Positions 1 through 64,000 of a stretch of DNA of 64,000 nt are shown here, piece by piece. The position numbers and the translations under genes are program-made. The DNA is from Tardiphaga sp. P9-11 (GTDB taxonomy: Bacteria; Pseudomonadota; Alphaproteobacteria; Rhizobiales; Xanthobacteraceae). The DNA lies in assembly GCF_008329525.1 (NCBI RefSeq), contig NZ_NPKQ01000015.1, forward strand, positions 1 to 64,000, read 5' to 3'. Every line of letters starts with the position of its first letter. The stretch's first letter is position 1. Below the pieces are notes generated by a model. The model was given only the letters and a program-made list of their open reading frames with translations, was not told the origin of the DNA and made no database searches.

Positions 1-40
1 CAGCTTACCAGCTTACCAGCTTACCAGCTTACCAGCTTAC
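1..40. repeat. 8-bp tandem repeat, five copies
   Basis: Five perfect head-to-tail copies of CAGCTTAC begin at the first base of the window, so the array may continue to the left. A sixth unit decays into CAGCATTC. Short direct repeats upstream of a parA gene are common partition-site or replication elements, so a centromere-like role is an inference from position. Confidence 0.85.
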
Positions 41-250
41 CAGCATTCTGTGATGCAAGGATCACACAATACCTTGATCCTTTTGCTAACGGGGGATTAA
101 CAGTATGACCGCATACTCCTATGCTGGGAATCAAGGATCACAGAACGACGGCATCAAAGTCTCACAGCATGCTGTCATAAAGCGACCTGAAATATGAGTG
201 CGCAACAGCATACCAGCATTCTTGGATTAAATTTAGAAAAGGGGTTAGAT
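41..250. promoter_or_regulatory. parA leader with several dyads
   Basis: This 210-bp leader has no gene but is dense in symmetry. AAGGATCA at 57-64 pairs with TGATCCTT at 75-82, and CAAGGATCACA recurs at 56-66 and 132-142. AGTATG-ACCG-CATACT lies at 102-117, and the perfect palindrome CAGCATGCTG at 165-174. CAGCAT half-sites recur up to about 225. The AGTATG/CATACT arms return in a longer form just after the next gene (1297-1320). A partition operator or centromere bound by the downstream ribbon-helix-helix protein is the likely reading. Confidence 0.6.
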
Positions 251-889
251 ATGAAGGTGATAACACTTGTCACCCAGAAGGGGGGAAGCGGAAAGAGTAC
301 CCTCTGCGTATCTCTCGCGGTCGCGGCACACGAAGCGGGGCACTCGGTGTGCATTCTGGAAATGGATAGGCAAGCTACGGTGACGCAGTGGGCTAAGCAG
401 CGACACGGCATGGATCCGGAGGTCGCGCAGATCTCGGCGGACAAGCTAGATGGGGCTTTGACCAAGCTGCGCACAGTCGACTGCGAATACGTTTTCCTGG
501 ATACGCCTGGCATCGATAGCCCCGGAACCAACCTTGCGATCGCCGCATCAGACCTGTGTTTGGTGCCTTGCCGGCCGACGCCGGCTGACCTTAAAGGCGT
601 GGCACCGACGCTCGGCGCCATCTTCCGCCTCGAGAAAGACTTCGCCTTCGTTCTCAACCAAACCCCGCCGAAGGGCATCCGCATCAAGGAAACCGCGGAA
701 GGCCTCAGCAGTCTTGGTGTCCTGGCGGATGTAAACATCGTCATGCGCAACGATCACCAGGACGCCATGGGCAAAGGGGAGGGGGTCACCGAATTCAATC
801 CTACGGGACCAGCGGCCGAAGAAATTCGCAAGCTCTGGGCCTGGATCGACAACCGAACGAAAGCCATCCCGCATGTCAAAGCAGCCTAG
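251..889 (+). CDS. parA: ParA-type partition ATPase
   Basis: A 212-residue protein that opens almost directly with the deviant Walker A motif KGGSGKST (residues about 10-17), followed by a Walker A'-like DRQAT segment and a DTPG switch near the middle. These mark the ParA/MinD family, which moves plasmid copies apart over the nucleoid by ATP-driven binding. The small size and lack of an N-terminal DNA-binding domain fit type Ib ParA proteins. I chose the ATG at 251 because AAAAGGGG lies just upstream; an in-frame ATG at 194 would add 19 residues that run through the CAGCAT repeats. It overlaps the next gene by 17 bp, so the two are probably translated together. Confidence 0.9.
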   Translation: MKVITLVTQKGGSGKSTLCVSLAVAAHEAGHSVCILEMDRQATVTQWAKQRHGMDPEVAQISADKLDGALTKLRTVDCEYVFLDTPGIDSPGTNLAIAASDLCLVPCRPTPADLKGVAPTLGAIFRLEKDFAFVLNQTPPKGIRIKETAEGLSSLGVLADVNIVMRNDHQDAMGKGEGVTEFNPTGPAAEEIRKLWAWIDNRTKAIPHVKAA

Positions 890-1295
890 GATGAATCTTA
901 AGGACCTGATCGCGGCCGAGGTCGTCTCGGTGCAGCGTCCTGCTATTGAAGTTGAAGCCGCGCCATCAGAGCCGGAGGTAAACGTCGAGGCCTCGGTTTC
1001 TGCGGTAGAGGAGGCTCCGGCCGCCCCTGCGCCGGCGCGGCAGAGGGTCGTTTCACTCGCTCCAAGAAGGCCTGCCCGTAAGCCCACTCCCGTGGTGCGG
1101 AAAGGGGAGGGGACGATCCGGGAGCGAGCGCGGCAGCTATCGCTCTACTTGGAAGAACCGGTTTACGATCAGATCCGCGAGATTGCTCACGTAGAGCGCG
1201 TCAAGATGCACCAGTTAATCCTCGAAGGCGTCGACCTATTGCTTAAAAAGCGAGGTGCACCTTCGATCCGTGAACTAATGGACATGACTGGATAA
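873..1295 (+). CDS. Ribbon-helix-helix partition partner (ParB/ParG role)
   Basis: This 140-residue protein has a low-complexity Ala/Pro/Glu-rich N-terminal half. Its C-terminal block, about residues 80-130, reads as a ribbon-helix-helix domain: a beta strand (RQLSLYLEEPVYDQI) followed by two helices ending in LLLKKRG. Type Ib plasmid partition modules pair a small ParA with such a DNA-binding partner that also represses the operon. The gene starts inside parA; a second in-frame ATG at 891 is possible. Dyads before parA and directly after this gene are the obvious candidate binding sites. The role is inferred from position and fold, not from a recognised named family. Confidence 0.7.
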   Translation: MSKQPRMNLKDLIAAEVVSVQRPAIEVEAAPSEPEVNVEASVSAVEEAPAAPAPARQRVVSLAPRRPARKPTPVVRKGEGTIRERARQLSLYLEEPVYDQIREIAHVERVKMHQLILEGVDLLLKKRGAPSIRELMDMTG

Positions 1296-1296
1296 C

Positions 1297-1320
1297 AGTA
1301 TGCTGTGACACCAGCATACT
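1297..1320. promoter_or_regulatory. 9-bp inverted repeat after the par operon
   Basis: AGTATGCTG, spacer TGACAC, then CAGCATACT: two perfect 9-bp arms two bases after the stop codon of the ParB-like gene. The arms extend the AGTATG/CATACT and CAGCATGCTG motifs found before parA, so sites of one sequence family bracket the operon. It has no T-tract, so a protein-binding site fits better than a terminator. Confidence 0.7.
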
Positions 1321-1333
1321 CGATGGACAAAAG

Positions 1334-1359
1334 AAAAGCCCCGCAAATGCGGGGCTTTT
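1334..1359. terminator. Bidirectional Rho-independent terminator
   Basis: AAAAGCCCCGC and GCGGGGCTTTT form an 11-bp stem around the loop AAAT, with A and T tracts on both flanks. It lies between the convergent par operon and the minus-strand ribbon-helix-helix gene, and can stop transcription from both sides. Confidence 0.9.
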
Positions 1360-1367
1360 CGTTTGAG

Positions 1368-1643
1368 TCAGAGGAAGAGCCTGAGTCGCTCCCGATCTGA
1401 ACCGTCGGGATTCTGAATGATGACCTGGCGCCCACTCTTGTGGGCTTCCAGGAGGGCCGCATAAGCGGTCAGGGCATTACGGAACACTTCCGCAGTGCTG
1501 GTGGCGTGCGATGCTTCCACCAGCTCATCGATCTTCCTTTGAAGTCCGTCAGGCACGGTCACGTGAAGTCTTGCCACGGACCGAGAATTCCGGGCTGGCG
1601 CCCCACCTGCGGATTCAGACGCATCCGCCGTTTTGGTTGCCAT
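1368..1643 (-). CDS. Ribbon-helix-helix transcriptional regulator
   Basis: A 91-residue protein with a disordered Ala/Ser-rich N-terminus of about 25 residues. A CopG/Arc-like core follows: strand ARLHVTVPDGL, helix QRKIDELVEASH, then TSTAEVFRNALTAYAALLEAH. The C-terminal tail (VIIQNPDGSDRERLRLFL) is typical of the short RHH regulators found on rhizobial plasmids. Such proteins bind DNA as dimers of dimers at short palindromes. Two identical 13-bp palindromes lie 36 and 121 bp upstream of its start, so self-regulation and control of the divergent small gene is the likely arrangement. Confidence 0.75.
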   Translation of the reverse strand: MATKTADASESAGGAPARNSRSVARLHVTVPDGLQRKIDELVEASHATSTAEVFRNALTAYAALLEAHKSGRQVIIQNPDGSDRERLRLFL

Positions 1644-1678
1644 TATCAGCCTTTCTAAACGAGATTTGGCCCCGGAAA

Positions 1679-1691
1679 CACACTGAGTGTG
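1679..1691. promoter_or_regulatory. Operator CACACTGAGTGTG, copy 1
   Basis: A perfect palindrome of 6-bp arms around a central G, 36 bp upstream of the minus-strand RHH gene. An identical copy lies 85 bp away. It is the best candidate for the regulator's own binding site. Confidence 0.75.
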
Positions 1692-1763
1692 CGAATCCGA
1701 ATTCGCCAGTTGTTACCAAGCACCGAAATACAGGCATTTTTGTGCCGACGCAACCATTATCGA

Positions 1764-1776
1764 CACACTGAGTGTG
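1764..1776. promoter_or_regulatory. Operator CACACTGAGTGTG, copy 2
   Basis: Identical to the palindrome at 1679-1691. It ends 8 bp before the TTGACA box of a good plus-strand promoter, so a bound repressor could block the divergent promoter or bridge both sites. Confidence 0.75.
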
Positions 1777-1783
1777 CTTTCAG

Positions 1784-1811
1784 TTGACATATGGCTGAGC
1801 CTTCGTATACG
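1784..1811 (+). promoter_or_regulatory. Sigma-70-type promoter
   Basis: TTGACA at 1784-1789, a 16-bp spacer and TATACG at 1806-1811. It faces the small membrane-protein gene at 1912 and follows the second CACACTGAGTGTG palindrome. Confidence 0.6.
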
Positions 1812-1911
1812 GTTTTCAAGCCCGATCAAGGGCGGATTATTTCCTTACCACCCAATTGGAGAAGACCATGACGAAGACATTCAGCAGACAACCCAAAGCC
1901 AGGAGTCACCA

Positions 1912-2145
1912 ATGGGTTCGGATGAGGATATACGCGACGTCACGCTAGAAGACCTCCGGCGGCGGTTCGGCTGCCCGGAGCTAGAGTATCTCGAAGTTGA
2001 AAAGGAGCCTGAGAATGAAGACCGGCCTCCAAGCAGGGGTTCCGGGTATATGAGCCGCTGGGAAACGTTGATCATGGGGGTGATCGGCAGCTTGCTGGCG
2101 AGCTGGATTTGGGCGGCGATCTGGGGCGGATCGAGCGGGATGTGA
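1912..2145 (+). CDS. Small tail-anchored membrane protein, unknown function
   Basis: A 77-residue protein with an acidic soluble N-terminal half and a single C-terminal hydrophobic segment (about residues 53-72, rich in Leu, Trp and Ile). A tail-anchored inner-membrane protein is the natural reading. I chose the ATG at 1912 because AGGAG sits 8 bp upstream; the frame is open for another 75 codons upstream, but those run through the operator and promoter. It stands alone between a regulated promoter and a strong terminator, and is probably controlled by the divergent RHH regulator. I do not recognise the family. Confidence 0.65.
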   Translation: MGSDEDIRDVTLEDLRRRFGCPELEYLEVEKEPENEDRPPSRGSGYMSRWETLIMGVIGSLLASWIWAAIWGGSSGM

Positions 2146-2183
2146 CTAATTGTTTTGAGCGAGATGTGACGCGAGTAGTTTTG

Positions 2184-2215
2184 AAAAGGCCTGGCGCAAA
2201 CGCCAGGCCTTTTTT
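2184..2215 (+). terminator. Rho-independent terminator
   Basis: AAAAGGCCTGGCG and CGCCAGGCCTTTT form a 13-bp stem with loop CAAA, followed by more T residues. It ends the small membrane-protein transcript and insulates repA. Confidence 0.92.
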
Positions 2216-2317
2216 ACGCTGAGACTATGCAGTTGGGCGTTGCCTAAATTGCGCACAGCTAAAGCAAAAAAGTGTCGAAGATTTCCCCCGACTCGGTGTT
2301 TCGCGATAAGGTGAGAC

Positions 2318-3565
2318 ATGGCCCGGCAGAAACTCTCATTGAAGACGCGCGAAGAATTCGCGGACCTGTCTTTGCACGAGAAGAACGCCTACCTGCAGGA
2401 AGTGGCCGCCCAGGTGTCCCGGGCTCGCGACGAAGAGCCCAAGCCGCTAGATAAGGATTCCCTCGCCCGGCTCCGTCGCTTCTACGCCCGTCGAAGCATG
2501 GCTGATCTCAAAGCTCCCGATAAGAACGATCCGCTCGGCGCGGCGCTTTTGCGGCTGGCAGAGGCCATTCGGTCTGAGGAAATCCAGAAATACGTGCAGC
2601 ACGAAGTCCCCAGCACACCGCGGCCGATCGTGCGGCAAGCGCCCGTCGACGACGCGCAGATGATGTTCTTTGTGCCGAGCGTCCACGATGCACCGGTCAA
2701 GGATGACCTCAACCTGATGGACATCGCGCCCTTCGCGCTTTCCAAGACGTCAGGGGAGGGGGTCATTCGCTACGAGCTGAAGGACTCCATCATCACCGTA
2801 GAGGGCGGAGCCAGCGTCGGGCTTGCGACGGCGTACGACTACGACATCTTCATCAATATGGTCTCGCACCTGGCTGCGGCCATGCGAAACTTCCACATCG
2901 ATGACAAGAAGGGCCTCCGGCCTGGGCTTCCAGCGCGGCTTTATAGCCCGAATGCATCCGAGATCCTGAAATTCTGCCGACGCGAGCTCGGCGGTAAGCA
3001 GTATGAAGACCTTGAGCGTGCTCTCGATCGCCTGCAGGCGACGCGCATCAAGATCACCAACCTCGATCAGGGTAATGGCAAGGGCGGCAAGCGCCGGGAG
3101 GTTCAATCCTTCCCGTTGATCGGACGCTACAAGGTCGTCAGCCGCACCACCCAGGACAGGATTGATCAGGTTGAGATCGAAATTCCGCAGTGGGTATACG
3201 AAGGGGTTGTGAAAGCAGATCGGTCGGCGCCGTCGATCCTTACGCTGCATCCGGACTACTTCCTGATCGCCAGGCCGATCGCCAAGTTTATCTATCGGCT
3301 TGCCCGAAAGGCTGCTGGTTCGACCGTCGCCGTGTATGGCTTCCCGGAGCTTCACCGCCGCAGCGGATCAAAGCTTCCCGCCCACAAGTTTCGCCAAGCG
3401 ATCCATGAGATCGTTGCCGCGGCGAAGGACAATCCTCTGCCCGATTACGACCTGGTCATCGAGCAGGGCGAGAAGTCCGAACTCCTGCGGATGCGATACC
3501 GCGACGGCAAAGAAAAGCCGAACATCTCTGACAGCTCGACGGTCCTGCACTCAGCGGTACTCTGA
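2318..3565 (+). CDS. repA: Replication initiator protein A (RPA family)
   Basis: A 415-residue protein matching the RepA/RPA replication initiators of alphaproteobacterial iteron plasmids. The hallmark is the block around YDYDIFINMVSHL (about residues 172-184), followed by a central winged-helix-like region and a C-terminal basic part (FPELHRRSGSKLPAHKFRQA). These initiators bind iterons, help open the AT-rich region and load the replisome. The start at 2318 has AAGGTGAG 6-7 bp upstream. A clear iteron array begins 8 bp after the stop codon, which is strong contextual support. The N-terminal 70 residues are charged and less conserved in character. Confidence 0.9.
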   Translation: MARQKLSLKTREEFADLSLHEKNAYLQEVAAQVSRARDEEPKPLDKDSLARLRRFYARRSMADLKAPDKNDPLGAALLRLAEAIRSEEIQKYVQHEVPSTPRPIVRQAPVDDAQMMFFVPSVHDAPVKDDLNLMDIAPFALSKTSGEGVIRYELKDSIITVEGGASVGLATAYDYDIFINMVSHLAAAMRNFHIDDKKGLRPGLPARLYSPNASEILKFCRRELGGKQYEDLERALDRLQATRIKITNLDQGNGKGGKRREVQSFPLIGRYKVVSRTTQDRIDQVEIEIPQWVYEGVVKADRSAPSILTLHPDYFLIARPIAKFIYRLARKAAGSTVAVYGFPELHRRSGSKLPAHKFRQAIHEIVAAAKDNPLPDYDLVIEQGEKSELLRMRYRDGKEKPNISDSSTVLHSAVL

Positions 3566-3897
3566 CAAAATCACCGTACTTCGGTCCGGCGGATTTGGCA
3601 TGGATTCCGTACATCGATCCGCGCCTTTTTGCCAAAAATACCGGGAACTTAGATCGGATTTGGCATGACTGCCGTACTTCGATCCGTATCGTTTTGACAA
3701 AAGCGGCCGTACTTCACTCCGCAGCCTTTTGTCAGAACGACCGTACATCGGTCCGCGCTGGAATGACAAAAACGCCGTACTTCGCTCCGACTCAGATTGC
3801 CATAAAGGATCTCGCCGCGGCGGGGTCGATCCGTTTTTGTCAACCCGACCGTATTTCGGTCCGCCTTTTTTTGACAAAAATGGAGGCATCGGAGGGC

Positions 3898-3906
3898 TGT
3901 GGATAA
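3898..3906 (-). promoter_or_regulatory. DnaA box in oriV
   Basis: TGTGGATAA on the plus strand is the exact complement of the high-affinity DnaA box TTATCCACA. It lies 12 bp before the 21-bp-phased iteron block, where host DnaA would help RepA open the origin. Confidence 0.85.
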
Positions 3907-4020
3907 GTCGAAATGCGCCGTACTTCGATCCGCGAAATCCGTACTTCATTCCGCCAAACGCGTACATCAATCCGTCATCACCGTACTTCGGTCCAAAATG
4001 GTGGCTTAACCTACTGTAGC

Positions 4021-4080
4021 GGCTCGGCTTTTTGTTCCTAAAACTGTAGATAAAACTATTAAAACAGATTTTTAAAACGC
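4021..4080. other. AT-rich candidate DNA-unwinding element
   Basis: From about 4029 to 4077 the sequence is strongly A/T-rich, with runs such as AAAACT, ATAAAAC and TTTTTAAAAC. It stands out from its GC-rich surroundings and lies right after the phased iterons. No gene is visible here. Confidence 0.65.
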
Positions 4081-4284
4081 CTACGGCTGACAGAATTGAA
4101 ATTTGGATTTGAAGAAGAGGGCTCCGCCGTACATCACTCCGTTTCTCCGCTTGGCAAAATTCCAGATCGACGTCATCTTTGCTCCAGGTTGAGTCCCAGG
4201 GCAGATGATCAACCGGCGCACAACCCAAAGCATTGACGGCGATCGATGCAACCACCTACTGTGCCAATGGGTGGGGGGACTTCA

Positions 4285-5187
4285 ATGCGTCCATGGATTT
4301 GGGCACCGCTGTGCTTGAGCTTGTCGGCATGCATGACCTTTCCGGAGTCAGCGGAAAGAACTCGGCTCGATCTCAAGGCATTCGTCAAATCGATCGAGTG
4401 TGAGCTGGCTGCGGCCGCCTTATCCCCGGCAGGGAGAAAGCGGCACCTCAAAGCTTGGAACGTCCTCACCGATCTCAATATTACATTGGAACGCAGCGTC
4501 TCGGCAGACGGCGTAGTTACGGTTGGGGTGCCAGTCGGCCCCGGCGGACTGGGAGTAACGCCGAAGATTGGTGGAACTGACACCGACATGCGGATCAACA
4601 CCCTCAAGTTTGCGACATCCGTCACGACAGCTGTCGATCATTACGGCAATGACTGCTCTGGCGACGATCCTTCCGAAACCAATATGGGATTGTCCAACTG
4701 GATCCAAGGAACGTTGGCAGCCATCGACGCAGACGATCTCGTGACCATAAGCTTCACAAAGCAGTTCAACATCGTCGTAAACGGCGGCGTCCGTTTTGGT
4801 TACACGCTGGTCCCTGTGACGAACACAATTGATACCGCCGCGGGTTTCTCGACCTACCGCGACTATACAAACAGGTTCACGATCGCACTCACTCCGCCGG
4901 CCGAACCGGCAAAGCCGCTGAAAGTCGCGGTGACCAATTGGCCAAAGTCGGTGACTATGGCGCCGGCGATCACCACGGATCCCGTTCCTGGAGGCGGCAA
5001 ACCGGGCGGCACGACGTTTTTCTTGAATCGGACGCCAAATCCTCCTGTGCTTGTGATTGACCAAGATAGGCGAGGGGGACGTTCATCTTCAGGCCGCCGG
5101 CTGGATACGCCTCGCAATCGGGTGTTGCAGGACCCTATCATTCGCAACGAAATCAACAGTAAGTCGCCGATTTTCCTGCAGCAGTGA
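4285..5187 (+). CDS. Putative lipoprotein, unknown function
   Basis: A 300-residue protein whose first 16 residues form a short signal peptide ending in the lipobox LSLSAC, giving a predicted lipid-modified Cys16. The rest is soluble, rich in beta-forming Thr/Val segments, and ends in a basic tail (about residues 265-300). I chose the ATG at 4285 because a GGGGG tract lies 8 bp upstream; an ATG at 4246 would put 13 unlikely residues before the signal peptide. The next gene, a DUF2235 hydrolase, starts 118 bp downstream on the same strand. I do not recognise the family, and the function is unknown. Confidence 0.6.
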   Translation: MRPWIWAPLCLSLSACMTFPESAERTRLDLKAFVKSIECELAAAALSPAGRKRHLKAWNVLTDLNITLERSVSADGVVTVGVPVGPGGLGVTPKIGGTDTDMRINTLKFATSVTTAVDHYGNDCSGDDPSETNMGLSNWIQGTLAAIDADDLVTISFTKQFNIVVNGGVRFGYTLVPVTNTIDTAAGFSTYRDYTNRFTIALTPPAEPAKPLKVAVTNWPKSVTMAPAITTDPVPGGGKPGGTTFFLNRTPNPPVLVIDQDRRGGRSSSGRRLDTPRNRVLQDPIIRNEINSKSPIFLQQ

Positions 5188-5305
5188 CAGTCCGTCGCAA
5201 AGGCAGCGGAGCGTCAAACTGAGCGCTCTATTTTTGATTGCATGACGTTCATGTTACAACGAGCCTGGCGATGAGATATGTCGGCGCGGGGTCGCGGGGG
5301 CGGAA

Positions 5306-7597
5306 GTGTCAGCAGATAAAATTGTAATCTTGTCCGATGGGACGGGAAATGCGGCGTCGAGCGTCTGGCGCACGAACGTTTGGCGCGTCTTTCAGGCGCT
5401 CGACCTGCGAAGTAACAAGCAGGCGGCCAAGTATGATGATGGTGTAGGCACCTCATCATTCGTGCCGTTGGCTATCCTTGGGGGTGTGTTCGGCTGGGGT
5501 CTGAAACGCAACGTTCTGGACGCATACAAATTTATCTGCCGCAACTACGACTCCGTTGCACCGTCACAGATCTATCTGTTCGGCTTCAGCCGGGGCGCCT
5601 TTACCGCAAGAGTGTTAGCGGCGCTGGTTCTCGATCAAGGCCTGGTGATCGCTGATACAGAGGCCGAGCTGAATAATGGTGCGGTCAAAGCATATAGGGC
5701 CTACCGCGCTAAAGGATATCACTCGATTTGGCGGATCGAGGTCATCTTTCGAGCGATCCGCGACTACGTTTTGGTACCGATCGCGGATAGGTTTGGCGGG
5801 CGCAAGTCTTACTCCGAGATCAAGTATACATCCGTCCCGTCGATCGAGTTCATTGGGCTATGGGACACCGTTGCCGCCTATGGGCTGCCGTTGGATGAGA
5901 TGACCCGCGGCATCAGCAATTGGGTATGGCCGCTTGAGCTTCCGAACCGCGTTCTAAGCCCTAAGGTCAAGTTCGCGCGCCACGCCCTGGCGCTTGATGA
6001 CGAACGAACGACGTTCCACCCGGTTCTTTGGACTGAGCAAGTGGCCGGCGAGCCAGCGCCAAAGGTCCCAACGACCGTCAGCGCAGAGCGGCTGGTGCAA
6101 GCGTGGTTTGTCGGTATGCACGCCAACGTTGGTGGCGGCTATCCCGACGACGCGCTCGCCTATGTCCCTCTGTTTTGGTTAGTTAAGGAGGCGCAGAAAC
6201 ACGGTTTGACATTCAAAGAGGCGCCTTTCGCCGATCCAGACGCGGTCAGGGCAATAGAATCATCACAAGATAAAGATGGCCGCCTTTACGATTCCCGTGC
6301 CGGCGTTGGAGCCTACTATCGGTATGGCCCCCGAAAAGTTGAAGATCTCTGCAATGACCCATCGGTAGGTGTCAGTGTTCCGATGCCGATGATTCATGAA
6401 AGTGTCTTCGGACGAATCGACAGCGGCGCCAACGCTTATGCGCCGATCGGTCTTCCATCCAACTATGTGATCCTTCGTAGCGATGGGACGGTCGAAAGGC
6501 TGGGCGATAACACCTTTGAGACACCAGCCCAGGCCGTCGCAAGGCACGCCCGGCAGGAACGGTTGTGGAATTATGTTTGGATGCGACGCCTCGCATACTT
6601 TGCAACGCTTGCGGCTTCTTTTCACCTCGCGGCGTTTTGGTTGTTTCACGACCGTCAGCCAGCGCATGAATTCGCCTCGAGGTTTCGTCTCGTTTCCGAA
6701 ACCGTGCGCTTTATCGAGTCATTTCTGCCGAGATCCTTCCACTGGTGGACGGATTGGTACGCAGCGAATCCAGAGTGGTTTCTGGGTGGAATAGCGCTTG
6801 TGGCGCTTTTCATAGGCATCGGCTCGATGCTGAGTGGGTGGATTACCGACGGTATGCGAGTGGTCTGGCATTCGCGGGGCGGTCAGGCCGCCGTACCGCC
6901 AGGCTTCGGTCATGACGTTATTTATTGGTTTCGCAATCTCTGGATATACAGGTCCATAATCTGGTTAGGGAAGCGGCACGTCCTGCCGCTTCTCCTGGCC
7001 CTATTGACGGTCTGGATAGCGGCGACTGCGCTGAGCCATCTGCTATTTAATATAGCTGACTCGGCCGGCGCCTTCTGTAACGGTACGGCACCAAGCAGCC
7101 CTCCCGAACAGAGGCCGAAACCTGTCAATCTCGGTGTTCCTCAACAAGCGAACGACTTCTCGACCGATGCGCTGTGCGCCCCAACGGGCCTAACTTTAAG
7201 GGCGGGCCACGACTACGAGATCATGATCACGATCGATATGCCGTGGGCAGACAGTTCGATCACCACCACGCCGTTAGGCTTCAGAACATCGTCGCTTGAT
7301 GGGACGCAGCAATGGGCTTTTCGTAGCGCCATCCTGCTCCGCAGAGTTCTTTTCAGGCCGTGGTTCCGACTCATCGCGCGTATTGGCGAAACCGGCGTCG
7401 ACGAACATTTCCTGGATCCGATCCGGATGAAGGGCAGTGAGCCCTCACAATACAGAGCCAAGCTCACGGCGGCTCGCGACGGAGAGCTGTTCTTGTATGT
7501 AAATGATGCCGTGGTCGGTCTGCCGTGGATCCATTCGATCTTCTACGGCCCTAACAACAATCGCGGGACTGCAAAGGTTACGGTCAAACTGTTGTAG
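5306..7597 (+). CDS. DUF2235 (Tle1-like) alpha/beta hydrolase with membrane segments
   Basis: A 763-residue protein with an N-terminal DUF2235 domain. It opens with VILSDGTGNA and carries the nucleophile elbow GFSRG (residues 93-97, Ser95). Further on are GLWDTVAAYG and the His-containing segment GMHANVGGGYPDD, which supply the expected Asp and His. Relatives include the Tle1 phospholipase effectors of type VI secretion, but many plain DUF2235 proteins have no known substrate. Hydrophobic segments lie near residues 430-450, 492-515 and 562-585. The start is GTG at 5306 after a G-rich tract. The next gene follows after 15 bp, so the two form an operon. No VgrG or PAAR partner is in view. Confidence 0.8.
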   Translation: MSADKIVILSDGTGNAASSVWRTNVWRVFQALDLRSNKQAAKYDDGVGTSSFVPLAILGGVFGWGLKRNVLDAYKFICRNYDSVAPSQIYLFGFSRGAFTARVLAALVLDQGLVIADTEAELNNGAVKAYRAYRAKGYHSIWRIEVIFRAIRDYVLVPIADRFGGRKSYSEIKYTSVPSIEFIGLWDTVAAYGLPLDEMTRGISNWVWPLELPNRVLSPKVKFARHALALDDERTTFHPVLWTEQVAGEPAPKVPTTVSAERLVQAWFVGMHANVGGGYPDDALAYVPLFWLVKEAQKHGLTFKEAPFADPDAVRAIESSQDKDGRLYDSRAGVGAYYRYGPRKVEDLCNDPSVGVSVPMPMIHESVFGRIDSGANAYAPIGLPSNYVILRSDGTVERLGDNTFETPAQAVARHARQERLWNYVWMRRLAYFATLAASFHLAAFWLFHDRQPAHEFASRFRLVSETVRFIESFLPRSFHWWTDWYAANPEWFLGGIALVALFIGIGSMLSGWITDGMRVVWHSRGGQAAVPPGFGHDVIYWFRNLWIYRSIIWLGKRHVLPLLLALLTVWIAATALSHLLFNIADSAGAFCNGTAPSSPPEQRPKPVNLGVPQQANDFSTDALCAPTGLTLRAGHDYEIMITIDMPWADSSITTTPLGFRTSSLDGTQQWAFRSAILLRRVLFRPWFRLIARIGETGVDEHFLDPIRMKGSEPSQYRAKLTAARDGELFLYVNDAVVGLPWIHSIFYGPNNNRGTAKVTVKLL

Positions 7598-7612
7598 CAA
7601 GGGGAGGCACTC

Positions 7613-8365
7613 ATGAGCGAACCCGACCGTCCGAAGCCCACGCTCGTCAAAGCTAGATGGTGGCGACGTCTGCTGCCGTTGTCCCCGTACGCTTTGGCTG
7701 TTTGGACGGTACTCACCGCGGCAGCTTCTGCGGGATGGCAAATTTATGAGGCGCATCAGCGGGTCGTTGCAGCTGAAGCCGCAGCAGACAAGGAGGCGAA
7801 GGGGAGAGCTGTTGCCCAAGCCGAAGCTGACCTCGCCAGGAAAGAGGCGCGTGAAGAGGCGGCTCTCAGCCGCCGTGTTGAGAGTCAGCAGCCCTTTTTA
7901 AAGCGAAAGCTTGACACATTCTTTGAAGCGATCCAGGCGGCCGGCAAGCTTACTGACAACGATCTTGAGCCCAAATCGCTTAAATGGCAGGACGCCGCAA
8001 ACAGGTTTTGGCAGTTGCGCTGGGGTGAACTCGAGATGGTTGGTGATCCGGGGGTGAGAGATGCCGCCCGGCGGGTAGGACAGCAGATCGTGGAGATGGA
8101 ATACGAGCCGTCTCGCGACCGTCGCGATCTGCGATGGGCCGTCGAGTGTCTCGCTGACGAACTCAGGCTGGCTACTGAGCACGCTTGGGGGATTGATAAC
8201 GTATCGCAACGCATGACGGCGTTGCCGTCCCAGGCCCCTGTATCCAAGCTACCAAGCGGCTGTACCCTGGGTAATCGTCCGCCGACCCATTTAGAGGGGA
8301 TGGCGCCGCTGATGGCGCCTGGAAACAGCCGCGCGTTGATGCGTGATGGCAATTTCGCTCGTTGA
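7613..8365 (+). CDS. Coiled-coil single-pass membrane protein, unknown
   Basis: A 250-residue protein with a basic N-terminus (KARWWRR), one hydrophobic segment at about 25-43, and a long Ala/Glu/Lys-rich coiled coil at about 47-95. A soluble helical domain and a flexible C-terminal tail follow. It begins 15 bp after the DUF2235 gene, with GGGGAGG just upstream of its start, so it is co-translated with that hydrolase. A membrane-anchored partner or inhibitor of the hydrolase is possible from context only. No known family was recognised. Confidence 0.65.
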   Translation: MSEPDRPKPTLVKARWWRRLLPLSPYALAVWTVLTAAASAGWQIYEAHQRVVAAEAAADKEAKGRAVAQAEADLARKEAREEAALSRRVESQQPFLKRKLDTFFEAIQAAGKLTDNDLEPKSLKWQDAANRFWQLRWGELEMVGDPGVRDAARRVGQQIVEMEYEPSRDRRDLRWAVECLADELRLATEHAWGIDNVSQRMTALPSQAPVSKLPSGCTLGNRPPTHLEGMAPLMAPGNSRALMRDGNFAR

Positions 8366-8445
8366 GCCTGCGGCCGTTTCATCACAGTGGGACGCTGATT
8401 ACCTGATTGGCAGGTCAGTCTGGGAGCGATCTTGGGAGGCTCAAG

Positions 8446-8474
8446 TTGACTTAGACTAAGGGCGCACTTATACA
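8446..8474 (+). promoter_or_regulatory. Relaxase promoter overlapping oriT
   Basis: TTGACT (8446-8451), a 17-bp spacer and TATACA (8469-8474). The -10 box overlaps the oriT core and the palindrome that follows it, so relaxase bound at oriT could repress its own gene. Confidence 0.55.
8459..8470 (-). other. oriT nick-region core, IncQ/Ti (QoriT) type
   Basis: The minus strand reads TAAGTGCGCCCT, which agrees with the nick-region core shared by IncQ plasmids and the Agrobacterium Ti-plasmid oriT. On the plus strand it appears as AGGGCGCACTTATAC, close to the conserved rhizobial oriT wording. It lies directly upstream of the MobA/MobL-type relaxase gene. The assignment rests on recalled consensus sequences. 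Confidence 0.75.
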
Positions 8475-8517
8475 TTGATTAATCAATGTGGTGTTTTCCG
8501 CCACTTTGGGCGGAAAA
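8472..8517. promoter_or_regulatory. Two palindromes between oriT core and relaxase start
   Basis: ACATTGATTAATCAATGT (8472-8489) is a perfect 18-bp palindrome. TTTTCCGCC (8494-8502) and GGCGGAAAA (8509-8517) form a second dyad with a 6-bp spacer. Inverted repeats beside a nick site are normal relaxase or accessory-protein binding sites; both also sit in the relaxase 5' leader. Confidence 0.7.
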
Positions 8518-8535
8518 CAAAGGAAGTATTCAGCC

Positions 8536-9837
8536 TTGGCCTCGTTCCATATTTCGGTGCAGGTGGTGAAACGCTCGGCAGGTCGTTCGGTTGTTGCCAT
8601 GGCGGCCTATCGCAGTGGCCAAGCTCTGAAGGACGAGCGAAACGATGCTGTCCGTGACTACTCGAAGCGCCGAGGAGTAGCGCACGAAGAGGTCATGGCA
8701 CCCGAAAACGCAGCACCATGGTTGAAGGACCGGGAAAAGCTTTGGAATCATGCCGAGCAGCTCGAGAAGCGCGAGGACGCGCAACTTGCTCGCGAGGTCA
8801 ATTTGGCTTTGCCCCACGAGCTGAAGCCGGAAGAACGGTTGAAACTGATTCGGGAATTCGTTCAGAAGGAGTTTGTGGATCGCGGTATGGTGGCAGACGT
8901 CGCCATCCACGAGCCTGTAACAGAGAAGGGTGACGACCCCCGCAACCACCATGCTCACGTGTTGCTGACCATGAGGAAGGCCACCTCCGAAGGTCTCGCC
9001 GCCAAGAAGAGCCGCGAATGGAATAGCAGCGAGTTGCTCTCTGGTTGGCGCAAAAGCTGGGCAGAAATTCAAAACGCTTACCTTGAGCGTGCTGGGCACC
9101 GTAGCCGGGTTGATCACCGTTCGCTGCGTGTCCAGCGAGACGAAGCTGCCCGGAACGGCGATCGTCGCCTCATGGCGCTGCTTGATCGCGAACCAGAGAT
9201 CCACGTTGGGGTCCGCGCAAGAGCGGCGAGCCGGCGTGGCTACAAACCGGCCAGCAAGCAGCGAGTGGTGGGCGTCAGGCAGCAGCCCGCAAGGGAGCAG
9301 AAGTTACCAGTGCGGGCCCCGGGATTCGTCACCAGGCCCGGCTGGGTTTTCGGGCTACCAAACCAGCAGAGTAAGCAAACCGGCCCGCAACGGGCCGGAC
9401 GCGCCATCAATTATCCGGCGATCGACAGAGGTAGCCGCGTGGACTGGTTGACCAACCTGATGCTTGGCAACAACGAGCGTGCAAAGGAACGCATCGAGAG
9501 GATTGACCGCCAGACGGCGCGCTTCCGGCGCCGACTGGATTACTGGGAGCGAGGGTTCAGCTGGCGCGTCGAGGGCGCTATCAAGGGAAAGAAGTTCCGG
9601 TATCATCGCGCAATGACGGCGAGCCAGGAGCGTGCTCGCAAGCAGCATGCCGAAAAGCGCAAGAAGCAGATTCGCGAGATCATCGCGCAGCTGGAGAATG
9701 TCCTGGTTGGTTTACGTGGGGGAAGGGAAGGCGTCCTGACCCGTCGGAAGGCACTGTACCGCTGGCAGGATCGGTTAGCTGTGGCCGTTGATCGGGCGCT
9801 TGGCGGTCGCCAGTCAGATGGGCGGACACGAGAGTAG
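8536..9837 (+). CDS. MobA/MobL-family relaxase
   Basis: A 433-residue relaxase that nicks oriT and stays bound to the transferred strand. Using TTG 8536 as start, the N-terminus reads ASFHISVQVVKRSAGRSVVA and then MAAYRSG (Tyr25 region), the usual opening of MobA/MobL proteins. The metal-binding HUH motif is NHHAHVLL at about residues 137-144. TTG 8536 has AGGAAG 9 bp upstream and matches the family start; GTG codons at 8488 would add 16 residues across the oriT palindrome. There is no helicase domain, unlike full-length Ti TraA. The 3' end overlaps the opposing coupling-protein gene by 158 bp. Confidence 0.85.
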   Translation: MASFHISVQVVKRSAGRSVVAMAAYRSGQALKDERNDAVRDYSKRRGVAHEEVMAPENAAPWLKDREKLWNHAEQLEKREDAQLAREVNLALPHELKPEERLKLIREFVQKEFVDRGMVADVAIHEPVTEKGDDPRNHHAHVLLTMRKATSEGLAAKKSREWNSSELLSGWRKSWAEIQNAYLERAGHRSRVDHRSLRVQRDEAARNGDRRLMALLDREPEIHVGVRARAASRRGYKPASKQRVVGVRQQPAREQKLPVRAPGFVTRPGWVFGLPNQQSKQTGPQRAGRAINYPAIDRGSRVDWLTNLMLGNNERAKERIERIDRQTARFRRRLDYWERGFSWRVEGAIKGKKFRYHRAMTASQERARKQHAEKRKKQIREIIAQLENVLVGLRGGREGVLTRRKALYRWQDRLAVAVDRALGGRQSDGRTRE

Positions 9838-11320
9838 GTCGCCATTTGTCCCATCGTCCCCACCACCCTGGCCGATTCCGATAGTCTATTCGACTAAGGC
9901 GGACAGGGAAGGGAATGTCGCGAAATTTGGCGACGAGCTGGGTCACCGGCAGTCTTTGGACTTCAGACGGGTCAAGCAGCCAGTAGCCGCTTTCAGTCTC
10001 GCCTTGCTGTTCGTGGTGTCTCAACCACGCGTCGCTGCTGTGTGAAGTGCCGTGTGACTGCGAGAAGGACGTCGTGTGGCCCAACATGTTCGCTACGTAT
10101 GTGGCGGTCTCATTGTCGTTGACGCCAAAAAAGACTCTGCATGAGGCGTTTGCAAGGAAGGCGGCGGCTCTCGCGCCGTAAACGGCCATAACTTGAGGGA
10201 GATTCTGCCAGATCAGGACGGGGGTACAGTAGGCGCGCAAGAGGCCTGACTGTCTCTCCAGCGGTTCCAGAGCTCCGAGAACCGCAACTTCGTCCAGGAG
10301 GAGAAGAACCTTATGGCGCGGTCGCGGCCGTGTTTTACCACGTGTTAGTGCATTCAGCACGCATCCCGTCATCACGCGCAACCAACGTTCGTAAGTGGCG
10401 AGCAACTCCTCATCGACACAGAGGTAAAGGGTCGTAACGTCATCAATCAGTTCATCGAGGGAGAAGGTTGAATAGGCAGCAAGCTGGCCGGCGGGCGATC
10501 CAGCCGACCATTGCTCCGTGGCTTTATGGACGTTTGACAGGATACTTTTAAATTCGGGGGTCGCGTCACCGTAGCTAGTTGAGGCTTGGCTCAAAAAGCC
10601 CGCCGCGATTTCGGCTGCATGGAGCGATCGTGAGGTCTGAGAGATCTCGCTCAGGGTTTCAAAGAAGGTCTCTGGCGCCCCGACCGAGATGGATCTGACG
10701 CTGGAAAGCGTCCTCGTCTCGGGTGGCTCATGGAGAACGTGAAGTATGAGCGCGGTGAGAAGCGAAATAGCCTTGTCGTCCCAGTGGGCCTCCCGCGCAT
10801 CCGGGCGGACCATGAGTTTTGCCAACGCTGTGGCGTCGTCTGTTTCGAGGGAGGTGCCTATGCGAATCATATCCATCGGATTGAAGCGTTCGGATCGGCT
10901 TAAATCTGTCGGGTTCAGCATCCTGACCTTCCCTACGCGGCCGCGATGCCGATGCGTGACGGCGTAGTTCTCCCCTTTGGGGTCGGTGACTAGGATGGAG
11001 CCCGGATAATCGAGCAGTGTTGGTATGACCACGCCCAGGCCTTTTCCGGCACCCGTTGCCGCGAAAACCATCACGATGCCATCCTTCGTGAAACGCACAA
11101 GGCGATCCCATGACGTCTTGCCGATAACCGGCCCCGCACCAGAGAGAGCCTTACGCCATATCAGTTCGAGGAACGTCGCAAATCGGGCGGTGCCATGCGC
11201 ACCGTTCGGTCGGGCAGTCCGGCTTACGCGCGCCACTCTCTTTAAAAGCCAGAACGCTAGGCGCCAGGTCCATCGTATGATGAACCAGAGCACCTTGAAG
11301 AGCAGCCATATGATAGGCAT
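9680..11320 (-). CDS. VirD4/TraG-family coupling ATPase (membrane-anchored)
   Basis: A 546-residue type IV coupling protein that would link the relaxosome to a secretion channel. Residues 2-27 are a Trp/Leu-rich membrane segment. Walker A is ATGAGKG (88-94) followed by LGVVIPTLL, and Walker B is LLLLDE (339-344). The family segment PKGENYAVTHRHR and the late FFGVNDNETATYVANMLG block are present. The last 50 or so residues are Pro/Gly/Ser-rich and are encoded antisense to the relaxase 3' end. It follows the Sel1-type gene by 118 bp. A TGA codon directly precedes the ATG in frame, so the start is well fixed. Confidence 0.85.
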   Translation of the reverse strand: MPIIWLLFKVLWFIIRWTWRLAFWLLKRVARVSRTARPNGAHGTARFATFLELIWRKALSGAGPVIGKTSWDRLVRFTKDGIVMVFAATGAGKGLGVVIPTLLDYPGSILVTDPKGENYAVTHRHRGRVGKVRMLNPTDLSRSERFNPMDMIRIGTSLETDDATALAKLMVRPDAREAHWDDKAISLLTALILHVLHEPPETRTLSSVRSISVGAPETFFETLSEISQTSRSLHAAEIAAGFLSQASTSYGDATPEFKSILSNVHKATEQWSAGSPAGQLAAYSTFSLDELIDDVTTLYLCVDEELLATYERWLRVMTGCVLNALTRGKTRPRPRHKVLLLLDEVAVLGALEPLERQSGLLRAYCTPVLIWQNLPQVMAVYGARAAAFLANASCRVFFGVNDNETATYVANMLGHTTSFSQSHGTSHSSDAWLRHHEQQGETESGYWLLDPSEVQRLPVTQLVAKFRDIPFPVRLSRIDYRNRPGWWGRWDKWRPTLVSAHLTGDRQAPDQRPQLTDPASGTVPSDGSGRLPFPHVNQPGHSPAAR

Positions 11321-11438
11321 TCACCAAAGCTGACATAGCAACGGTGAGGAATGCCAGCCCGACTGCTTGTGCAGGCATCAGTCACTGATCGTTCCAAATC
11401 AATTCCGCGAGTGGTGTAGCGCAAACGCAACGGTGCCG

Positions 11439-13136
11439 TTAGCGATCCCTGATGGCACGCTGTAACGACATCAGAGTCCAATAAGCCACGTTGGCTCCTT
11501 GAGCGTTCCTGGCGTTTTGAGCGGCCTGCGAATTGAGTTGATCGAGGCGCTTCCTGGCGGCGGCGCTACCGAGCTCGGAGGCCTTGGTGAGCAGAGCGTA
11601 GGTTTCGCCGGCATAGGATTCCGTTGCCTGGCCTTTCAGTAGAAGTGACGCCAAGCTGTCCATCGAGTCGGGATCCCCGAGCTGGGACCCCTTTCGGAAT
11701 AGCCACACCGAGCGTTGAAAATCCTTTTCCAGGGCGCCGGCGTTATCGAATGCCGAAGGATACTGCTGCTCGACCAGTTTCCCAAAAACGACGCGGGCTC
11801 TGTCTTCAAAGCCGCCGCGATGCAATGCGCGTCCCAGCTGATATGCAACGCGTCGGTTCGCCGGCACAGCGTCTGCGGCCTTCTCGCAGGCCGCTATTGC
11901 GGCGGCGGTGTCCAGCTGCCCCCATGTTACTCCTTCTGAGCTTGAGCCTTTGTCGCGGTTCGTTGGGTTGGCCGCCAACTGATCGCAGGCCGCCACAAGG
12001 TCTGCCTGGGATTTAGTGACGGCAGACGGTGCGATGGCTGCTAGCGTGTCTTTTGGAATGGTTGCTACCGGCGCAGCGGGATTACCGAGAGGGGAGGCCA
12101 ACTGGGCCGATTTGGAGTCCTCGAATGCCTTCCGCTCTGCCGCCAGCCGTTCGATGCCGTTCTGAAGTTCGGCCTGCCCGGTCAGCAAGGCGGACCGCTC
12201 GCTCTTCAACCGTTCGCTTTCGCTTGACGACGAGGGAAGCGATTGAGTTGCCTTGGAATTGTCCAGTGCTTTTTGGTCAGCGGCAAGGCGCTCCAGGCCG
12301 TTCTTGAGATTCGCTTGGCCTGCGGCCAAGGACGTCTTTGCCGAATCGAGCTGACCATTTTCCCTTTTGAGCCGCTCGCTTTCAGCGGCCTGCGCTCTCT
12401 GCACTTCCGTGACCTGACCTTGTTCCTTTATCAATCGCTCCTGGGCGAGCGAAAGGGCCGAGCGGGCCTTGGCGACGGAGTCACGCTCATGCCCAAGTTG
12501 CTCTTGCGCTGAGGCCAACTGCTGCTCGCGCGATGCCATCTCACGAATCGACACGGATGCGTAAATTACGGCCGCGATGCCCAAGAGAAATACGAGCGCT
12601 GCTAAAGTGACGGCTATCTGAGGTTTGCGATCCATAGACCATCGCTGGACGACAGGTGCGCATTGAGAGAGCGGCACGACGTCTGAAGGTGCCGTGTCGA
12701 TCTCTGCCGTAGGTTGTGAAGTGCTACCGTCGCCGGCGTCTTCTATGCCGAGAGTTTCAAGCACTTTTTGAAGCGACTGCTTCGACCGTGCTGCGGATTT
12801 ATCTTCCGTGGCCTCAAGCGATGTAGGCAGCGGCTCTGATGATGGCCAATTGAGCTGATCGGCAAAATTGGCAGCCGGGATCCTCAACTCGACTTCCGTG
12901 TCCACAGAAGGCAAGTCGGTATGGGCTACAAGCACCGTCAGTTCCGTGACTTGTCCGACCGTGATAGTTGGCTTGAGGAGCGCCTTGTTGTCGGACCAGC
13001 CGGTATCGGTGAGATACCTTGCGGTTGTGCGATCCTGCAGGGTGAAGGCGGCGCCCATACGCGTGGGAATTCTCGTTTCAAGATTGAAGACGACGCTCAT
13101 CCGCTCACCGTCAGCGGGGATAATGGTGACTTTCAT
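11439..13136 (-). CDS. Coiled-coil membrane protein with Sel1-like C-terminus
   Basis: A 565-residue protein with a soluble N-terminal domain (1-165) and one membrane segment at about 174-194. A long coiled coil runs from about 198 to 345, and the C-terminal region has Sel1-like helical repeats (about 390-540). The coiled coil holds an internal duplication: residues 254-299 and 307-345 share the pattern SERLK...GQ..L.NG.ERLAA..KA..(N/D)SK. Its start overlaps the stop of the upstream coupling-type ATPase gene by 4 bp (ATGA), so the two are translationally coupled. Position between two VirD4-like genes suggests a transfer-apparatus or regulatory scaffold, which is inference. I know no named homologue. 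Confidence 0.7.
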   Translation of the reverse strand: MKVTIIPADGERMSVVFNLETRIPTRMGAAFTLQDRTTARYLTDTGWSDNKALLKPTITVGQVTELTVLVAHTDLPSVDTEVELRIPAANFADQLNWPSSEPLPTSLEATEDKSAARSKQSLQKVLETLGIEDAGDGSTSQPTAEIDTAPSDVVPLSQCAPVVQRWSMDRKPQIAVTLAALVFLLGIAAVIYASVSIREMASREQQLASAQEQLGHERDSVAKARSALSLAQERLIKEQGQVTEVQRAQAAESERLKRENGQLDSAKTSLAAGQANLKNGLERLAADQKALDNSKATQSLPSSSSESERLKSERSALLTGQAELQNGIERLAAERKAFEDSKSAQLASPLGNPAAPVATIPKDTLAAIAPSAVTKSQADLVAACDQLAANPTNRDKGSSSEGVTWGQLDTAAAIAACEKAADAVPANRRVAYQLGRALHRGGFEDRARVVFGKLVEQQYPSAFDNAGALEKDFQRSVWLFRKGSQLGDPDSMDSLASLLLKGQATESYAGETYALLTKASELGSAAARKRLDQLNSQAAQNARNAQGANVAYWTLMSLQRAIRDR

Positions 13137-14899
13137 TGATCACCCTCGCGCCAACGCCCGTACAGGTTCTCGAACAGCGGGAAATTAAAATAGTCGATCC
13201 GAGTAGATAGGATTGGTGGCCGATTTCGTATGAAAACGTACTGGAGATCCTTGTGAGTGGCTCTTACATCGGCCGGCGACGCCAGTGTTTCACGCGCCAG
13301 TTGACGGCTCTCCGACAGACCCGTGGACTCGGACTCTCCTGAATTGAACCCGCTGGTAGAGCTTGTGCTGCTGCCGCCGCTCAAGCCAAAACCGCTATAG
13401 CTCGAACCGTCCGTGTACGAGCGGCCGATTGATTGGCTTGCGGTCGCACTTCTGTTGACGACCCGCTTCTCGAATTCTTCCGACATTCCTAGTTGCCTGG
13501 AGACGTACTCCGCCGTGTCCTGATCGTTAACGCCGAAGAAGGAAGTTACCGCAGCATTGGCCGGGAAGTTGTGCCAGGCGTCGCCATAGAGCTCCTTGAG
13601 CTGGCCGAGGTTCTGAACGAAGCTCCATAACTGGACATCGTAGCCCGCCAAGTAGCTGAGCCCATTCACAATAGGATCCATCCGTCCGAGCGCGGGTAAC
13701 TCATCGAGTAGAAACATGACGGGGCAGGGGGGTCTTTCCCGCCAGCCGAGGTCAGCGGCAAACTTCCAATCAGCTTCTCGGGTTAGCTGTATGACGGCAA
13801 GGCCGATAAAAGTTCGCAAGACGCTGCGATATGATTGCAGATATTCTGGTGGAATGACGATGTACAGCGTCGTGGGCGCAGGAGCATCGCTCACAGGCCT
13901 GCACATCGATGCCTTGAGTTCGTCGAATTGGAAATCGCTCACCGTCGTAGCATTTTGAAGACGCGGAGACGTCCAAATTCTTAAGTCAGCGCGGCATGAA
14001 GAGAGAATACTCGCCCTCAGCTTACGCTCATGATCGCGAAACCCGCTTACCAGCGACATCAGCGGAGCGTATCGTTCGCGCTGTGCATAGGCGGAGATCT
14101 CATTGAGAGTCGCGGAAAATCCGTCCTTGTCTCCTTCTTCAGCATCACCGACGTCGTTGCCGAACAGTAGTCTGGAAACTTCCGCCATATTTCGTGTGGG
14201 CGAGCCGCGAGGCTTGCTGATCGCAACGTACATCACGAGCATGGTGGCGACGCTGCGGGCTTCAATGTCCCAATAGGGTTCGTTGCTCTTGCCGCCTGGT
14301 ATGAGCATTTCAGCCAATAGGCGCGCGTCGTCGAACGTGTCGGCCGATGGGCCGCCAAGCTCGACAGAGCGCACGAAATCGAGCGGATTGTACCGGTGAG
14401 TGTCCTCCTCGAACGGCGCAAATCGAAAGACAGCGGCATTCTCGAACATTTCTCTGCGGCTTGCTGCTGTCTTGGCGAAGTTCTCGCCTTTGATGTCGAT
14501 CACAACTGCACTGCCTGCATACAGTAGAAGGTTGGGCACGATATGGCCGGTGCCCTTACCGGTCCTGGTCGGTGCAACGGTGAGGAGGTGTCCTGGTTCG
14601 CGGAACTGGATGATCCCGCTGCTCTCTTTCGGATGTGTGATGGCCCCAATCAATGGGCCGCGGCCGTCCGGATAGTCTCTCACGATCGAGGGGCGATTAA
14701 GCCTTGTCTCTTCGTCAGGGTCCGTCGGGTCTATAAGCGGGAAATACTCGTCCTTGCGGCCGTCGTCGGCACGCATGAACCCGTCGAGCCGCGGCCGGAT
14801 CCAGTCCGGCATGCGATCCCAGGAATGAGCCCAGTAGCCGCGCCAAAGTGGTTGTAGTTCCTCGGCGTCGGCGCCTTCCTTCAGAAGTGATCCGCTCAT
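13133..14899 (-). CDS. VirD4/TraG-like ATPase without membrane anchor
   Basis: A 588-residue coupling-protein paralogue. Walker A is PTRTGKG (110-116) and Walker B is FLLDE (396-400), with the family blocks VVIDIKGENF, YNPLDFV and FFGVNDQDTAEYVSRQLG. It lacks the N-terminal transmembrane segments of canonical VirD4, so it is probably soluble or recruited to the membrane by a partner. Residues about 485-525 form a Ser/Gly-rich linker absent from the other coupling ATPase here. The gene overlaps both neighbours by 4 bp, which puts the anchor-bearing proteins on either side in the same translational unit. Confidence 0.8.
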   Translation of the reverse strand: MSGSLLKEGADAEELQPLWRGYWAHSWDRMPDWIRPRLDGFMRADDGRKDEYFPLIDPTDPDEETRLNRPSIVRDYPDGRGPLIGAITHPKESSGIIQFREPGHLLTVAPTRTGKGTGHIVPNLLLYAGSAVVIDIKGENFAKTAASRREMFENAAVFRFAPFEEDTHRYNPLDFVRSVELGGPSADTFDDARLLAEMLIPGGKSNEPYWDIEARSVATMLVMYVAISKPRGSPTRNMAEVSRLLFGNDVGDAEEGDKDGFSATLNEISAYAQRERYAPLMSLVSGFRDHERKLRASILSSCRADLRIWTSPRLQNATTVSDFQFDELKASMCRPVSDAPAPTTLYIVIPPEYLQSYRSVLRTFIGLAVIQLTREADWKFAADLGWRERPPCPVMFLLDELPALGRMDPIVNGLSYLAGYDVQLWSFVQNLGQLKELYGDAWHNFPANAAVTSFFGVNDQDTAEYVSRQLGMSEEFEKRVVNRSATASQSIGRSYTDGSSYSGFGLSGGSSTSSTSGFNSGESESTGLSESRQLARETLASPADVRATHKDLQYVFIRNRPPILSTRIDYFNFPLFENLYGRWREGDQ

Positions 14900-15912
14900 G
14901 CGGGCTGACCCTCAGTTTCCTCGACTGTCGGTGTCTCAGAGGCCGTTGGCGCTTCATCGGGGGATGGCGCGCCACTAGGCCCCTGCGAATTCTCGGGATC
15001 CTCTAGCTTTGCCTGATCGTCTGAGGTGTCCCTCAATCCCCACAGCCTGACGAATCTGTTGCGGTGAAGGAACGTGGCCAGCTCCGCCTTCGCTTCTTCG
15101 AGAGGCTTATTCTTATCGTAGCTGTTCGCTCGCATACGCGCGATAGAGAACCACATCCAAGGATCCGGCTCGCCCAGGAATGCCTCAAGTAGGAACGTTA
15201 GGTTATCGTCGACATAGAGGTTTAACGACGTAAATGGCACATAGAGCGGTTCGAACCCGTAGCGGATGAGCGTAAGTCCCGCCGAAGCGTTGTTATTGTC
15301 CGTTTTTGCATATGAGATGATTACCGGACGCTGATCCTCCGAGATACGTAAGTAATGTTTCAACAGCGGGGTAACATGAGCGGGGTTATGCTCCAACGTT
15401 CTTGATGCTTCGGCGAAGTGGCCGCTGCGATCGATGATAACTGGATAGGCACACCTGAGCTGCGCAGCGATGATTTCCTGCATGGATTGCGGGGTGCAAG
15501 CCACCTTCATCGGATAGTCGTCAATGTTGCGCGGGGGAAGTTTTTCGTTCCGTAAAGGTTTGGATCCGGGCGTGAATACAATCAGGCGTCGGTTTAGGTC
15601 CTCAAAGCGAGTGACCGGCTCTGCGCGCTTATTGGGGAAGATAAATGCATGTTCGAGATCTGGCTTTTTGAGTTCGTCGTTATCCCACTCGTCCAGTACG
15701 GGCCGGACGTTGCCCTGCAAAATGTCGAGCTCAGGGATAGGTTCTGTCGGTGCAGCTGCCGGGGGAATTGGCGGAGACGTGCGAAAGCTGGCCAACAAGA
15801 TAGTTAGCAGCTCTTGTCTCTTCACGTCATCCGGGACCAGCTTACGGACACCGAAAAACACCAAGGCGCCAAAAACGATGGCGCCCACTAACATCCAAAC
15901 CAGCCAGTCCAT
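14896..15912 (-). CDS. Membrane-anchored transfer-region protein, unknown
   Basis: A 338-residue protein with an N-terminal transmembrane helix (about 3-24, MDWLVWMLVGAIVFGALVFF), a mixed alpha/beta soluble domain, and a disordered acidic Pro/Glu/Ser-rich tail from about 300. It overlaps the soluble VirD4-like ATPase gene by 4 bp. One attractive reading is that it supplies the membrane anchor that this ATPase lacks, but nothing in the sequence proves that. I do not recognise the family. Confidence 0.65.
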   Translation of the reverse strand: MDWLVWMLVGAIVFGALVFFGVRKLVPDDVKRQELLTILLASFRTSPPIPPAAAPTEPIPELDILQGNVRPVLDEWDNDELKKPDLEHAFIFPNKRAEPVTRFEDLNRRLIVFTPGSKPLRNEKLPPRNIDDYPMKVACTPQSMQEIIAAQLRCAYPVIIDRSGHFAEASRTLEHNPAHVTPLLKHYLRISEDQRPVIISYAKTDNNNASAGLTLIRYGFEPLYVPFTSLNLYVDDNLTFLLEAFLGEPDPWMWFSIARMRANSYDKNKPLEEAKAELATFLHRNRFVRLWGLRDTSDDQAKLEDPENSQGPSGAPSPDEAPTASETPTVEETEGQPA

Positions 15913-15992
15913 ATGGAAATCCCCAACCCCACGGTACTTTCGACGGGCGGCATGGGTCTCGTCAAGAGCACGCTGCTGCTTCTGGTGGGGGT

Positions 15993-16304
15993 CTAACCGT
16001 TCAGCTTGTCGGGGCGGCGCGCGTCATGAAAGGCGAGGTTACCGCGCACGCGACGGATAAACTCGGGCTCGAGCTCCGTCGGGTAGTCAGCGGGCCAACC
16101 ATGGAATTGCCACCACGCGATCTGCATTTCGTCGGGCATTCTGACGAATGGGACGCCCCGCCATTTGTAAATGTACCAAACGCGTGGATACAATAGCATG
16201 TGAACGACCAGAAGGTAGAGTTTGTAGGCGAGGTGCTGGATCCACCAAACCAGCAGGAAGGACCAGGTCTCCTTCGGCAAGGGGGCGCGTCGATCGGACT
16301 TCAT
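15993..16304 (-). CDS. Small Trp-rich membrane-associated protein, unknown
   Basis: A 103-residue protein with a hydrophobic, aromatic-rich stretch at about 14-48, then a soluble tail with WWQFHGWPADYP and a basic C-terminus. The frame is open for 110 codons further upstream, but that part is antisense to the next gene and does not look protein-like. I place the start at the ATG at 16304, which has TAGGA just upstream. The start lies only 18 bp from the start of the divergent gene at 16323, so its promoter must lie inside that gene. Probably the first gene of the minus-strand transfer operon. Confidence 0.5.
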   Translation of the reverse strand: MKSDRRAPLPKETWSFLLVWWIQHLAYKLYLLVVHMLLYPRVWYIYKWRGVPFVRMPDEMQIAWWQFHGWPADYPTELEPEFIRRVRGNLAFHDARRPDKLNG

Positions 16305-16322
16305 TCCTAGAAGGTGAGTCAG

Positions 16323-17075
16323 ATGAGCGAAAAAGTCAATACTCAGGGGTGGCAAGCAGCGCAGTTTCGACTTGATGCCCGCGAGAAGGTCAGGGAAATC
16401 AGAACCCTGCTTAGAGCATCTGTGCGCGAGATCGTCGATGAGGCACGCCAGGTTTACGGACGAGAGAAAGTAGCGCGCTCCATCGAGAGCACCATTAGCG
16501 GGGAAAACTTGGCGGACACGAGGCAGTTGCTTAGTTTCCTTCAATCTAAACCGCGACAGCTTGGCCCGATCCGAGATGCGGGGGCGATGGCATTTCTCAT
16601 TGTCGCCGTCGAAAGGCGGCTGGACCGCTTTCAAAGCTTAAAGGAATTTGACGACTTCAGCGCCCGTGCTGCGCACGTCGAAACGCTAAGGGGACGTGAG
16701 CGGGAGGCAGAGACAGTCAACCTGCGCACAGACCGGGATTACTATTACTCGAATTTTCATGCCCGCGAAGTGCGCTATGGCCCGGCCAGAGGGGGGCCGG
16801 GTGACACTGCGTCGATCGGGGCCGTGAAAACGTCAGAGAGAGACCCGCGCATCGATCGAAACGTGCTGGTGCCCACATATCGGTATGCCGAACACAGCCA
16901 GTCTGCTTTGCGCAGGATCCTTGATGACATGGCCAACTCGCGCACGAAGCCTCTCGTAAAGCCGGTAGAGCCTGCCAAGGAGCAAAAGCGGGGTGCTGAG
17001 GTTGCAAATAGCCTCGAGCGTGACAGGGCACTGCCAAGTCTCTCTCGCGTAGAAGAGTTAGACCGCGAGCGTTAG
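16323..17075 (+). CDS. Charged helical protein of the transfer region, unknown
   Basis: A 250-residue, strongly charged and mostly helical protein. The N-terminal half (about 10-130) is rich in Arg/Glu helices and the C-terminal half is more disordered, ending in RVEELDRER. It has no membrane segment. The ATG at 16323 is preferred over GTG 16314 because AAGGTGAG lies 4 bp upstream. It is transcribed away from the minus-strand transfer operon. A role as a transfer accessory or regulator is only a guess from position. Confidence 0.55.
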   Translation: MSEKVNTQGWQAAQFRLDAREKVREIRTLLRASVREIVDEARQVYGREKVARSIESTISGENLADTRQLLSFLQSKPRQLGPIRDAGAMAFLIVAVERRLDRFQSLKEFDDFSARAAHVETLRGREREAETVNLRTDRDYYYSNFHAREVRYGPARGGPGDTASIGAVKTSERDPRIDRNVLVPTYRYAEHSQSALRRILDDMANSRTKPLVKPVEPAKEQKRGAEVANSLERDRALPSLSRVEELDRER

Positions 17076-17213
17076 GTCTTCAGCCCTTGTGCGCTAAGGG
17101 TTTTGCCTGCGGTAAGACGGGATTTAGGGTCAATGAGGTCGATGAATAGTTGCATACAGGAGCGGCAACTGTCTTAGCGCAGGGATTCCGACGTCTTGTC
17201 GAACACTCCATAC

Positions 17214-17241
17214 TGAGATTGCAGGCGTACTGCATATCTCA
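17214..17241. promoter_or_regulatory. Imperfect inverted repeat before the small gene
   Basis: TGAGATTGCAG (17214-17224) and CTGCATATCTCA (17230-17241) pair with one inserted base around a 5-bp loop. It lies 19 bp before the start of the 66-residue gene and could be an operator or a leader hairpin. Confidence 0.5.
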
Positions 17242-17259
17242 AACATTTGGAGAATTGCG

Positions 17260-17460
17260 ATGGCGAAGAGCGTCAAGCCGAGTCATGAAGCATTTGTGGT
17301 GAGTGGGGAAGGCGAGGGGGCCCAGTGGACCAAGGTTGGTGCTGCGTGGCAGCACGAAGACCAGAAGGGCTTCAATGTGAGCCTTGTGCCAGGGCTATCA
17401 GTCAGTGGGAAGATCGTACTGCGGGTTGCCTCTTCCAGTCGAAAATCCGCGACTACATGA
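17260..17460 (+). CDS. Small conserved plasmid protein
   Basis: A 66-residue protein with a beta-rich pattern: HEAFVVSGEGEGAQWTKVG, then AWQHEDQKGFNVSL and a closing SGKIVLR. This pattern is shared by short proteins commonly coded beside transfer genes on rhizobial plasmids; I know of no established function. The start has TTGGAG a few bases upstream. The reading frame stays open for 76 more codons after its TGA stop, which is unusual and treated separately. A strong terminator closes the unit at 17713. Confidence 0.65.
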   Translation: MAKSVKPSHEAFVVSGEGEGAQWTKVGAAWQHEDQKGFNVSLVPGLSVSGKIVLRVASSSRKSATT

Positions 17461-17691
17461 AGGCCTGGTAGCGTCATCCCTATTGAGGACTATGAAACAG
17501 CTTTAAACAGGGTTCTGCTGAGTCTGAGGTCATATGGTCTGGTTGACTGGGAGAGAGACCGTATTCGCCGCGCGATAGGCGCGTTGACCGTCGCCGCGTT
17601 GAGCGACCGCCTCAATATCGAAGATGCTATAGAGGTCGCCGGCTCCGAGGAAGTTCTTCAGGCGGCGTTTCTTCTGCTCGCAAAAACGTAA
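17461..17691 (+). other. Coding-like frame after an in-frame TGA, no standard start
   Basis: Directly after the TGA at 17458-17460 the same frame continues for 76 codons to TAA at 17689. The translation looks real: IEDYETALNRVLLSLRSYG, then helix-forming segments ending in VLQAAFLLLAKT, and a terminator follows within a few bases. No ATG, GTG or TTG occurs near its beginning; ATC or ATT codons at about 17476-17484 are the only early candidates. It may be a separate small gene with a rare start, a readthrough extension, or the remains of a fused gene. Confidence 0.45.
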
Positions 17692-17713
17692 CGGTCCCCG
17701 TCCGGGGGCCGTT
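17690..17713 (+). terminator. Rho-independent terminator
   Basis: AACGGTCCCCG and CGGGGGCCGTT pair almost fully around a 2-base loop, followed by TTTG. It begins inside the TAA stop of the preceding frame. From here to 18022 I see no gene or clear promoter. Confidence 0.8.
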
Positions 17714-18022
17714 TTGCGTTAATGCCCGGCCGCCGCCAATCTTAAACGAGTCGAACGGGCACCGGTTGCAGATGCGTCTCGGAATGCGGCCACATGGCCA
17801 GATTGGTGGCAAGAATGACCTCACGGATGAGTCGCCAGGGCGGCTAAGTTCCGAGCCATAAAACGTGCTCTCAGCCGGACGCAGTAGCCGTCGCCCTAGC
17901 GCGAAGGAAGCAAAGTCTGCGGAACGCTGATTTCCATTCCGTTCGCGAGTTGAGCGCTCCGTGTGAATTGGGGCAATCGCGCGGCGGGGCTGACACATAA
18001 CGTTGCCTAAGGAGTTGATCTG

Positions 18023-19033
18023 ATGCGTACTGTCAAAGCGGCCGCTGTTCAAATTAGTCCAGTTCTTTATAGCCGCGAAGGCACTGTGGCCAAAGTCGTC
18101 GAGAAGATATTGGAGCTCGGGCAGCAGGGTGTTCAGTTCGCGACCTTCCCGGAGACGATCGTCCCTTATTATCCGTACTTTTCGTTTGTCGAGGCGCCAT
18201 ATCAGATGGGGGCGGAGCACTACAAACTGCTGAACCAGTCTGTGACCGTGCCATCGGATGCCACCCGGGCCATTGGCGAGGCTGCAAGGCGGGCTGGCAT
18301 GGTTGTATCCATCGGCGTTAACGAACGAGATGGAGGGACAATCTATAATACACAGCTTCTATTTGATGCGGATGGCACGCTCATTCAGCGCCGGCGGAAG
18401 ATATCTCCGACCTACCATGAGAGGATGGTGTGGGGCCAAGGCGATGGCTCTGGATTGCGCTGCGTAGACAGTGCCGTGGGACGGATCGGTCAATTAGCGT
18501 GCTGGGAACACTATAACCCCCTTGCTCGTTACGCGTTGATGGCGGATGGCGAGCAGATCCACTCGGCGATGTATCCGGGATCGTTCGCAGGCGACGGCTT
18601 CTCAGAGCAGATTGCGGTGAATATTCGCCAGCACGCTCTTGAAGCTGCATGTTTCGTCGTCAATGCAACCGCCTGGCTGGATGCTGATCAGCAGGCACAG
18701 ATCATGAAAGACACGGGCTGCAGCATCGAGCCCATATCGAGCGGGTGCTTCACCGCGATTATCTCACCGGAAGGCGGGCTGATGGGGGCTCCCCTCAGAT
18801 CGGGGGAAGGGGAAGTCATTGCTGACCTTGACTTTGGAGCAATCGACAAGCGCAAGCGTATGATGGATTCTCGCGGGCATTACAGTCGGCCGGAATTACT
18901 TAGCCTCCTGATTGATCGTACCCCGAGGCTTCATATTTACGAGCGCGGAAGCCGAGCAGTGCCAGATCCAATCGACCGTTCGGAGCGGCTCTTGGAAGTA
19001 GACGCCCCTCAGACGGACCAAGCATGTTCATGA
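18023..19033 (+). CDS. Nitrilase (carbon-nitrogen hydrolase)
   Basis: A 336-residue enzyme of the nitrilase branch, which converts nitriles to carboxylic acids and ammonia. The catalytic triad is readable as Glu44 ([15 protein letters not shown]), Lys126 ([12 protein letters not shown]) and Cys160 ([13 protein letters not shown]); Glu133 in YHER is the usual second glutamate. The [12 protein letters not shown] and CWEH signatures fit the cyanobacterial Nit6803-like group. Length matches the family (330-370). It stands as a single gene between the transfer region and the reductases. AAGGAG lies 7 bp before the start. The Nit1C partner genes that often accompany such nitrilases are absent. Confidence 0.9.
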
Positions 19034-19170
19034 TTTCACGGTGAAGGTTTCGCTTGAAAATCTCGGTTCATGTGGCGACGGAGCGCCATCGGCCTGAGAA
19101 AAGTGCCCGCTAAAAGAACCGCCAGCCGCAAAGTGTTGGTCATCACGTATTATAGATGCAAGGCTTAGTC

Positions 19171-20265
19171 ATGACGTCTCATCTAACATCAAAAATCTTT
19201 GTCATCGGCGGTACCGGAGCGCAGGGTATTCCGGTGATCCGAGACTTGGTCTCCGACAACAAATACTCTGTTCGGGCCCTGACACGTGATCCAGAGTCAC
19301 CCAGAGCTAAACGCCTCCTCGCCCTCGGCAACGTGACCCTTCTTGAGGGGTCATTTGCTGATGAAGCAATCCTGCGTGAAGGATTTCGCGGCTGCGACGG
19401 GGCATTCATCAATATCGACGGCTTCAATACGGGAGAGAAAACGGAGACCTATTGGGCGTTGCGAGCGTACGAGATCGCGCTCGAAGAAGGAATAAAGTTC
19501 TTTGTCTACGGAAATCTCGATTACGGCCTCAAGAAGTCCGGCTATGACTCGCGGTTCCGGAGTGGACACTACGACGGCAAAGGTCGGATGGGCGAATGGA
19601 TTCTGTTTCAGAACCAGGCAAACCGCAACCGGATGGGAGCGGCGCTGTTTACGTCGGGACCTTACATTGAGATGACGATTCAGCCGATGATGCCCATGAC
19701 GCCGACTGTCGAAGATGGAGTTGTGACATGGCGCGTTCCTCTTGGAGACGGCGCCGTTGTGCATGCTGCAAGTGATGATTGTGGATATTACGTTCGCTGG
19801 TTGTTCGATAATCCAGACCGGTCGAATGGTATGGATCTGGAAGTTGCCATCGAGCACGTCAAGTATGCGGACCTAGCGTCTGCATTTGAGAGGGTGACGG
19901 GGCATCTGGCGCGATACATCGATACCGACTTGATGGCCTACTGGAATGGTCCACTCGCGTTCATCGCCAATGCCCCCGCGGGCTACAACGCCGACCCGGC
20001 CGATAAAAGCACCATGAACTTCCGAGATAATTTCACGGGCTTTTGGAATCTCTGGAAGTACGGGATTGTGAAACGGGACTACGCCCTGTTGGACGAGATC
20101 CATCCGAACCGTATCAAGACGGTTGAACAGTGGTTGCGCAAAGAAGAAGAGCTAGGCCGAAAGCTGGGAAAGGGGTCGCTTTGGGACAGGGTTCAGCCGG
20201 AGAATGCAAGTAAGCAGGCTCCCATCTTGAAGAGCAATGAAGACCGGAGAAAAGGCAAGCTCTGA
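19171..20265 (+). CDS. NmrA-like NAD(P)-binding protein
   Basis: A 364-residue protein with the atypical short-chain dehydrogenase fold. The nucleotide-binding loop GGTGAQG sits near residue 13, followed by the RALTRDP segment that in NmrA/HSCARG-type proteins prefers NADP(H). The catalytic YxxxK of true reductases is not obvious, so a redox sensor or regulator is as likely as an enzyme. The ATG at 19171 has AAGG 8 bp upstream and is preferred to the ATG at 19156. The C-terminus (EELGRKLGKGSLWDR) is charged. Confidence 0.75.
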   Translation: MTSHLTSKIFVIGGTGAQGIPVIRDLVSDNKYSVRALTRDPESPRAKRLLALGNVTLLEGSFADEAILREGFRGCDGAFINIDGFNTGEKTETYWALRAYEIALEEGIKFFVYGNLDYGLKKSGYDSRFRSGHYDGKGRMGEWILFQNQANRNRMGAALFTSGPYIEMTIQPMMPMTPTVEDGVVTWRVPLGDGAVVHAASDDCGYYVRWLFDNPDRSNGMDLEVAIEHVKYADLASAFERVTGHLARYIDTDLMAYWNGPLAFIANAPAGYNADPADKSTMNFRDNFTGFWNLWKYGIVKRDYALLDEIHPNRIKTVEQWLRKEEELGRKLGKGSLWDRVQPENASKQAPILKSNEDRRKGKL

Positions 20266-20450
20266 ACGCGAAGCGAATGGCAAACGGCCCGTCCATAGCG
20301 CGCCGGAGCGCCAACACCCTGACGTGATTATCAAGTTGCGGAGCGTGCCGAGGTGGACGTGATGACCACCAGATGAACAGGGGGGATATATCCCGCCCTT
20401 GGCTGCGGGGCCGACAAGACATACGGACCACAATGCGGGAAAGCGATTAA

Positions 20451-21332
20451 ATGAAGCCGATTTTAGTGTCGGGGGCCACGGGAACCGTGGGTGGTACCGG
20501 TAGACATCTCGTGAAGCTGCTTTTGGATCGTGGAGCAGCGGTGAGAGCAATGGTGCGCAAAGAAGACGCTCGCTCGCAGGCACTCCGCGACGCCGGCGCA
20601 GAGGTTGTGTCTGCAGACTTCCTCGACGAAGAGGCTGTCCGGCGCGCAATGGAAGGCATAAGCACGGCCTATTTCTGCCCGCCCGTATTCGATGTGTTAC
20701 TGCATGCCACGACGGTTTTTGCGCTTTGCGCACGAGATTGTGCGGTCTCTCGGATTATCAACCTCTCTCAGTGGGGCACCATTGATCCGATCCTTAGCCC
20801 CGCGACACGGCTTCACAGGTTTGGCGAAGCGATCCTCGACTGGTCAGGAGTGCCGACCTCACATCTGCGACCGGCGATGTTTATGGAGCAACTCGTCGTA
20901 ATATTTGGCGATAGTGTGCGCCAGAAAGGAATGCTGGTTGCTCCGTTTAATCAAGAGAAGGCCTCTATGGTGGCGGCGTCGGATGTTAGTCGCGTCGCAG
21001 CTGCAATAGCGTTGCAGCCGGAGCATTTTGGACCTGGCGGTTATCAATTGACCGGCGCAGAGAACTATTCGCTAGAGGACGTTGCCGTCGTTATGACCGA
21101 CGTCATTGGGAGGAAAGTCACCTATCAAAACGTCGATCCGAACGTCTGGGAGAAGATGGCGAGCAATATGGGCATTCCTGCGCACGTCGTGGCGCACCTA
21201 GGAAAACTCTACGAAAAGGGGCGACTCGGAAAACTCAATTATACCCCGACCTCCGAAGTGGAGAGGGTTGGTGGCGCATCGCCAACAACCCTCAAAGACT
21301 TCGTACAGGTAAATAGGGCAGCCTTCGCATGA
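20451..21332 (+). CDS. NmrA-family NAD(P)H-binding reductase-like protein
   Basis: A 293-residue protein with the loop SGATGTVGGTGRHLV near residue 8, RAMVRKED as cofactor-specificity segment, and INLSQWG in place of the usual SSxG active-site strand. It resembles NmrA/azoreductase-like proteins. Its C-terminal third (IGRKVTYQNVDPNVWEKMAS...GIPAHVVAHLGKL) is closely similar in layout to the gene at 27822-28751, so the two are paralogues. It may form an operon with the following membrane protein, which starts 64 bp downstream. The substrate is unknown. Confidence 0.75.
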   Translation: MKPILVSGATGTVGGTGRHLVKLLLDRGAAVRAMVRKEDARSQALRDAGAEVVSADFLDEEAVRRAMEGISTAYFCPPVFDVLLHATTVFALCARDCAVSRIINLSQWGTIDPILSPATRLHRFGEAILDWSGVPTSHLRPAMFMEQLVVIFGDSVRQKGMLVAPFNQEKASMVAASDVSRVAAAIALQPEHFGPGGYQLTGAENYSLEDVAVVMTDVIGRKVTYQNVDPNVWEKMASNMGIPAHVVAHLGKLYEKGRLGKLNYTPTSEVERVGGASPTTLKDFVQVNRAAFA

Positions 21333-21395
21333 AGGTTGTCGGCGCGTGGAGCGCATGTGAGCCGAAACCGCTACAGTGAATGAAAAAGACCGCAC

Positions 21396-21905
21396 ATGGC
21401 AGAATTTATCCTGTTTGGACTCAGCGTAACTCTAAGCTTGGCGGCGTGGGGAGCGGTCTGCCGTCGCTACATTTGGCCACGTATTAGGGGAGAGGGGCTT
21501 TCGGACGCTTGCTCGCCCTTACTGTACTTCCATCTCTTCCGGTTTGTCGGCGCATCGTTTCTCATTCCGGGCGTCGCTGGCCCAGGACTGCCCCACGCCT
21601 TTGCTGCACCCGGTGCGTACGGCGACCTGATAGCTGTGGCGTTGGCCTGGATCGCGTTGGCCCTGCTGCGTACCAACGTGTCGGTTGCTGCCCTATGGAT
21701 CTTCAATGTGTGGGGAGCGATTGATCTCTTGTATGCATTCTATGGGGGTATCTTCGATCCCGCCTTCCACCCGGCAGCACTGGGAGCGACGTTTTATATC
21801 CCGACCGTAGGCGTGCCATTCTTAATGTGCACGCATGTCATGATGTTCATGCTTCTCGTAAAAGCGATACGCAACCAAGGAGCAGGCCGCTCGCGGCTGG
21901 TTTAG
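21396..21905 (+). CDS. Integral membrane protein, unknown
   Basis: A 169-residue protein with about five hydrophobic segments (near 3-22, 48-66, 75-92, 97-117 and 137-158). The pattern recalls small hypothetical inner-membrane proteins seen near oxidoreductase genes in rhizobia, but I cannot name a family. It follows the NmrA-type gene on the same strand by 64 bp. Confidence 0.6.
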   Translation: MAEFILFGLSVTLSLAAWGAVCRRYIWPRIRGEGLSDACSPLLYFHLFRFVGASFLIPGVAGPGLPHAFAAPGAYGDLIAVALAWIALALLRTNVSVAALWIFNVWGAIDLLYAFYGGIFDPAFHPAALGATFYIPTVGVPFLMCTHVMMFMLLVKAIRNQGAGRSRLV

Positions 21906-22100
21906 GCGCCAATCCTCGACCTGTACCAGGTTTGGCGGGTCACCGGCGCCGCGTTGGGCGGGTAGGGCCATAGGGCGCACCTGTAGCGCTTTACGGGTTT
22001 GCGATTTAACATAACGAAGATTATGCGTAGCTAAGTTATTGATAAATGGACAAGCAGGTGTTCCGCTTGATACCAGTGCTGCCCGGCAGCAGGATGCGAT

Positions 22101-23429
22101 ATGCGGTTTACCAAGGCGAAAGGATTGACGGCATCCGAGCAGATGCTTGCAGATCTCTGTGAACAATCATTCCTGTCGCTCTGGAGTTATCCAAACCTCT
22201 ACAAGAAGGCAGGCAAGGAGCTGACCGACCTTCTGGTCGTGTTCGGCGACGATGTGATCCTGTTCTCGGACAAGTCCTGTGCCTTCCCCGCTTCCGGCGA
22301 TGCGACGGTTGACTGGAAGCGCTGGTTTCGTAAATCGCTCGGGAAGTCGGCGCATCAGATCTGCCTGGCTGAGGATTGGATCAGGCGCGTCCCCAAGGAA
22401 GTCTATCTCGACGCCCGAGCCACCACGGTGTTGCCCCTTCCCTTGCCACCACCCGACCGCATGAGGATTTATCGGGTGTGCATCGCCTTGAACGCCGCTG
22501 AGCGGTGCGAGGCGGCAACGGGTTATCCAACACTCGAATTGTCACCCGACACGCTAGACGACGGAAAGCCTTTCGCTGTCGGACGTATCAGCACCGCTCG
22601 CGGCTGGGTGCATGTGTTTGATGAAGCAACGCTTCCGGTTGTGCTTCGAGAGCTCTCCACGGTCGCTGACTTCCTCGATTATCTCCGAAAGAAAGAGGCC
22701 CTGTACGACGGTGGCAGGTACAAGCGGAGCTTCTCCGAGCTTGATCTGATGGCTTATTTTCTTTGGCATGATCGCAGCTTTCCGGACCATGACGGCGACT
22801 TCGGGACCGATCCCGGCCTCTGGCAGATCGTAGAAGCTGATGCCCAGTTCCTCGCGGGTCGCGAGCAAAACAGGATTAGCGCCTTCTGGGACCGTCTGAT
22901 CGAATATCTGACGGGCCTCTACATGGAAGAAGAACTCGAAACCGGCAACGAGCATGAGGTCACCGATCACGAGCGGATGGTCCGATTGATGGCGGGCGAA
23001 ACCCGCTTCACCCGGCGGTTACTGAGCAAATGGATTCTGGATCGCGCTGATCGCGCCAGGGATGGCTATGTAGGAAGTATGTTTCCATCGCCGCGGGCCG
23101 ACGTCGTTTATGTCCTATTTATAGGCCCGGGCGACGGGGGCGGGGATCACGCGCTTTACCGCGACAGGCGGAAAAAAGAGCTTGTTGCGCGCTGCCTCGC
23201 GGCAAAAGCCGCGTGCCCCGATCGAAATCTGGTTCTCGGCCTGGCGCTCGACGCGAGGGGCGTGAGAGGCAGTTCCGAAGACTTTATTCTGATGGATACC
23301 GCCGACTGGACCGAGGAACAGATGCAGCAGGGCCGGGAGATCAGGGAAATGGGGCAGTTCTTCCAGGCTGCGACAACGCGTGTCGACGAACAGGAGTACC
23401 CGGCTGCGGGAGCTGAAGGTATGGGTTGA
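22101..23429 (+). CDS. Large protein with nuclease-like N-terminus, unknown
   Basis: A 442-residue protein. The segment LWSYPNLYKKAGKELTDLLVVFGDDVILFSDK (about residues 28-60) has the order of a PD-(D/E)xK or NERD-type core: Glu in GKEL, Asp in TDLLVVFG, and K in FSDK after a strand. The middle and C-terminal parts are helical with no clear motif; the tail holds a VYVLFIGPG strand and repeated charged helices. The start has CAGGA 5 bp upstream. It opens a three-gene stretch ending with a GIY-YIG-like protein. A defence or mobile-element role is inference. Confidence 0.5.
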   Translation: MRFTKAKGLTASEQMLADLCEQSFLSLWSYPNLYKKAGKELTDLLVVFGDDVILFSDKSCAFPASGDATVDWKRWFRKSLGKSAHQICLAEDWIRRVPKEVYLDARATTVLPLPLPPPDRMRIYRVCIALNAAERCEAATGYPTLELSPDTLDDGKPFAVGRISTARGWVHVFDEATLPVVLRELSTVADFLDYLRKKEALYDGGRYKRSFSELDLMAYFLWHDRSFPDHDGDFGTDPGLWQIVEADAQFLAGREQNRISAFWDRLIEYLTGLYMEEELETGNEHEVTDHERMVRLMAGETRFTRRLLSKWILDRADRARDGYVGSMFPSPRADVVYVLFIGPGDGGGDHALYRDRRKKELVARCLAAKAACPDRNLVLGLALDARGVRGSSEDFILMDTADWTEEQMQQGREIREMGQFFQAATTRVDEQEYPAAGAEGMG

Positions 23430-23462
23430 ACAGAACCGCATTCGAAATCGTGGCCGCTAGGC

Positions 23463-23597
23463 TTATAAAGCGAACAGAGGGATCTGCAGCTCTTTAAGCC
23501 TGAGCTCGATCTCGGCCATGGTGTATCGGCGCGGATTGCGCGGGATGATGCGGCGCACCAGGCGGTATTGCCAAAGCGTGAATCGGTTCAGCTCGTC
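23463..23597 (-). other. Coding-like frame beyond an in-frame TGA
   Basis: On the minus strand the frame of the gene at 23598-23939 continues past its TGA for 44 codons to TAA at 23463. The translation is protein-like (DELNRFTLWQYRLVRRIIP, then a helix and the end ELQIPLFAL). No early standard start exists; an ATG appears only 18 codons from the end. A nonsense mutation in a longer gene is the simplest explanation, with readthrough as an alternative. Confidence 0.4.
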
Positions 23598-23939
23598 TCA
23601 GCTCTCATGGCTCGGCGCCTCCATTGCCTCTTCAAACGACATTCCGTCAAAGTTTTTGGGGCGTTTGCCCCACAGGGTGGCGCATTCGGTAAAGTGAATC
23701 TCCATGCAGGGGTTCATATACATGCCGTAATCGATCAGCCGCTGCATCGCCCGATACTGCAAGTCGCTGATATCGACGCTTTCATCGTCCTCCTGCTCGA
23801 TCAAGACCGTGACATTGCGGGGCGGGAAGATGCCCCGCAGAACAACGGTGCCATCACATTTGATCGTGATGACTGATTGCCGGAAAGTCTTGGCGTTGAT
23901 CGAAAAGATCAATTCAGCCGGGTATTCGAGAGATCCCAT
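23598..23939 (-). CDS. Hypothetical protein, possibly truncated
   Basis: A 113-residue protein with a beta-rich N-terminal half (ELIFSINAKTFRQSVITIKCDGTVVLRG) and a helical C-terminal half ending in EEAMEAPSHES. The ATG at 23939 has GGAGGT 5 bp upstream and is far better than an ATG 90 bp further out. The same frame stays open beyond the TGA stop, so the natural protein may be about 158 residues. It lies convergent to the nuclease-like gene on its left and divergent from the GIY-YIG-like gene on its right. Function unknown. Confidence 0.6.
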   Translation of the reverse strand: MGSLEYPAELIFSINAKTFRQSVITIKCDGTVVLRGIFPPRNVTVLIEQEDDESVDISDLQYRAMQRLIDYGMYMNPCMEIHFTECATLWGKRPKNFDGMSFEEAMEAPSHES

Positions 23940-24144
23940 GGCGCACCTCCGAGCCGAGTCTAGCGCGGCGGCCGTGCCGGAAAAGGCGCTCGGCGACAGG
24001 TCGCGCATGAATTCTCCCCGCCGTGGCATCCCGATGACAGCAGTTTGCGTAATGTTGTATCCGGACGGTCACAGTCGAAACTATGCCGTTGAATGGCCGT
24101 GGCTCACAATCTAAAGGAGAGCCAGATAGATCAGGGAGAACGCC

Positions 24145-25050
24145 GTGCTGGAAGGAAAGAAGTTCGACGTGGAGCATGCGCTGTCGATGTATCCAGATAG
24201 CTTTGCCACTTTCCCGGCAGCGGCGCTTTACGATGAGCAGGCGTTGGCCAGCCAAAAGGCCATCATCGATAAGTGCCACATCTACATGATCGGTCTGGTG
24301 CCCATCGCCAGGCTTGACGGGCTCAAGATGGAAGGCCACGACCTGAAGGCGGCCATATCCGTAGCCGGCCAAGGGCACATATTAACCTGGCAAATGCCGG
24401 ATGGCTGGACACTGGAGCAGGAGGAGGGTGCCTACCACCTGCAGTCGCCCGAGGGGGGAAAATACGAATTCAAAAACGAGGAGCTGTTCAAGGCGCTCCG
24501 GCAGTCGGGCATCAACGTGAATTTCGACGTGCAGTACATCGGGCAAGCCTATGGCGATGAAGGATCCCGAACAGCCTTCGAGCGTCTCAAGAAACATGAG
24601 ACGTTGCAGAAGATTTCTCTTGAGGGTGTCAAAGCAGGATATCGCCTGGAAGTTCTGCTTCTTGAACCTGTAGCCGGCAATCGGGTGATCACGCTCTTCA
24701 ATCCAAAAGCAGAGAACAAGGCGGACGGCGCGGATCGAATCGCTGCCGGTCTAGATAAACTGTTCGACACGACCGAGAAGGAACGGATCTCGCTATATGA
24801 GGCCGCGCTTATCCGGTACTTTAAGCCGCCCTACAATTCGAAATTCAAGGACAGCTTTCCGTCCACGAACATGAAGCTATTGAAAGAGTGCTACGACAAG
24901 GACTTCGCAGCTGTCATTGCAGAGGTCGGCTTCGACGAACTCCCATATGAGCTTTGCAGCGATTCAGTCGAAGCCAAGCACAAGCATTTCGCAACGCACG
25001 ATTTGCACGACGATGCGAGCCGCCAAGTCTTTTTTTCGAAGGTGACATAA
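24145..25050 (+). CDS. GIY-YIG-like nuclease-domain protein
   Basis: A 301-residue protein with an N-terminal domain of unknown type (1-120). A region that reads like GIY-YIG follows: VQYIGQAYGDEG.SRTAFERLKKHETL (about 129-155), a strand YRLEVLLLE, then SLYEAALIRYFKPPYNSKFKD (about 213-233). That last block gives the conserved glutamate and the F-x-P-x-Y-N ending of the fold. The classic GIY tripeptide is degenerate (VQY), so activity is uncertain. The start is GTG 24145. Such modules occur in restriction-like and mobile-element systems. Its neighbours at 22101-23939 are also of unknown or nuclease-like type. Confidence 0.65.
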   Translation: MLEGKKFDVEHALSMYPDSFATFPAAALYDEQALASQKAIIDKCHIYMIGLVPIARLDGLKMEGHDLKAAISVAGQGHILTWQMPDGWTLEQEEGAYHLQSPEGGKYEFKNEELFKALRQSGINVNFDVQYIGQAYGDEGSRTAFERLKKHETLQKISLEGVKAGYRLEVLLLEPVAGNRVITLFNPKAENKADGADRIAAGLDKLFDTTEKERISLYEAALIRYFKPPYNSKFKDSFPSTNMKLLKECYDKDFAAVIAEVGFDELPYELCSDSVEAKHKHFATHDLHDDASRQVFFSKVT

Positions 25051-25242
25051 GTCATCAGCCCATCATTCCTGAATGGACGATGAACAAAGCGCGGACCCGC
25101 GTGTTCGAGATACTGATTTATTCTAATTGATAGCGTCTTGCGTTTGGAACGGCCGCGCCAGATGTAAGGTTATGCGTGCGCTGTCCGCATTGCCGCGTGC
25201 AGCGTTAAGTCGAACGTCACTCTGATCATCGGAGCCTGCATC

Positions 25243-26034
25243 ATGTCGTTCTCGACGTTGTTTGACCCCAGTTCGCTTTGGGCCACGTTACAATATTACG
25301 CTTCACAAATTCCGACGCATGACATTCCCGCGGTAGATGACGTGCGGAGCTACATCGCTTCCCATCCCTCCATCGAGACCGTCCTCAAATGGTCGGCTTC
25401 GCCGTTGCTGGCAACGATGGCGCTGGCGCGCGCGATCCATGGCGGCAAGCGCGCGCAGCTCGCCTTCATGGCATTGGCTGCTGGCAGCATGGTCTGTTTC
25501 GTCGCGCTACTTTGGGAAACCCGGCGCGGCATGCTGGGTGATGAAGTGTCGATGATCTTGACCGTGATGAGCAGCATCGCCTGGGCGGCGGTGCCGGTTC
25601 TTTTGTTGTTCCGCGTCAACACGGACAACTTGGTCACCTATGCCATTGCGGCACTGACCGGTAGCGGAGGCGGCTTCTATTATCTCGTGCAACATGCTTC
25701 GAAGCCGTTGGATGAGGTGGCGTCTACCGCCGCAGCGACCTTGGCCGCAGCGGGCGTTGTCGCTTGGTCCCGCCAAACCGGTCTCTGGCGCATGGCGCTC
25801 ATGGCTGGTGCATGGGCCATGATCATCGTTCCGCAATATGCCGTCCATGATGGCGACGCTGTTCTGATGGACATGGCACGGTTCGGCGCGCTCATCGTCG
25901 CCCTGCTGCTCGTCACGACAGGTATCGACGCCGACAAGGATGACAAGGACGAGAGGGACGAACTCAAAGGCTCGGTCAGCGACAGCAAGCCTGCGAATTC
26001 GAACGTGGTTGACGACCTGCAAGAAGCCGCGTGA
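25243..26034 (+). CDS. Polytopic inner-membrane protein, unknown
   Basis: A 263-residue protein with about six hydrophobic segments between residues 50 and 230, and a highly charged C-terminal tail (DADKDDKDERDELKG). The first 45 residues are soluble with possible amphipathic helices. It stands alone between a gene-poor stretch and a perfect 13-bp hairpin. No family was recognised. Confidence 0.6.
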   Translation: MSFSTLFDPSSLWATLQYYASQIPTHDIPAVDDVRSYIASHPSIETVLKWSASPLLATMALARAIHGGKRAQLAFMALAAGSMVCFVALLWETRRGMLGDEVSMILTVMSSIAWAAVPVLLLFRVNTDNLVTYAIAALTGSGGGFYYLVQHASKPLDEVASTAAATLAAAGVVAWSRQTGLWRMALMAGAWAMIIVPQYAVHDGDAVLMDMARFGALIVALLLVTTGIDADKDDKDERDELKGSVSDSKPANSNVVDDLQEAA

Positions 26035-26040
26035 TCGCCG

Positions 26041-26070
26041 CTGTGCCTGGCAGAAAACTGCCAGGCACAG
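26041..26070. terminator. Strong hairpin, probable terminator
   Basis: CTGTGCCTGGCAG and CTGCCAGGCACAG form a perfect 13-bp stem around AAAA, 7 bp after the membrane-protein stop. There is no T-tract, so termination efficiency is uncertain. From here to 26474 there is no gene; the stretch also holds the palindrome GGAATATATTCC (26102-26113) and one regulon dyad. Confidence 0.65.
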
Positions 26071-26149
26071 AACCTGCTCAGATTCGCATAACTTACATTA
26101 TGGAATATATTCCGGCAACCCATTGTGGGCGCGCTTACGCTACACTCTG

Positions 26150-26161
26150 ACACTTCCGTAT
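26150..26161 (+). promoter_or_regulatory. Regulon dyad site A (ACAC-TTCC-GTAT)
   Basis: Fits GAYAC-N4-GTATARTK as GACAC-TTCC-GTATAATG, with a TATAAT -10 box built in. It faces the histidine kinase at 26475, with an unusually long leader of over 300 bp. Confidence 0.6.
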
Positions 26162-26474
26162 AATGTTCGTCAAAGGATTGATAGTCGATAAAGAGGCCTA
26201 GGTCGTAGCTGGTATGGTGAAACTGTTTGGATGCTGTGTCGAGCGCCGAAGCACGGACGAGAACGTCAGCTTTTTTGTTCAATCCGGGTCGAAGAGCTTG
26301 CACTGGGCGTTCCATGGCCGGGCCGGCGAATGCGACGCCACCAGGGACGGGGAAAGTGGGCTCATTTCGATATCCAAGGCTCCCATTTGATGACGCTGTT
26401 CTTCGCGAAGGATTACGGGCAACGCCCCTGAGCGCGCTCAACCCTTCGTCCGTTCATGCGGAGACGTACGTGTC

Positions 26475-27179
26475 ATGGTCATAAAGTACAAGCCGGGGTG
26501 CGGCGAAGACGCATTGCTCAAAACGGCCGCGCTAAAGCATGATTACAACAACTCGATCCAGAGCATCATCAGCATGCTCGAACTCCTGCAGCAAAGAGTA
26601 AATGGCGGCATTGACGGCGGCGTGGATGACCTCATTGAAGCCGGGCATCGCGCGTTGGACCGAGTCGGCGAGCAGGCCAGGGGATTAGCCCAAAACGGGC
26701 AAAGTCGCTCCCCTCCTCTAGTTCATCTAAACCGATGTATTTCTGGCCTTAACTCTCAGCTTGCGTCCCTGCTGGGGTCCTGCATCGAACTGAGCATGTC
26801 GATCTCAGAGGAAGATCTCTGGATCTCCGCTGATCTGCATCGATTGGAAAGCGCTATAATAAATCTAGTTCTGAATGCACGGGACGCCATGCCCAACGGC
26901 GGAAAGCTGATCATTCAGACGGGACTGGTGCAAGACGGGAAACGCCAGTGTTCATCGTATGCCAGCCTTAGGATTATTGATAACGGTTGCGGGATGGCTG
27001 CGGCGATCCTCGCGCGAGCGCTCGACTTCTCCTATACAACGAAGCACAGCCAAGCCGGGCGCGGCTTGGGGCTATGGTCGGTAAGAGACTTTGTGAGCGA
27101 CTTGCAGGGAGAGATAGTGCTGCGTAGCATCGTGAACGAGGGTACATCAGCGGAGCTCTTGCTGCCGCTTCAAGAGTAG
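26475..27179 (+). CDS. Short soluble histidine kinase
   Basis: A 234-residue kinase with no sensor or membrane segment. The phosphoacceptor segment is LKHDYNNSIQSI with His22, followed by a dimerisation helix pair. The ATP-binding domain has N-box NLVLNARDAM (about 131-140), DNGCGM, and the F/G2 region FSYTTKHSQAGRGLGL. It resembles the HDFNN-type kinases that take input from other proteins. No response regulator is adjacent; the orphan receiver at 46231 and the FixJ-like regulator at 46835 share the same upstream dyad or neighbourhood and are candidate partners. Confidence 0.8.
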   Translation: MVIKYKPGCGEDALLKTAALKHDYNNSIQSIISMLELLQQRVNGGIDGGVDDLIEAGHRALDRVGEQARGLAQNGQSRSPPLVHLNRCISGLNSQLASLLGSCIELSMSISEEDLWISADLHRLESAIINLVLNARDAMPNGGKLIIQTGLVQDGKRQCSSYASLRIIDNGCGMAAAILARALDFSYTTKHSQAGRGLGLWSVRDFVSDLQGEIVLRSIVNEGTSAELLLPLQE

Positions 27180-27228
27180 CCCCCATTGTGAAGAGTGGAG
27201 CTCTCGCGCCTGGTTCACCGGCGCTCGG

Positions 27229-27573
27229 TCACAGCAATAGCTTTAACGGTGTAAGTGGTCCCATGGGGATAAGCTGAAATTCCATCATACCCGCCCTTCC
27301 CAACGGAAGTTTCGTCAACAGCGCCCGCGCCGTTTCTAAATCAGACATATTCAGGATGAAAACCACGCCGGCGGCGTTAGTTTGGGAGAACCACTGCTCG
27401 ATATAACCCTCGAGATGGAGGCGAACGGTTTCGCGTATCTCAAGCGGCATCGTTGAAGCCCGTGCAGCTCCGTCGCCCCGGCTGGTAACGGTCCCGATAG
27501 CCAGGATCTTCGTGGTGGAGATAGCCGAAGTCCGCGCGGTGCCGGTGCGATTCAAGTCGTCTGTTGCGGCCAT
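27229..27573 (-). CDS. Small alpha+beta-barrel-like protein, paralogue of 34352-34783
   Basis: A 114-residue protein with strand TTKILAIGTVTSR, a helix around PLEIRETVRLHLEGYIEQWF, strand AGVVFILNMSD, a helix, and the ending LPLGRAGMMEFQLIPMGPLTPL. The second half matches the gene at 34352-34783 almost position by position. The pattern suggests the dimeric alpha+beta barrel fold used by muconolactone-isomerase- and YCII-like proteins, but I cannot assign a reaction. A regulon dyad lies 73 bp upstream. It has no signal peptide, unlike its paralogue. Confidence 0.7.
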   Translation of the reverse strand: MAATDDLNRTGTARTSAISTTKILAIGTVTSRGDGAARASTMPLEIRETVRLHLEGYIEQWFSQTNAAGVVFILNMSDLETARALLTKLPLGRAGMMEFQLIPMGPLTPLKLLL

Positions 27574-27645
27574 ATCTGATCTCGCGAGTTATAGAACACG
27601 AAGTGTACCGACCAAGAGTATGACCGAGTCCGTTACCCGGCAACT

Positions 27646-27657
27646 ATACGCGTGTAT
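27646..27657 (-). promoter_or_regulatory. Regulon dyad site B (ATAC-ACGC-GTAT)
   Basis: On the minus strand it reads AATAC-ACGC-GTATAGTTG, a perfect 4+4 dyad fused to a TATAGT -10 box, 73 bp before the start of the small barrel protein gene. Confidence 0.7.
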
Positions 27658-27821
27658 TGAGTAATCACCTCTGGCGACCTGAGCGCAAGCTCTATGGAGG
27701 TCGTGGCGACTGGGGGCGGAGTGCGGTCAAACAGAGGCGCCGCTCGTCTAAGTGCCCGCAATCAGTCGACTCGGGCGACGATCTCGCCGGTAGGGCTCGC
27801 GCTCCGTCAGAGGGGCCCCGG

Positions 27822-28751
27822 TTAGGACGAAGGAAGCGGGGCCGCGAACGCAGCGGCGTTTCGCTTTACGAATTCTTTCACTGACATCGGGGAAATGCCA
27901 GTTAGACGTTCAACGTCGTCGCTATGGCGATCGTACCGATTGTCCTGATGCAGCTGAGCCATCGTCGCTACGTGCGAAATCACATGTGGCGGCATGCCGA
28001 AGGTCGTGAGCTGCTGCTTCATGGCTTCGAGAGGCACGTCTACAAACGAAATTGTGCGGCCGAGCGCTTCAGAGAATTCACGCGCGACCGCTTTCATGTC
28101 CTGCGAAACCGGGCCCGTGAGATGATAAGTCTTTCCGATATGCGCCGCCGGATCGCTCAGTATGGCAGCAATGGTACGTGCCACGTCCACTGCGGCGATA
28201 GCGGAGTTCTTTCCGGTACCGAACGGTGCCATGATCTTATCCTGCAGCGAAACCGTTTTCGTGCTCTGCAAGAAAAGACCTTCCATAAAGGCCGTCGGCC
28301 TTACCTCTACAACCGGCAAACCCGACCAGGTGAGGATCTGCTCAGCGAGCCAATGTTGTTTCTGTTGTGGGCTCGCTGTTGTATTGAAGATATCCATCTC
28401 TTTCACTGTCATTTGAGACAGATTGACGAATGCCTTCACTTGGTGGTGTTTGGCAACCACAGCTACGTTAGTGGCAGCTTCGAGATAACTTGGCGAAACC
28501 GCCATTGTGAAGCAGATCCGCTCGCAGCCCTCCATGGCACGGTGTACAGCCATGAGGTCGAGCAGATCACCAACGACTACTTCGGCGCCAAGATCCCGTA
28601 AGCTGGCAGCACGATCGTCGTCGACCCGAACGTGAGCCCGAACTTTAAATCCTCCCCTCAAGAGTAAATCCGTGACCGTTCGTCCGACGGAGCCAATGCG
28701 CCCAGCCGCGCCGGTTACCAAGATCGGAAGATCATATGCGTGCGTGTTCAT
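27822..28751 (-). CDS. NmrA-family NAD(P)-binding protein
   Basis: A 309-residue Rossmann-fold protein with TGAAGRIGSVGRTV near residue 13, RAHVRVDDDRAASLRDLGAEVV as the adenosine-ribose region, and VNLSQMTV at the active-site strand. It is a paralogue of the protein at 20451-21332; the C-terminal block (LGRTISFVDVPLEAMKQQL...GMPPHVISHVATMAQLH) aligns well with that copy. Proteins of this kind are annotated as NAD(P)H-dependent reductases or redox sensors. It precedes, on the same strand, the small barrel-protein gene, and follows an Asp-type hydrolase gene by 145 bp. Confidence 0.78.
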   Translation of the reverse strand: MNTHAYDLPILVTGAAGRIGSVGRTVTDLLLRGGFKVRAHVRVDDDRAASLRDLGAEVVVGDLLDLMAVHRAMEGCERICFTMAVSPSYLEAATNVAVVAKHHQVKAFVNLSQMTVKEMDIFNTTASPQQKQHWLAEQILTWSGLPVVEVRPTAFMEGLFLQSTKTVSLQDKIMAPFGTGKNSAIAAVDVARTIAAILSDPAAHIGKTYHLTGPVSQDMKAVAREFSEALGRTISFVDVPLEAMKQQLTTFGMPPHVISHVATMAQLHQDNRYDRHSDDVERLTGISPMSVKEFVKRNAAAFAAPLPSS

Positions 28752-28896
28752 AGTTTCACCGTTTTAGATTCTAACTGAAGACGCGTTCATTTTGCGCCAG
28801 AAAAACCTTCCGAGCGCACAATCACCTTGTTGGTTGTGTCGTCCGCGCCACCTTGACCCGTTCATTGCGCTTGCCGATTAGAGCGTCGTGCCTTTA

Positions 28897-29769
28897 TCAC
28901 GCAAGCATAAGTCTCGCGGTCTCCTCCGGCATGTCCAACTGAAGCCAATGGCCAGCCGGTAGGAAATTTAAACTTGCGTGACTGATGTAACCGGCGAGCT
29001 CACGAGCAACGCCGCTAGTCAGGTATGGATCATGATCCCCCCATATGACCTTCACCGGGACATTTATCGTGGAGAGCGACCCTAAGCGTGCCGTATTTGC
29101 AGCAACCTCTGGCAGAAGCAGAGCAGTCATCTGCGCAAAGGCGTCTGAGGAGTTGCGGACACCGGAGAAGTTCTCGTTGATGACCGGGGCGACCGTTGTC
29201 TGAAAGCGGGTCCGCAAGTGTTCTGGTAGGGCATCCGAGAACTTCTTTTGCTGAAACTCGAGGAGCCAGCGCATCTGGGCTTGATCATGCAGTAACGCGG
29301 AGCTGAGGGCCTTTAGGCTATCAGTGGCAAACAGCATAATGAGCTCGGGAACACGAATGCTGGGGCCTGCCGCATAGAGGCAATTGAGCAGAGTGATGGC
29401 GGAGACGCGTGCGGGATGAGCGAGCGCATAGTTAAGTGCTGCTGGGCCGGACGCATCGTGCGCGACTGGAACGAATGAATCGAGCTGAAGTCCGTCCGCA
29501 ACGGCTTCAAGATCGGCAAGCTGCTGAGCGAAACTGTAGACAGCGCCAGTTGGGCGGTCTGAATCGCCATAGCCCAGAAAGTCGAATGCGATAACTCTCC
29601 GTCCGGCGTCTACGAGGTACGGGATCAGGCTATCGTAAACGCGCTGGTTATCTGGGAAACCATGCATTACCACCATCGCGTCACCCTTTCCGGCATAATC
29701 TCTGACGTAGAGACGTCCTTGCGCAGTTGGGATTCGGTGCTCAGAAAAAGACGGCAGACTGATAGCCAT
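28897..29769 (-). CDS. Alpha/beta hydrolase with Asp nucleophile (epoxide hydrolase/dehalogenase type), copy 1
   Basis: A 290-residue enzyme. The oxyanion motif HGFPDN lies at 36-41. The nucleophile elbow VAHDASGP places Asp105 where serine hydrolases have Ser. The acid is probably Asp247 in GDHDPY, and the base is His274 in AGHWLQ. HGxP plus an Asp nucleophile points to epoxide hydrolases and haloalkane dehalogenases. Which reaction applies cannot be read from sequence alone. Two more paralogues follow at 33266 and 34780. A good Shine-Dalgarno (AGGAGG) precedes the ATG at 29769. Confidence 0.82.
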   Translation of the reverse strand: MAISLPSFSEHRIPTAQGRLYVRDYAGKGDAMVVMHGFPDNQRVYDSLIPYLVDAGRRVIAFDFLGYGDSDRPTGAVYSFAQQLADLEAVADGLQLDSFVPVAHDASGPAALNYALAHPARVSAITLLNCLYAAGPSIRVPELIMLFATDSLKALSSALLHDQAQMRWLLEFQQKKFSDALPEHLRTRFQTTVAPVINENFSGVRNSSDAFAQMTALLLPEVAANTARLGSLSTINVPVKVIWGDHDPYLTSGVARELAGYISHASLNFLPAGHWLQLDMPEETARLMLA

Positions 29770-30153
29770 GAGTCCTCCTTCGCGGCCGGAGACCGCTTGC
29801 TTAACGAACAGGGCAAATAGGCAGGGAAGTTACGCACTGCCGTGTCGGGCGGACCAGTATCTTGAAGTATAATCGGCGGGGCAAAGAGTGACTAAAGAGG
29901 TGGCGGGTGTGGCCGGGAGGCTCACGGTTAGCAAGGTCGCTCTTGACGGGCTAGGTCATTGTTGCAACCAATCCGGCCACGGCGCTAAACGGATGCGAGC
30001 GATGATGTTGGCGCATGAGATCAGGCCGCCTCCCCTTGAACGAGGTGGATTTAAGCGCATATTCGGCGAAACGTATGCCTCTGAACGCCGGTGTCTAGGC
30101 CTTGGCGTCTAACTCTACCGCGGTCGCGGCCGCCAGTCATAATAGGTGATAAT
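29770..30153. other. Intergenic region between divergent genes
   Basis: No convincing gene; frames here lack protein-like composition. It separates the hydrolase and the GlxA-type regulator, which diverge. A degenerate dyad at 29859-29870 (ATCT-TGAA-GTAT followed by AATCG) may be a weak copy of the regulon site. Confidence 0.5.
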
Positions 30154-31104
30154 ATGCATCGGGTCGGCTTTGTGGTGCCTCCCAACTTCCAATTGATGAG
30201 CCTCGCGGCCATGACGGCGTTCGAGGTGGCAAATTTGCCATCGCCGAAGCCGCATTACCGCGTCACTGTGCTGTCTGAGAAGGGTGGCCCTGTGCGATCG
30301 TCAGGCGGGTTCAGCGTAAACACCACAAAACTCGCTGATCAGCGCTTCGATACAATGATTTTGGGATCTATCACGTCTCTGGAGCCGCCTGTTCCGTCCC
30401 AGCGCCTGATCAAACGCATCCAGCGGGCGTCGGAAAGCGCGAGGCGCTCCGCCTCGATCTGCACCGGAGCGTTCTATCTCGCGGAAGCGGGTATTCTCGA
30501 TGGGCGACGGGCAACAACGCATTGGTTTCACGCCGCGAGCTTTAGGACGCGATTTCCGCGCATTAGAATGGAGCAAGAGCGGATCTATATCAACGATGGC
30601 CCTGTTTGGACGTCGGCTGGAATGTCCGCGGGTATAGACATGGTACTCGCCATGATCGAGAACGACTTGGGTACTCAGCACGCTAAAGAAGTCGCCAAGA
30701 TCCTCGTTATAAACGAGCGGCGGCGGGGCGGTCGAAAGCAGCAGTCGGTTTTACTCGAGATGGTGGCAAAGACTGAGCGAATTGACGAGGTAATCGCATA
30801 TATTCGCCAAAACCTAAAAAAAGACCTGTCTGTCGACGAACTTGCCGAGGTTGCCAACCTTAGTCCCCGCCAATTCCGCCGCGTATTTGCGATGGAGATC
30901 GGTCAGACGCCGGCAAAAGTCGTTGAGACGCTGAGAATGGAAGCGGCTCAGTTTATGATTGAGGAAGGGCAACATCCGGTCAATGCAGTTGCGCGCGAGG
31001 TTGGCTTCGGAGATCCAGAACGCATGCGCCGCGCGTTTCGCCGCAACTTCGCGTCTTCACCTCGTGCGCTGCGGAAGAAGGCTAAAGTTGAGGTGCGTGC
31101 CTAG
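30154..31104 (+). CDS. GlxA-type AraC-family regulator
   Basis: A 316-residue regulator with an N-terminal DJ-1/PfpI-like domain (about 1-180), including SICTGAFYLAEAG at the nucleophile-cysteine position and TSAGMSAGIDMVLAMIE. A C-terminal AraC helix-turn-helix pair (about 210-305) follows: LSVDELAEVANLSPRQFRRVF and VNAVAREVGFGDPERMRRAFRR. These proteins activate or repress catabolic operons in response to small molecules. I chose the ATG at 30154 (AGGTG 7 bp upstream) over one 63 bp earlier. It is convergent with the MFS gene and may control the neighbouring hydrolase set. Confidence 0.88.
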   Translation: MHRVGFVVPPNFQLMSLAAMTAFEVANLPSPKPHYRVTVLSEKGGPVRSSGGFSVNTTKLADQRFDTMILGSITSLEPPVPSQRLIKRIQRASESARRSASICTGAFYLAEAGILDGRRATTHWFHAASFRTRFPRIRMEQERIYINDGPVWTSAGMSAGIDMVLAMIENDLGTQHAKEVAKILVINERRRGGRKQQSVLLEMVAKTERIDEVIAYIRQNLKKDLSVDELAEVANLSPRQFRRVFAMEIGQTPAKVVETLRMEAAQFMIEEGQHPVNAVAREVGFGDPERMRRAFRRNFASSPRALRKKAKVEVRA

Positions 31105-31123
31105 CAGCATGCTCGCTCGGAGC

Positions 31124-32674
31124 CTATTCGTATTCTGGGATGACTTCCGGAATACGGGAATCTTGTACCGTCGGCGTCACTAAAACCCAGCTACCAAGGG
31201 CGCCACCTGCAGCGACGAGGCCGGCGGCAGCGAAGAGCATCTGGTATCCTGCAGTGAAGCTTCCCAGCACGACATTCGCAGGAAGGCCGTACGATCGGCC
31301 TGCGACGGTAAGATAACCAGAAGCAATAGCCTCACTCGCCAATTTTAGGCTCGCCTGGTCGACAAGCGTCGACTGCGAAAGCTCACTGGCGATGCGCTGA
31401 TACAAAATGGCTCCGAGGCCTGCGAAGCCGATTACAACGCCAGCAAATCGGACTGTGCCCCCGACGCCCGCGGCCATTCCAGCTCGATTGGGCGGAATAA
31501 CGCTTAAGCCAACTCTGGCTGTTTCGCCATTCAAGATGCCTGCGCCCGTTCCTGCGACAGCCATTCCCACCATTATCATAGGGACATTGAAGCTGGGAGC
31601 CAGGCAAGCCAACGTAAGCAATCCAACGCTCACCATGACCAGACCAACTGTCAGTAACGTGCGACCAGATACCCAGTGGGAAAAATGTCTGGCCACGATC
31701 CGAGGGACAACGAAGAGCGGCATTGCCAAAGGGAGCATTAACAAACCGGCCGATATCGGCGAGGCGCCCATCCCGCCCTGAAAGTACAAAGGGATATACG
31801 TGAGCATTGTTAGCAGCGATGCTGCATACGCAAGACCTGCAATGTTTGCGCCGATATATATAGGCTGGCGAAAAAAACGAAGATCCAGCATAGGGCGTCG
31901 TTGCTTGGCCTCGACGACAACAAAGGATACGAAGAAAGCTAGCGAAGCCGCAAGAGAGCCTATCAACAGACCGTCCGTCCATCCGCGGTGATTGCCGGAT
32001 ATGAGCACAAATGTCAGCATGAACAAGGCAAGTGCGAGCGTCGTGGATCCGGCAATATCGATCGTCGCACTGTCCGGGTCACGAGACTCATCAACCGCGT
32101 AGATACTCAAACCGATCATTAAAACGCCAACGGGCACGTTCACGTAGAATGCCCACTCCCAACCTAGCGTTTGGGTTATGACGCCGCCGGCCAAAGGCCC
32201 GAGGGTCATTGCGATGCCTATGACTGATCCCCAAAACGCGAACGCCGGCGCTCGGCTTGCTCCTTGGAATTCCTTGGAAAGAAGCGCCAGCGCGGCGCTA
32301 AGCAGCAATGCCGCCCCAACGCCTTGAGCTGCGCGGGCGGCGTTAAGAATCGTAACGTTTGGGGACGCGCCACATAGTAATGACGCCAGGGTGAAAAGGG
32401 AGAGACCGATTATGAGTACTCGCTTGCGGCCGAAGCGATCCGCAAGCGCACCCGCCGGCATTATCAGCGCGGCGAATGTCAGCGTATAAGCGCTAATCAC
32501 CCACTCGATGGACGCAAAGTCGGCATTCAGCGTTTGGACGATGGACGGAAGGGAGACGGCAACAATATTGCCGTCGAGGTTGATCATGAATGACGGTACC
32601 GAAACGCATAGTAGCAGCAGAAACGTTCTGTCGCGGCCCTCCCCCGTCATTCGAACAGACCGGCGCCAGTGCAT
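31124..32674 (-). CDS. MFS efflux transporter, DHA2 (14-TM) family
   Basis: A 516-residue transporter with about 14 hydrophobic helices. Family motif A is readable as GALADRFGRKRVLI (about 75-88), and the antiporter motif C region as GPLAGGVITQTLGWEWAFYVNVP (about 158-180). It matches EmrB/QacA-type drug exporters. Its ATG directly follows the stop of the carbonic anhydrase gene (TAGATG), so the two are translationally linked. It has no adaptor protein gene next to it. Confidence 0.88.
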   Translation of the reverse strand: MHWRRSVRMTGEGRDRTFLLLLCVSVPSFMINLDGNIVAVSLPSIVQTLNADFASIEWVISAYTLTFAALIMPAGALADRFGRKRVLIIGLSLFTLASLLCGASPNVTILNAARAAQGVGAALLLSAALALLSKEFQGASRAPAFAFWGSVIGIAMTLGPLAGGVITQTLGWEWAFYVNVPVGVLMIGLSIYAVDESRDPDSATIDIAGSTTLALALFMLTFVLISGNHRGWTDGLLIGSLAASLAFFVSFVVVEAKQRRPMLDLRFFRQPIYIGANIAGLAYAASLLTMLTYIPLYFQGGMGASPISAGLLMLPLAMPLFVVPRIVARHFSHWVSGRTLLTVGLVMVSVGLLTLACLAPSFNVPMIMVGMAVAGTGAGILNGETARVGLSVIPPNRAGMAAGVGGTVRFAGVVIGFAGLGAILYQRIASELSQSTLVDQASLKLASEAIASGYLTVAGRSYGLPANVVLGSFTAGYQMLFAAAGLVAAGGALGSWVLVTPTVQDSRIPEVIPEYE

Positions 32675-33229
32675 CTACGTCGCGGCTTCTTCGCGCAGAC
32701 GGGACGGCGGCACCACAGTAGAAATCGTGCCGTTAGCCACGTCATAGACAACTCCTGAGATCATGAAGCCTGCGGGCAGTACGGGATTTGCCTTAAGCGC
32801 AGCAACGTCCAACTGGACGGCCTCGTAGGGGTCTGTCACAGCCATCTTATCGAGCTGCGCGTTTGTGACGTCTAGATGCTTTGCGAGGAGCTCCGGCGCA
32901 TGTTTATAGCATGGAATGATGCCGCAGTCGGTATGATGAAGAACGATGAGATTCCATCCCTCCCCTATCGGTTTACCTGCGCCGTTTGCTACGGTTTGCA
33001 AGATCATTAGGGTCTCGAGCAAGGCTCGATTGATGCGCCCGCCCACATTCCGGACAACGACAGCTTCCCCGGGCTTTAGCTCGAAGATGTCGGCCGGATC
33101 CACACGACCGTCGACGCAACCAATGATTACAGTCCGCATTGACGGTAGCATCTTCAGATCGTTTGCGAAGCCGTTCGAAGCAAAGTGCGTATTACGCTCT
33201 GATAGGGTTTCCAGAAATTCCAACGTCAT
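32675..33229 (-). CDS. Beta-class carbonic anhydrase
   Basis: A 184-residue enzyme that interconverts CO2 and bicarbonate. The zinc ligands are Cys38 (GCVDGRVDP, with the Asp40/Arg42 dyad), His99 and Cys102 (LHHTDCG). Length matches the short beta-carbonic anhydrases. It ends exactly where the DHA2 transporter gene begins, an unusual pairing. AAGGAG lies upstream of the ATG at 33229. A regulatory or pH-related link to the transporter is possible but unproven. Confidence 0.9.
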   Translation of the reverse strand: MTLEFLETLSERNTHFASNGFANDLKMLPSMRTVIIGCVDGRVDPADIFELKPGEAVVVRNVGGRINRALLETLMILQTVANGAGKPIGEGWNLIVLHHTDCGIIPCYKHAPELLAKHLDVTNAQLDKMAVTDPYEAVQLDVAALKANPVLPAGFMISGVVYDVANGTISTVVPPSRLREEAAT

Positions 33230-33265
33230 TCTCCTTCAGGGTTTCTTGGGCAGACCGCTGCTGCG

Positions 33266-34276
33266 TTATCTCGCAGCGCTTAGCATCGCTCGTGCAACGA
33301 CCTCAGGGGCGTCTATCTGCGGCCAATGGTTCGCTTCGAGTCCGGTAAGCACCGCCTTCGGAAAATGAGCGGCGATGTCATCGGCGACCGCTTTGTTGAG
33401 GTACGGATCCTGAGTGCCCCAGACAAGATGAACCGGCGACGTGAACTGCCTCAACGAAGCAGTGCGCCGACTATTGAACGCCAGATTCGAGCGCGCGTCA
33501 GCGGCCATACTCAGAAACGCGGGCACAGAACTTGGCGGTTTTGCGAAGTTATCGTTGATGATCGGCTGGAGAACAGAGTCGAAACGGGCACGCAGGGCAG
33601 CAGGAGCGCCCTCCAGGAAGCGGCTCTGCTGAAATTGCAGCAACCATGCCGCTTGCTTAGGATCAGTCATTAAAGCGCGGGACAACGCCGTCAGCTGCGG
33701 ATTGGCGCATAGCTCGATAAACTCAGGGAAGCGGAGCACCGGCGAGCTTGCGTAATAGCAGTTCAGAAGAACAAGCGACGACACGCGGCTGGCGTGATCG
33801 AGTGCGAAGTTGATCGCGGCCGGACCGCCGGCGTCGTGAGCGACTGGAACTACCGTTTCGAGTCCAAGGTCGGCAACCACTGCTTTCAAGTCGGTGAGTT
33901 GCTGCTCAAAGCTATATGCGTAGCCAGCCGGCTTGTCCGAGGAGCCGAAGCCGAGGAAGTCGAAGGCAATAGCCCGTCTGCCTGCTGCCGATAACAACGA
34001 GCCGAGAGTGCTATAAATCTGACAGTTGTCGGGGAAGCCGTGCACCATCACAAACGGAATTCCGTCGCCCGGATAATCCCGGACGTACAAACGATGCCCA
34101 TCGGGACGCGACACATATCGTTCCCGAAACCCCAATGCATTATCGTGAGGCGCATCTGCCGCCGTTCCGGTAGCCGCCGTCAGGCGAACCGGTGCGGTTG
34201 CATATGCGAGGGCCGCGGCACCAGCCAATCCGCTCTGCAAGAATTTTCGGCGGGAACTTTGTCGGTGGACAATCAT
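33266..34276 (-). CDS. Tat-exported alpha/beta hydrolase with Asp nucleophile, copy 2
   Basis: A 336-residue paralogue of the hydrolase at 28897. It carries a twin-arginine signal, SSRRKFLQSGLAGAAALAYA, at about residues 7-26, so it should be exported folded to the periplasm. HGFPDN is at 79-84, VAHDAGGP places the nucleophile at about Asp148, WGTQDPY gives the likely acid and ANHWPQ the His at about 317. I chose the ATG at 34276 because GGAGG lies 8 bp upstream. Export of one copy while two others lack a signal is notable. Substrate unknown. Confidence 0.82.
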   Translation of the reverse strand: MIVHRQSSRRKFLQSGLAGAAALAYATAPVRLTAATGTAADAPHDNALGFRERYVSRPDGHRLYVRDYPGDGIPFVMVHGFPDNCQIYSTLGSLLSAAGRRAIAFDFLGFGSSDKPAGYAYSFEQQLTDLKAVVADLGLETVVPVAHDAGGPAAINFALDHASRVSSLVLLNCYYASSPVLRFPEFIELCANPQLTALSRALMTDPKQAAWLLQFQQSRFLEGAPAALRARFDSVLQPIINDNFAKPPSSVPAFLSMAADARSNLAFNSRRTASLRQFTSPVHLVWGTQDPYLNKAVADDIAAHFPKAVLTGLEANHWPQIDAPEVVARAMLSAAR

Positions 34277-34351
34277 ACAGAAGCCTCCACTCCCGAGCAT
34301 CGTTCTCGGGCGTCTATTCCAACCTGCCGTTCAAGGACCGGTCGCGAGCCA

Positions 34352-34783
34352 CTATTGTTTTTGGGAGGGCGTCAATAATGCCCCAAGCGGCTGAAGCGGA
34401 CCGAGCGGGGTGAGTTCGAACGTCATCATCCCAGCTTGTCCGAGCGGCAGAGGATCAAGAACCGCCTTAGCAGCGTCTACGGTCGTTACATTCAGCAGAA
34501 ACACGACGCCTGTCTGATCGGGCTTGGCATACCAATCAGAAATCTTACCGTCCAGGTAGAGCTTGAGGGTTGCTGGTACTTCCCGCGCAAGGATGGCCGG
34601 CAATGCTGCCGCGGTTGCCTTTGACGTTAACGTGCCGATCGCCAGTACCCGGGTGACCGGCCGCTGAGACATATCTGGCGCCTTGGCCGCCGTCTGGGCG
34701 ATGCTGGGAGGGGCGAACACGAGAGCCATCAAGCCGGCGTACACGAGAACGGCCTGGGCGCGTTTAATCGGAGTTTGCGTCAT
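34352..34783 (-). CDS. Exported small alpha+beta-barrel-like protein
   Basis: A 143-residue protein with a signal peptide (about 1-29, KRAQAVLVYAGLMALVFAPPSIAQ), followed by a domain paralogous to the gene at 27229-27573: VTRVLAIGTLTSK, GVVFLLNVTTVDAAKAVLDPLPLGQAGMM, and LTPLGPLQPL. The start at 34783 overlaps the end of the upstream hydrolase gene by 4 bp (ATGA) with GGAGA upstream. Genes for an exported hydrolase and this exported small protein lie together, so they may act on the same periplasmic compound. Confidence 0.75.
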   Translation of the reverse strand: MTQTPIKRAQAVLVYAGLMALVFAPPSIAQTAAKAPDMSQRPVTRVLAIGTLTSKATAAALPAILAREVPATLKLYLDGKISDWYAKPDQTGVVFLLNVTTVDAAKAVLDPLPLGQAGMMTFELTPLGPLQPLGALLTPSQKQ

Positions 34784-35649
34784 GCCAACATCTCCTTTGC
34801 CACGAGGGCTGGCGCATCTGCTTGGAGCCAATGGCCAGCCTGGATCGGGTGAAACGATGCGTGTTTGAAATGGGACGCACGATTGCGGCCCACTTGGGTT
34901 GTCATATATGGATCGAACTCGCCCCAGATGACCTTGACCGGGACGTCCAGGCGCTTCAACTCCGGTAGGCGCTTCGTGTTGCGGGCGAGCTCTGCGAAAA
35001 AATGGGACGCCAGCTGCATGAAGGCTGGACCGCTGCTTGGTTGTTGAGTGAAATTGTCAGCGATAAGCTGCCCGACGCCTTGATTAAACCGATCTCGCTG
35101 CTCGGCGGGTTGTGGATCGCTGAACCTGCTTTTTTGCCAGCCCAGAAGCCAGCCTAACTGTTCTGGGCTCTGCGCAAACGATCCCGCTAAGGCGGCCAGA
35201 CTCTCGCTTGCAAAAAGCGTGACCATTTCAGGCCACAAAATCGGAAAGTTGTCGTCGTAGCCGGAATTGAGGATCATCAATTCAGCGATCAGATCTGGAT
35301 GTGCCAGCGCGTAATTTATCGCGGTGGGGCCGGACGAATCGTGCGCAACAGGCACAAACTTTCCCAGATCAAGCTGGCTTACCACAGCATCCAGGTCACC
35401 GAGCTGGTTTTCAAATGTGTAAATTCCGTTGGCGGGCTTCGCCGACCGACCAAATCCCAGGAAATCAAAGGTCACTACACGGCGACCGCTGGCGACCAAC
35501 TCCGGTACTAGCGCATCATAGATCCCGAGATTGTCTGGAAATCCGTGCATAAGGACGAATGCTGGTCCAGCGCCGCCGTAGTCGCGCGCGTACACGTTGC
35601 CCTGTGTGCGGGCTATCTGGTGCTCCCTGTAGGCAACGGCCTTGGTCAT
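34780..35649 (-). CDS. Alpha/beta hydrolase with Asp nucleophile, copy 3
   Basis: A 289-residue paralogue of copies 1 and 2 with HGFPDN at 35-40, VAHDSSGP with Asp104, WGEFDPYMT as acid region and AGHWLQ near residue 273. No signal peptide is present with the ATG at 35649, which has GAGAGG upstream; an upstream in-frame ATG would add 78 residues of non-protein-like sequence running through the dyad site. It is the first gene of an operon with the small barrel protein. A regulon dyad lies 79 bp upstream, and a MarR gene follows behind it. Confidence 0.82.
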   Translation of the reverse strand: MTKAVAYREHQIARTQGNVYARDYGGAGPAFVLMHGFPDNLGIYDALVPELVASGRRVVTFDFLGFGRSAKPANGIYTFENQLGDLDAVVSQLDLGKFVPVAHDSSGPTAINYALAHPDLIAELMILNSGYDDNFPILWPEMVTLFASESLAALAGSFAQSPEQLGWLLGWQKSRFSDPQPAEQRDRFNQGVGQLIADNFTQQPSSGPAFMQLASHFFAELARNTKRLPELKRLDVPVKVIWGEFDPYMTTQVGRNRASHFKHASFHPIQAGHWLQADAPALVAKEMLA

Positions 35650-35727
35650 GGCGAACCTCTCGTCTGCAGTTTGCTCGAGCTCACGAGCTTGGGCAGAGCT
35701 TAAATCCGCGAAACCAACAACAAAACT

Positions 35728-35739
35728 ATACGTGCGTAT
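35728..35739 (-). promoter_or_regulatory. Regulon dyad site C (ATAC-GCAC-GTAT)
   Basis: On the minus strand, GATAC-GCAC-GTATAGTTTTG: a perfect dyad fused to TATAGT, 79 bp before the hydrolase copy 3 start. Confidence 0.7.
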
Positions 35740-35887
35740 CGAACCGGAGATCAGGTGCCTCGCAAGACCGATGTGTGAACGCACATGGACGGAGGATCGT
35801 CCAGCATTGCACGTGGCAGTTGCGATACCTGAATTCGCAGGCCATTGGCGTTCCGCTAGCCTCGTTCCAGGCCCCTCGCGCATGAAT

Positions 35888-36406
35888 CTACGGCTTTGAA
35901 ATGGAAAGGCCTACGATGTCACTCACAGCGACCAATCGGGAGGCCCGCTCACATTTTGATTTCACGTCACCGACTAGGTGCATGAAGCCCTCAAGAGTAT
36001 GGCTGTCAAAGTCGGCAAACAACACCGCCTGCACGGCTTCGCGGCTGTCGGCCAGGCGGACGAATTGCGTCCGAGCGAGCTCTGTCAGTGACATAAGAAT
36101 GATCCGCCCATCCGACGCTGACTGCTTTCGCAGAACAAGCCCCCTGCCCTCAAGTATTTTCGACTGCGTCGTGATGAAGGATGGGTCCACAAACATCTTT
36201 GATGAGACGTCCTTCACCGGTACGCCGCCGCCAACATCGGTGTCGTGTAAAGCAGCGAGTATCATCCACTGCGGCACACTGACGCCCACGAGCGATGCCC
36301 AATGCTGTCGGATCTGATCCAAGTGCGCTTGTATCGTAGCAATATCCCAGCTGAACTGGCGTACTACGCGAGCCTCGACCCGGGCGGCGATATCGATCTT
36401 AGTCAA
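35888..36406 (-). CDS. MarR-family regulator
   Basis: A 172-residue winged-helix regulator. The core reads WASLVGVSVPQWMILAALHDTD (helices 1-2), VSSKMFVDPSFITTQSKILEGRGLV as recognition helix, and the wing RKQSASDGRIILMSLTE. MarR proteins are dimeric repressors released by phenolic or other small ligands. It is a paralogue of the regulator at 39400. No ATG is available; the TTG at 36406 has AGGGG 6 bp upstream. Its own upstream region contains the dyad at 36501 and diverges from a TetR gene. Confidence 0.85.
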   Translation of the reverse strand: MTKIDIAARVEARVVRQFSWDIATIQAHLDQIRQHWASLVGVSVPQWMILAALHDTDVGGGVPVKDVSSKMFVDPSFITTQSKILEGRGLVLRKQSASDGRIILMSLTELARTQFVRLADSREAVQAVLFADFDSHTLEGFMHLVGDVKSKCERASRLVAVSDIVGLSISKP

Positions 36407-36500
36407 TGTCAACCCCTGTTACACGCGAGCAGTCGTTGCTGACACCAACCCGGCGATCGCGTCATGAGGAAATCCTTCGCTGTTATCCGTGTTATAAACG

Positions 36501-36512
36501 ATACCCACCTAT
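36501..36512 (+). promoter_or_regulatory. Regulon dyad site D (ATAC-CCAC-CTAT)
   Basis: GATAC-CCAC-CTATAATGAC, one mismatch in the second arm, with TATAAT. It lies between the divergent MarR (start 36406) and TetR (start 36709) genes and faces the TetR gene. Confidence 0.55.
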
Positions 36513-36708
36513 AATGACACAAAAAACGCAATAATCAGTACGGTAATAATGATTACGGGGTGGGGTGCATGAGTGCGATGGCCTTGCGAAACATCGCGGC
36601 GATGCGTAGCTCTTGCCATCGACATGCCCGGCGACATTACTTAATTGTCTGCCGGCGGACGGCATGGTGGGCGCAGTAGCGGCGCAACGTATTGGAGGAG
36701 GCTGTTGC

Positions 36709-37353
36709 GTGAGTAACAATGCCCGCGGACAAACCAGATCTACGTCTAAGAAAGCGAAAGCGATGCAAAACACGCTCACGATACTGCTGGCGACGGCGCG
36801 TAGAGTGTACATCGAGAATGGTTTCCGCGGCCTTTCTGTCGAATCGGTCGGCATGCGAGCTGGTGTGCCGCTCAACGAAGCACTTGCACTCACCCCGTCC
36901 CCCCTCGCCCTCTTCCGTCGGTCGGTCTCCGTCAAGCTTGAGCGATTTCTCGACGCGGCAGCGATCGCTGTGGGCGGAAGAGACATCCAGGCGACGCTGG
37001 AGATAATGCTCTTTGAGTGTGGTCGCCTCGCCTACGACAGTGATTTGCGGAACATTGGTGCGCGAGCGGTGGCCGAGCAGGAACAGTATCCGGAGGTGGC
37101 GAGCGGATTCTATGAGGAATCTATCGACCGACTGCCAATCGCCCTGGACCTGTGGCTGTCTCATTTAAGGCGCAGCGACTTAATCGCGCTGGAGGATCCG
37201 AAATCGGCCGCATGGATGCTCGTCGGGATGATGACAGCCGAGCTGAGGCTCGTGGCCGCTGGTGGCCTGCAAGCAGAGATCGCTAACGACGATTCCATGC
37301 TGCGAGCGAGGCAATGCGCATCGTTGTTTCTGCGAGGCTGCTTGAAAAAGTAG
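36709..37353 (+). CDS. TetR-family regulator
   Basis: A 214-residue regulator starting at GTG 36709, with GGAGGAGG 9 bp upstream. The N-terminal helix-turn-helix (about 20-65) reads ILLATARRVYIENGFRGLSVESVGMRAGV, but the turn before recognition (PLNEALALTPS) departs from the usual GVSKGTLYxHF pattern, so DNA specificity may be unusual. The C-terminal ligand domain ends in RARQCASLFLRGCLKK, matching the end of the TetR at 40729. It has no adjacent co-directional partner. Confidence 0.72.
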   Translation: MSNNARGQTRSTSKKAKAMQNTLTILLATARRVYIENGFRGLSVESVGMRAGVPLNEALALTPSPLALFRRSVSVKLERFLDAAAIAVGGRDIQATLEIMLFECGRLAYDSDLRNIGARAVAEQEQYPEVASGFYEESIDRLPIALDLWLSHLRRSDLIALEDPKSAAWMLVGMMTAELRLVAAGGLQAEIANDDSMLRARQCASLFLRGCLKK

Positions 37354-37396
37354 CGGGAGAGTGCGCGGTCGGCGTGGGGCCTGGTAGATGAGAGAA

Positions 37397-37422
37397 GCCT
37401 CCGGCGGGGCACCGCCGGAGGC
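37397..37422. terminator. Hairpin terminator between TetR and porin genes
   Basis: GCCTCCGGCGG and CCGCCGGAGGC form an 11-bp stem with loop GGCA. It lies 43 bp after the TetR stop and 43 bp before the end of the convergent porin gene and can serve both. Confidence 0.8.
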
Positions 37423-37464
37423 TCTTGGAGGTCTAACGAACGATGGTCTCCTTTGCTCTTGGCC

Positions 37465-39012
37465 TCAGAAGCTGCGAAGGATCTGAATCGATCCAGAGTA
37501 GATATTCTGGTCGGTCAACTGGTAGGTTTGGTAGCTGGCGGGAGTGCCAGCAGTACCGGCCTTGCCTGCGACTGCGCCTGTATATGTGCCGTTCAGGTTC
37601 TGATCGAGGCGGGTGTACATGAACTCGGCGGCGAGGGTGAGATCCTTAACGGGAGTCCAAGCGGTGCGGGTTCCGATCTGCGCGACGCCAAAGCTAAAGT
37701 CGCCAGTAGCGTTGAGCACACCTGCGTTGACGCCCGAGCTGCCGTTGCCGTTTACGCCGAGACGCCCACCAGCGCCAAACGCGGCAAACAGAGCGGCATT
37801 CGCATCCGAATTATACTTGACGTGGCTATACGAGCCAAAGAGCGAAGTGCGCCAGTTCGGATTCCAGTAATGTTCGAAATAGGCGCTGACATTCCACGCG
37901 TCGGACTTCTGGATCTGTCCGCCCGGAGAAAAGACGCCGTCGAGAACGTAGCCGAATGCGAGGCTCTGTCCGCTGAACTTAGCGAAACGGCCGCCGCCCG
38001 CGGTGTCATAGGTGCCGCCAAAGATGTACTTGGCTGCGCCATTTGCGAAGCTGCCTTCAACTTTGAGAGAGTCACCCGCGCCTGTCGGCAGGGTCTTGAG
38101 CTCAAATGCGCCACTGACGGCGTAGCCCCAAGTGTCATCCGGATGCCCGGTAGTTTCGTTGGAGCCGTAATAGCCAGTCTGAATATTGTGACCGGCCGCA
38201 GAGAAATGCAGCGAGCCCCAGGCTTGGTCCCAACGAACATTGCCGACGATTTCGGGAATGTGGTCGCCTCCGGAGGAGTTTCCAAGGAACGTATTTGTGC
38301 CATTGACACCGGCGAACGTGGTGCCGAGGTATGTTGATTGTCCGGGCGCAATTAAGAAATTCGCGGTGTTGTACACGCCAGCATTGCGATACGGAGTGCC
38401 GTCTTCCAGAGCGACGGTTGCTGATACGCCGTTACCGAACTCTTTCGTATAAGCTGCCTGCGCGATGCCGGTCGCGTCAAAGGAGCCAGAAAGGAACCCG
38501 GTTGTCCCAATCAAGGGCTTGCTAAGGACCCACTGGGAATCAAACTGGGATACCGCTTTACCGAACGTGAAGCCTGCAAACTGCAGGAACGCATAGTCCA
38601 CCTCGGCGAAGCCGCCTGAGATGTTCTCACGACCCTGGGCGAAGTCGAACAACACGGCCGAAAACGTCCGGACAACGCCGTATTCGGTAGCCGTGCGGGT
38701 ATCAACGTTGAGCCCGAAGCGTTCACGTGTCTGAAAATAGTTTTTCGTGTTCAGTTCGGAGGAGCCGGCCCCTGACTGATAATAAGGAAGATTGTAGGTG
38801 CCGGCATTGAATGAAGTCGCTACGCGGATCTGGCCGCCGATCTTCACGCATGTGTCGGTCCCTGGGATGTAGTAAAAGCCAGCCCCATAGAGCGAGCACA
38901 CTTTAACGTACTCAACTGCCTTTGCTTTCACGGGCAAGTCGGCCGCCTGCGCCGAGTGGGCGAGCGCGAGGGTCGTTGCTCCCAAAAGCAACGCGCGTTT
39001 CACGTTCTTCAT
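37465..39012 (-). CDS. Porin_2-type outer-membrane porin
   Basis: A 515-residue porin with a cleavable signal peptide (about 1-23, ending AHSAQA-A). The mature N-terminus DLPVKAKAVEYVKVCSLYGAGFYYIPGTDTCVKIGGQIRV is the signature of alphaproteobacterial porins such as those of Bradyrhizobium and Brucella Omp2. The two cysteines near residues 38 and 54 are characteristic. Alternating hydrophobic strands run to the C-terminal residue Phe515 (IQILRSF), as needed for BAM-mediated insertion. This is the best taxonomic marker in the window. It lies next to the efflux and hydrolase genes and may serve substrate uptake. Confidence 0.92.
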   Translation of the reverse strand: MKNVKRALLLGATTLALAHSAQAADLPVKAKAVEYVKVCSLYGAGFYYIPGTDTCVKIGGQIRVATSFNAGTYNLPYYQSGAGSSELNTKNYFQTRERFGLNVDTRTATEYGVVRTFSAVLFDFAQGRENISGGFAEVDYAFLQFAGFTFGKAVSQFDSQWVLSKPLIGTTGFLSGSFDATGIAQAAYTKEFGNGVSATVALEDGTPYRNAGVYNTANFLIAPGQSTYLGTTFAGVNGTNTFLGNSSGGDHIPEIVGNVRWDQAWGSLHFSAAGHNIQTGYYGSNETTGHPDDTWGYAVSGAFELKTLPTGAGDSLKVEGSFANGAAKYIFGGTYDTAGGGRFAKFSGQSLAFGYVLDGVFSPGGQIQKSDAWNVSAYFEHYWNPNWRTSLFGSYSHVKYNSDANAALFAAFGAGGRLGVNGNGSSGVNAGVLNATGDFSFGVAQIGTRTAWTPVKDLTLAAEFMYTRLDQNLNGTYTGAVAGKAGTAGTPASYQTYQLTDQNIYSGSIQILRSF

Positions 39013-39399
39013 TCCGATATCTCCAAGCTCTGTTGCCTATTGGTCACCAACGGGATGAGCGCCCGATGGACCGCTGTGAGTTCGTCTGACCGGCACAATG
39101 AACAGCCGGCCGGCCAGGCGAGGCGACTTGGAAAGCCCCAGCCGCAATTCTCGAATACAGCACTCAGATCGCGAATAAAAGAAGCGAACTAAGTTCAGTA
39201 TTGGGATTTGCGAATATGTGATATCTTGGCAACACGGCGCCTGAGCAGCTTTCGATTACGGCGTCGTCATCATGACGTTGATGCTCAAATAATGTAGGCT
39301 TTCCAATATGCTGCGGGACTGGGGACCACAGTGCGTCTGGAATGAAGTCAGAGATTTCCTCGCATCAGCTCGGAATTTTGTTCGATAAAAGGATCTTCA
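39013..39399. other. Gene-free stretch between porin and MarR genes
   Basis: A divergent intergenic region holding the promoters of the porin (left) and MarR (right) genes. No protein-like frame and no copy of the ATAC-N4-GTAT dyad were found. AAAAGGA at about 39387 is the MarR ribosome-binding site. Confidence 0.5.
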
Positions 39400-39954
39400 A
39401 TGCCTGCAGCGAGTAAGAGAGACATGAAGAACGCGGCAAAATCCGGAGCCCCTCTAGCAAGCACCCCGCGATCAAGAGCAGGCAGCCAGAATAGCTATGC
39501 AGTGTGCCAGCAGATCGTTTGGGACTTGGTCTCGATCAGCAATCATCTCGAAGAGATGCGCCGATGCTGGGCGAGATTATTCGGGATCAGCGGCCCGCAG
39601 TGGCTCATTCTCATGGCAATCTCAGAGCTAGATCAAGGGGCAGGCGTATCGGTCGTCGAGGTCTCTGGAAAGGTGCACGCTGTGCCTACCTTCGTGACCA
39701 AAAACACTAAGATTCTCGAGCGAATGGGTTTCCTGCGACGCGTAGGTTCGCCGACCGATGCCCGTGTCGTCCTGATGTCGTTATCGGATGAAGCACGCAA
39801 GAAGCTGACGGAGATGTCCGAGCGTTGGGACGCACTTCATGAGTTTATGTTCTCGGACTTTGACGCGTCCGCATGGCGAGACGTAAAGCTCAAGTTGGAA
39901 CTGTTGAAGAAGCGGAGCAAGATCGCGACGCAGAGGATTAATGAAGATCTGTAA
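39400..39954 (+). CDS. MarR-family regulator, paralogue of 35888-36406
   Basis: A 184-residue protein with a basic, disordered N-terminal extension of about 30 residues and then a MarR fold: RRCWARLFGISGPQWLILMAISELDQ, VHAVPTFVTKNTKILERMGFLRRV as recognition helix, and wing SPTDARVVLMSLSDEA. It aligns along its full core with the MarR at 35888. The ATG at 39400 has AAGGA 7 bp upstream. It faces away from the porin gene and may control it, the hydrolases or itself. Confidence 0.85.
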   Translation: MPAASKRDMKNAAKSGAPLASTPRSRAGSQNSYAVCQQIVWDLVSISNHLEEMRRCWARLFGISGPQWLILMAISELDQGAGVSVVEVSGKVHAVPTFVTKNTKILERMGFLRRVGSPTDARVVLMSLSDEARKKLTEMSERWDALHEFMFSDFDASAWRDVKLKLELLKKRSKIATQRINEDL

Positions 39955-40110
39955 TGGCGACCGTTTCTCGGTCCGCTACAGGCGTCTAAACCGCGGATGC
40001 GCTTACGGAGGTCCCGTGCCGCGGATAGTGCGTTGGGATCGGATTGCACGCTGTTATAGAGGCTGCTATTGATGTCGGGCGTAATGTTTAGCCCCTCGCC
40101 GCCCCTTCGT

Positions 40111-40695
40111 ATGACCGTGGGAAATAAATTGAAGGTTAGTAAGGAAAAAGCTGCTCAACACCATGAAGCTATCATCTCAGCCGGATCCAGGATGATTCGT
40201 GAGCGGGGTTTCGATGGCGTGGGCGTGGCCGAGATAATGAGCGAAGCCGGCCTTACACAGGGGGCGTTTTACGGTCATTTCGCTTCAAAGGACGCCCTTT
40301 GTGTTGAGGCGTGTCGGACAGCTTTCGAGGCTCGTGCCAAGCAATGGGACAAAACTCCCTCATTGTCCAAGTACGTCGATCTATACCTATCGGTGTCTCA
40401 TCGAGACAATCCCGGACGAGGATGCCCTATCGCGTCATTGGCGGCACATATAAGCGGACAAAGTCCAAGCATCCGGAAGCAATTTAGCGCCGGAGTTTTT
40501 GCGTTCACAGAACGGATTGCAAAAGCGTTGCCATTCGAGGGTAGCACTAACATCAAAAGACGACATGCTGCCGCGATTCTCTCGGTGATGGTTGGCAGCC
40601 TGGTGCTAGCTCGGGCTACAAAGGGCGATCGGCAATTATCGAACCGTATTCTGGCCGAGGCCCGCGCTTCGATCTCTTTGAACTATGGCTTGTAG
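40111..40695 (+). CDS. TetR/AcrR-family regulator
   Basis: A 194-residue regulator with the classical N-terminal helix-turn-helix: AIISAGSRMIRERGFDGVGVAEIMSEAGLTQGAFYGHFASKDALC (about 20-64). The ligand domain includes NPGRGCPIASLAAHIS, a cysteine-containing segment typical of the NemR/YcdC-like group, some of which sense electrophiles. The ATG at 40111 is used; a TTG at 40069 in the same frame is an alternative, and neither has a strong Shine-Dalgarno. Likely targets are neighbouring reductase or efflux genes, by inference. Confidence 0.82.
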   Translation: MTVGNKLKVSKEKAAQHHEAIISAGSRMIRERGFDGVGVAEIMSEAGLTQGAFYGHFASKDALCVEACRTAFEARAKQWDKTPSLSKYVDLYLSVSHRDNPGRGCPIASLAAHISGQSPSIRKQFSAGVFAFTERIAKALPFEGSTNIKRRHAAAILSVMVGSLVLARATKGDRQLSNRILAEARASISLNYGL

Positions 40696-40728
40696 CCCGA
40701 GGACATCGCCGATGGTAGTCTCGACGAA

Positions 40729-41397
40729 CTAGGGTCCGGCGTGGGCATCCCTTGCGCACCCGCGGAGAAAGAGAGCGGCGCAAGTGCGGGCCCGTTTGTC
40801 GAACGTTTTGCGGGAAGGCAGTGGCTCTCCGCCGAAGATCGCTGCGCGTTGTGGCGCTGACACTAACATGCCCATAAGCATGCCAGCGGCCTCGTCGGCA
40901 CTTTCGACTTCAACTAAACCGCGATCCTGCTGAATTTGCAGCCAACCGGACAGCGCCGCTGCCGTGCGTTGCATGCCGTTACGGTAAAACGCGCCCGCGA
41001 TATCTGAAAATTGACCGGCTTCTTGGAGCACCATGCGTTGCATGGCCACGACCTCTGGATCCAATGCTAGGCCCCCACACGTCATGAGGACGGCATGCAA
41101 CGCGTCTTCGATGTCGTTGTGTTCGGCGACCCTCAGCTGGACGTCAAACAGAAGGCGATCCAACCGATCTGATACGGTACCTTCAAACAGTGCAGCTTTG
41201 CTCGGAACCAGCCGATAAAGGGTCTTCGTTGAAACGCCAGCGCGCCGCGCCACCATTCCCATGCTGGCGGCCGCGAACCCGGCCTCAGCAAAAACGTGCC
41301 GGGCAGCTTCGAAGATAAGTGCGCGCGTCTCTTCATCCGGCCGAAGCTGCGGTCGCCCTCGGTCGCGACGATCTTGGGAGGGGTCCATCGGAGCCAT
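40729..41397 (-). CDS. TetR-family regulator of the EmrAB-like pump
   Basis: A 222-residue regulator. The N-terminal domain is canonical: IFEAARHVFAEAGFAAASMGMVARRAGVSTKTLYRLVPSKAALF (about 29-72). The C-terminal ligand domain ends in RARTCAALFLRGCARD, which matches the TetR at 36709. It is divergent from the EmrA-like gene, and a perfect 6-bp dyad (CTGTCA/TGACAG) overlaps the -35 box of that gene's promoter. Repression of the pump and itself is the standard arrangement. Confidence 0.87.
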   Translation of the reverse strand: MAPMDPSQDRRDRGRPQLRPDEETRALIFEAARHVFAEAGFAAASMGMVARRAGVSTKTLYRLVPSKAALFEGTVSDRLDRLLFDVQLRVAEHNDIEDALHAVLMTCGGLALDPEVVAMQRMVLQEAGQFSDIAGAFYRNGMQRTAAALSGWLQIQQDRGLVEVESADEAAGMLMGMLVSAPQRAAIFGGEPLPSRKTFDKRARTCAALFLRGCARDAHAGP

Positions 41398-41412
41398 GCC
41401 TTTAGATGATGC

Positions 41413-41451
41413 CTGTCATTCCATTGACAGTTTGAGTATGGGGCCTAATTT
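41413..41451 (+). promoter_or_regulatory. emrAB-type promoter with overlapping operator
   Basis: TTGACA (41424-41429), a 16-bp spacer and TAATTT (41446-41451). The dyad CTGTCA (41413-41418), spacer TTCCAT, TGACAG (41425-41430) overlaps the -35 box, a good site for the divergent TetR repressor. Confidence 0.65.
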
Positions 41452-41518
41452 GGAAAATATCAAGTTTCCTAAATCGCCTCTCGGCCCTTATGAGAGCGAG
41501 CGTCAACAGGAGCGTATA

Positions 41519-42694
41519 ATGAATATCCAATCCCCCTCTCTCCCCGTGGGGAGTCCGCTTTCTCCGGCGACCACGCGGGGCGCCCTCCCGGGCACTGGTG
41601 CGGCAGAAGCCGCAGCAGGAAAAGGAACTGAGCAGCGTCAGGGCACTATCCGCAGGATTATGCTGGCGGGTGCGGCGCTCGCTGTGGTCGGGGGAATTTC
41701 GCTTTATGGCTGGGATTACTGGACCACTGGACGTTTTTTAATTTCGACAGACGATGCATACGTGAAATCGGACAACACGACGGTGTCCCCCAAGGTCTCA
41801 GGTTACCTGAGTGAGGTGTTTGTCGGCGATAACGAACACGTAAAACTTGGTCAATTGCTGGCCCGGATCGACGATCGCGACTTTAAGGTCGCTGTGGACC
41901 AAGCAGCTGCCGATATGGTGGGTGCGCGGGCGGCGATCGCTGCCAAGCAAGCGCAGCTTGACGTTCAGGAAGCGGTGATCAACGCGGCTCAAGCGACGCT
42001 CGACGTAGATCGGGCAACGCTGACCTTCGCGGCGCAGGACAGCAAGCGGTACAGCGATCTCGCCACGACTGGGTCTGGTAGCCTGCAGAATGCCCAGCAG
42101 GCTCAGTCACGCATCGCGAGCGCACAAGCCGTCATGGCACGGGACGCCGCCAACCTCGTTTCAGCCGAAAAGCAGGTAGACCTGCTCAGAGCCGAAATAG
42201 CGCAGGCCAATGCCACCCACGCGCGCGCAGTAGCTTCGCACGAACAGGCGCTGCTCAATCTAAGCTACACGTCCATTGTTGCGCCTGTCGATGGCACGGT
42301 CGGCAATAGATCGCTGCGATCCGGCCAATATGTTCAGGCCGGGACGCAACTAATGTCCGTGGTCCCGCTACACGGAGCTTATGTCGTAGCAAACTACAAG
42401 GAAACGCAGCTCACAGAGGTCCGAAAGGGGCAGACAGTCTCCCTCGAGGTAGACATGTTTCCTGGCCAGACTGTGCATGGTCATGTTGACAGCATTGCGC
42501 CTGCAAGCGGCCAGGAGTTCGCACTGCTCCCGCCGGATAATGCCACGGGCAACTTCACGAAAGTCGTTCAGCGGATACCGGTAAAAATCACATTGGACGA
42601 CGGCAATAGTTCGCTTATCCAGCTGCGTCCGGGCATGTCCGTGATCCCCACAATCGAGACCCATACCGCATTCCCTACCATTCCGTCACGCTAA
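41519..42694 (+). CDS. EmrA-like membrane-fusion (HlyD family) protein
   Basis: A 391-residue periplasmic adaptor with a cytosolic tail, one transmembrane helix (about 45-65), lipoyl half-motif STDDAYVKSDNTTVSPKVSGYL, and a long alpha-helical hairpin (about 115-225). The second lipoyl half is SYTSIVAPVDGTVGNRSLRSGQYVQAGTQLM, and a beta-barrel follows. EmrA-type adaptors link an MFS pump to an outer-membrane channel. The ATG at 41519 has AGGAG 6 bp upstream; the same frame is open for 86 codons upstream but overlaps the TetR gene. The pump gene follows after 37 bp. Confidence 0.9.
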   Translation: MNIQSPSLPVGSPLSPATTRGALPGTGAAEAAAGKGTEQRQGTIRRIMLAGAALAVVGGISLYGWDYWTTGRFLISTDDAYVKSDNTTVSPKVSGYLSEVFVGDNEHVKLGQLLARIDDRDFKVAVDQAAADMVGARAAIAAKQAQLDVQEAVINAAQATLDVDRATLTFAAQDSKRYSDLATTGSGSLQNAQQAQSRIASAQAVMARDAANLVSAEKQVDLLRAEIAQANATHARAVASHEQALLNLSYTSIVAPVDGTVGNRSLRSGQYVQAGTQLMSVVPLHGAYVVANYKETQLTEVRKGQTVSLEVDMFPGQTVHGHVDSIAPASGQEFALLPPDNATGNFTKVVQRIPVKITLDDGNSSLIQLRPGMSVIPTIETHTAFPTIPSR

Positions 42695-42731
42695 ACAAGC
42701 TCAAGCAACGAGGCTCAGGGAGTGACGTGCC

Positions 42732-44357
42732 ATGTCTAGCCAAGGACGTTTCGCCGCGACGAACTTAGGAGTCGCCTCCGGCGACAGCTCCCAAAATACT
42801 GCAAGTGGTCGATTTGACCGGGCCAGTATGTCCACGTGGATATCCGTGCTTGCGGCCATGATAGGCTCATTCATGGCAATCCTGAACATACAGATTACCA
42901 ACGCGTCACTTCTTAACATCGAAGGCGGAATTGGCACTGGCGTCGATAACGGTTCGTGGATATCCACCTCGTATCTGATCGGTGAGATCATCGTAATTCC
43001 TCTCACCGACTACCTCAGTCGCGTTTTTTCCTTCCGACTCTATATGCTAGCCAGCGCAGTAGCGTTTGCAATCTTCTCGGTTGCGTGCGCCTTTACGCAT
43101 GATTTGGCGTCCATGATTGCGATGCGCGGTCTCCAGGGTTTCGCCGGCGGCGTACTCATCCCGATGGCGTTCACGCTGGTATTGACTAAGTTGCCCAAAG
43201 CGCAGCAGCCCATCGGGCTCGCGATCTTCGCACTGTCTGTGACATTTGCTCCAGCAATCGGACCGACCATCGGAGGATATCTTACCGAGACCTATGGCTG
43301 GCAGACGATCTTCTTCGTAAACGTACTTCCGACCATCGTCATGGTCACGGCATTGGCGCTCACGTTAGAAAAGACGCCGATGCGGCTCGGTCTTCTGAAG
43401 GAGGGCGACTGGGGCGGCATTGTTACCATGGCGATAGGCCTGTCAGCTCTGCAGACTATCCTTGAAGAAGGCAATAAGGACGACTGGTTCGCATCGCAAT
43501 TCATTCTGCGGTTGGCCGGAGTGGCCTTGATCAGCTTAGCGACCTTCGTGTGGATAGAGCTCACGGTCGAAAAGCCGCTGATTCGCCTGCGTTTGTTGAT
43601 GGGGCGAAACTTTGGTGTCGGCACCATCGCGATGACCCTGCTCGGCTTTGCGCTATTCGGCTCCGTTTACATACTCCCGGCTTATCTTGGCCAAGCGCAG
43701 GGTTATAACGCCGAACAAATTGGCTCAGTAATGGCGTGGACAGGCCTTCCACAGCTGATTCTCATTCCCTTAGTTCCGCAGCTAATGAAGCGCTTCGATA
43801 CTCGATACATCGCCGTCATAGGTCTAATGATCTTCGCCTATAGCTGTTTTATGAATACCGCAATGTCGCCCGATTATGCAGGTGACCAGCTGTGGATTCC
43901 GAATATCGTGCGCGCGATAGGTCAGGCGATGGTATTAACCCCCCTCACATCCGTGACGACCGGAGATATCGCTCCAGAGGATGTCGCCGCCGCGTCCGGC
44001 ATTAGCAACATGCTGCGTAATCTCGGCGGTGCGATTGGCACAGCGGTCCTGGCGACCGTAATCACGAAACGGGAGCAATTCCATTCTAACATCATAGGCC
44101 AATCCGTCACGCTGGGTCGCGAGGAAGTTCACAGCCGAGTAAGTCAGTTGACTGAGTACTTTATCGCCCACGGCGTCCCAGATCCAAGCGCGGCCCGCGC
44201 CCAGTCTCTAATTGCCCTGGGCAAAGCTGTGAAACACCAGGCTCTTGTTATGGCATTTAGCGACACCTTCGCTGTGCTCGGTTTTGTCCTCGCTCTCGCA
44301 GCAGCGGCAGTGATGCTGACGCGCAAGGTGACGAGTCGCGGAGCCCCGGCGCACTAA
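42732..44357 (+). CDS. EmrB-like MFS multidrug pump (DHA2)
   Basis: A 541-residue 14-helix transporter. It has the EmrB hallmarks LNIQITNASLLNIEGGIGTGVDNGSWISTSYLIGEI in the first helices and loop and LSVTFAPAIGPTIGGYLTETYGWQTIFFVNVLP at motif C (about 157-190). It follows the EmrA-like gene by 37 bp and forms a tripartite export system with it and an outer-membrane protein coded elsewhere. Convergent with a second MFS gene; the gap between the two stops is 26 bp. Confidence 0.9.
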   Translation: MSSQGRFAATNLGVASGDSSQNTASGRFDRASMSTWISVLAAMIGSFMAILNIQITNASLLNIEGGIGTGVDNGSWISTSYLIGEIIVIPLTDYLSRVFSFRLYMLASAVAFAIFSVACAFTHDLASMIAMRGLQGFAGGVLIPMAFTLVLTKLPKAQQPIGLAIFALSVTFAPAIGPTIGGYLTETYGWQTIFFVNVLPTIVMVTALALTLEKTPMRLGLLKEGDWGGIVTMAIGLSALQTILEEGNKDDWFASQFILRLAGVALISLATFVWIELTVEKPLIRLRLLMGRNFGVGTIAMTLLGFALFGSVYILPAYLGQAQGYNAEQIGSVMAWTGLPQLILIPLVPQLMKRFDTRYIAVIGLMIFAYSCFMNTAMSPDYAGDQLWIPNIVRAIGQAMVLTPLTSVTTGDIAPEDVAAASGISNMLRNLGGAIGTAVLATVITKREQFHSNIIGQSVTLGREEVHSRVSQLTEYFIAHGVPDPSAARAQSLIALGKAVKHQALVMAFSDTFAVLGFVLALAAAAVMLTRKVTSRGAPAH

Positions 44358-44383
44358 GCGCGGTGCAGGCAAGCGTGCTAGGA

Positions 44384-45979
44384 TCACCTGGGTTTTGGCG
44401 TGAAGGGACCAGGCGGCGGCTTGGACATGAACGCAATGCATGCGATGCCAGCTATAGCGGCGAAGAACGCCAGCCAGAAGCCGTCGATAAACGATAAGGT
44501 ATTCGCTTCGCGCTTTACCGTCGCAGCGATCACGCTTACTGCGCGTTCAGACGCGGTTGCCGCATCGGCTTTCGCCAAACTGCTTGCAAGCTTCGCAATT
44601 CGCTCGGACAAATTGGCGTCCCCGTCTAGAAGGTGTTGGCCGAGGCTATTTGAGTGCTGTTGCTCCCGCACTCTGAGCCATGTCGCCATTAATGCCGCTC
44701 CAAACTCGGAGCCTCCCAGCCTCACTACCTGAACGTATGCCGCAAATGCCGTTGAGCGAGCCAGATTTGAGCTCGCGAGAGCGATCATCATTAATGGCAG
44801 CAGGCAAAACGATTGGCCAATCGACTGCAAGAGGAGCATCGGTACGAAATCGTCGATGGACCACGCGTGGGTCAGCCGAGTGCCAAGCAGGCCCGCCGCA
44901 GCAAATGCGGAGAACCCGCAGAGCACAGTCAGTCTCGCGTCATAGAATTTGATAAGATAGACTGTTGCTGGAAGCAGTATGAGCATAGGAACCGCTGTAT
45001 AGGCCGCGAATACACTTCCCGATTGTTCCGGCCTGAGTTGGCCAACCACTGCGAGGAAGTTTGGCGCGAGCGCTGCGTTCGATAGACTTGTCAGCGCATA
45101 AAGTACGATCGCGATCAGCGCGAGGCCGATATTCCGTGACATAATAACGTCGACCTCCGCCCAAGGATGTTCAACCAGCACTTCATTGACGAAAAACCCG
45201 CTGACAAGTGCAGCGCCGCCGAGCAGAAGCGACACTACGGTTCCGGATTGAAGCCAGTCCAGCCTGTTTCCTTGATCCAAGCCGGCGTACACCATGGCCA
45301 TGCCAGCCCCGAGAAGGACAATTCCTCCCCAGTCCGCCTTAGCCAGTAACTCTACGTTTATCCGTTCCGGGGGAGTGCCTAGAAAGGCGCAGAGCGCCAT
45401 TAATGGCGCGACCAACGCGTCCTGCCAGAACATCCATTGCCATCCGACGCGATCCACATAAAAGCCAACCACGGCCGTGACTGTGTTGAGCGACAGCCCT
45501 ACCCTTGCGGAGTAGATTGCCAGCGCCAGGATCCACCACCGCATTGGAAGATTGCGAAATATGATCAGAAGCGCCGCGGGAACGAACGTTCCCAGCAATA
45601 ATCCCCGGAGGATACCAAGTGTGATCAAAAGGTCGAAATCGTGCACCAGCGGCAGCAGGAGAGAAAGAACGGCATACAGAATGCTTGGCCACCCGAGCAC
45701 GCGCCGCAGGCCAAAAACAGTTGCAAGCCACGCAACTGCGGGCGCGACAGCAATCTGTGAAGCCGTCGTCGCTGTGCTAAGCCACGTGCCTTCGTCATAA
45801 CCGAGGGAGTATGCCCCTCGTAGGTCTCCCAGCGCGACTGAAAACAACCGTGTATCAAAGTTTGCTAGAAAGGAACCGACGAGGACGGCTCCGACCGCAA
45901 ACAATGGACGTTGTGAGAGTGCTCCGGTATTCGTCGGGCGGCTATCGCTGCCGCTTCCGGCTGGCATCGCGGTGCCCAT
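44384..45979 (-). CDS. MFS transporter, DHA2-related
   Basis: A 531-residue 14-helix protein. The N-terminal pattern GSFLANFDTRLFSVALGDLRGAYSLGYDEGTWLSTA and the region VGWQWMFWQDALVAPLMALCAFLGTPP resemble the EmrB group but motif C is weak, so it may not be a proton-coupled drug exporter in the strict sense. It has no adaptor gene beside it. It starts within 260 bp of the receiver gene at 46231, facing away, and shares the intergenic region containing dyad site E. Confidence 0.8.
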   Translation of the reverse strand: MGTAMPAGSGSDSRPTNTGALSQRPLFAVGAVLVGSFLANFDTRLFSVALGDLRGAYSLGYDEGTWLSTATTASQIAVAPAVAWLATVFGLRRVLGWPSILYAVLSLLLPLVHDFDLLITLGILRGLLLGTFVPAALLIIFRNLPMRWWILALAIYSARVGLSLNTVTAVVGFYVDRVGWQWMFWQDALVAPLMALCAFLGTPPERINVELLAKADWGGIVLLGAGMAMVYAGLDQGNRLDWLQSGTVVSLLLGGAALVSGFFVNEVLVEHPWAEVDVIMSRNIGLALIAIVLYALTSLSNAALAPNFLAVVGQLRPEQSGSVFAAYTAVPMLILLPATVYLIKFYDARLTVLCGFSAFAAAGLLGTRLTHAWSIDDFVPMLLLQSIGQSFCLLPLMMIALASSNLARSTAFAAYVQVVRLGGSEFGAALMATWLRVREQQHSNSLGQHLLDGDANLSERIAKLASSLAKADAATASERAVSVIAATVKREANTLSFIDGFWLAFFAAIAGIACIAFMSKPPPGPFTPKPR

Positions 45980-46163
45980 GAGTCTGCCGCCTACCCCTCG
46001 TTGGAGGGTCTGTTTGTACGAGGAAGAACCCGGACCCGCGCTGATCTCGCACGCTGATCTGTCGCCTTCTTCGGTCGGACATAATGCAGATCGTAGGACC
46101 AGCGTTATGCTGTCGCTTAGCCTCAGCTGGCTGATCTTTAATAAGAACGGGCCAGCCGCAACG

Positions 46164-46175
46164 ATACTTCCGTAT
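46164..46175 (+). promoter_or_regulatory. Regulon dyad site E (ATAC-TTCC-GTAT)
   Basis: GATAC-TTCC-GTATAGTATC, a perfect 12-bp dyad. In addition GATAC (46163-46167) and GTATC (46177-46181) form an outer inverted repeat. It includes TATAGT and lies 55 bp before the receiver gene. Confidence 0.75.
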
Positions 46176-46230
46176 AGTATCAGACCCCGTCGTTCTCGGG
46201 GATCGTCGTTTGCCTACATCGGTACGCCGC

Positions 46231-46593
46231 ATGAACAAGAAGCCTGTAATCGCGATCATTGACGACGACGCGCCATTGCGCGACGCGATAGACAATCTCT
46301 TGCGAGCAGCCGGATTTGAGACGCAGCTCTTCGCTTCAGGCGAGGCATTCCTCGAAGGTTTGTCGACGGGTGCCAGCGTCTTGGTCAGCGATATTCGCAT
46401 GTACGATTTATCGGGGTTGGATCTAAAGGCTGTACTCAATGAACGCGGAATTACTTTGCCGGTGATCTTCATAACAGCTGTTCTGAACGACGACATCGTC
46501 GCTCAGGCGACGCTGGCCGGCGCGATTACATGTCTTGGAAAGCCGTTCAACGATGAAGAGTTGATCGCTGCAATTCGGTCTGCTCTCTCATAG
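46231..46593 (+). CDS. Single-domain response regulator (receiver only)
   Basis: A 120-residue CheY-like receiver with the acidic pair in AIIDDDAP (11-13), phosphoacceptor Asp54 in LVSDIRMYD, Thr in FITA and Lys in GKPFNDEE (about 101). No output domain follows. FixJ-like receivers of this kind often serve as phosphate sinks or shuttle intermediates between kinases and a DNA-binding regulator. The ATG at 46231 is preferred to one 21 bp earlier. It carries dyad site E upstream and precedes the FixJ-like regulator by about 240 bp. Confidence 0.87.
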   Translation: MNKKPVIAIIDDDAPLRDAIDNLLRAAGFETQLFASGEAFLEGLSTGASVLVSDIRMYDLSGLDLKAVLNERGITLPVIFITAVLNDDIVAQATLAGAITCLGKPFNDEELIAAIRSALS

Positions 46594-46834
46594 GAAGAGT
46601 GCGAACGCAGTACGCCAAGGCTCAGTATGATCGGGTGGACGCGCAACTCTTAGTCGTATCTCGCCTGTCGGTTCGCGTTATCATGCCAGAAACAGCGGAA
46701 TGTCCGGAAAGGAGGGATATACGCCCTTCGTAATGGGGACTCTCAGCGGTAGCGTGCGCTTAATCAAAGCGTGCGTGCTGCCGATCCCGGTTTCCGTCAG
46801 TCCGACGAACAATGCTGTTGAGAGTGTTTCAGCC

Positions 46835-47560
46835 ATGTCAAGATCGGCGGATTCCGTCCAAGCTGCCCCGAGAGGACACGACGCTACCAAGCCAATACCT
46901 CGAGGACTGCTCGCTCCCGCGGTGTACATCATTGATGACGATGAAGGGGCACGCGAGGGACTCGCGAACCTTTTGGCATCGGAAGGAATGGCGTCTGCAT
47001 CCTACGCGTCACCTCAGGAGTTTCTTCGTGCTTGGAGTCCGACCGACAGCGGCTGCGTGATACTTGACATTCGTTTTCCAGACGAAAGCGGCCTCGATTT
47101 TCAGCTTCAAATGAACGAGCGCGGCATCGCGCTACCAGTTATTCTGGTAACCGGCTTTGCCGACATTGAGTCCTCGGTTAGGGGGCTGAAGGCTGGCGCG
47201 ATTGACTTCCTATTGAAGCCTTATGATGATGGGCATCTGCTCAGCGCGATAGCCGATGCTTTCGAACAAGACGCTTCGCGTGTGCGCCGGGAGCGAGATC
47301 AAGCGAACTTGGTCGACCGGTTCGCGACCCTCACTTTGCGCGAGCAGCAAGTCTTCTCTCTTGTTGTCCGTGGCCTAATGAATAAACAAGTGGCTGCTGC
47401 TATGAACTTAAGCGAGATCACCGTCAAGGTTCATCGCGGCTCGATGATGCGCAAGATGGATCTCCGGACTTTGGCAGACTTAGTCCGTGCGTCCGAGCGT
47501 CTGATTGAAATGCGGTTGTTGGCTGACGTCAGCCTGAATTCTACTCGACGTTCTCGTTAA
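46835..47560 (+). CDS. FixJ/NarL-type response regulator
   Basis: A 241-residue regulator with receiver motifs VYIIDDDEG, phosphoacceptor Asp78 in VILDIRFPDESGLD and FLLKPYDD. A LuxR-type helix-turn-helix follows (LTLREQQVFSLVVRGLMNKQVAAAMNLSEITVKVHRGSMMRKM, about 173-215). The start is uncertain: in-frame ATGs at 46700 and 46733 would add 45 or 34 residues. It belongs to the FixJ/StyR group that pairs with PAS-domain kinases; the PAS kinase at 50260 is the natural partner. Its targets may include the ATAC-N4-GTAT dyads. Confidence 0.85.
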   Translation: MSRSADSVQAAPRGHDATKPIPRGLLAPAVYIIDDDEGAREGLANLLASEGMASASYASPQEFLRAWSPTDSGCVILDIRFPDESGLDFQLQMNERGIALPVILVTGFADIESSVRGLKAGAIDFLLKPYDDGHLLSAIADAFEQDASRVRRERDQANLVDRFATLTLREQQVFSLVVRGLMNKQVAAAMNLSEITVKVHRGSMMRKMDLRTLADLVRASERLIEMRLLADVSLNSTRRSR

Positions 47561-47691
47561 CTGCCCCCTTCGCACAAGATGGCAAATCCATCGCTTACGG
47601 GGGCACGCCGTCTCTACCCGTAGGCACAGCCACCATCGAATGTTCCGGTTTGACCGTGGGGCATTTTCGATGGCTCCCGGCGGCGGCTTGC

Positions 47692-48174
47692 TTAAACCGG
47701 CTTAAACCGACGGAGCGCTAAAATCGTTGCGATCACAAGTAAGAGCAGGCCGGCGCCTTGGAATATAATAAACGGCGGCTCTGATTGGGTCGGCGCGAGA
47801 GCGCGGAGCGGCTCCCATTTTAGGAAGCCCTGAATGATGAGGACAACGACGTTGAAGTAGAGCGAAAGCGCCGCGGAAACGACGTATACCGATCTCCAGA
47901 TGCCCAGCAGCCGTTTGGGATATAGCGCAAGAATCGCGACCGTCAGACAAACAAGAGAAATTGCGCCGACGACGTGCGAGGGAAGCAGGCCGTTGGCAGG
48001 GAATACATATCCGCTCAGGCTAGTGATGGCCGTCGTTAGCAAGAAAATCACTGTGATCGTGGGCCACGAGCGCCCCACGATCATTCCGCCTATCGTGTAT
48101 AAGCCGCTTCCAATGGCAACCAGACTGATCAGCACATGAAGTAACGTGAACGTGCCCAGACTCATTCCTAGCAT
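47692..48174 (-). CDS. Four-helix membrane protein, unknown
   Basis: A 160-residue protein with four or five hydrophobic helices (about 6-28, 36-58, 65-83, 92-114 and 135-155). The pattern LHVLISLVAIGSGLY resembles small inner-membrane proteins that are common in Bradyrhizobium and Burkholderia, without a known function. The stop codon lies in a short direct repeat (CTTAAACCGG/CTTAAACCGA). It is divergent from the DUF302 gene. Confidence 0.65.
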   Translation of the reverse strand: MLGMSLGTFTLLHVLISLVAIGSGLYTIGGMIVGRSWPTITVIFLLTTAITSLSGYVFPANGLLPSHVVGAISLVCLTVAILALYPKRLLGIWRSVYVVSAALSLYFNVVVLIIQGFLKWEPLRALAPTQSEPPFIIFQGAGLLLLVIATILALRRFKPV

Positions 48175-48258
48175 AACGTTTTATCCAATGTTTTACTGAC
48201 TTTAGGGCGACGGCTTCTGATCTCGTGATCCTAGCTGGTTCGCGGCCCGATGTTGATG

Positions 48259-48270
48259 ACACCTACGTAT
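48259..48270 (+). promoter_or_regulatory. Regulon dyad site F (ACAC-CTAC-GTAT)
   Basis: GACAC-CTAC-GTATAGTTGC, one mismatch in the first arm, with TATAGT. It faces the DUF302 gene about 130 bp downstream; TATAGTTGC is shared with site B. Confidence 0.65.
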
Positions 48271-48397
48271 AGTTGCTCAACTTCCGCGGCCACTGCACGG
48301 TGAATACCTGACGCTGCCTCTTGCCGAGCGGTCCTCGCAAGCCATCCGCACAGCCTTCAACATGACCGCTCGCGCACTGACAATGAATAGAGAGATC

Positions 48398-48928
48398 ATG
48401 GCTGACCGACTTCCGCACCGCGTATCGCGTGCATTGGCAACCAGCTCAATCGAGCGCATCGACGTAATCACGTCTCTCTCATTTACTGAGCTCATCGACG
48501 CCTTCGAGTCCTCTTTAGGCCGTTGGGAGCCGCACGTTGGTGACGCGCTGGTACGTGATCAAGTGTCCTGGCAGGAAGCAAAGATAAGCATAGGCGCAAT
48601 GGCCGGGCCGCGTGGCCTAATGATATTCTCGAAGATCAATCAGGGAGAGATTGCGTCGTTGGCGGGAACGCCGCGGTCATCAGTCATCTACCTCGTTGGC
48701 AACCCCCTAATAGCGACAACTATTCTTCAGGTGGACATTCGCGCTGGCATGCTGGTCCCATTTAGGGTGGAATTATACGAAGACGGTCAGGGCGGAATCC
48801 TCTCTTACGATGCGCCGTCTTCCTTCCTCGGTTCGCTCGATAATCCGGCGCTTACCGAAATCGGAAAAGCTCTGGACGAGAAGATGTCGGGGGTTGCTGC
48901 AGAGCTCACCTCCCGCCCGGGCTCGTGA
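48398..48928 (+). CDS. DUF302-domain protein
   Basis: A 176-residue soluble protein whose second half carries the DUF302 signature: VIYLVGNPLIATTILQVDIRAG, LVPFRVELYED and GGILSYDAPSSFLG. DUF302 proteins adopt a small alpha/beta fold and often accompany redox or metal-stress genes; no reaction is established. The ATG at 48398 has GAGAGA upstream; an ATG at 48362 in the same frame is possible. Dyad site F places it in the putative shared regulon. Confidence 0.75.
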   Translation: MADRLPHRVSRALATSSIERIDVITSLSFTELIDAFESSLGRWEPHVGDALVRDQVSWQEAKISIGAMAGPRGLMIFSKINQGEIASLAGTPRSSVIYLVGNPLIATTILQVDIRAGMLVPFRVELYEDGQGGILSYDAPSSFLGSLDNPALTEIGKALDEKMSGVAAELTSRPGS

Positions 48929-49039
48929 GGTAACACAGACGCTGTCTTACGGATGACAGCACCGGCTGACTGATGGCCTGAACGGCACCATAACCGCCGC
49001 CATCGAATGGCGGCGGCGCAGATCCAGACGGTTTTATGG

Positions 49040-50005
49040 CTACCCTTTGAGGAACGCCAGCAAATCGGCGTTAAGCCTGTCTGCCATGGTTACGCAAAGC
49101 CCGTGAGGGGCTCCCTGATAGACTTTGAAGGTCACCTTAGGGGCGAGTTTTGCTGACTTCGTCGAAGAAATACCTATTGGCACGATCTGGTCGTCGTCTC
49201 CATGAACGATGAGTGTGGGCACGCTCATTTTCTTAAGATCAGCCGTGAAATCGGTTTCTGAGAACGCTTTGATGCACTCGAACTGAGCCCTGATACTCCC
49301 CTGCATGCCTTGCGCCCAGAAGGCATCAATCATGCCCTGCTGCACCTTTGCATTTGGCCTATTGAAGCCAAAGAACGGCATAGCGAGTCCTTTGAAAAAC
49401 GATGAGCGGTCTGCGCTCAGTCCCGCCCGAAGGCCATCAAATGCTTCGATCGGGGCGGCTTCTGGATTGTCTGCCGCTTTGAGCATGCGAGGTGGAACGG
49501 AAGAAATTAATACAATCTTGCTGACCCGTCCAACGCCATGGCGGCCGACATAGCGGGCAACTTCCCCGCCTCCCGCCGAATGACCAACCAGGGTTACTCC
49601 ATCAAGATCAAGGGACTCGATGACCGCTGCCAGATCGTCCGCGTAAGTATTCATGTCGTTGCCCCCGGAGGGCTGGTCCGAGCGTCCATGCCCACGGCGG
49701 TCGTGCGCAATCACCCGGTATCCGTTGGAAGACAAAAAGAGCATTTGACTGTCCCATGCATCGCTCGTGAGCGGCCACCCGTGTGAGAAAATGACCGGCC
49801 TGCCGTTGCCCCAGTCTTTGTAAAACAGCTTAGCGCCGTCCTTCGCGGAGATCGTTGACCCGACTGTGCGACTTGGCGCAGCTCTAGCGCTCTTCGCGGC
49901 CAGGGACGTTTTCGGAATACTTACTGCCACTGCGGCTCCGCCAGCCGCGAGCAGAATCTTTCGGCGGGAAGTATTGCCCGCCGGGGTGTGCGTATCTTGT
50001 TTCAT
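49040..50005 (-). CDS. Tat-exported haloperoxidase-like alpha/beta hydrolase
   Basis: A 321-residue protein of the cofactor-free chloroperoxidase (perhydrolase/arylesterase) group. A Tat signal ([17 protein letters not shown], about 13-29) is followed by [16 protein letters not shown], nucleophile elbow GHSAGGG (Ser nucleophile), acid in [10 protein letters not shown] and His in GAPHGLCVT. Unlike the other hydrolases here it uses Ser. It would act in the periplasm on esters or produce peracids. The ATG at 50005 has AAGGA 8 bp upstream. Dyad site G lies 71 bp upstream. Confidence 0.87.
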
Positions 50006-50075
50006 GACATATTCCTTGCTGGCGACCACAGCGTCGCAAACAGCAATTCGACCGATTTTTTGGCTGCGAACCATT

Positions 50076-50087
50076 ATACGGAGGTGT
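50076..50087 (-). promoter_or_regulatory. Regulon dyad site G (ACAC-CTCC-GTAT)
   Basis: On the minus strand, TACAC-CTCC-GTATAATGG with TATAAT, 71 bp before the haloperoxidase start. It shares a longer block with site A (ACACYTCCGTATAATG). Confidence 0.65.
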
Positions 50088-50179
50088 ACGACTGAACGTC
50101 GGCACGGGCGGCGGAAGCGCGGCCCCCTTGCCGCGGACTCGATCGTGAAATGGCCACTAGCTGTAGGACGCCTGCGACG

Positions 50180-50191
50180 ATATGAATGTAT
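50180..50191 (+). promoter_or_regulatory. Regulon dyad site H (ATAT-GAAT-GTAT)
   Basis: GATAT-GAAT-GTATAATTG, one mismatch in the first arm, with TATAAT, 69 bp before the PAS kinase start. Sites G and H are about 100 bp apart and point in opposite directions. Confidence 0.6.
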
Positions 50192-50259
50192 AATTGACCG
50201 CCGCCCGGTAACCCTGCAACTCAATAGATTAAACTTCCGACGCGGAAACGTGAATACCA

Positions 50260-52251
50260 ATGCCAAGCAGCTCGCATCACAGTCGTTTTGGGAGTCCGAT
50301 CGTGACTACTCGATCTATCGTTTTGGCACGGGGATCCCGCCACTTGTGGAGAGAAACGCTCCGCTCGCTTGCAGTGGCGGCCAGCAGCATCCGGATGAGC
50401 GACCCCATACTCGCGGCCCTCATTATCGCAATTTCAATATCGGTATTCCTCTTCGACACGGTTACTCCGCGCCCTATCGGCGTCGTCTATGTTATTCCTC
50501 TCCTCTTGGCCGCAAACTCCGGCCGTCGAGAATGGATCATCCGAACCTCTGCACTCGCTGTAAGTTTCTTGCTGCTGAGCAACTTTATCAACCAAGGTGA
50601 TGGCCCACGCTGCGTCGTTCGCATCACTGCAATTCTGATTGTGACAGCCCTCACGCTTCGCAATACTACCGCGTCAAAGCGGCTTGTAGAACAAGCCCAG
50701 CTCCTAGACCAAACGCATGACAGCATATCTACATACGATTTAGACGGACGGATAACTTCTTGGAACAAAGGCGCCGAACAACTTTATGGGTGGTCAAGCA
50801 CTGAAGTCGTGGGATCGATAACACACGATGTTCTACTCACCCACTTTCCACTCGGTCGACATCTTTTGCTTGAGGAGCTCGCCGACCGCGGTACGTGGAA
50901 CGGCGAACTGGTAAACATTTCTAAGGACGGAAGGCGGATCGTCGTCGATAGCCGTTGGTCCCTGATGCGGGACGATAGTGGGCATCCCGTCTCTATCCTT
51001 GAAACTTCTAACGATATTACGCTTCGCAAAGAGGCCGATGAAGCGACCCGGCGAAGCGAAGTACGGTATCGAACCATTTTTGAGACAACTGGCGTGTCGA
51101 TTTGGGAATGCGATTTGTCGGGAGTAAAACAGCAATTGTCGGCTTCCTTGGCAAATACCCAGACGGATCTCAAAACACATCTAAAAGAACACCCTGAAGT
51201 GGTACGGGACGCTATCCGGCTGATAAAGATTGTAGATGTTAATGAAGCAAGCGTTCGGCTTTTCGGTGCTAACACGAAGGCCGAGCTATTCACCGCCCTT
51301 AACAGAATATGGCCCGCCGAAAGCGAACGAACGTTTGCAGAGGCGATGATTGCTAGCTGCACCACACGGTCACGCTTTGAAAGTGAAGCGATCCTCCGGA
51401 CTATCGACGGGCGCACCATAGAACTTGCATTTTCCACCGCGCACCCGGTTGGCGCTGACACGCAAGATACGATCTTCCTCTCTATGGTGGATATCACAGA
51501 GCTAAACCGGGCGCACGCGGCTCTCCGGTCCCTGCAGATTGAGCTCGCAAACGCTAGCCGTCTGTCCAGCCTGGGCGCCCTCACGGCGTCCATTGCCCAC
51601 GAAGTGAACCAGCCGCTCGCCGGTATCTTGGCCAATGGGCAAGCGGGCCTGAGATGGTTACGCCGTGACAAACCAGAAATTGCCGCTGCCGGGCTATCTT
51701 TCGAGAAACTCATCGCTGACGCGAAGCGTGCCGCAGACATCATCAATGGAATACAGTCGCTCGCCCGTAATGAGCCGCCGACGAAGGTGATGCTCGGTCT
51801 GAACGACCTCATAAGGGAGAGTCTTCCCATACTTGATGGAGAGCTATCGGCAGCAGGTGTCGAGCTCTCGCTGGACTTGGCTGATCCGCAGCCGAGTGTG
51901 CTCGTCGAACGTACTCAACTCCAACAGGTTATTATTAATCTTGTTATGAATGCGATCCAAGCGATGTCAGACCCGTACGACGGTCAGAGACATGTTCAGG
52001 TCACGTCGTATATTGATGCTGGGTTCGCTACAATTAAGGTGTCGGACACAGGACCAGGCATTGATCCAACCGTCCGTGGCAGACTGTTCATGCCGTTTAG
52101 TACCACGAAGGTTGGTGGTATGGGTTTAGGGCTTTCGATCTGTGCGACAATCATTGCGCGCCAGGGCGGTCGAATATCAGTAGATACCAATCACAATCGC
52201 GGCGTTGTTTTCATAATTGATATTCCTCTTCAAAGTGGAATCCGCTCATGA
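50260..52251 (+). CDS. Membrane-bound PAS sensor histidine kinase
   Basis: A 663-residue kinase. Three to four membrane helices lie at about 48-135, a PAS domain at about 150-260 ([21 protein letters not shown]), and a second divergent PAS domain at about 268-415. The HisKA domain has His447 in [13 protein letters not shown]. The ATPase domain has N-box [18 protein letters not shown] and [16 protein letters not shown]. The Glu-Val-Asn-Gln-Pro after His is typical of the FixL/DctB group. An ATG at 50395 is an alternative start. It probably signals to the FixJ-like regulator at 46835. Dyad site H upstream suggests feedback. Confidence 0.9.
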
Positions 52252-52468
52252 CCGGCGACATCACGACGTGGTCACCGCTGCCAGGTTGACCCGGCCGCGG
52301 ATGAGGCGCTTTGCAGGAATGAACGCTATGCTCAGCGTGAGGGTCGAGCAGATTCTTAGAAGGAATGAGGCGCAGGAGCTTTGCCTGTGCACGCGTACGA
52401 ACGCTGCTTTAGGGCCATACGTGGGCTCTCATCTGTTCCCTGAACTCTCTAAGTAAGTGGCTATCCCC

Positions 52469-52753
52469 ATGAAGAACTTCAATCTGGGTCAAGCTCTCCT
52501 CCTTATGGCCCTGTTTGCGATGCTATTGTTCGCGATTATTTGGGCGTCCTTGGCGTGGACTTCGACGGACGTCGAAATGTCCGTACACGGCTGGATAGCA
52601 CTTGGATTGGGGACCAGCCTCTCTCTGATCATTGGATGCGGGTTAATGGCGCTGATGTTCTACAGCAGCCGGAGCGGCTATGACGAAACGGCCTCGCCCG
52701 AGTTTCGAGTCGAAGCGGATGATGAACAGACGCGCCTGCCCCCGCGTGAATGA
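52469..52753 (+). CDS. Small two-helix membrane protein
   Basis: A 94-residue protein with two hydrophobic helices (about 7-29 and 40-64) and a charged C-terminal tail. I use the ATG at 52469; a GTG at 52457 would add four residues. It follows the PAS kinase on the same strand after about 215 bp without a clear gene. No family recognised. Confidence 0.55.
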   Translation: MKNFNLGQALLLMALFAMLLFAIIWASLAWTSTDVEMSVHGWIALGLGTSLSLIIGCGLMALMFYSSRSGYDETASPEFRVEADDEQTRLPPRE

Positions 52754-53117
52754 AGGAAGGCGGATTCCGGGAGAGGCCGCCGTCATGCGCCGAAATGTTA
52801 CCAACCTCCGCGGCTCTGTCCGGCGCACACTTTGGCAGGCGCCTGAGAGTGACAATCTACTGAGCGGGTCCGTAGCAGAAGCTGACTGTTCCGCGGCATT
52901 ATGATGGACGGGCTTCAGTCTCTCCCGCGGAGTGTCTCCCGTGACCCACCCATCGATGCTTTTCAGATGTCGCGTGGTTCGCCTTTCGTCTAGAAGGGTA
53001 CGGTATCGACGCTAGAAGACGTCGAATATGCCGGCCATCCGGACCTCGCAAAGTGCTGTCGGAGGGATCCGTGCTCTCCTGCGGCTAGTCCCCGCCTGAT
53101 CACACGACTTGATCAAC
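52754..53117. other. Gene-free stretch between convergent units
   Basis: No protein-like frame, strong hairpin or repeat was found. It separates the metabolic region from the subtilase/ATPase locus and may be a junction between modules. Confidence 0.45.
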
Positions 53118-55628
53118 TTAAACGCGCGAGACGACCCGGGCTGCTGTTCGGATGTCAGCAATCTGGACGCTCTGCAGAAGCTGCTGGCGCATCACTTGGA
53201 ATACAGGCTGCTCCTTTTTCGGATCCGAAATCGTCAGGATACCTGTAAACGGCACGCCTTCCTCAGGCATCTCGTCGTTGTCAGTGCGTGACAGGTAACT
53301 TACGACGAGGCGCCAGTTGGTCGAGACGCCTCGTCCTTTTGGCATGGTAGTGCCGCTGGTCTTCACGGGGCTCCACTTCATGCCGTGTTCCACGCGCTCG
53401 GCTTCGTAAGGATGTTCTGTCCCGCTGGGCGGCAGGTAAAGCGGCTTGAGCTGTCCCTTCCAGCTTACCTCCCCGTCCCTCGATATCTGTTCCTGCTGTA
53501 GCGCGGCCTCAACATTGATCCGCGTAAACTCGGCGCCGAAGCGCTGGTCCAGTGGCGGGCTTGAGACCAGCGTTAGCCGGGCAGAGCCGCGGCACGCATC
53601 TCCCGCGCCAACCAGGCACGACGGCCAGGAGAACCGAAAATTCATCTGTCGGTCTTTCTCCAAGCGTGTCGCGAACACCAGCGTGATCTGATGGTCGCCA
53701 CCTTCCAGCACGCTGGCGACCGGTGCGGTCATGCCGTGTCCGCACAGTTGTCGTGCAATCACATTGAGCATCTTATCGCTCAGCGGGAGCGGTGTTTGCG
53801 CATGATGCGCCAACAGTGCGATCAGGGTCTCCCGCGAAACGTCGCCTTCAATCTCTGCATCGAGAATGGCTGCCTGCTTGGCGACAAACGGCGCGGCGTA
53901 GCTTGTGCCGCAGGCGTCAGCGAGAGAGCCGTTCGGTGCCACTGAATACAACCCATGCCCGGCCGGCAAGGTTGGACTGCCAGAACCGCCGACGAAAGCA
54001 AAGTCGGGCTTGACCAACGCACGCAGGCCAGGCCCGCGACGCGAGTACCGCGCCGGCGCGTGGTCAACGCTGTGCGCTCCAAGACCCGCAGGGTTCAAAG
54101 CGCCAACCGCAATGTTGCGCGCGCTCTCGGCCGGCACCTGGATTCCATCGTTTTGTGAGGCTGCCATCAGCTGCAGCGCCAAATCCGGTGTAGCCGGCCA
54201 TTCCGGGCGACCCGCATTTGGATTCAGGTTACCAGCTGAGATGAAGATCAGGACGTCATGTGTGTCAGCGATATGATCGAGCCTGGACGCGACCTTGCTG
54301 TAGTGACCCGCGGACACCAACACCTGGACGTTCATGCTGAAATTGAAGACCCGCACGCCGTGCTGGGCCTTGGCTTCGGCGACAGCGTTCTCGACCTCAT
54401 CAAGGAAGCCGGTCAGATCGCGATAGTACGTCGCGAACGCGGTGTCAGAATTCGGGTAAACCGCGATATCGTAGAGTTCGACACCGTCGGCATCGGTGCT
54501 GGTCTGCGGTCCGTTCAGCGCACTGCCTGCCACAAGAATGCCGCCGATGAAGGTGCCGTGACCCGGATCCATGTCCTGCGCGGCAAGCGGGTCCCATCGA
54601 CCAACCACCCAATCGCCAAGCGCCGCGTCGCTGATGCCGCCATCGATCACACCAACACGGGGCCAAGCCTTTGCGCGATCGCGCTGCTGGATCGTTGCTG
54701 TCTGCGGTCGCGTACGGACAACGCCGTCGCTACGGATAACGATGCCGGGCAGTTCAATTTTTTTGACCAGCGGGTGGGATTCCAGAAATTTGACAAGACG
54801 CGCATGACGATCGCGGTTCGGATCAAATGGCGCAATATCACGCCCGCGCTCGCCGACCGACGGTAACATGCGCACGATTGGCGGCTGCGCTGATTGCTCG
54901 AGGCGGACGGCATAGGTCGGCTGCTCGCCACCCGTACGGCGGGGCAGCGCGTGGACATCAAGGCCCGTGCCGATCTGCTGCAGTCCGGCCGTAAAGGATT
55001 CGAAGAGCTGGCGCCGGAAGCCGGCAATATCGTAGTTCGCCGGCACTGGCGGGATCTCGAACAGCTCGACCTCATACTGACCGCCGGTCTTGGGATTGGA
55101 CAACCACACAACCGCTTGGTCGAGATCGAACTGACGGCGGTCCCCTGCCCCGTAGAGTTCAAGACGTTCGATCGCACCGGTCTCACTGCGGCGCGGTGTT
55201 GGTACCGCTTCGATTTTCCTGGTGCGCTCATTGAAGCGCTTCTGAGTGTGATCTTCAGCCCTCCCGACTTCGCCGGCGATCTCGGCAAGGGCCTGCGGGG
55301 TGGCCTCCACTATGAGCTCGCCCAGATCAAGGTTGCCGACCAGGCGCGTGCGGCGCTCGGAAAATAGCGCGTGCAACGGACGATGGCTCTTCGCCCAGGC
55401 CTTGCGTCGAAGGATAACCTTCACAAAGCCGACCGGGCCAAACGCCGGCGCCTGACGCTGTAGACTCGCCGTGACGTCTGCGAGTTGCTGCAGGACGTTT
55501 TGGCGATGCGCGACGAAGCCGATGTCATCATCTAGGAAGAAATCGGTCTTAGGACCGCCGCCGCCCGGTTTATCGCGGTCTTCCGAGAAATTATTGGGGT
55601 TGAGAACGATCTGGACAGGACTAGCCAT
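53118..55628 (-). CDS. Subtilase (S8) protease of a protease/ATPase pair
   Basis: An 836-residue cytoplasmic protein without a signal peptide. Residues 1-320 form an N-terminal region of unknown fold. The S8 catalytic domain spans about 322-640, with Asp329 (GVIDGGI), His357 (DPGHGTFIGG), oxyanion Asn466 (ISAGNLN) and Ser575 (GTSYAAP), so it should be active. The C-terminal 200 residues are beta-rich. Its start overlaps the ATPase stop by 8 bp (ATGGCTAG), so the products are made together. The pair resembles a widespread two-gene subtilase/AAA module; I know of no firmly established function for it. A conflict or regulated-proteolysis role is inferred. Confidence 0.87.
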   Translation of the reverse strand: MASPVQIVLNPNNFSEDRDKPGGGGPKTDFFLDDDIGFVAHRQNVLQQLADVTASLQRQAPAFGPVGFVKVILRRKAWAKSHRPLHALFSERRTRLVGNLDLGELIVEATPQALAEIAGEVGRAEDHTQKRFNERTRKIEAVPTPRRSETGAIERLELYGAGDRRQFDLDQAVVWLSNPKTGGQYEVELFEIPPVPANYDIAGFRRQLFESFTAGLQQIGTGLDVHALPRRTGGEQPTYAVRLEQSAQPPIVRMLPSVGERGRDIAPFDPNRDRHARLVKFLESHPLVKKIELPGIVIRSDGVVRTRPQTATIQQRDRAKAWPRVGVIDGGISDAALGDWVVGRWDPLAAQDMDPGHGTFIGGILVAGSALNGPQTSTDADGVELYDIAVYPNSDTAFATYYRDLTGFLDEVENAVAEAKAQHGVRVFNFSMNVQVLVSAGHYSKVASRLDHIADTHDVLIFISAGNLNPNAGRPEWPATPDLALQLMAASQNDGIQVPAESARNIAVGALNPAGLGAHSVDHAPARYSRRGPGLRALVKPDFAFVGGSGSPTLPAGHGLYSVAPNGSLADACGTSYAAPFVAKQAAILDAEIEGDVSRETLIALLAHHAQTPLPLSDKMLNVIARQLCGHGMTAPVASVLEGGDHQITLVFATRLEKDRQMNFRFSWPSCLVGAGDACRGSARLTLVSSPPLDQRFGAEFTRINVEAALQQEQISRDGEVSWKGQLKPLYLPPSGTEHPYEAERVEHGMKWSPVKTSGTTMPKGRGVSTNWRLVVSYLSRTDNDEMPEEGVPFTGILTISDPKKEQPVFQVMRQQLLQSVQIADIRTAARVVSRV

Positions 55629-56772
55629 GGCTTCTCACCAACTTGTTACGTGGACTCAGCATCCGGCTCACGGTGGACTTGTCTTTACCAATGATCTCTC
55701 CCAGCTCCGCCAAGGAGAATGACAGTTCGGTGTCTCGATGTAGCGTCTCAAGCAGGTCCGCGGGATCCTTGAGCAGATGCCGACGGTCGGCCGTAAGGCG
55801 GCCGCTGTTGAGCGTTGCGAACTGCCTGAACAGCTCGAGCAGCTCATATGGTTTGTCGCCCCTCACCGCTCTCAGTTTCTTGTAGCTGCGCACAACGGCT
55901 TCAAGTTCGGCGCCTGTAGCGCCCTCGGTGAACCAGGCGAATAGCTTGAGGTGCGAATCCGGCGCCTCAGTCGGCCTCATGAAGTGACGGGCCATATCGA
56001 GGCGAAGCTGTGTATCAGGATTGGGGATCTGCAGCTGCACTTCGAAGCGTCGCCAGACCGCTGGGTCGAGTAGCTGTGGATGGTTGGTAATACCGATCGT
56101 GAAACCAAGTGGCTCGCGCGCATCCAGGTTCTGCAACAGCGCGTTGACGATGCGTTTGATCTCACCGACTTCCTGAGGATCGTCCCTGAGTTTGGCTAGA
56201 GCATCGAACTCATCGAGCAGCAGCACGCAGCGAAAGCGGTTTACGAAGTTGAACAGAGAGCCGATGTTGCGCGACGACGTCCCGAGGAACGATGACACCA
56301 GGCTGTCGAGCCTAGCGACCACCACGGGAAGGTCGAGCTGTTTGGCCATCCACATCGCAAGACGCGTCTTACCGGTGCCAGGTGCGCCGTAGATCAGGCA
56401 GGTCTTGCTGGGCTTGATACCGGCCGCATCGAATGCTTCCAGGTGAGACCATTCCTCGAGCAAAGACTTGATCGCGCCACTGACGTCGCCGCTGAAAATC
56501 GGCGCGCCGTCGGGGATCTGCTGCTGGAAGATGACCTGCGCCAGGGGGGTCGACGTTTCGCGGTCAACAGGGACGACTGTGTTGCGGGTTAACGTCTCGC
56601 CGCCGGTCATCACAAGGGAGCGGGTGAGCTTGCTGGGCGTCATATCCTCTGCCCGTTCCGCGCTAGTCAGGATGGCTGAAAGCGCCGCGGCTTCCTTAAC
56701 CTCGCCGGCCTCTTTCATGGCGTCGCGCAGGCGCTCGACCTGCTTGGTCAGCGCCGGGTTTGGGTTCGACAT
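55621..56772 (-). CDS. AAA ATPase of the subtilase pair, with C-terminal HTH-like segment
   Basis: A 383-residue classical AAA ATPase. Walker A is GAPGTGKT (129-136), Walker B LLLDEFDAL (184-192), sensor-1 region IGITNH and an arginine-rich WRRFEVQL (arginine-finger type). A helical lid follows. The last 35 residues (FSLAELGEIIGKDKSTVSRMLSPRNKL) look like a helix-turn-helix, unusual for a substrate-remodelling AAA protein and suggesting DNA binding. The ATG at 56772 is preferred; one 42 bp upstream is possible. Phased GTTGCA repeats lie just upstream. It probably regulates or feeds the protease. Confidence 0.87.
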   Translation of the reverse strand: MSNPNPALTKQVERLRDAMKEAGEVKEAAALSAILTSAERAEDMTPSKLTRSLVMTGGETLTRNTVVPVDRETSTPLAQVIFQQQIPDGAPIFSGDVSGAIKSLLEEWSHLEAFDAAGIKPSKTCLIYGAPGTGKTRLAMWMAKQLDLPVVVARLDSLVSSFLGTSSRNIGSLFNFVNRFRCVLLLDEFDALAKLRDDPQEVGEIKRIVNALLQNLDAREPLGFTIGITNHPQLLDPAVWRRFEVQLQIPNPDTQLRLDMARHFMRPTEAPDSHLKLFAWFTEGATGAELEAVVRSYKKLRAVRGDKPYELLELFRQFATLNSGRLTADRRHLLKDPADLLETLHRDTELSFSLAELGEIIGKDKSTVSRMLSPRNKLVRSHG

Positions 56773-56831
56773 CGCCACTCGGCACAGAGATTGGATAAGG
56801 GCGAAGTGATGCATTCCGGGATTCCAGTTTA

Positions 56832-56936
56832 GTTATAAGTGGTTATAGTTGCAAAATAGAGCAAGAAAAATCCGCTGACAAGGCCAATGTTGCATATTTT
56901 CTCAACTTGTTGCATGATAACCCGTCGTCGTTGCAT
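56832..56936. repeat. Phased GTTGCA repeats and GTTATA direct repeat
   Basis: GTTGCA starts at 56848, 56890, 56910 and 56931, with steps of 42, 20 and 21 bp, all close to whole helical turns. GTTATAAGTG and GTTATAGTTG form a direct repeat at 56832-56851. They fill the short divergent region between the ATPase and DUF2188 genes, where a regulator would sit on one face of the DNA. Confidence 0.65.
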
Positions 56937-56997
56937 TAATGGCACCGCCCGCTTTTGCGCCGAAGCCGCTAACAGTTCGCATTCAAGGAGAAAACGA

Positions 56998-57243
56998 ATG
57001 GGTAATCTTCCGAAATACACGCTTAGCCATAACGAGCGCCGCGATCAGTGGGAGCTGCGCCGCGACAAGTCCCATAGGCTGGTCGAATCTTTCGATCACA
57101 AGGCCGATGCAACCGCCGGGGGCAGCCTGTCGGCCGCGATCGGCCAGCATGGGGGGTCGGTGAAGATCAAGAAGATGGACGGCGTTTTCCAGGAAGAGCG
57201 CACCTTCCCGCGCAGCGCAGACCCTCGCTCGTCCAAGGGCTGA
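56998..57243 (+). CDS. DUF2188-domain protein
   Basis: An 81-residue protein that fits DUF2188: YTLSHNERRDQWELRRDKSHRLVESFDHKADA, a helix, then GGSVKIKKMDGVFQEERTFPRS. This short beta-alpha-beta domain is common in bacterial genomes and on mobile elements; no function is known. The ATG at 56998 has AAGGAG 7 bp upstream. It diverges from the AAA ATPase gene and may be co-regulated with it through the GTTGCA repeats. Confidence 0.75.
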   Translation: MGNLPKYTLSHNERRDQWELRRDKSHRLVESFDHKADATAGGSLSAAIGQHGGSVKIKKMDGVFQEERTFPRSADPRSSKG

Positions 57244-57248
57244 GGCGA

Positions 57249-57332
57249 ATGCCGTTCCAGTTGTTAAGGCAGCACGGTGCCTTCGAGATCCCCGATGACT
57301 GGTGGCAGGTCGCCGACATGCCGGACCACTAG
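57249..57332 (+). CDS. 27-residue open frame, possible gene remnant
   Basis: ATG at 57249, GAGG just upstream, TAG at 57330. The peptide is protein-like: it begins MPFQLLRQHGAF and contains the motif EIPDDWW. It starts 5 bp after the DUF2188 stop. The EIPDDWW motif recalls the start or middle of larger plasmid proteins, so this may be the surviving end of a deleted gene. No gene is seen from 57333 to 57505. Confidence 0.35.
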   Translation: MPFQLLRQHGAFEIPDDWWQVADMPDH

Positions 57333-57505
57333 TCGGGGAATTTCACCTCGTCATGGCTGACCCGCGGCGAGATAATGATCGACCACAGCCATCCCGTTGG
57401 CAGATGACCTGCGCTCGCCAAAGCTAGCGGGGCCTGAACTCGATTGACCCTCATCTGCAGATAGGCCAAACTGAACAAACGGGGAACAATCGTGGGAAGC
57501 CAGCG

Positions 57506-58804
57506 ATGAGTAGAGAACAACAGCAATCGGCGGCGCATGAGCCGACGTTGCAATGTCCCCATTGCCGCAACGAGATCCGGCTGACCGAGTCACTCGCCGG
57601 ACCCTTGCTTGAGAAAACCAAGCGAACTTACGAAGCCCTCCTCGCCGATCGCACCATCGAGATGGGCAAGATTCAAGACCAGGTCCGACTAGAGCGTGAG
57701 GCTCTCTCGAAACAGCGCGACGAGTTTGAGGATCAGGTTAGCCAGCGCCTTTCCGCAGAGCGCGCGCAGTTGGTCGCGGCTGAAGGCAAGAAAGCGCGTG
57801 AAGCGGTTGCTGCTGAGCTGCAGGCCAAAACGCAGGAAGCCGCTGAGCTCCAAGCTTCGCTCGATACGAACAATGCGAAGTTGGCCGAGGCACAGCAACA
57901 GCAGGCCGAGTTGCTCCGCAAACAGCGCCAGCTCGATGAAGAGAAGCGTGAGCTTGATCTGACCATCGAAAAGCGGGTGCAAGCGTCTGTCGATGACATC
58001 CGCTCTAAGGCGAAGCAGGAGGCCGATGACGCGGCCCGTCTGCGCGTGGCCGAAAAAGATCAGACAATTGACTCCATGGCTCGAACGATCGAGGAGCTGA
58101 AACGCAAGGCCGAACAGGGGTCGCAGCAATCGCAAGGCGAGGTTTTCGAGATCGAGCTAGAGGATTTGTTGCGCGGCCGCTTCCCAATGGACCTAGTTGA
58201 GCCGGTCGGTAAGGGTGAGCTTGGCGCCGACGTTGTTCAGCGCGTGAATGCGTCGATCGGTCAGTCCGCCGGCGTCATTTTGTGGGAGACCAAACGTACC
58301 AAGTCCTGGAGCGACAGTTGGCTGGGCAAGCTACGCGACGACCAACGCCGCAGCGGTGCGGATGTCGCATTGATCGTATCCCGAGCTCTGCCTAAGCATA
58401 TCGAGCATTTTGATCTCATTGACGGGGTGTGGGTCGCGCACCCTCAATGTGCGCTAGCCGTCGCCGTCGCTCTCCGCCAAGGCTTGATCGAAGTCAGCAG
58501 CTCGCGACAGCTCCAGCAGGGGCAGCAGTCGAAGATGGAGCAGGTCTATCACTATCTGACCGGCATTAAGTTCAGACAGCGCGTCGAAGCTGTCGTCGAG
58601 AAGTTCAATGACATGCGCGAAGATCTTGATAAAGAACGGAAGTTCATGGGCCGCCAGTGGGCAAAGCGTGAAACCCAAATCCTCGCTGTGATCGATTCTA
58701 CGGTCGGCATGGTTGGCGATCTGCAGGCAATCGCCGGCAAGGCCATGCCTGAAATCCAGAACCTTGACGTTGCGCTGCTTGAGGACACAGGCACCGGCAG
58801 TTAA
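57506..58804 (+). CDS. DUF2130 protein: coiled coil plus nuclease-like core
   Basis: A 432-residue protein. A CPHC half-zinc-ribbon at 17-20 is followed by a coiled coil from about 35 to 205. The DUF2130 core has Glu217/Glu219 (IELEDLL), Asp242 (GADVVQRV) and Glu261-x-Lys263 (ILWETKRT), the order of a PD-(D/E)xK nuclease. The C-terminal part is helical. DUF2130 proteins are widespread, and DNA cleavage or repair has been proposed from the fold but not shown here. It lies close to the subtilase/ATPase pair and may belong to the same module. Confidence 0.82.
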   Translation: MSREQQQSAAHEPTLQCPHCRNEIRLTESLAGPLLEKTKRTYEALLADRTIEMGKIQDQVRLEREALSKQRDEFEDQVSQRLSAERAQLVAAEGKKAREAVAAELQAKTQEAAELQASLDTNNAKLAEAQQQQAELLRKQRQLDEEKRELDLTIEKRVQASVDDIRSKAKQEADDAARLRVAEKDQTIDSMARTIEELKRKAEQGSQQSQGEVFEIELEDLLRGRFPMDLVEPVGKGELGADVVQRVNASIGQSAGVILWETKRTKSWSDSWLGKLRDDQRRSGADVALIVSRALPKHIEHFDLIDGVWVAHPQCALAVAVALRQGLIEVSSSRQLQQGQQSKMEQVYHYLTGIKFRQRVEAVVEKFNDMREDLDKERKFMGRQWAKRETQILAVIDSTVGMVGDLQAIAGKAMPEIQNLDVALLEDTGTGS

Positions 58805-58830
58805 GAGCTTAGCAACGCTACGCCGCGTGT

Positions 58831-60369
58831 TCATACGCCGGGCGCAGAGACCAACGTCCGCAACGTGCGAATACCCGGGGTGAAGAAGTATCCCGCGCCG
58901 GTAGCGCGAACAAAATCACCTTGTAACGTCACTGCAATCTGTTTCGCTCCCCAAAGCATCTGCAGTCGGCGCCCCCCTTCTGGGGCACGCCCAATGATCG
59001 GATCCACTCCTCCTGGAATTGGTCTGGTCGCGTCCTTCACCCATTCAGTCATGAGGCGGAAGAAACCGTGCTGAATGGACGTCTGATAGCTCATAAACAT
59101 CAGACCACGGTCTGCTCCATCATCTACCCCAGTCCAGTCAGGTCCGAACGGGACCCCTCGCCGCAGCATTTGGCTGCTAAGCGTGCTGCCAACGCCTCCG
59201 AAATCATGGCTCTGATCTCGCGGATTGACCTTGCGGATGTGCCCAAAGAACGGACAGGCCTTTCCGAGCGGGTCTGCAGCGGCCCCCGAGAATGTATGGC
59301 GACCGTCCTCGTCTTGAAGCGTCGCAGGCGACACTGGTGTTACGTATCTAAAGCCATTTCGCCGATAGAAATTATTTGAGATTTCATCGTCTTCTCGGTC
59401 AGGCGACAGCGAAACCGGCGTGCCGTCCTTCCATCGCCCGACACAACGGGCCGCCGCCTGCTCCGCTGTCCAAACCATCCCTGTCTGCGTTGAAAGCTGC
59501 GAGGCCAGGTCTTTCATCGCTCTCCAGAAAAGCCCTACATCTTGGCTAAGTCGCCGGATAACAAGTAGCGAGCCGTTATGGAGGAGCTTATTATGCTCGG
59601 CGACAACTGGCCCAGGCTGCTGTAGCGCGTCCGGATCGAGACCGGCATATCCGAAAATGAACTGCCCCGGCCACGTCAGACGCTGCCCGGGCCTGGCCCA
59701 CATCACGCTTTGAGGATCACCGGCCGGGTACGCGCGAGGCGTTAAAAACGTAGTCTCATCGATGCGCCCCCGTATACCCGGTTGAGAGACGCCATCCACG
59801 AATCCGAAATGCTCTGCATCACGATTTATCCTACGTCCACACTCGCGAAAGACGATTGCGCATCGATCACCAAGCATGGCCAAATAGCGATCAGCCGCTG
59901 TGTTCACCTCTTCCTCGATTGCGGAGGCAATAATAAACAGGACGTCTGGTTCGCGTTCGGTCGTGGCGCCAAATTTCCAGTCCTGCGGACGTCCATCGAC
60001 ACCTACCCAGTCGCCGAGAGCCGCTGCGCTGCGTGCTGGACCCATCTGAAATATCGGATCAACGATATCAGCTGGGTTACCTCCAAACTTTGCGAGCCCC
60101 ACGGCGGAGAATGCGATAGCAAGGCCCGATTTTGGCGGCGCCATCGGGGTTACGCCCGAAAGAGCCAAAAGACGTCGTTGGGCCTTTGCTACTGCGGTTG
60201 AACGTCCGGGGGTAACATCCTCGACTATCGTTCTCAGTATCTGCTTTGTCTCTTCAATACTGTCTTCGTGGACCTTCAAGCCCAGCAACAACTCGAACGC
60301 CCTTCCAAAGCCTGTCAGAACATGACCTTGAATATCGTCGACATCGAGAACAGGCTCGGCACTGGTCAT
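58831..60369 (-). CDS. DyP-type heme peroxidase
   Basis: A 512-residue dye-decolourising peroxidase. The GFxDG motif is at 189-193 (HFGFVDG, catalytic Asp192). The proximal heme ligand is His377 (CPFFGHIRKVNPRD), and the distal Arg is 403 or 404 (MLRRGVPFG). The extra length and the RKVNPRD region fit the larger classes (V, formerly C/D) with high activity. No signal peptide is visible, so it is cytosolic or carried by another protein. Its ATG overlaps the stop of the upstream gene by 4 bp, so the two products probably act together. Confidence 0.92.
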   Translation of the reverse strand: MTSAEPVLDVDDIQGHVLTGFGRAFELLLGLKVHEDSIEETKQILRTIVEDVTPGRSTAVAKAQRRLLALSGVTPMAPPKSGLAIAFSAVGLAKFGGNPADIVDPIFQMGPARSAAALGDWVGVDGRPQDWKFGATTEREPDVLFIIASAIEEEVNTAADRYLAMLGDRCAIVFRECGRRINRDAEHFGFVDGVSQPGIRGRIDETTFLTPRAYPAGDPQSVMWARPGQRLTWPGQFIFGYAGLDPDALQQPGPVVAEHNKLLHNGSLLVIRRLSQDVGLFWRAMKDLASQLSTQTGMVWTAEQAAARCVGRWKDGTPVSLSPDREDDEISNNFYRRNGFRYVTPVSPATLQDEDGRHTFSGAAADPLGKACPFFGHIRKVNPRDQSHDFGGVGSTLSSQMLRRGVPFGPDWTGVDDGADRGLMFMSYQTSIQHGFFRLMTEWVKDATRPIPGGVDPIIGRAPEGGRRLQMLWGAKQIAVTLQGDFVRATGAGYFFTPGIRTLRTLVSAPGV

Positions 60370-61949
60370 GACATCTTCGCCCGGCTGTTCGGGATCGGAG
60401 GCTCATCCAGCACTTCATCTCCCAGGGGCGCTGTTTTGACAGGGTCTGCGGCCAGCGCCGCGTCAATCTGAATGCCTATCGTCGTAATCTTGGCAGAAAA
60501 CCGCGCATCCGACCTAACGTTAGGGACTTCGCCTGCCCAATCATCAGGCGTTGCAGAGGCGCAATCGGGAGCATCCTTTGTATCAAACGTTCCGAAGAAA
60601 CCTGGACTATCTGGATGCCGACAGATTAGTTGCGCGTTGCAACCATTAATAGTCTGAACAGCACCGCCATTAGCCACGTCGGCGTAAAGAGCCATTGTAA
60701 TCTTACGGGCTACCTGACCGCCGCGCTCAAGCCGGCGGTTTTCGAGGAAACAATCTGCCAAAGTCCAATCAGCCCCGGCTGGCGCCTCGAGTTTCAAGTG
60801 AAGTTTTCTTGGATTGGCTGCATCCTCGTCGCCGCGTAATACGTGTAGAATATCTTTAGCTCCAAGAGGAATTCGCCCGTTCGGGGTCTCCCGTTCAAGT
60901 GTAGAAAGGTCAAGGTTACCAATGTAGAGACCAATCGGATCGGTCAGTGAGACGCGATTACCCGCCATCACTTGTAAACCGACTTGCTCGCCGATGCTGG
61001 GGTCGCTGCTACGATTGATAGAGCCGTAGGCTGCGCAAGCAATCCGGGTAAGGGCCGGGTCATCATCAAAGACCGGGCTGGGCCCCTCGGCGTCGGAGGT
61101 CCACGCCAGCGACGCAAAGGCAGCAAGATTTATTTCGGCCCCCAACGTGTTCGCCCAGTGGGTCAGATGAACGGCACCGTCCGTGGTGTTCCATTTATTG
61201 AAACGATTGTAACGCCCCTTCGGAAAAAGCTTCACCCAAGATCCAACGCCGGCTTTGTTTTCACCGTAGATCACAAAGTTCGCCGGAAAAAAGAGATCGT
61301 CACGTTGAACTTGGGGTCCGACCAACTCCTTATAGAGTTCGAACACAACGTCCGGTTCATTTTCTGCAAGGAACGTCCAGTATTCCGGCGGCTCAGCCGT
61401 GAATGACAACCGCGTCAACCGTCCGTGCGCATCGTGATCGGCGTGCCACTCGACGTATTCGTCTTGTTGGCGGAAACAGATCGGAACCTCGGTACCTGAT
61501 CCCGAACCGAGCCGACCACGCCGTACCACTTTTTGCAGGTTGGCCGGCAGCGTGTGCAAGCGATGCGCTGGGATTTGGAACGCCGCAGGCTTTCCGTCGT
61601 CCCCTTCTTCCCACCAGAAAAGGTTCTCGATTAGTACGTCGGCTGTGGCTTCCGCCAATGCTTGCTTTTCAGGCGTGGGACCGCTGAGCACTTTGTGCCA
61701 GCGATCGAGCGCACGAGGAAAACCGTTCCATGGAATTGGCGCTGTCGCATCGGCGGCTACGGTGCGAGGATCATAATAGTTAGGACTGATCTCGCAGGCG
61801 CCTTTGACGTGCTCTCCTCCCACCTCAAAACCTAGGAGATTTCCGCTCCGTGCCTGGCTCCAAGCGTTTGATAGGTCGGCAGCGCTATGTTTTGTCGCCC
61901 GCCCAAAGTCTTTTGCGCCTATATCCGCAGGCGTCCTAAGCAACTTCAT
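60366..61949 (-). CDS. Unknown protein translationally coupled to DyP peroxidase
   Basis: A 527-residue soluble protein of no family I recognise. Notable blocks are EWHADHDAHGRLTRLSF (His/Asp-rich, about 165-181, possible metal site) and PEYWTFLAENEPDVVFELYK. Another is RYNRFNKWNTTDGAVHLTHW (about 247-266), followed by NTLGAEINLAA. The mixture of conserved His, Trp and Asn recalls an oxidoreductase or heme/copper-handling enzyme, but this is only an impression. The ATG at 61949 has GGGAGGTG upstream and is preferred to an ATG 90 bp earlier. It is the first gene of the DyP operon. Confidence 0.7.
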   Translation of the reverse strand: MKLLRTPADIGAKDFGRATKHSAADLSNAWSQARSGNLLGFEVGGEHVKGACEISPNYYDPRTVAADATAPIPWNGFPRALDRWHKVLSGPTPEKQALAEATADVLIENLFWWEEGDDGKPAAFQIPAHRLHTLPANLQKVVRRGRLGSGSGTEVPICFRQQDEYVEWHADHDAHGRLTRLSFTAEPPEYWTFLAENEPDVVFELYKELVGPQVQRDDLFFPANFVIYGENKAGVGSWVKLFPKGRYNRFNKWNTTDGAVHLTHWANTLGAEINLAAFASLAWTSDAEGPSPVFDDDPALTRIACAAYGSINRSSDPSIGEQVGLQVMAGNRVSLTDPIGLYIGNLDLSTLERETPNGRIPLGAKDILHVLRGDEDAANPRKLHLKLEAPAGADWTLADCFLENRRLERGGQVARKITMALYADVANGGAVQTINGCNAQLICRHPDSPGFFGTFDTKDAPDCASATPDDWAGEVPNVRSDARFSAKITTIGIQIDAALAADPVKTAPLGDEVLDEPPIPNSRAKMS

Positions 61950-62241
61950 GATCACCTCCCAGTTACAACGTTCGTGAAAGATGGGCGTGCACCCAACAGC
62001 AGCCGCTTTGTTCATCCAGAGCAAACCGGCTTTGGGCATTCCTCGGCGCCACTGAAACTGCCTAGCGTGTCAGCATTGTCACACCCCACCTCTAGTTGTA
62101 TTACTGCATTTAATTTGCCGCGTTGCTACTGGTTTTCCGTGACTGGGCGGAAACTCGATGCCGCTTAGCCTGGCTTCGCTCGATACAGCTCAACATGGTG
62201 GTCCGCTGTTCCTGGGCTCAAAATTGTGGTAACGTGCTGCC

Positions 62242-62445
62242 ATGCCCCTTAAGAAGACATCGATCAAGCGGAGCGCCAAAACCGGCGCCTTTGTGCTCGG
62301 AGCGGCTCGTTTCGAGAAAATCAGCGCCGTTGAAGGCATCAAGCTCAAGCCGGCGATGAAGAAGCGTGTTGCGGCAGCCAAGAGCGCCAAATCTTCACCC
62401 GAGGAATACCGCAAAAGCATTCTGCGCGCGTACAAGAAGGCTTAG
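62242..62445 (+). CDS. Small basic protein upstream of fic, probable antitoxin
   Basis: A 67-residue, Lys-rich protein ending in SPEEYRKSILRAYKKA. It is 6 bp upstream of the fic gene, the usual position of small class I Fic inhibitors. The inhibitory pattern S/T-x-x-x-E-G/N is only approximate here (SAVEG at about 28-32 has one residue fewer). An antitoxin role is therefore inferred mainly from position, size and charge. Confidence 0.65.
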   Translation: MPLKKTSIKRSAKTGAFVLGAARFEKISAVEGIKLKPAMKKRVAAAKSAKSSPEEYRKSILRAYKKA

Positions 62446-62451
62446 CGCCGC

Positions 62452-63030
62452 ATGTACGACGCCGTCGACGATCCCTACACCTATCCGGACTCGACGGTCC
62501 TCATGAACAAGGCCGACCTTCGGGACCAGTCCGAGCTCGACGACTTCGAGGCTGAAATTTCCTATGCCCGGTCGATGGAGGAGATCCCAGGCGGTAACCT
62601 CGACTTCGAGCATTTCAAAGCCGTCCATTTCCATCTCTTCCAAGATGTCTACGAATGGGCGGGCAAGCCGCGGACCGTGCGGATATCAAAAGACGACAGC
62701 CCTTTCTGTTTCCCGGAGAACATCGATTCCGAGGCCCGTAAACTGTTTAAGGCGCTCGCCAAAGCCAATTATTTTGTGGGTCTGACGCCGACCGAATTCG
62801 CGAAGCAATCTGCGCATTTCCTGTCCGAGCTGAATGCGATCCACGCGTTTCGCGAGGGCAACGGCCGCGCGCAGAACGCGTTTTTTGCCTTGCTGTCCGA
62901 ACACGCCGGCCAGAATCTTGATTTCGATCGACTGGATCCAGACGCATGGCTCGCGGTGATGATCCACAGTTTTAAAGGCGACGAGGCACCGCTGGCGGCG
63001 GCGATTGAACAACTGATCGTTGTCGAATGA
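62452..63030 (+). CDS. fic: Fic-domain protein with altered final motif
   Basis: A 192-residue Fic protein. The active-site loop is HAFREGNGRAQN (131-142): catalytic His131, Glu135, Asn137 and Arg139 are intact. The canonical H-x-F-x-(D/E)-G-N-G-R-x-x-R ends in Arg, but here the last position is Asn142. That Arg normally binds the ATP gamma-phosphate and the antitoxin glutamate, so substrate or regulation may differ. The fold otherwise matches single-domain Fic AMP-transferases (LMNKADLRDQSELDDFEAE at the N-terminus). The next small gene overlaps by 4 bp. Confidence 0.88.
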   Translation: MYDAVDDPYTYPDSTVLMNKADLRDQSELDDFEAEISYARSMEEIPGGNLDFEHFKAVHFHLFQDVYEWAGKPRTVRISKDDSPFCFPENIDSEARKLFKALAKANYFVGLTPTEFAKQSAHFLSELNAIHAFREGNGRAQNAFFALLSEHAGQNLDFDRLDPDAWLAVMIHSFKGDEAPLAAAIEQLIVVE

Positions 63031-63251
63031 CCGAACAACATCACGATGATGTTGTCCTCCCCTCCCCTGTCGAGACCGCGCTTGGCTTGCTGCTCGCCTG
63101 TCTCCATGTCCATAAAATGCCGATTGCAGATGCGATCAGGACGGCATCAATCCAGCTGGTAGGTTTGTATCCAGAGCTCACATCACTCCAAGCCAAGCTG
63201 GTCTGCGCGAGTGCCGCGGAGACACTCGACAGTGCTCGAGCGGCTCAATGA
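63027..63251 (+). CDS. Small helical protein coupled to fic, unknown
   Basis: A 74-residue protein, His/Asp-rich at the start, then two helices (ETALGLLLACLHVHKMPIADA and SLQAKLVCASAAETLDSA). Its ATG overlaps the fic stop by 4 bp, so it is translationally coupled. Function is unknown; a second small partner of the Fic protein is possible from context. Confidence 0.5.
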   Translation: MTEQHHDDVVLPSPVETALGLLLACLHVHKMPIADAIRTASIQLVGLYPELTSLQAKLVCASAAETLDSARAAQ

Positions 63252-63344
63252 AGGGCCTCACCGTTCCAGTCGCGTAAAGGCCAAGCCCTGCGGGCGCTGC
63301 GCGGCCTTGACCCGCCCGGTACGGCAAGGCGAAGGGCTGCCATC

Positions 63345-63374
63345 GGCTTTAAGCCGGATTCCGGCTTTAAAGCC
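63345..63374. terminator. Inverted repeat between convergent genes
   Basis: GGCTTTAAGCCGG (63345-63357) and CCGGCTTTAAAGCC (63361-63374) pair with one extra base. It lies between the fic operon and the minus-strand gene and overlaps the last codons of the latter, consistent with a shared terminator, though without a strong T-tract. Confidence 0.5.
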
Positions 63375-64000
63375 TCGGGCCTGGGCCCGATCTCCGCCTG
63401 ATCAATGCTTGTATCTCCGCGTTCCGGACCCCCTGCTGCCAGAGCTCGGTACTCTCGTCGTTTATTTCAGGGAACAATGGAGAGATGGCGTGTGTGGCAT
63501 CGTACCAGGATTCGACGAATCCCAATGTAGCCAAAGCGACCACCAGGCGCTCGAAGTTGGACGGCTGTTGCCAGGACAAGTGGATGTTGTGCGCGAACAT
63601 ATGCCGGTTCAGCGCTGTGGGGCCGTCATACTGATCCGTGTCGGCAAAGAATGAGGTCTTCAGCCATCGGCGATACGTTTCGAGGGTGAACACGACTTCG
63701 TCTTGGGAAAACAAAAAATCGCAGGTCAGATATTCCTGAGGCACCCAGATCTTCTGCTCACCGCGCATCTCAAAGTGCCATTCGCTTGCGGTCGCAATGG
63801 CCTTATCGAAGATTCGGTCAATCCTGACAAAGAGCTTTTCGGAACGCGTATGTGGCCGGATTCGCGATAAGCCACCCTCCAGTGTCGGGATCAGCGCCGC
63901 GATGCTCGACGAGCGGTAGCCACTATAAAATGCCAGGTATGCTTCCCGCGCGAGGGGGACTAACTCGTTCAGGCTCGGGGCCTGGGACAGTATCTGCGCG
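63367..64000 (-). CDS. Partial hypothetical protein, start beyond the window
   Basis: The frame is open from the stop at 63367 to the right edge, giving 211 residues of the C-terminal part; an internal ATG at 63768 is not the natural start. The protein is helical and soluble. Near the end it has TALNRHMFAHNIHLSW, with R-x4-H spacing as in HEPN ribonuclease motifs, followed by ERLVVALATLGFVESWYD. The HEPN link is a guess from one motif. The gene is convergent with the fic operon. Confidence 0.6.
   Translation of the reverse strand, partial: AQILSQAPSLNELVPLAREAYLAFYSGYRSSSIAALIPTLEGGLSRIRPHTRSEKLFVRIDRIFDKAIATASEWHFEMRGEQKIWVPQEYLTCDFLFSQDEVVFTLETYRRWLKTSFFADTDQYDGPTALNRHMFAHNIHLSWQQPSNFERLVVALATLGFVESWYDATHAISPLFPEINDESTELWQQGVRNAEIQALIRRRSGPGPRL

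Follow-up and report, generated by a model that had tools for sequence, protein, structure and literature searches.

Eight copies of an inverted repeat, spread over 24 kb of a 64,000-nucleotide stretch of the Tardiphaga sp. P9-11 genome (contig NZ_NPKQ01000015.1, hereafter the window), are probably operators of a FixJ/StyR-like response regulator encoded on the same replicon, which would work as a kinase-driven class II activator of the eight units that follow the sites. The computation shows directly that the sites exist and cluster, that they go with this regulator family in many species and that a hexamer lies at a fixed distance downstream; binding, phosphorylation, activation rather than repression, and feedback are what we infer. 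The eight units lie on a probable plasmid.

Distribution of the dyad in the window and the genome

The original prediction held that a repeated dyad, ATAC-N4-GTAT, ties eight or more units together as a regulon. All eight sites were found on the strands given, at coordinates shifted by no more than about 4 bases; as claimed, three hold perfect dyads (27642, 35724 and 46163) and five have one mismatch (Table 1). A single regulon of at least eight units is likely. According to our gene map, which was made with a simple codon-usage finder of our own and not a published caller, all eight are intergenic. The window form of the dyad is YGAYAC-N4-GTATAR, with G at -3 in six of eight sites, against Y in the regulator family, and C at -1 in three of eight. 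For six sites, the motif ends 52, 65, 67, 69, 75 or 88 bp from the likely start codon; the start codons of the kinase gene at 26475 and of the TetR gene are farther away, the former 276 bp from its predicted transcript start. The predicted downstream genes stand as two kinases, a receiver protein, a TetR regulator, two hydrolases and a DUF302 protein, except that a Pfam and NCBIfam search of the 114-aa protein (27229-27573) gave no support for its "small barrel" label.

Table 1. Dyad sites and candidate signalling proteins in the window
Feature	Position	Strand	Details
16-bp dyad region	26148..26163	+	before 234-aa HATPase-type kinase gene 26475-27179; -10-like GATAAA 26187-26192
16-bp dyad region, perfect core	27644..27659	-	before 114-aa protein 27229-27573; -10-like TACTCT 27615-27620
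16-bp dyad region, perfect core	35726..35741	-	before alpha/beta hydrolase 34780-35649; -10-like TAAGCT 35697-35702
16-bp dyad region	36499..36514	+	before AefR-like TetR gene (36613 or 36763 to 37353); -10-like TACGGT 36539-36544, one base beyond the usual offset
16-bp dyad region, perfect core	46162..46177	+	before receiver-only gene 46231-46593; -10-like GATCGT 46201-46206
16-bp dyad region	48257..48272	+	before DUF302 gene 48362-48928; -10-like CACGGT 48296-48301
16-bp dyad region	50074..50089	-	before alpha/beta hydrolase 49040-50005 (or 50029); CGAATT at the usual offset, not a convincing -10
16-bp dyad region, weakest left arm (ATAT)	50178..50193	+	before PAS histidine kinase 50260-52251; poor hexamer CAACTC, with A at +36
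Short histidine-kinase-like protein (HATPase_c)	26475..27179	+	domain match
Receiver-only protein	46231..46593	+	acceptor Asp54, Thr82 and Lys104 kept
FixJ/StyR-like response regulator (receiver + GerE/LuxR helix-turn-helix), proposed binder	46892..47560	+	homology and domains
PAS-HisKA-HATPase histidine kinase	50260..52251	+	domain matches

With up to two mismatches, ATACNNNNGTATARTK occurs 19 times in the window versus 3.97 (sd 1.94) in shuffled sequence, a count reached by none of 100 shuffles. The longer GAYAC pattern at three mismatches is weakly above chance (48 versus 35.8, with 48 reached by four of 100 shuffles); the signal resides in near-exact sites. A whole-genome scan, proposed with the original prediction and performed here by pattern, placed the clustering beyond chance: exact RYACNNNNGTATARTK has eight matches in the 6.16-Mb genome and its reversed control none. 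Five of these lie in the window's 24 kb, two on contig C25 and one on C26; two of the matches outside the window adjoin FixJ-like regulator genes, and that on C26 falls inside a gene as called by our simple gene caller. At up to two mismatches, the genome has 69 matches and the reversed control 95, which marks loose matches as noise, and matching at two to three mismatches was abandoned with counts near or below controls. The pattern AYACN4GTATRRTK yields 11 places in the genome versus one in the control, and 10 of the 11 fall in two islands with regulators of this kind, C7 and C25. Of the 17 places with AC-N4-GTATRRT in the stretches of this genome that were scanned, 16 are intergenic, the exception being on C26.

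Association with a family of FixJ/StyR-like regulators

In 80 loci (1.49 Mb in total) that each encode a relative of the window's FixJ-like regulator, AC-N4-GTATRRT occurs 91 times and its reversed form eight times. The N4 spacing is preferred over N3 (3), N5 (6), N6 (22) and N7 (11), the counts for N6 and N7 being above those for N3 and N5. Although 80% of this sequence is called coding, 84 of the 91 sites are intergenic; the seven inside called genes were left out of later profiles. Conservation extends to bases outside the search pattern (A at -2 in 95%, C at +2 in 72%, T at +3 in 69%). The family-wide form is AWACCTNNGTATRR. Intergenic sites are present in 52 of the 80 loci, and the strict site is absent from 25.

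The genes that follow the family sites are frequently signalling genes. Among 70 distinct genes within 400 bp downstream of intergenic sites, 34 encode receiver domains and 13 HATPase domains, compared with two and four among 70 control genes drawn at random from the 818 other genes of 55 site-bearing loci. In a set of 29 loci from relatives, nine carry the dyad ahead of the receiver-only gene that comes after the regulator, with the downstream gene a receiver in all nine; the strict site is absent from the other 20.

Searches that began from the motif covered larger sets of genomes. In 249 genomes of the order, the receiver-gene variant of the motif, learned partly beside such genes, gave nine places versus three in the control; eight precede a receiver-domain gene and six have the regulator adjacent, and two were already known (the C12 site of this genome and G009, among the relatives' loci). 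AYACN4GTATRRTK gave 42 places in 40 other genomes versus 35 in the control, which is no excess at the genome scale. Across 289 genomes of the class, AWACCTNNGTATRATT occurs at 22 places in 10 genomes versus 10 in the reversed control, but 13 of these belong to a repeat in one AT-rich genome, and without that genome the count shows no excess (nine versus 10). The regulator lies within the 3-kb locus in two of these nine places, one being this genome; of the seven loci lacking it, five have at most 44% G+C and two have 54 and 60%. The motif is not enriched away from such regulators. Word searches of open-access PMC papers gave no title or displayed abstract that describes it, which is weak evidence of absence, as such searches match degenerate notation poorly.

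The regulator's reading frame is listed from 46700, and homology begins near its residues 62-72. Its Response_reg (83.1 bits, cut-off 30.2) and GerE (64.7 bits, cut-off 23.5) matches place it in the NarL/FixJ family, and its score against FixJ proper (NCBIfam NF006900) is 176.7 bits, below the equivalog cut-off of 255. The best solved chain is 1yio (E 2.9e-48), which we take to be StyR; its residues K175, V176 and H179 match the numbering in PMC5874301. Across 48 loci chosen for having one full regulator plus an intergenic site, the residue at the Val176 position (V versus I/L) is associated with T at -1 and with A at +10, an association equalled by 1 and 0 of 5000 permutations, respectively, with relatedness not corrected. 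For the regulator alignment, one locus (L067), whose chosen gene was not a regulator, was replaced by A2. The window regulator has V at the Val176 position, and A occupies +10 in all six window places found with R allowed there.

Predicted promoter layout and competing readings

The offset profile covered the 82 distinct sites, out of 84 intergenic ones, that have enough flank. In 28 of them a -10-like hexamer, YANNNT, begins precisely 35 bases beyond the A of AC, and no other offset has more than three; after redundancy removal the figure is 23 of 69. A occupies +36 in 71% of family sites. When only AWAC-N4-GTA is required, the hexamer is at +35 in 25 of 195 sites, against a mean of 3.4 at other offsets. 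Conversely, selecting on the downstream hexamer re-derives ATRRTT at +8 to +13, with the left-arm mirror Y-Y weaker in that set. A is at +36 in 13 of 18 sites of this genome and six of eight in the window, where only four have the full YANNNT, at +35 or +36, and sites 50074 and 50178 have it missing or poor.

Because YANNNT sits at a fixed +35, the dyad is predicted to be centred near -43.5, an activator position; a class II activator site is centred at about -40 and overlaps or abuts the -35. Given the same fixed hexamer and the A at +36, GTATRR looks like the right dyad arm, and the T(T) behind it resembles the first bases of a -35 spaced 17 bp from the hexamer. The regulator, phosphorylated by the histidine kinase at 50260, that at 26475, or both, would bind the AYAC-N4-GTAT core as a dimer directly upstream of this weak -35 and recruit sigma-70 polymerase. 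Its targets would be both kinases, the receiver-only protein, the two alpha/beta hydrolases, the DUF302 protein, the TetR regulator and the small protein. On this layout, transcripts of the eight units are predicted to begin near 26199, 27608, 35690, 36550, 46213, 48308, 50038 and 50229.

The original prediction instead treated TATAAT/TATAGT as a -10 box without a common -35, which is probably wrong; we dropped it on the conserved A at +36 and then on the hexamer peak at +35. These two features, the former also seen in this genome's own sites, likewise make it unlikely that the regulator binds as a repressor, with the GTATAAT right arm as the true -10 box from which polymerase is blocked. The arm does resemble a -10 hexamer, no common -35 is seen upstream, and a usable downstream hexamer is missing at two of eight window sites; however, the family right arm is TATG as often as TATA (+10 A 0.46, G 0.54).

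The original prediction named a TetR protein and the FixJ-like regulator as candidate binders; the latter, linked to the dyad across species, is the best candidate. It is very improbable that one of the window's TetR-family proteins (36763, 40069 or 40729) represses the units through the dyad. A dyad does stand before one TetR gene, and the C25 island encodes relatives of two of the proteins, but relatives of the three are found in none of the 80 loci, although 52 of these have intergenic sites (tblastn at E 1e-6, which would miss divergent TetR), and none in the 19.9-kb C12 stretch, which has the site. Equally remote is a promoter element for an alternative sigma factor: the fixed geometry between two conserved elements would suit it, but both arms of an N4-spaced dyad are conserved and base preferences go with the regulator's recognition helix.

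Probable signalling partners, possible feedback and relation to known systems

By neighbourhood, the kinase at 50260-52251 is likely the cognate sensor of the FixJ/StyR-like regulator, and 26475-27179 is a possible second one, paired with it by neighbourhood only. Receiver genes are frequent behind the dyad, suggesting feedback, and the receiver-only protein is the likely feedback partner, probably acting negatively or as a phosphate sink. More tentatively, the regulator may represent a large, little-characterised subfamily in Alpha-, Beta- and Gammaproteobacteria that shares one operator and promoter layout and a built-in receiver-only feedback gene, in which the Val176-position residue tunes -1 and +10 and sister copies (this replicon, C25 and C12) run insulated regulons. 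If so, many FixJ-like regulators of unknown role could be assigned a predicted operator, a promoter geometry and a list of targets; paralogous two-component regulators within one cell would offer a simple test case for insulation; and a self-contained signal-responsive regulon would be carried on a probable plasmid.

The StyR/TodT/TutB/TmoT group of FixJ-type regulators may recognise ATAAACN4GTTTAT through Lys175, Val176 and His179 as DNA-contact residues (PMC5874301), and the StyR site STY2 lies at about -40 (PMC2442086). The window system shares with this group a receiver with a LuxR-type DNA-binding domain and an N4-spaced inverted repeat with an AC-N4-GT core, and its site is likewise predicted to lie near -40. 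In contrast, its arms are AWAC/GTATRR, Gly replaces His179 in the 1yio alignment while Lys175 and Val176 are kept, and its predicted targets, instead of an aromatic catabolic operon, are kinases, receiver-only proteins and hydrolases. In the FixL-FixJ-FixT systems of Caulobacter and Sinorhizobium, a FixJ-type regulator raises expression of a single-domain receiver, which in turn acts back on the kinase (PMC7078487). Comparable feedback may be expected of the window's regulator and receiver-only protein. Unlike FixT, the window's receiver-only protein keeps the acceptor Asp, and it has one Cys where Caulobacter FixT has a four-Cys Fe-S motif. Among 32 aligned receiver-only proteins (29 picked by size and place in the relatives' loci, plus three of this genome), the Cys count ranges from 1 to 4, and two of the 32 have four.

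Dyad copies in the genome and at related loci

The eight dyad sites of the original prediction were all recovered by pattern search, with cores as claimed: ATAC-N4-GTAT is perfect in three and has one mismatch in five. Across the host genome (6.16 Mb, 30 contigs), we determined that RYACNNNNGTATARTK occurs exactly eight times, against none for the reversed control (the pattern written backwards), with five copies in the window, two on contig C25 and one within a called gene on C26. Similarly, AYACNNNNGTATRRTK occurs 11 times against one, at five places in the window, five on C25 (spanning ~19 kb) and one on C12. Allowing two mismatches gave 69 own-genome matches against 95 in the control, the signal being lost in background. 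In the own-genome stretches scanned, 16 of the 17 AC-N4-GTATRRT places are intergenic and upstream of a gene.

Both exact C25 sites adjoin FixJ-like response regulator genes, and the window regulator, the proposed binder, has four full-length relatives in its own genome. AC-N4-GTATRRT precedes a receiver-only gene 3' of the regulator on C25 and on C12, and is absent from 19.9 kb scanned around the more distant relative. Among 29 loci from relatives, nine have a dyad before a receiver-only gene downstream of the regulator, the gene after the dyad encoding a receiver in all nine; this arrangement was not found in the remaining 20.

The main test covered the best 80 of more candidate loci from named organisms encoding relatives of the regulator, in genera including Rhizobium, Bradyrhizobium, Sphingomonas, Pseudomonas and Paraburkholderia. 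AC-N4-GTATRRT matched 91 times against 8 reversed, with sites in 55 of the 80 loci; 84 of the 91 are intergenic, against 80% of the sequence called coding, and 75 lie no more than 400 bp from a gene on the same strand. Among altered spacings in these loci, N6 (22 matches) and N7 (11) outnumber N3 (3) and N5 (6).

Searches starting from the motif covered wider sets. In 249 genomes of the order, AAACCTNMGTATRATT gave 9 places against 3 in the control (adjacent FixJ-like regulator and receiver gene at six, receiver gene only at two, neither at one), a partly circular test because AAACCTNMGTATRATT is the receiver-gene variant of the motif. Class-wide (289 genomes), the motif showed no enrichment, with 9 places outside one repeat-rich genome against 10 in the control, and the regulator present at two of the nine; the wider pattern matched 42 times against 35 across 40 further genomes close to the host. 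Therefore, the motif is informative beside FixJ-like regulators, not genome-wide. The 13 copies of AWACCTAGGTATAATT in the AT-rich genome G112 (loci L171, L180-L191) are apparently an unrelated repeat.

Coordinates of features in the window and at related loci
Feature	Location	Remark
Replication initiator RPA	window 2318-3565
Protein with Tle1-like phospholipase catalytic domain	window 5306-7597
Type IV coupling protein (type IV secretion)	window 9680-11320
Type IV coupling protein (type IV secretion)	window 13133-14899
Subtilase (S8) and AAA ATPase genes	window 53118-56814	overlapping, same strand
Full-length regulator relatives	C25:159816, C12:166657, C25:178992, C25:238990	C25:238990 more distant
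Sister island with CATAC-N4-GTATGAT-like dyads	C25, about 150-190 kb (L039 + L040)	nearby genes: DUF417 protein, MatE, isochorismatase-like protein, hydrolases, kinase, two FixJ-like regulators
Protein combining an MFS transporter domain with a histidine-kinase ATPase domain	L040:6163-8694	adjoins FixJ-like regulator gene
AC-N4-GTATRRT before receiver-only gene	L040:9877	on C25
Relatives' loci with dyad before receiver-only gene	L061-L064, L069-L072, L089

Promoter geometry and downstream genes

With the A of AC in the dyad numbered 0, bases conserved outside the search pattern in the named loci are A at -2 (95%), C at +2 (72%) and T at +3 (69%); G at -3, found in 6/8 window sites, is a window peculiarity. 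Among 82 distinct sites, 71% have A at +36, and YANNNT starts at +35 in 28, every other offset reaching at most 3. After removal of redundancy (sites at least 50% alike outside the motif), the figures are 23 of 69 and at most 3. When AWAC-N4-GTA alone was required in intergenic DNA (195 sites), the hexamer lay at +35 in 25, other offsets averaging 3.4. In 45 sites, some of them coding, that were selected for AWAC-N4-GT together with the hexamer, positions +8 to +13 again read A, T, R, R, T, T. If the hexamer is taken as the -10 element, a -35 element would begin with T at +12, separated from it by a 17-bp spacer, and the centre of the dyad would lie at -43.5. A at +36 occurs in 6/8 window and 7/10 sister-island sites (backgrounds 0.22 and 0.19), and a complete YANNNT begins at one of the offsets +35 and +36 in 4/8 and 4/10, respectively.

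Genes downstream of dyads encode a receiver domain in 34/70 cases against 2/70 controls, a HATPase domain in 13 against 4, and match alpha/beta hydrolase models in 4 against 2. The acceptor Asp is kept in 30 of 32 aligned receiver-only proteins. The window targets share this theme of kinases, receiver and hydrolases.

Relation to StyR and FixJ

The best solved chain for the window regulator is 1yio (E 2.9e-48), followed by FixJ 5xso. According to earlier reports, ATAAACN4GTTTAT may be the recognition sequence of StyR-like regulators, with Lys175, Val176 and His179 as putative DNA contacts (PMC5874301), StyR uses a site at about -40 for activation (PMC2442086), and FixLJ-FixT includes a receiver-only feedback inhibitor (PMC7078487). 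The window protein retains the Lys175 and Val176 residues but has Gly in place of His179, and the arms of its sites are unlike those of ATAAACN4GTTTAT. From these mixed likenesses and differences, we conclude that the window system probably works like the StyR/FixJ system, yet lacks tested defining features of both.

Base preference was compared at 48 loci, each having a site and one full regulator only, in counts that ignore kinship between loci. On this basis, Val at the StyR Val176 position (10 loci, 11 sites) accompanies T at -1 in 9/11 and A at +10 in 10/11, Ile (31 loci, 50 sites) more commonly accompanies A at -1 (27 sites) and G at +10 (31 sites), and Leu shows a mixed picture. The window regulator has Val; its sites show T at -1 in 5/8 and A at +10 in 8/8, although the latter was demanded by the pattern of the original prediction (6/6 when G was permitted).

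Replicon

None of the regulator relatives on 701 plasmid records reaches 60% identity to the window regulator. The window carries the replication initiator and both type IV coupling proteins, and its G+C content is 57%, compared with 59-63% for stretches taken from other contigs. Together these features indicate that its 70.6-kb contig, C7, is probably a plasmid; it resembles one with transfer genes.
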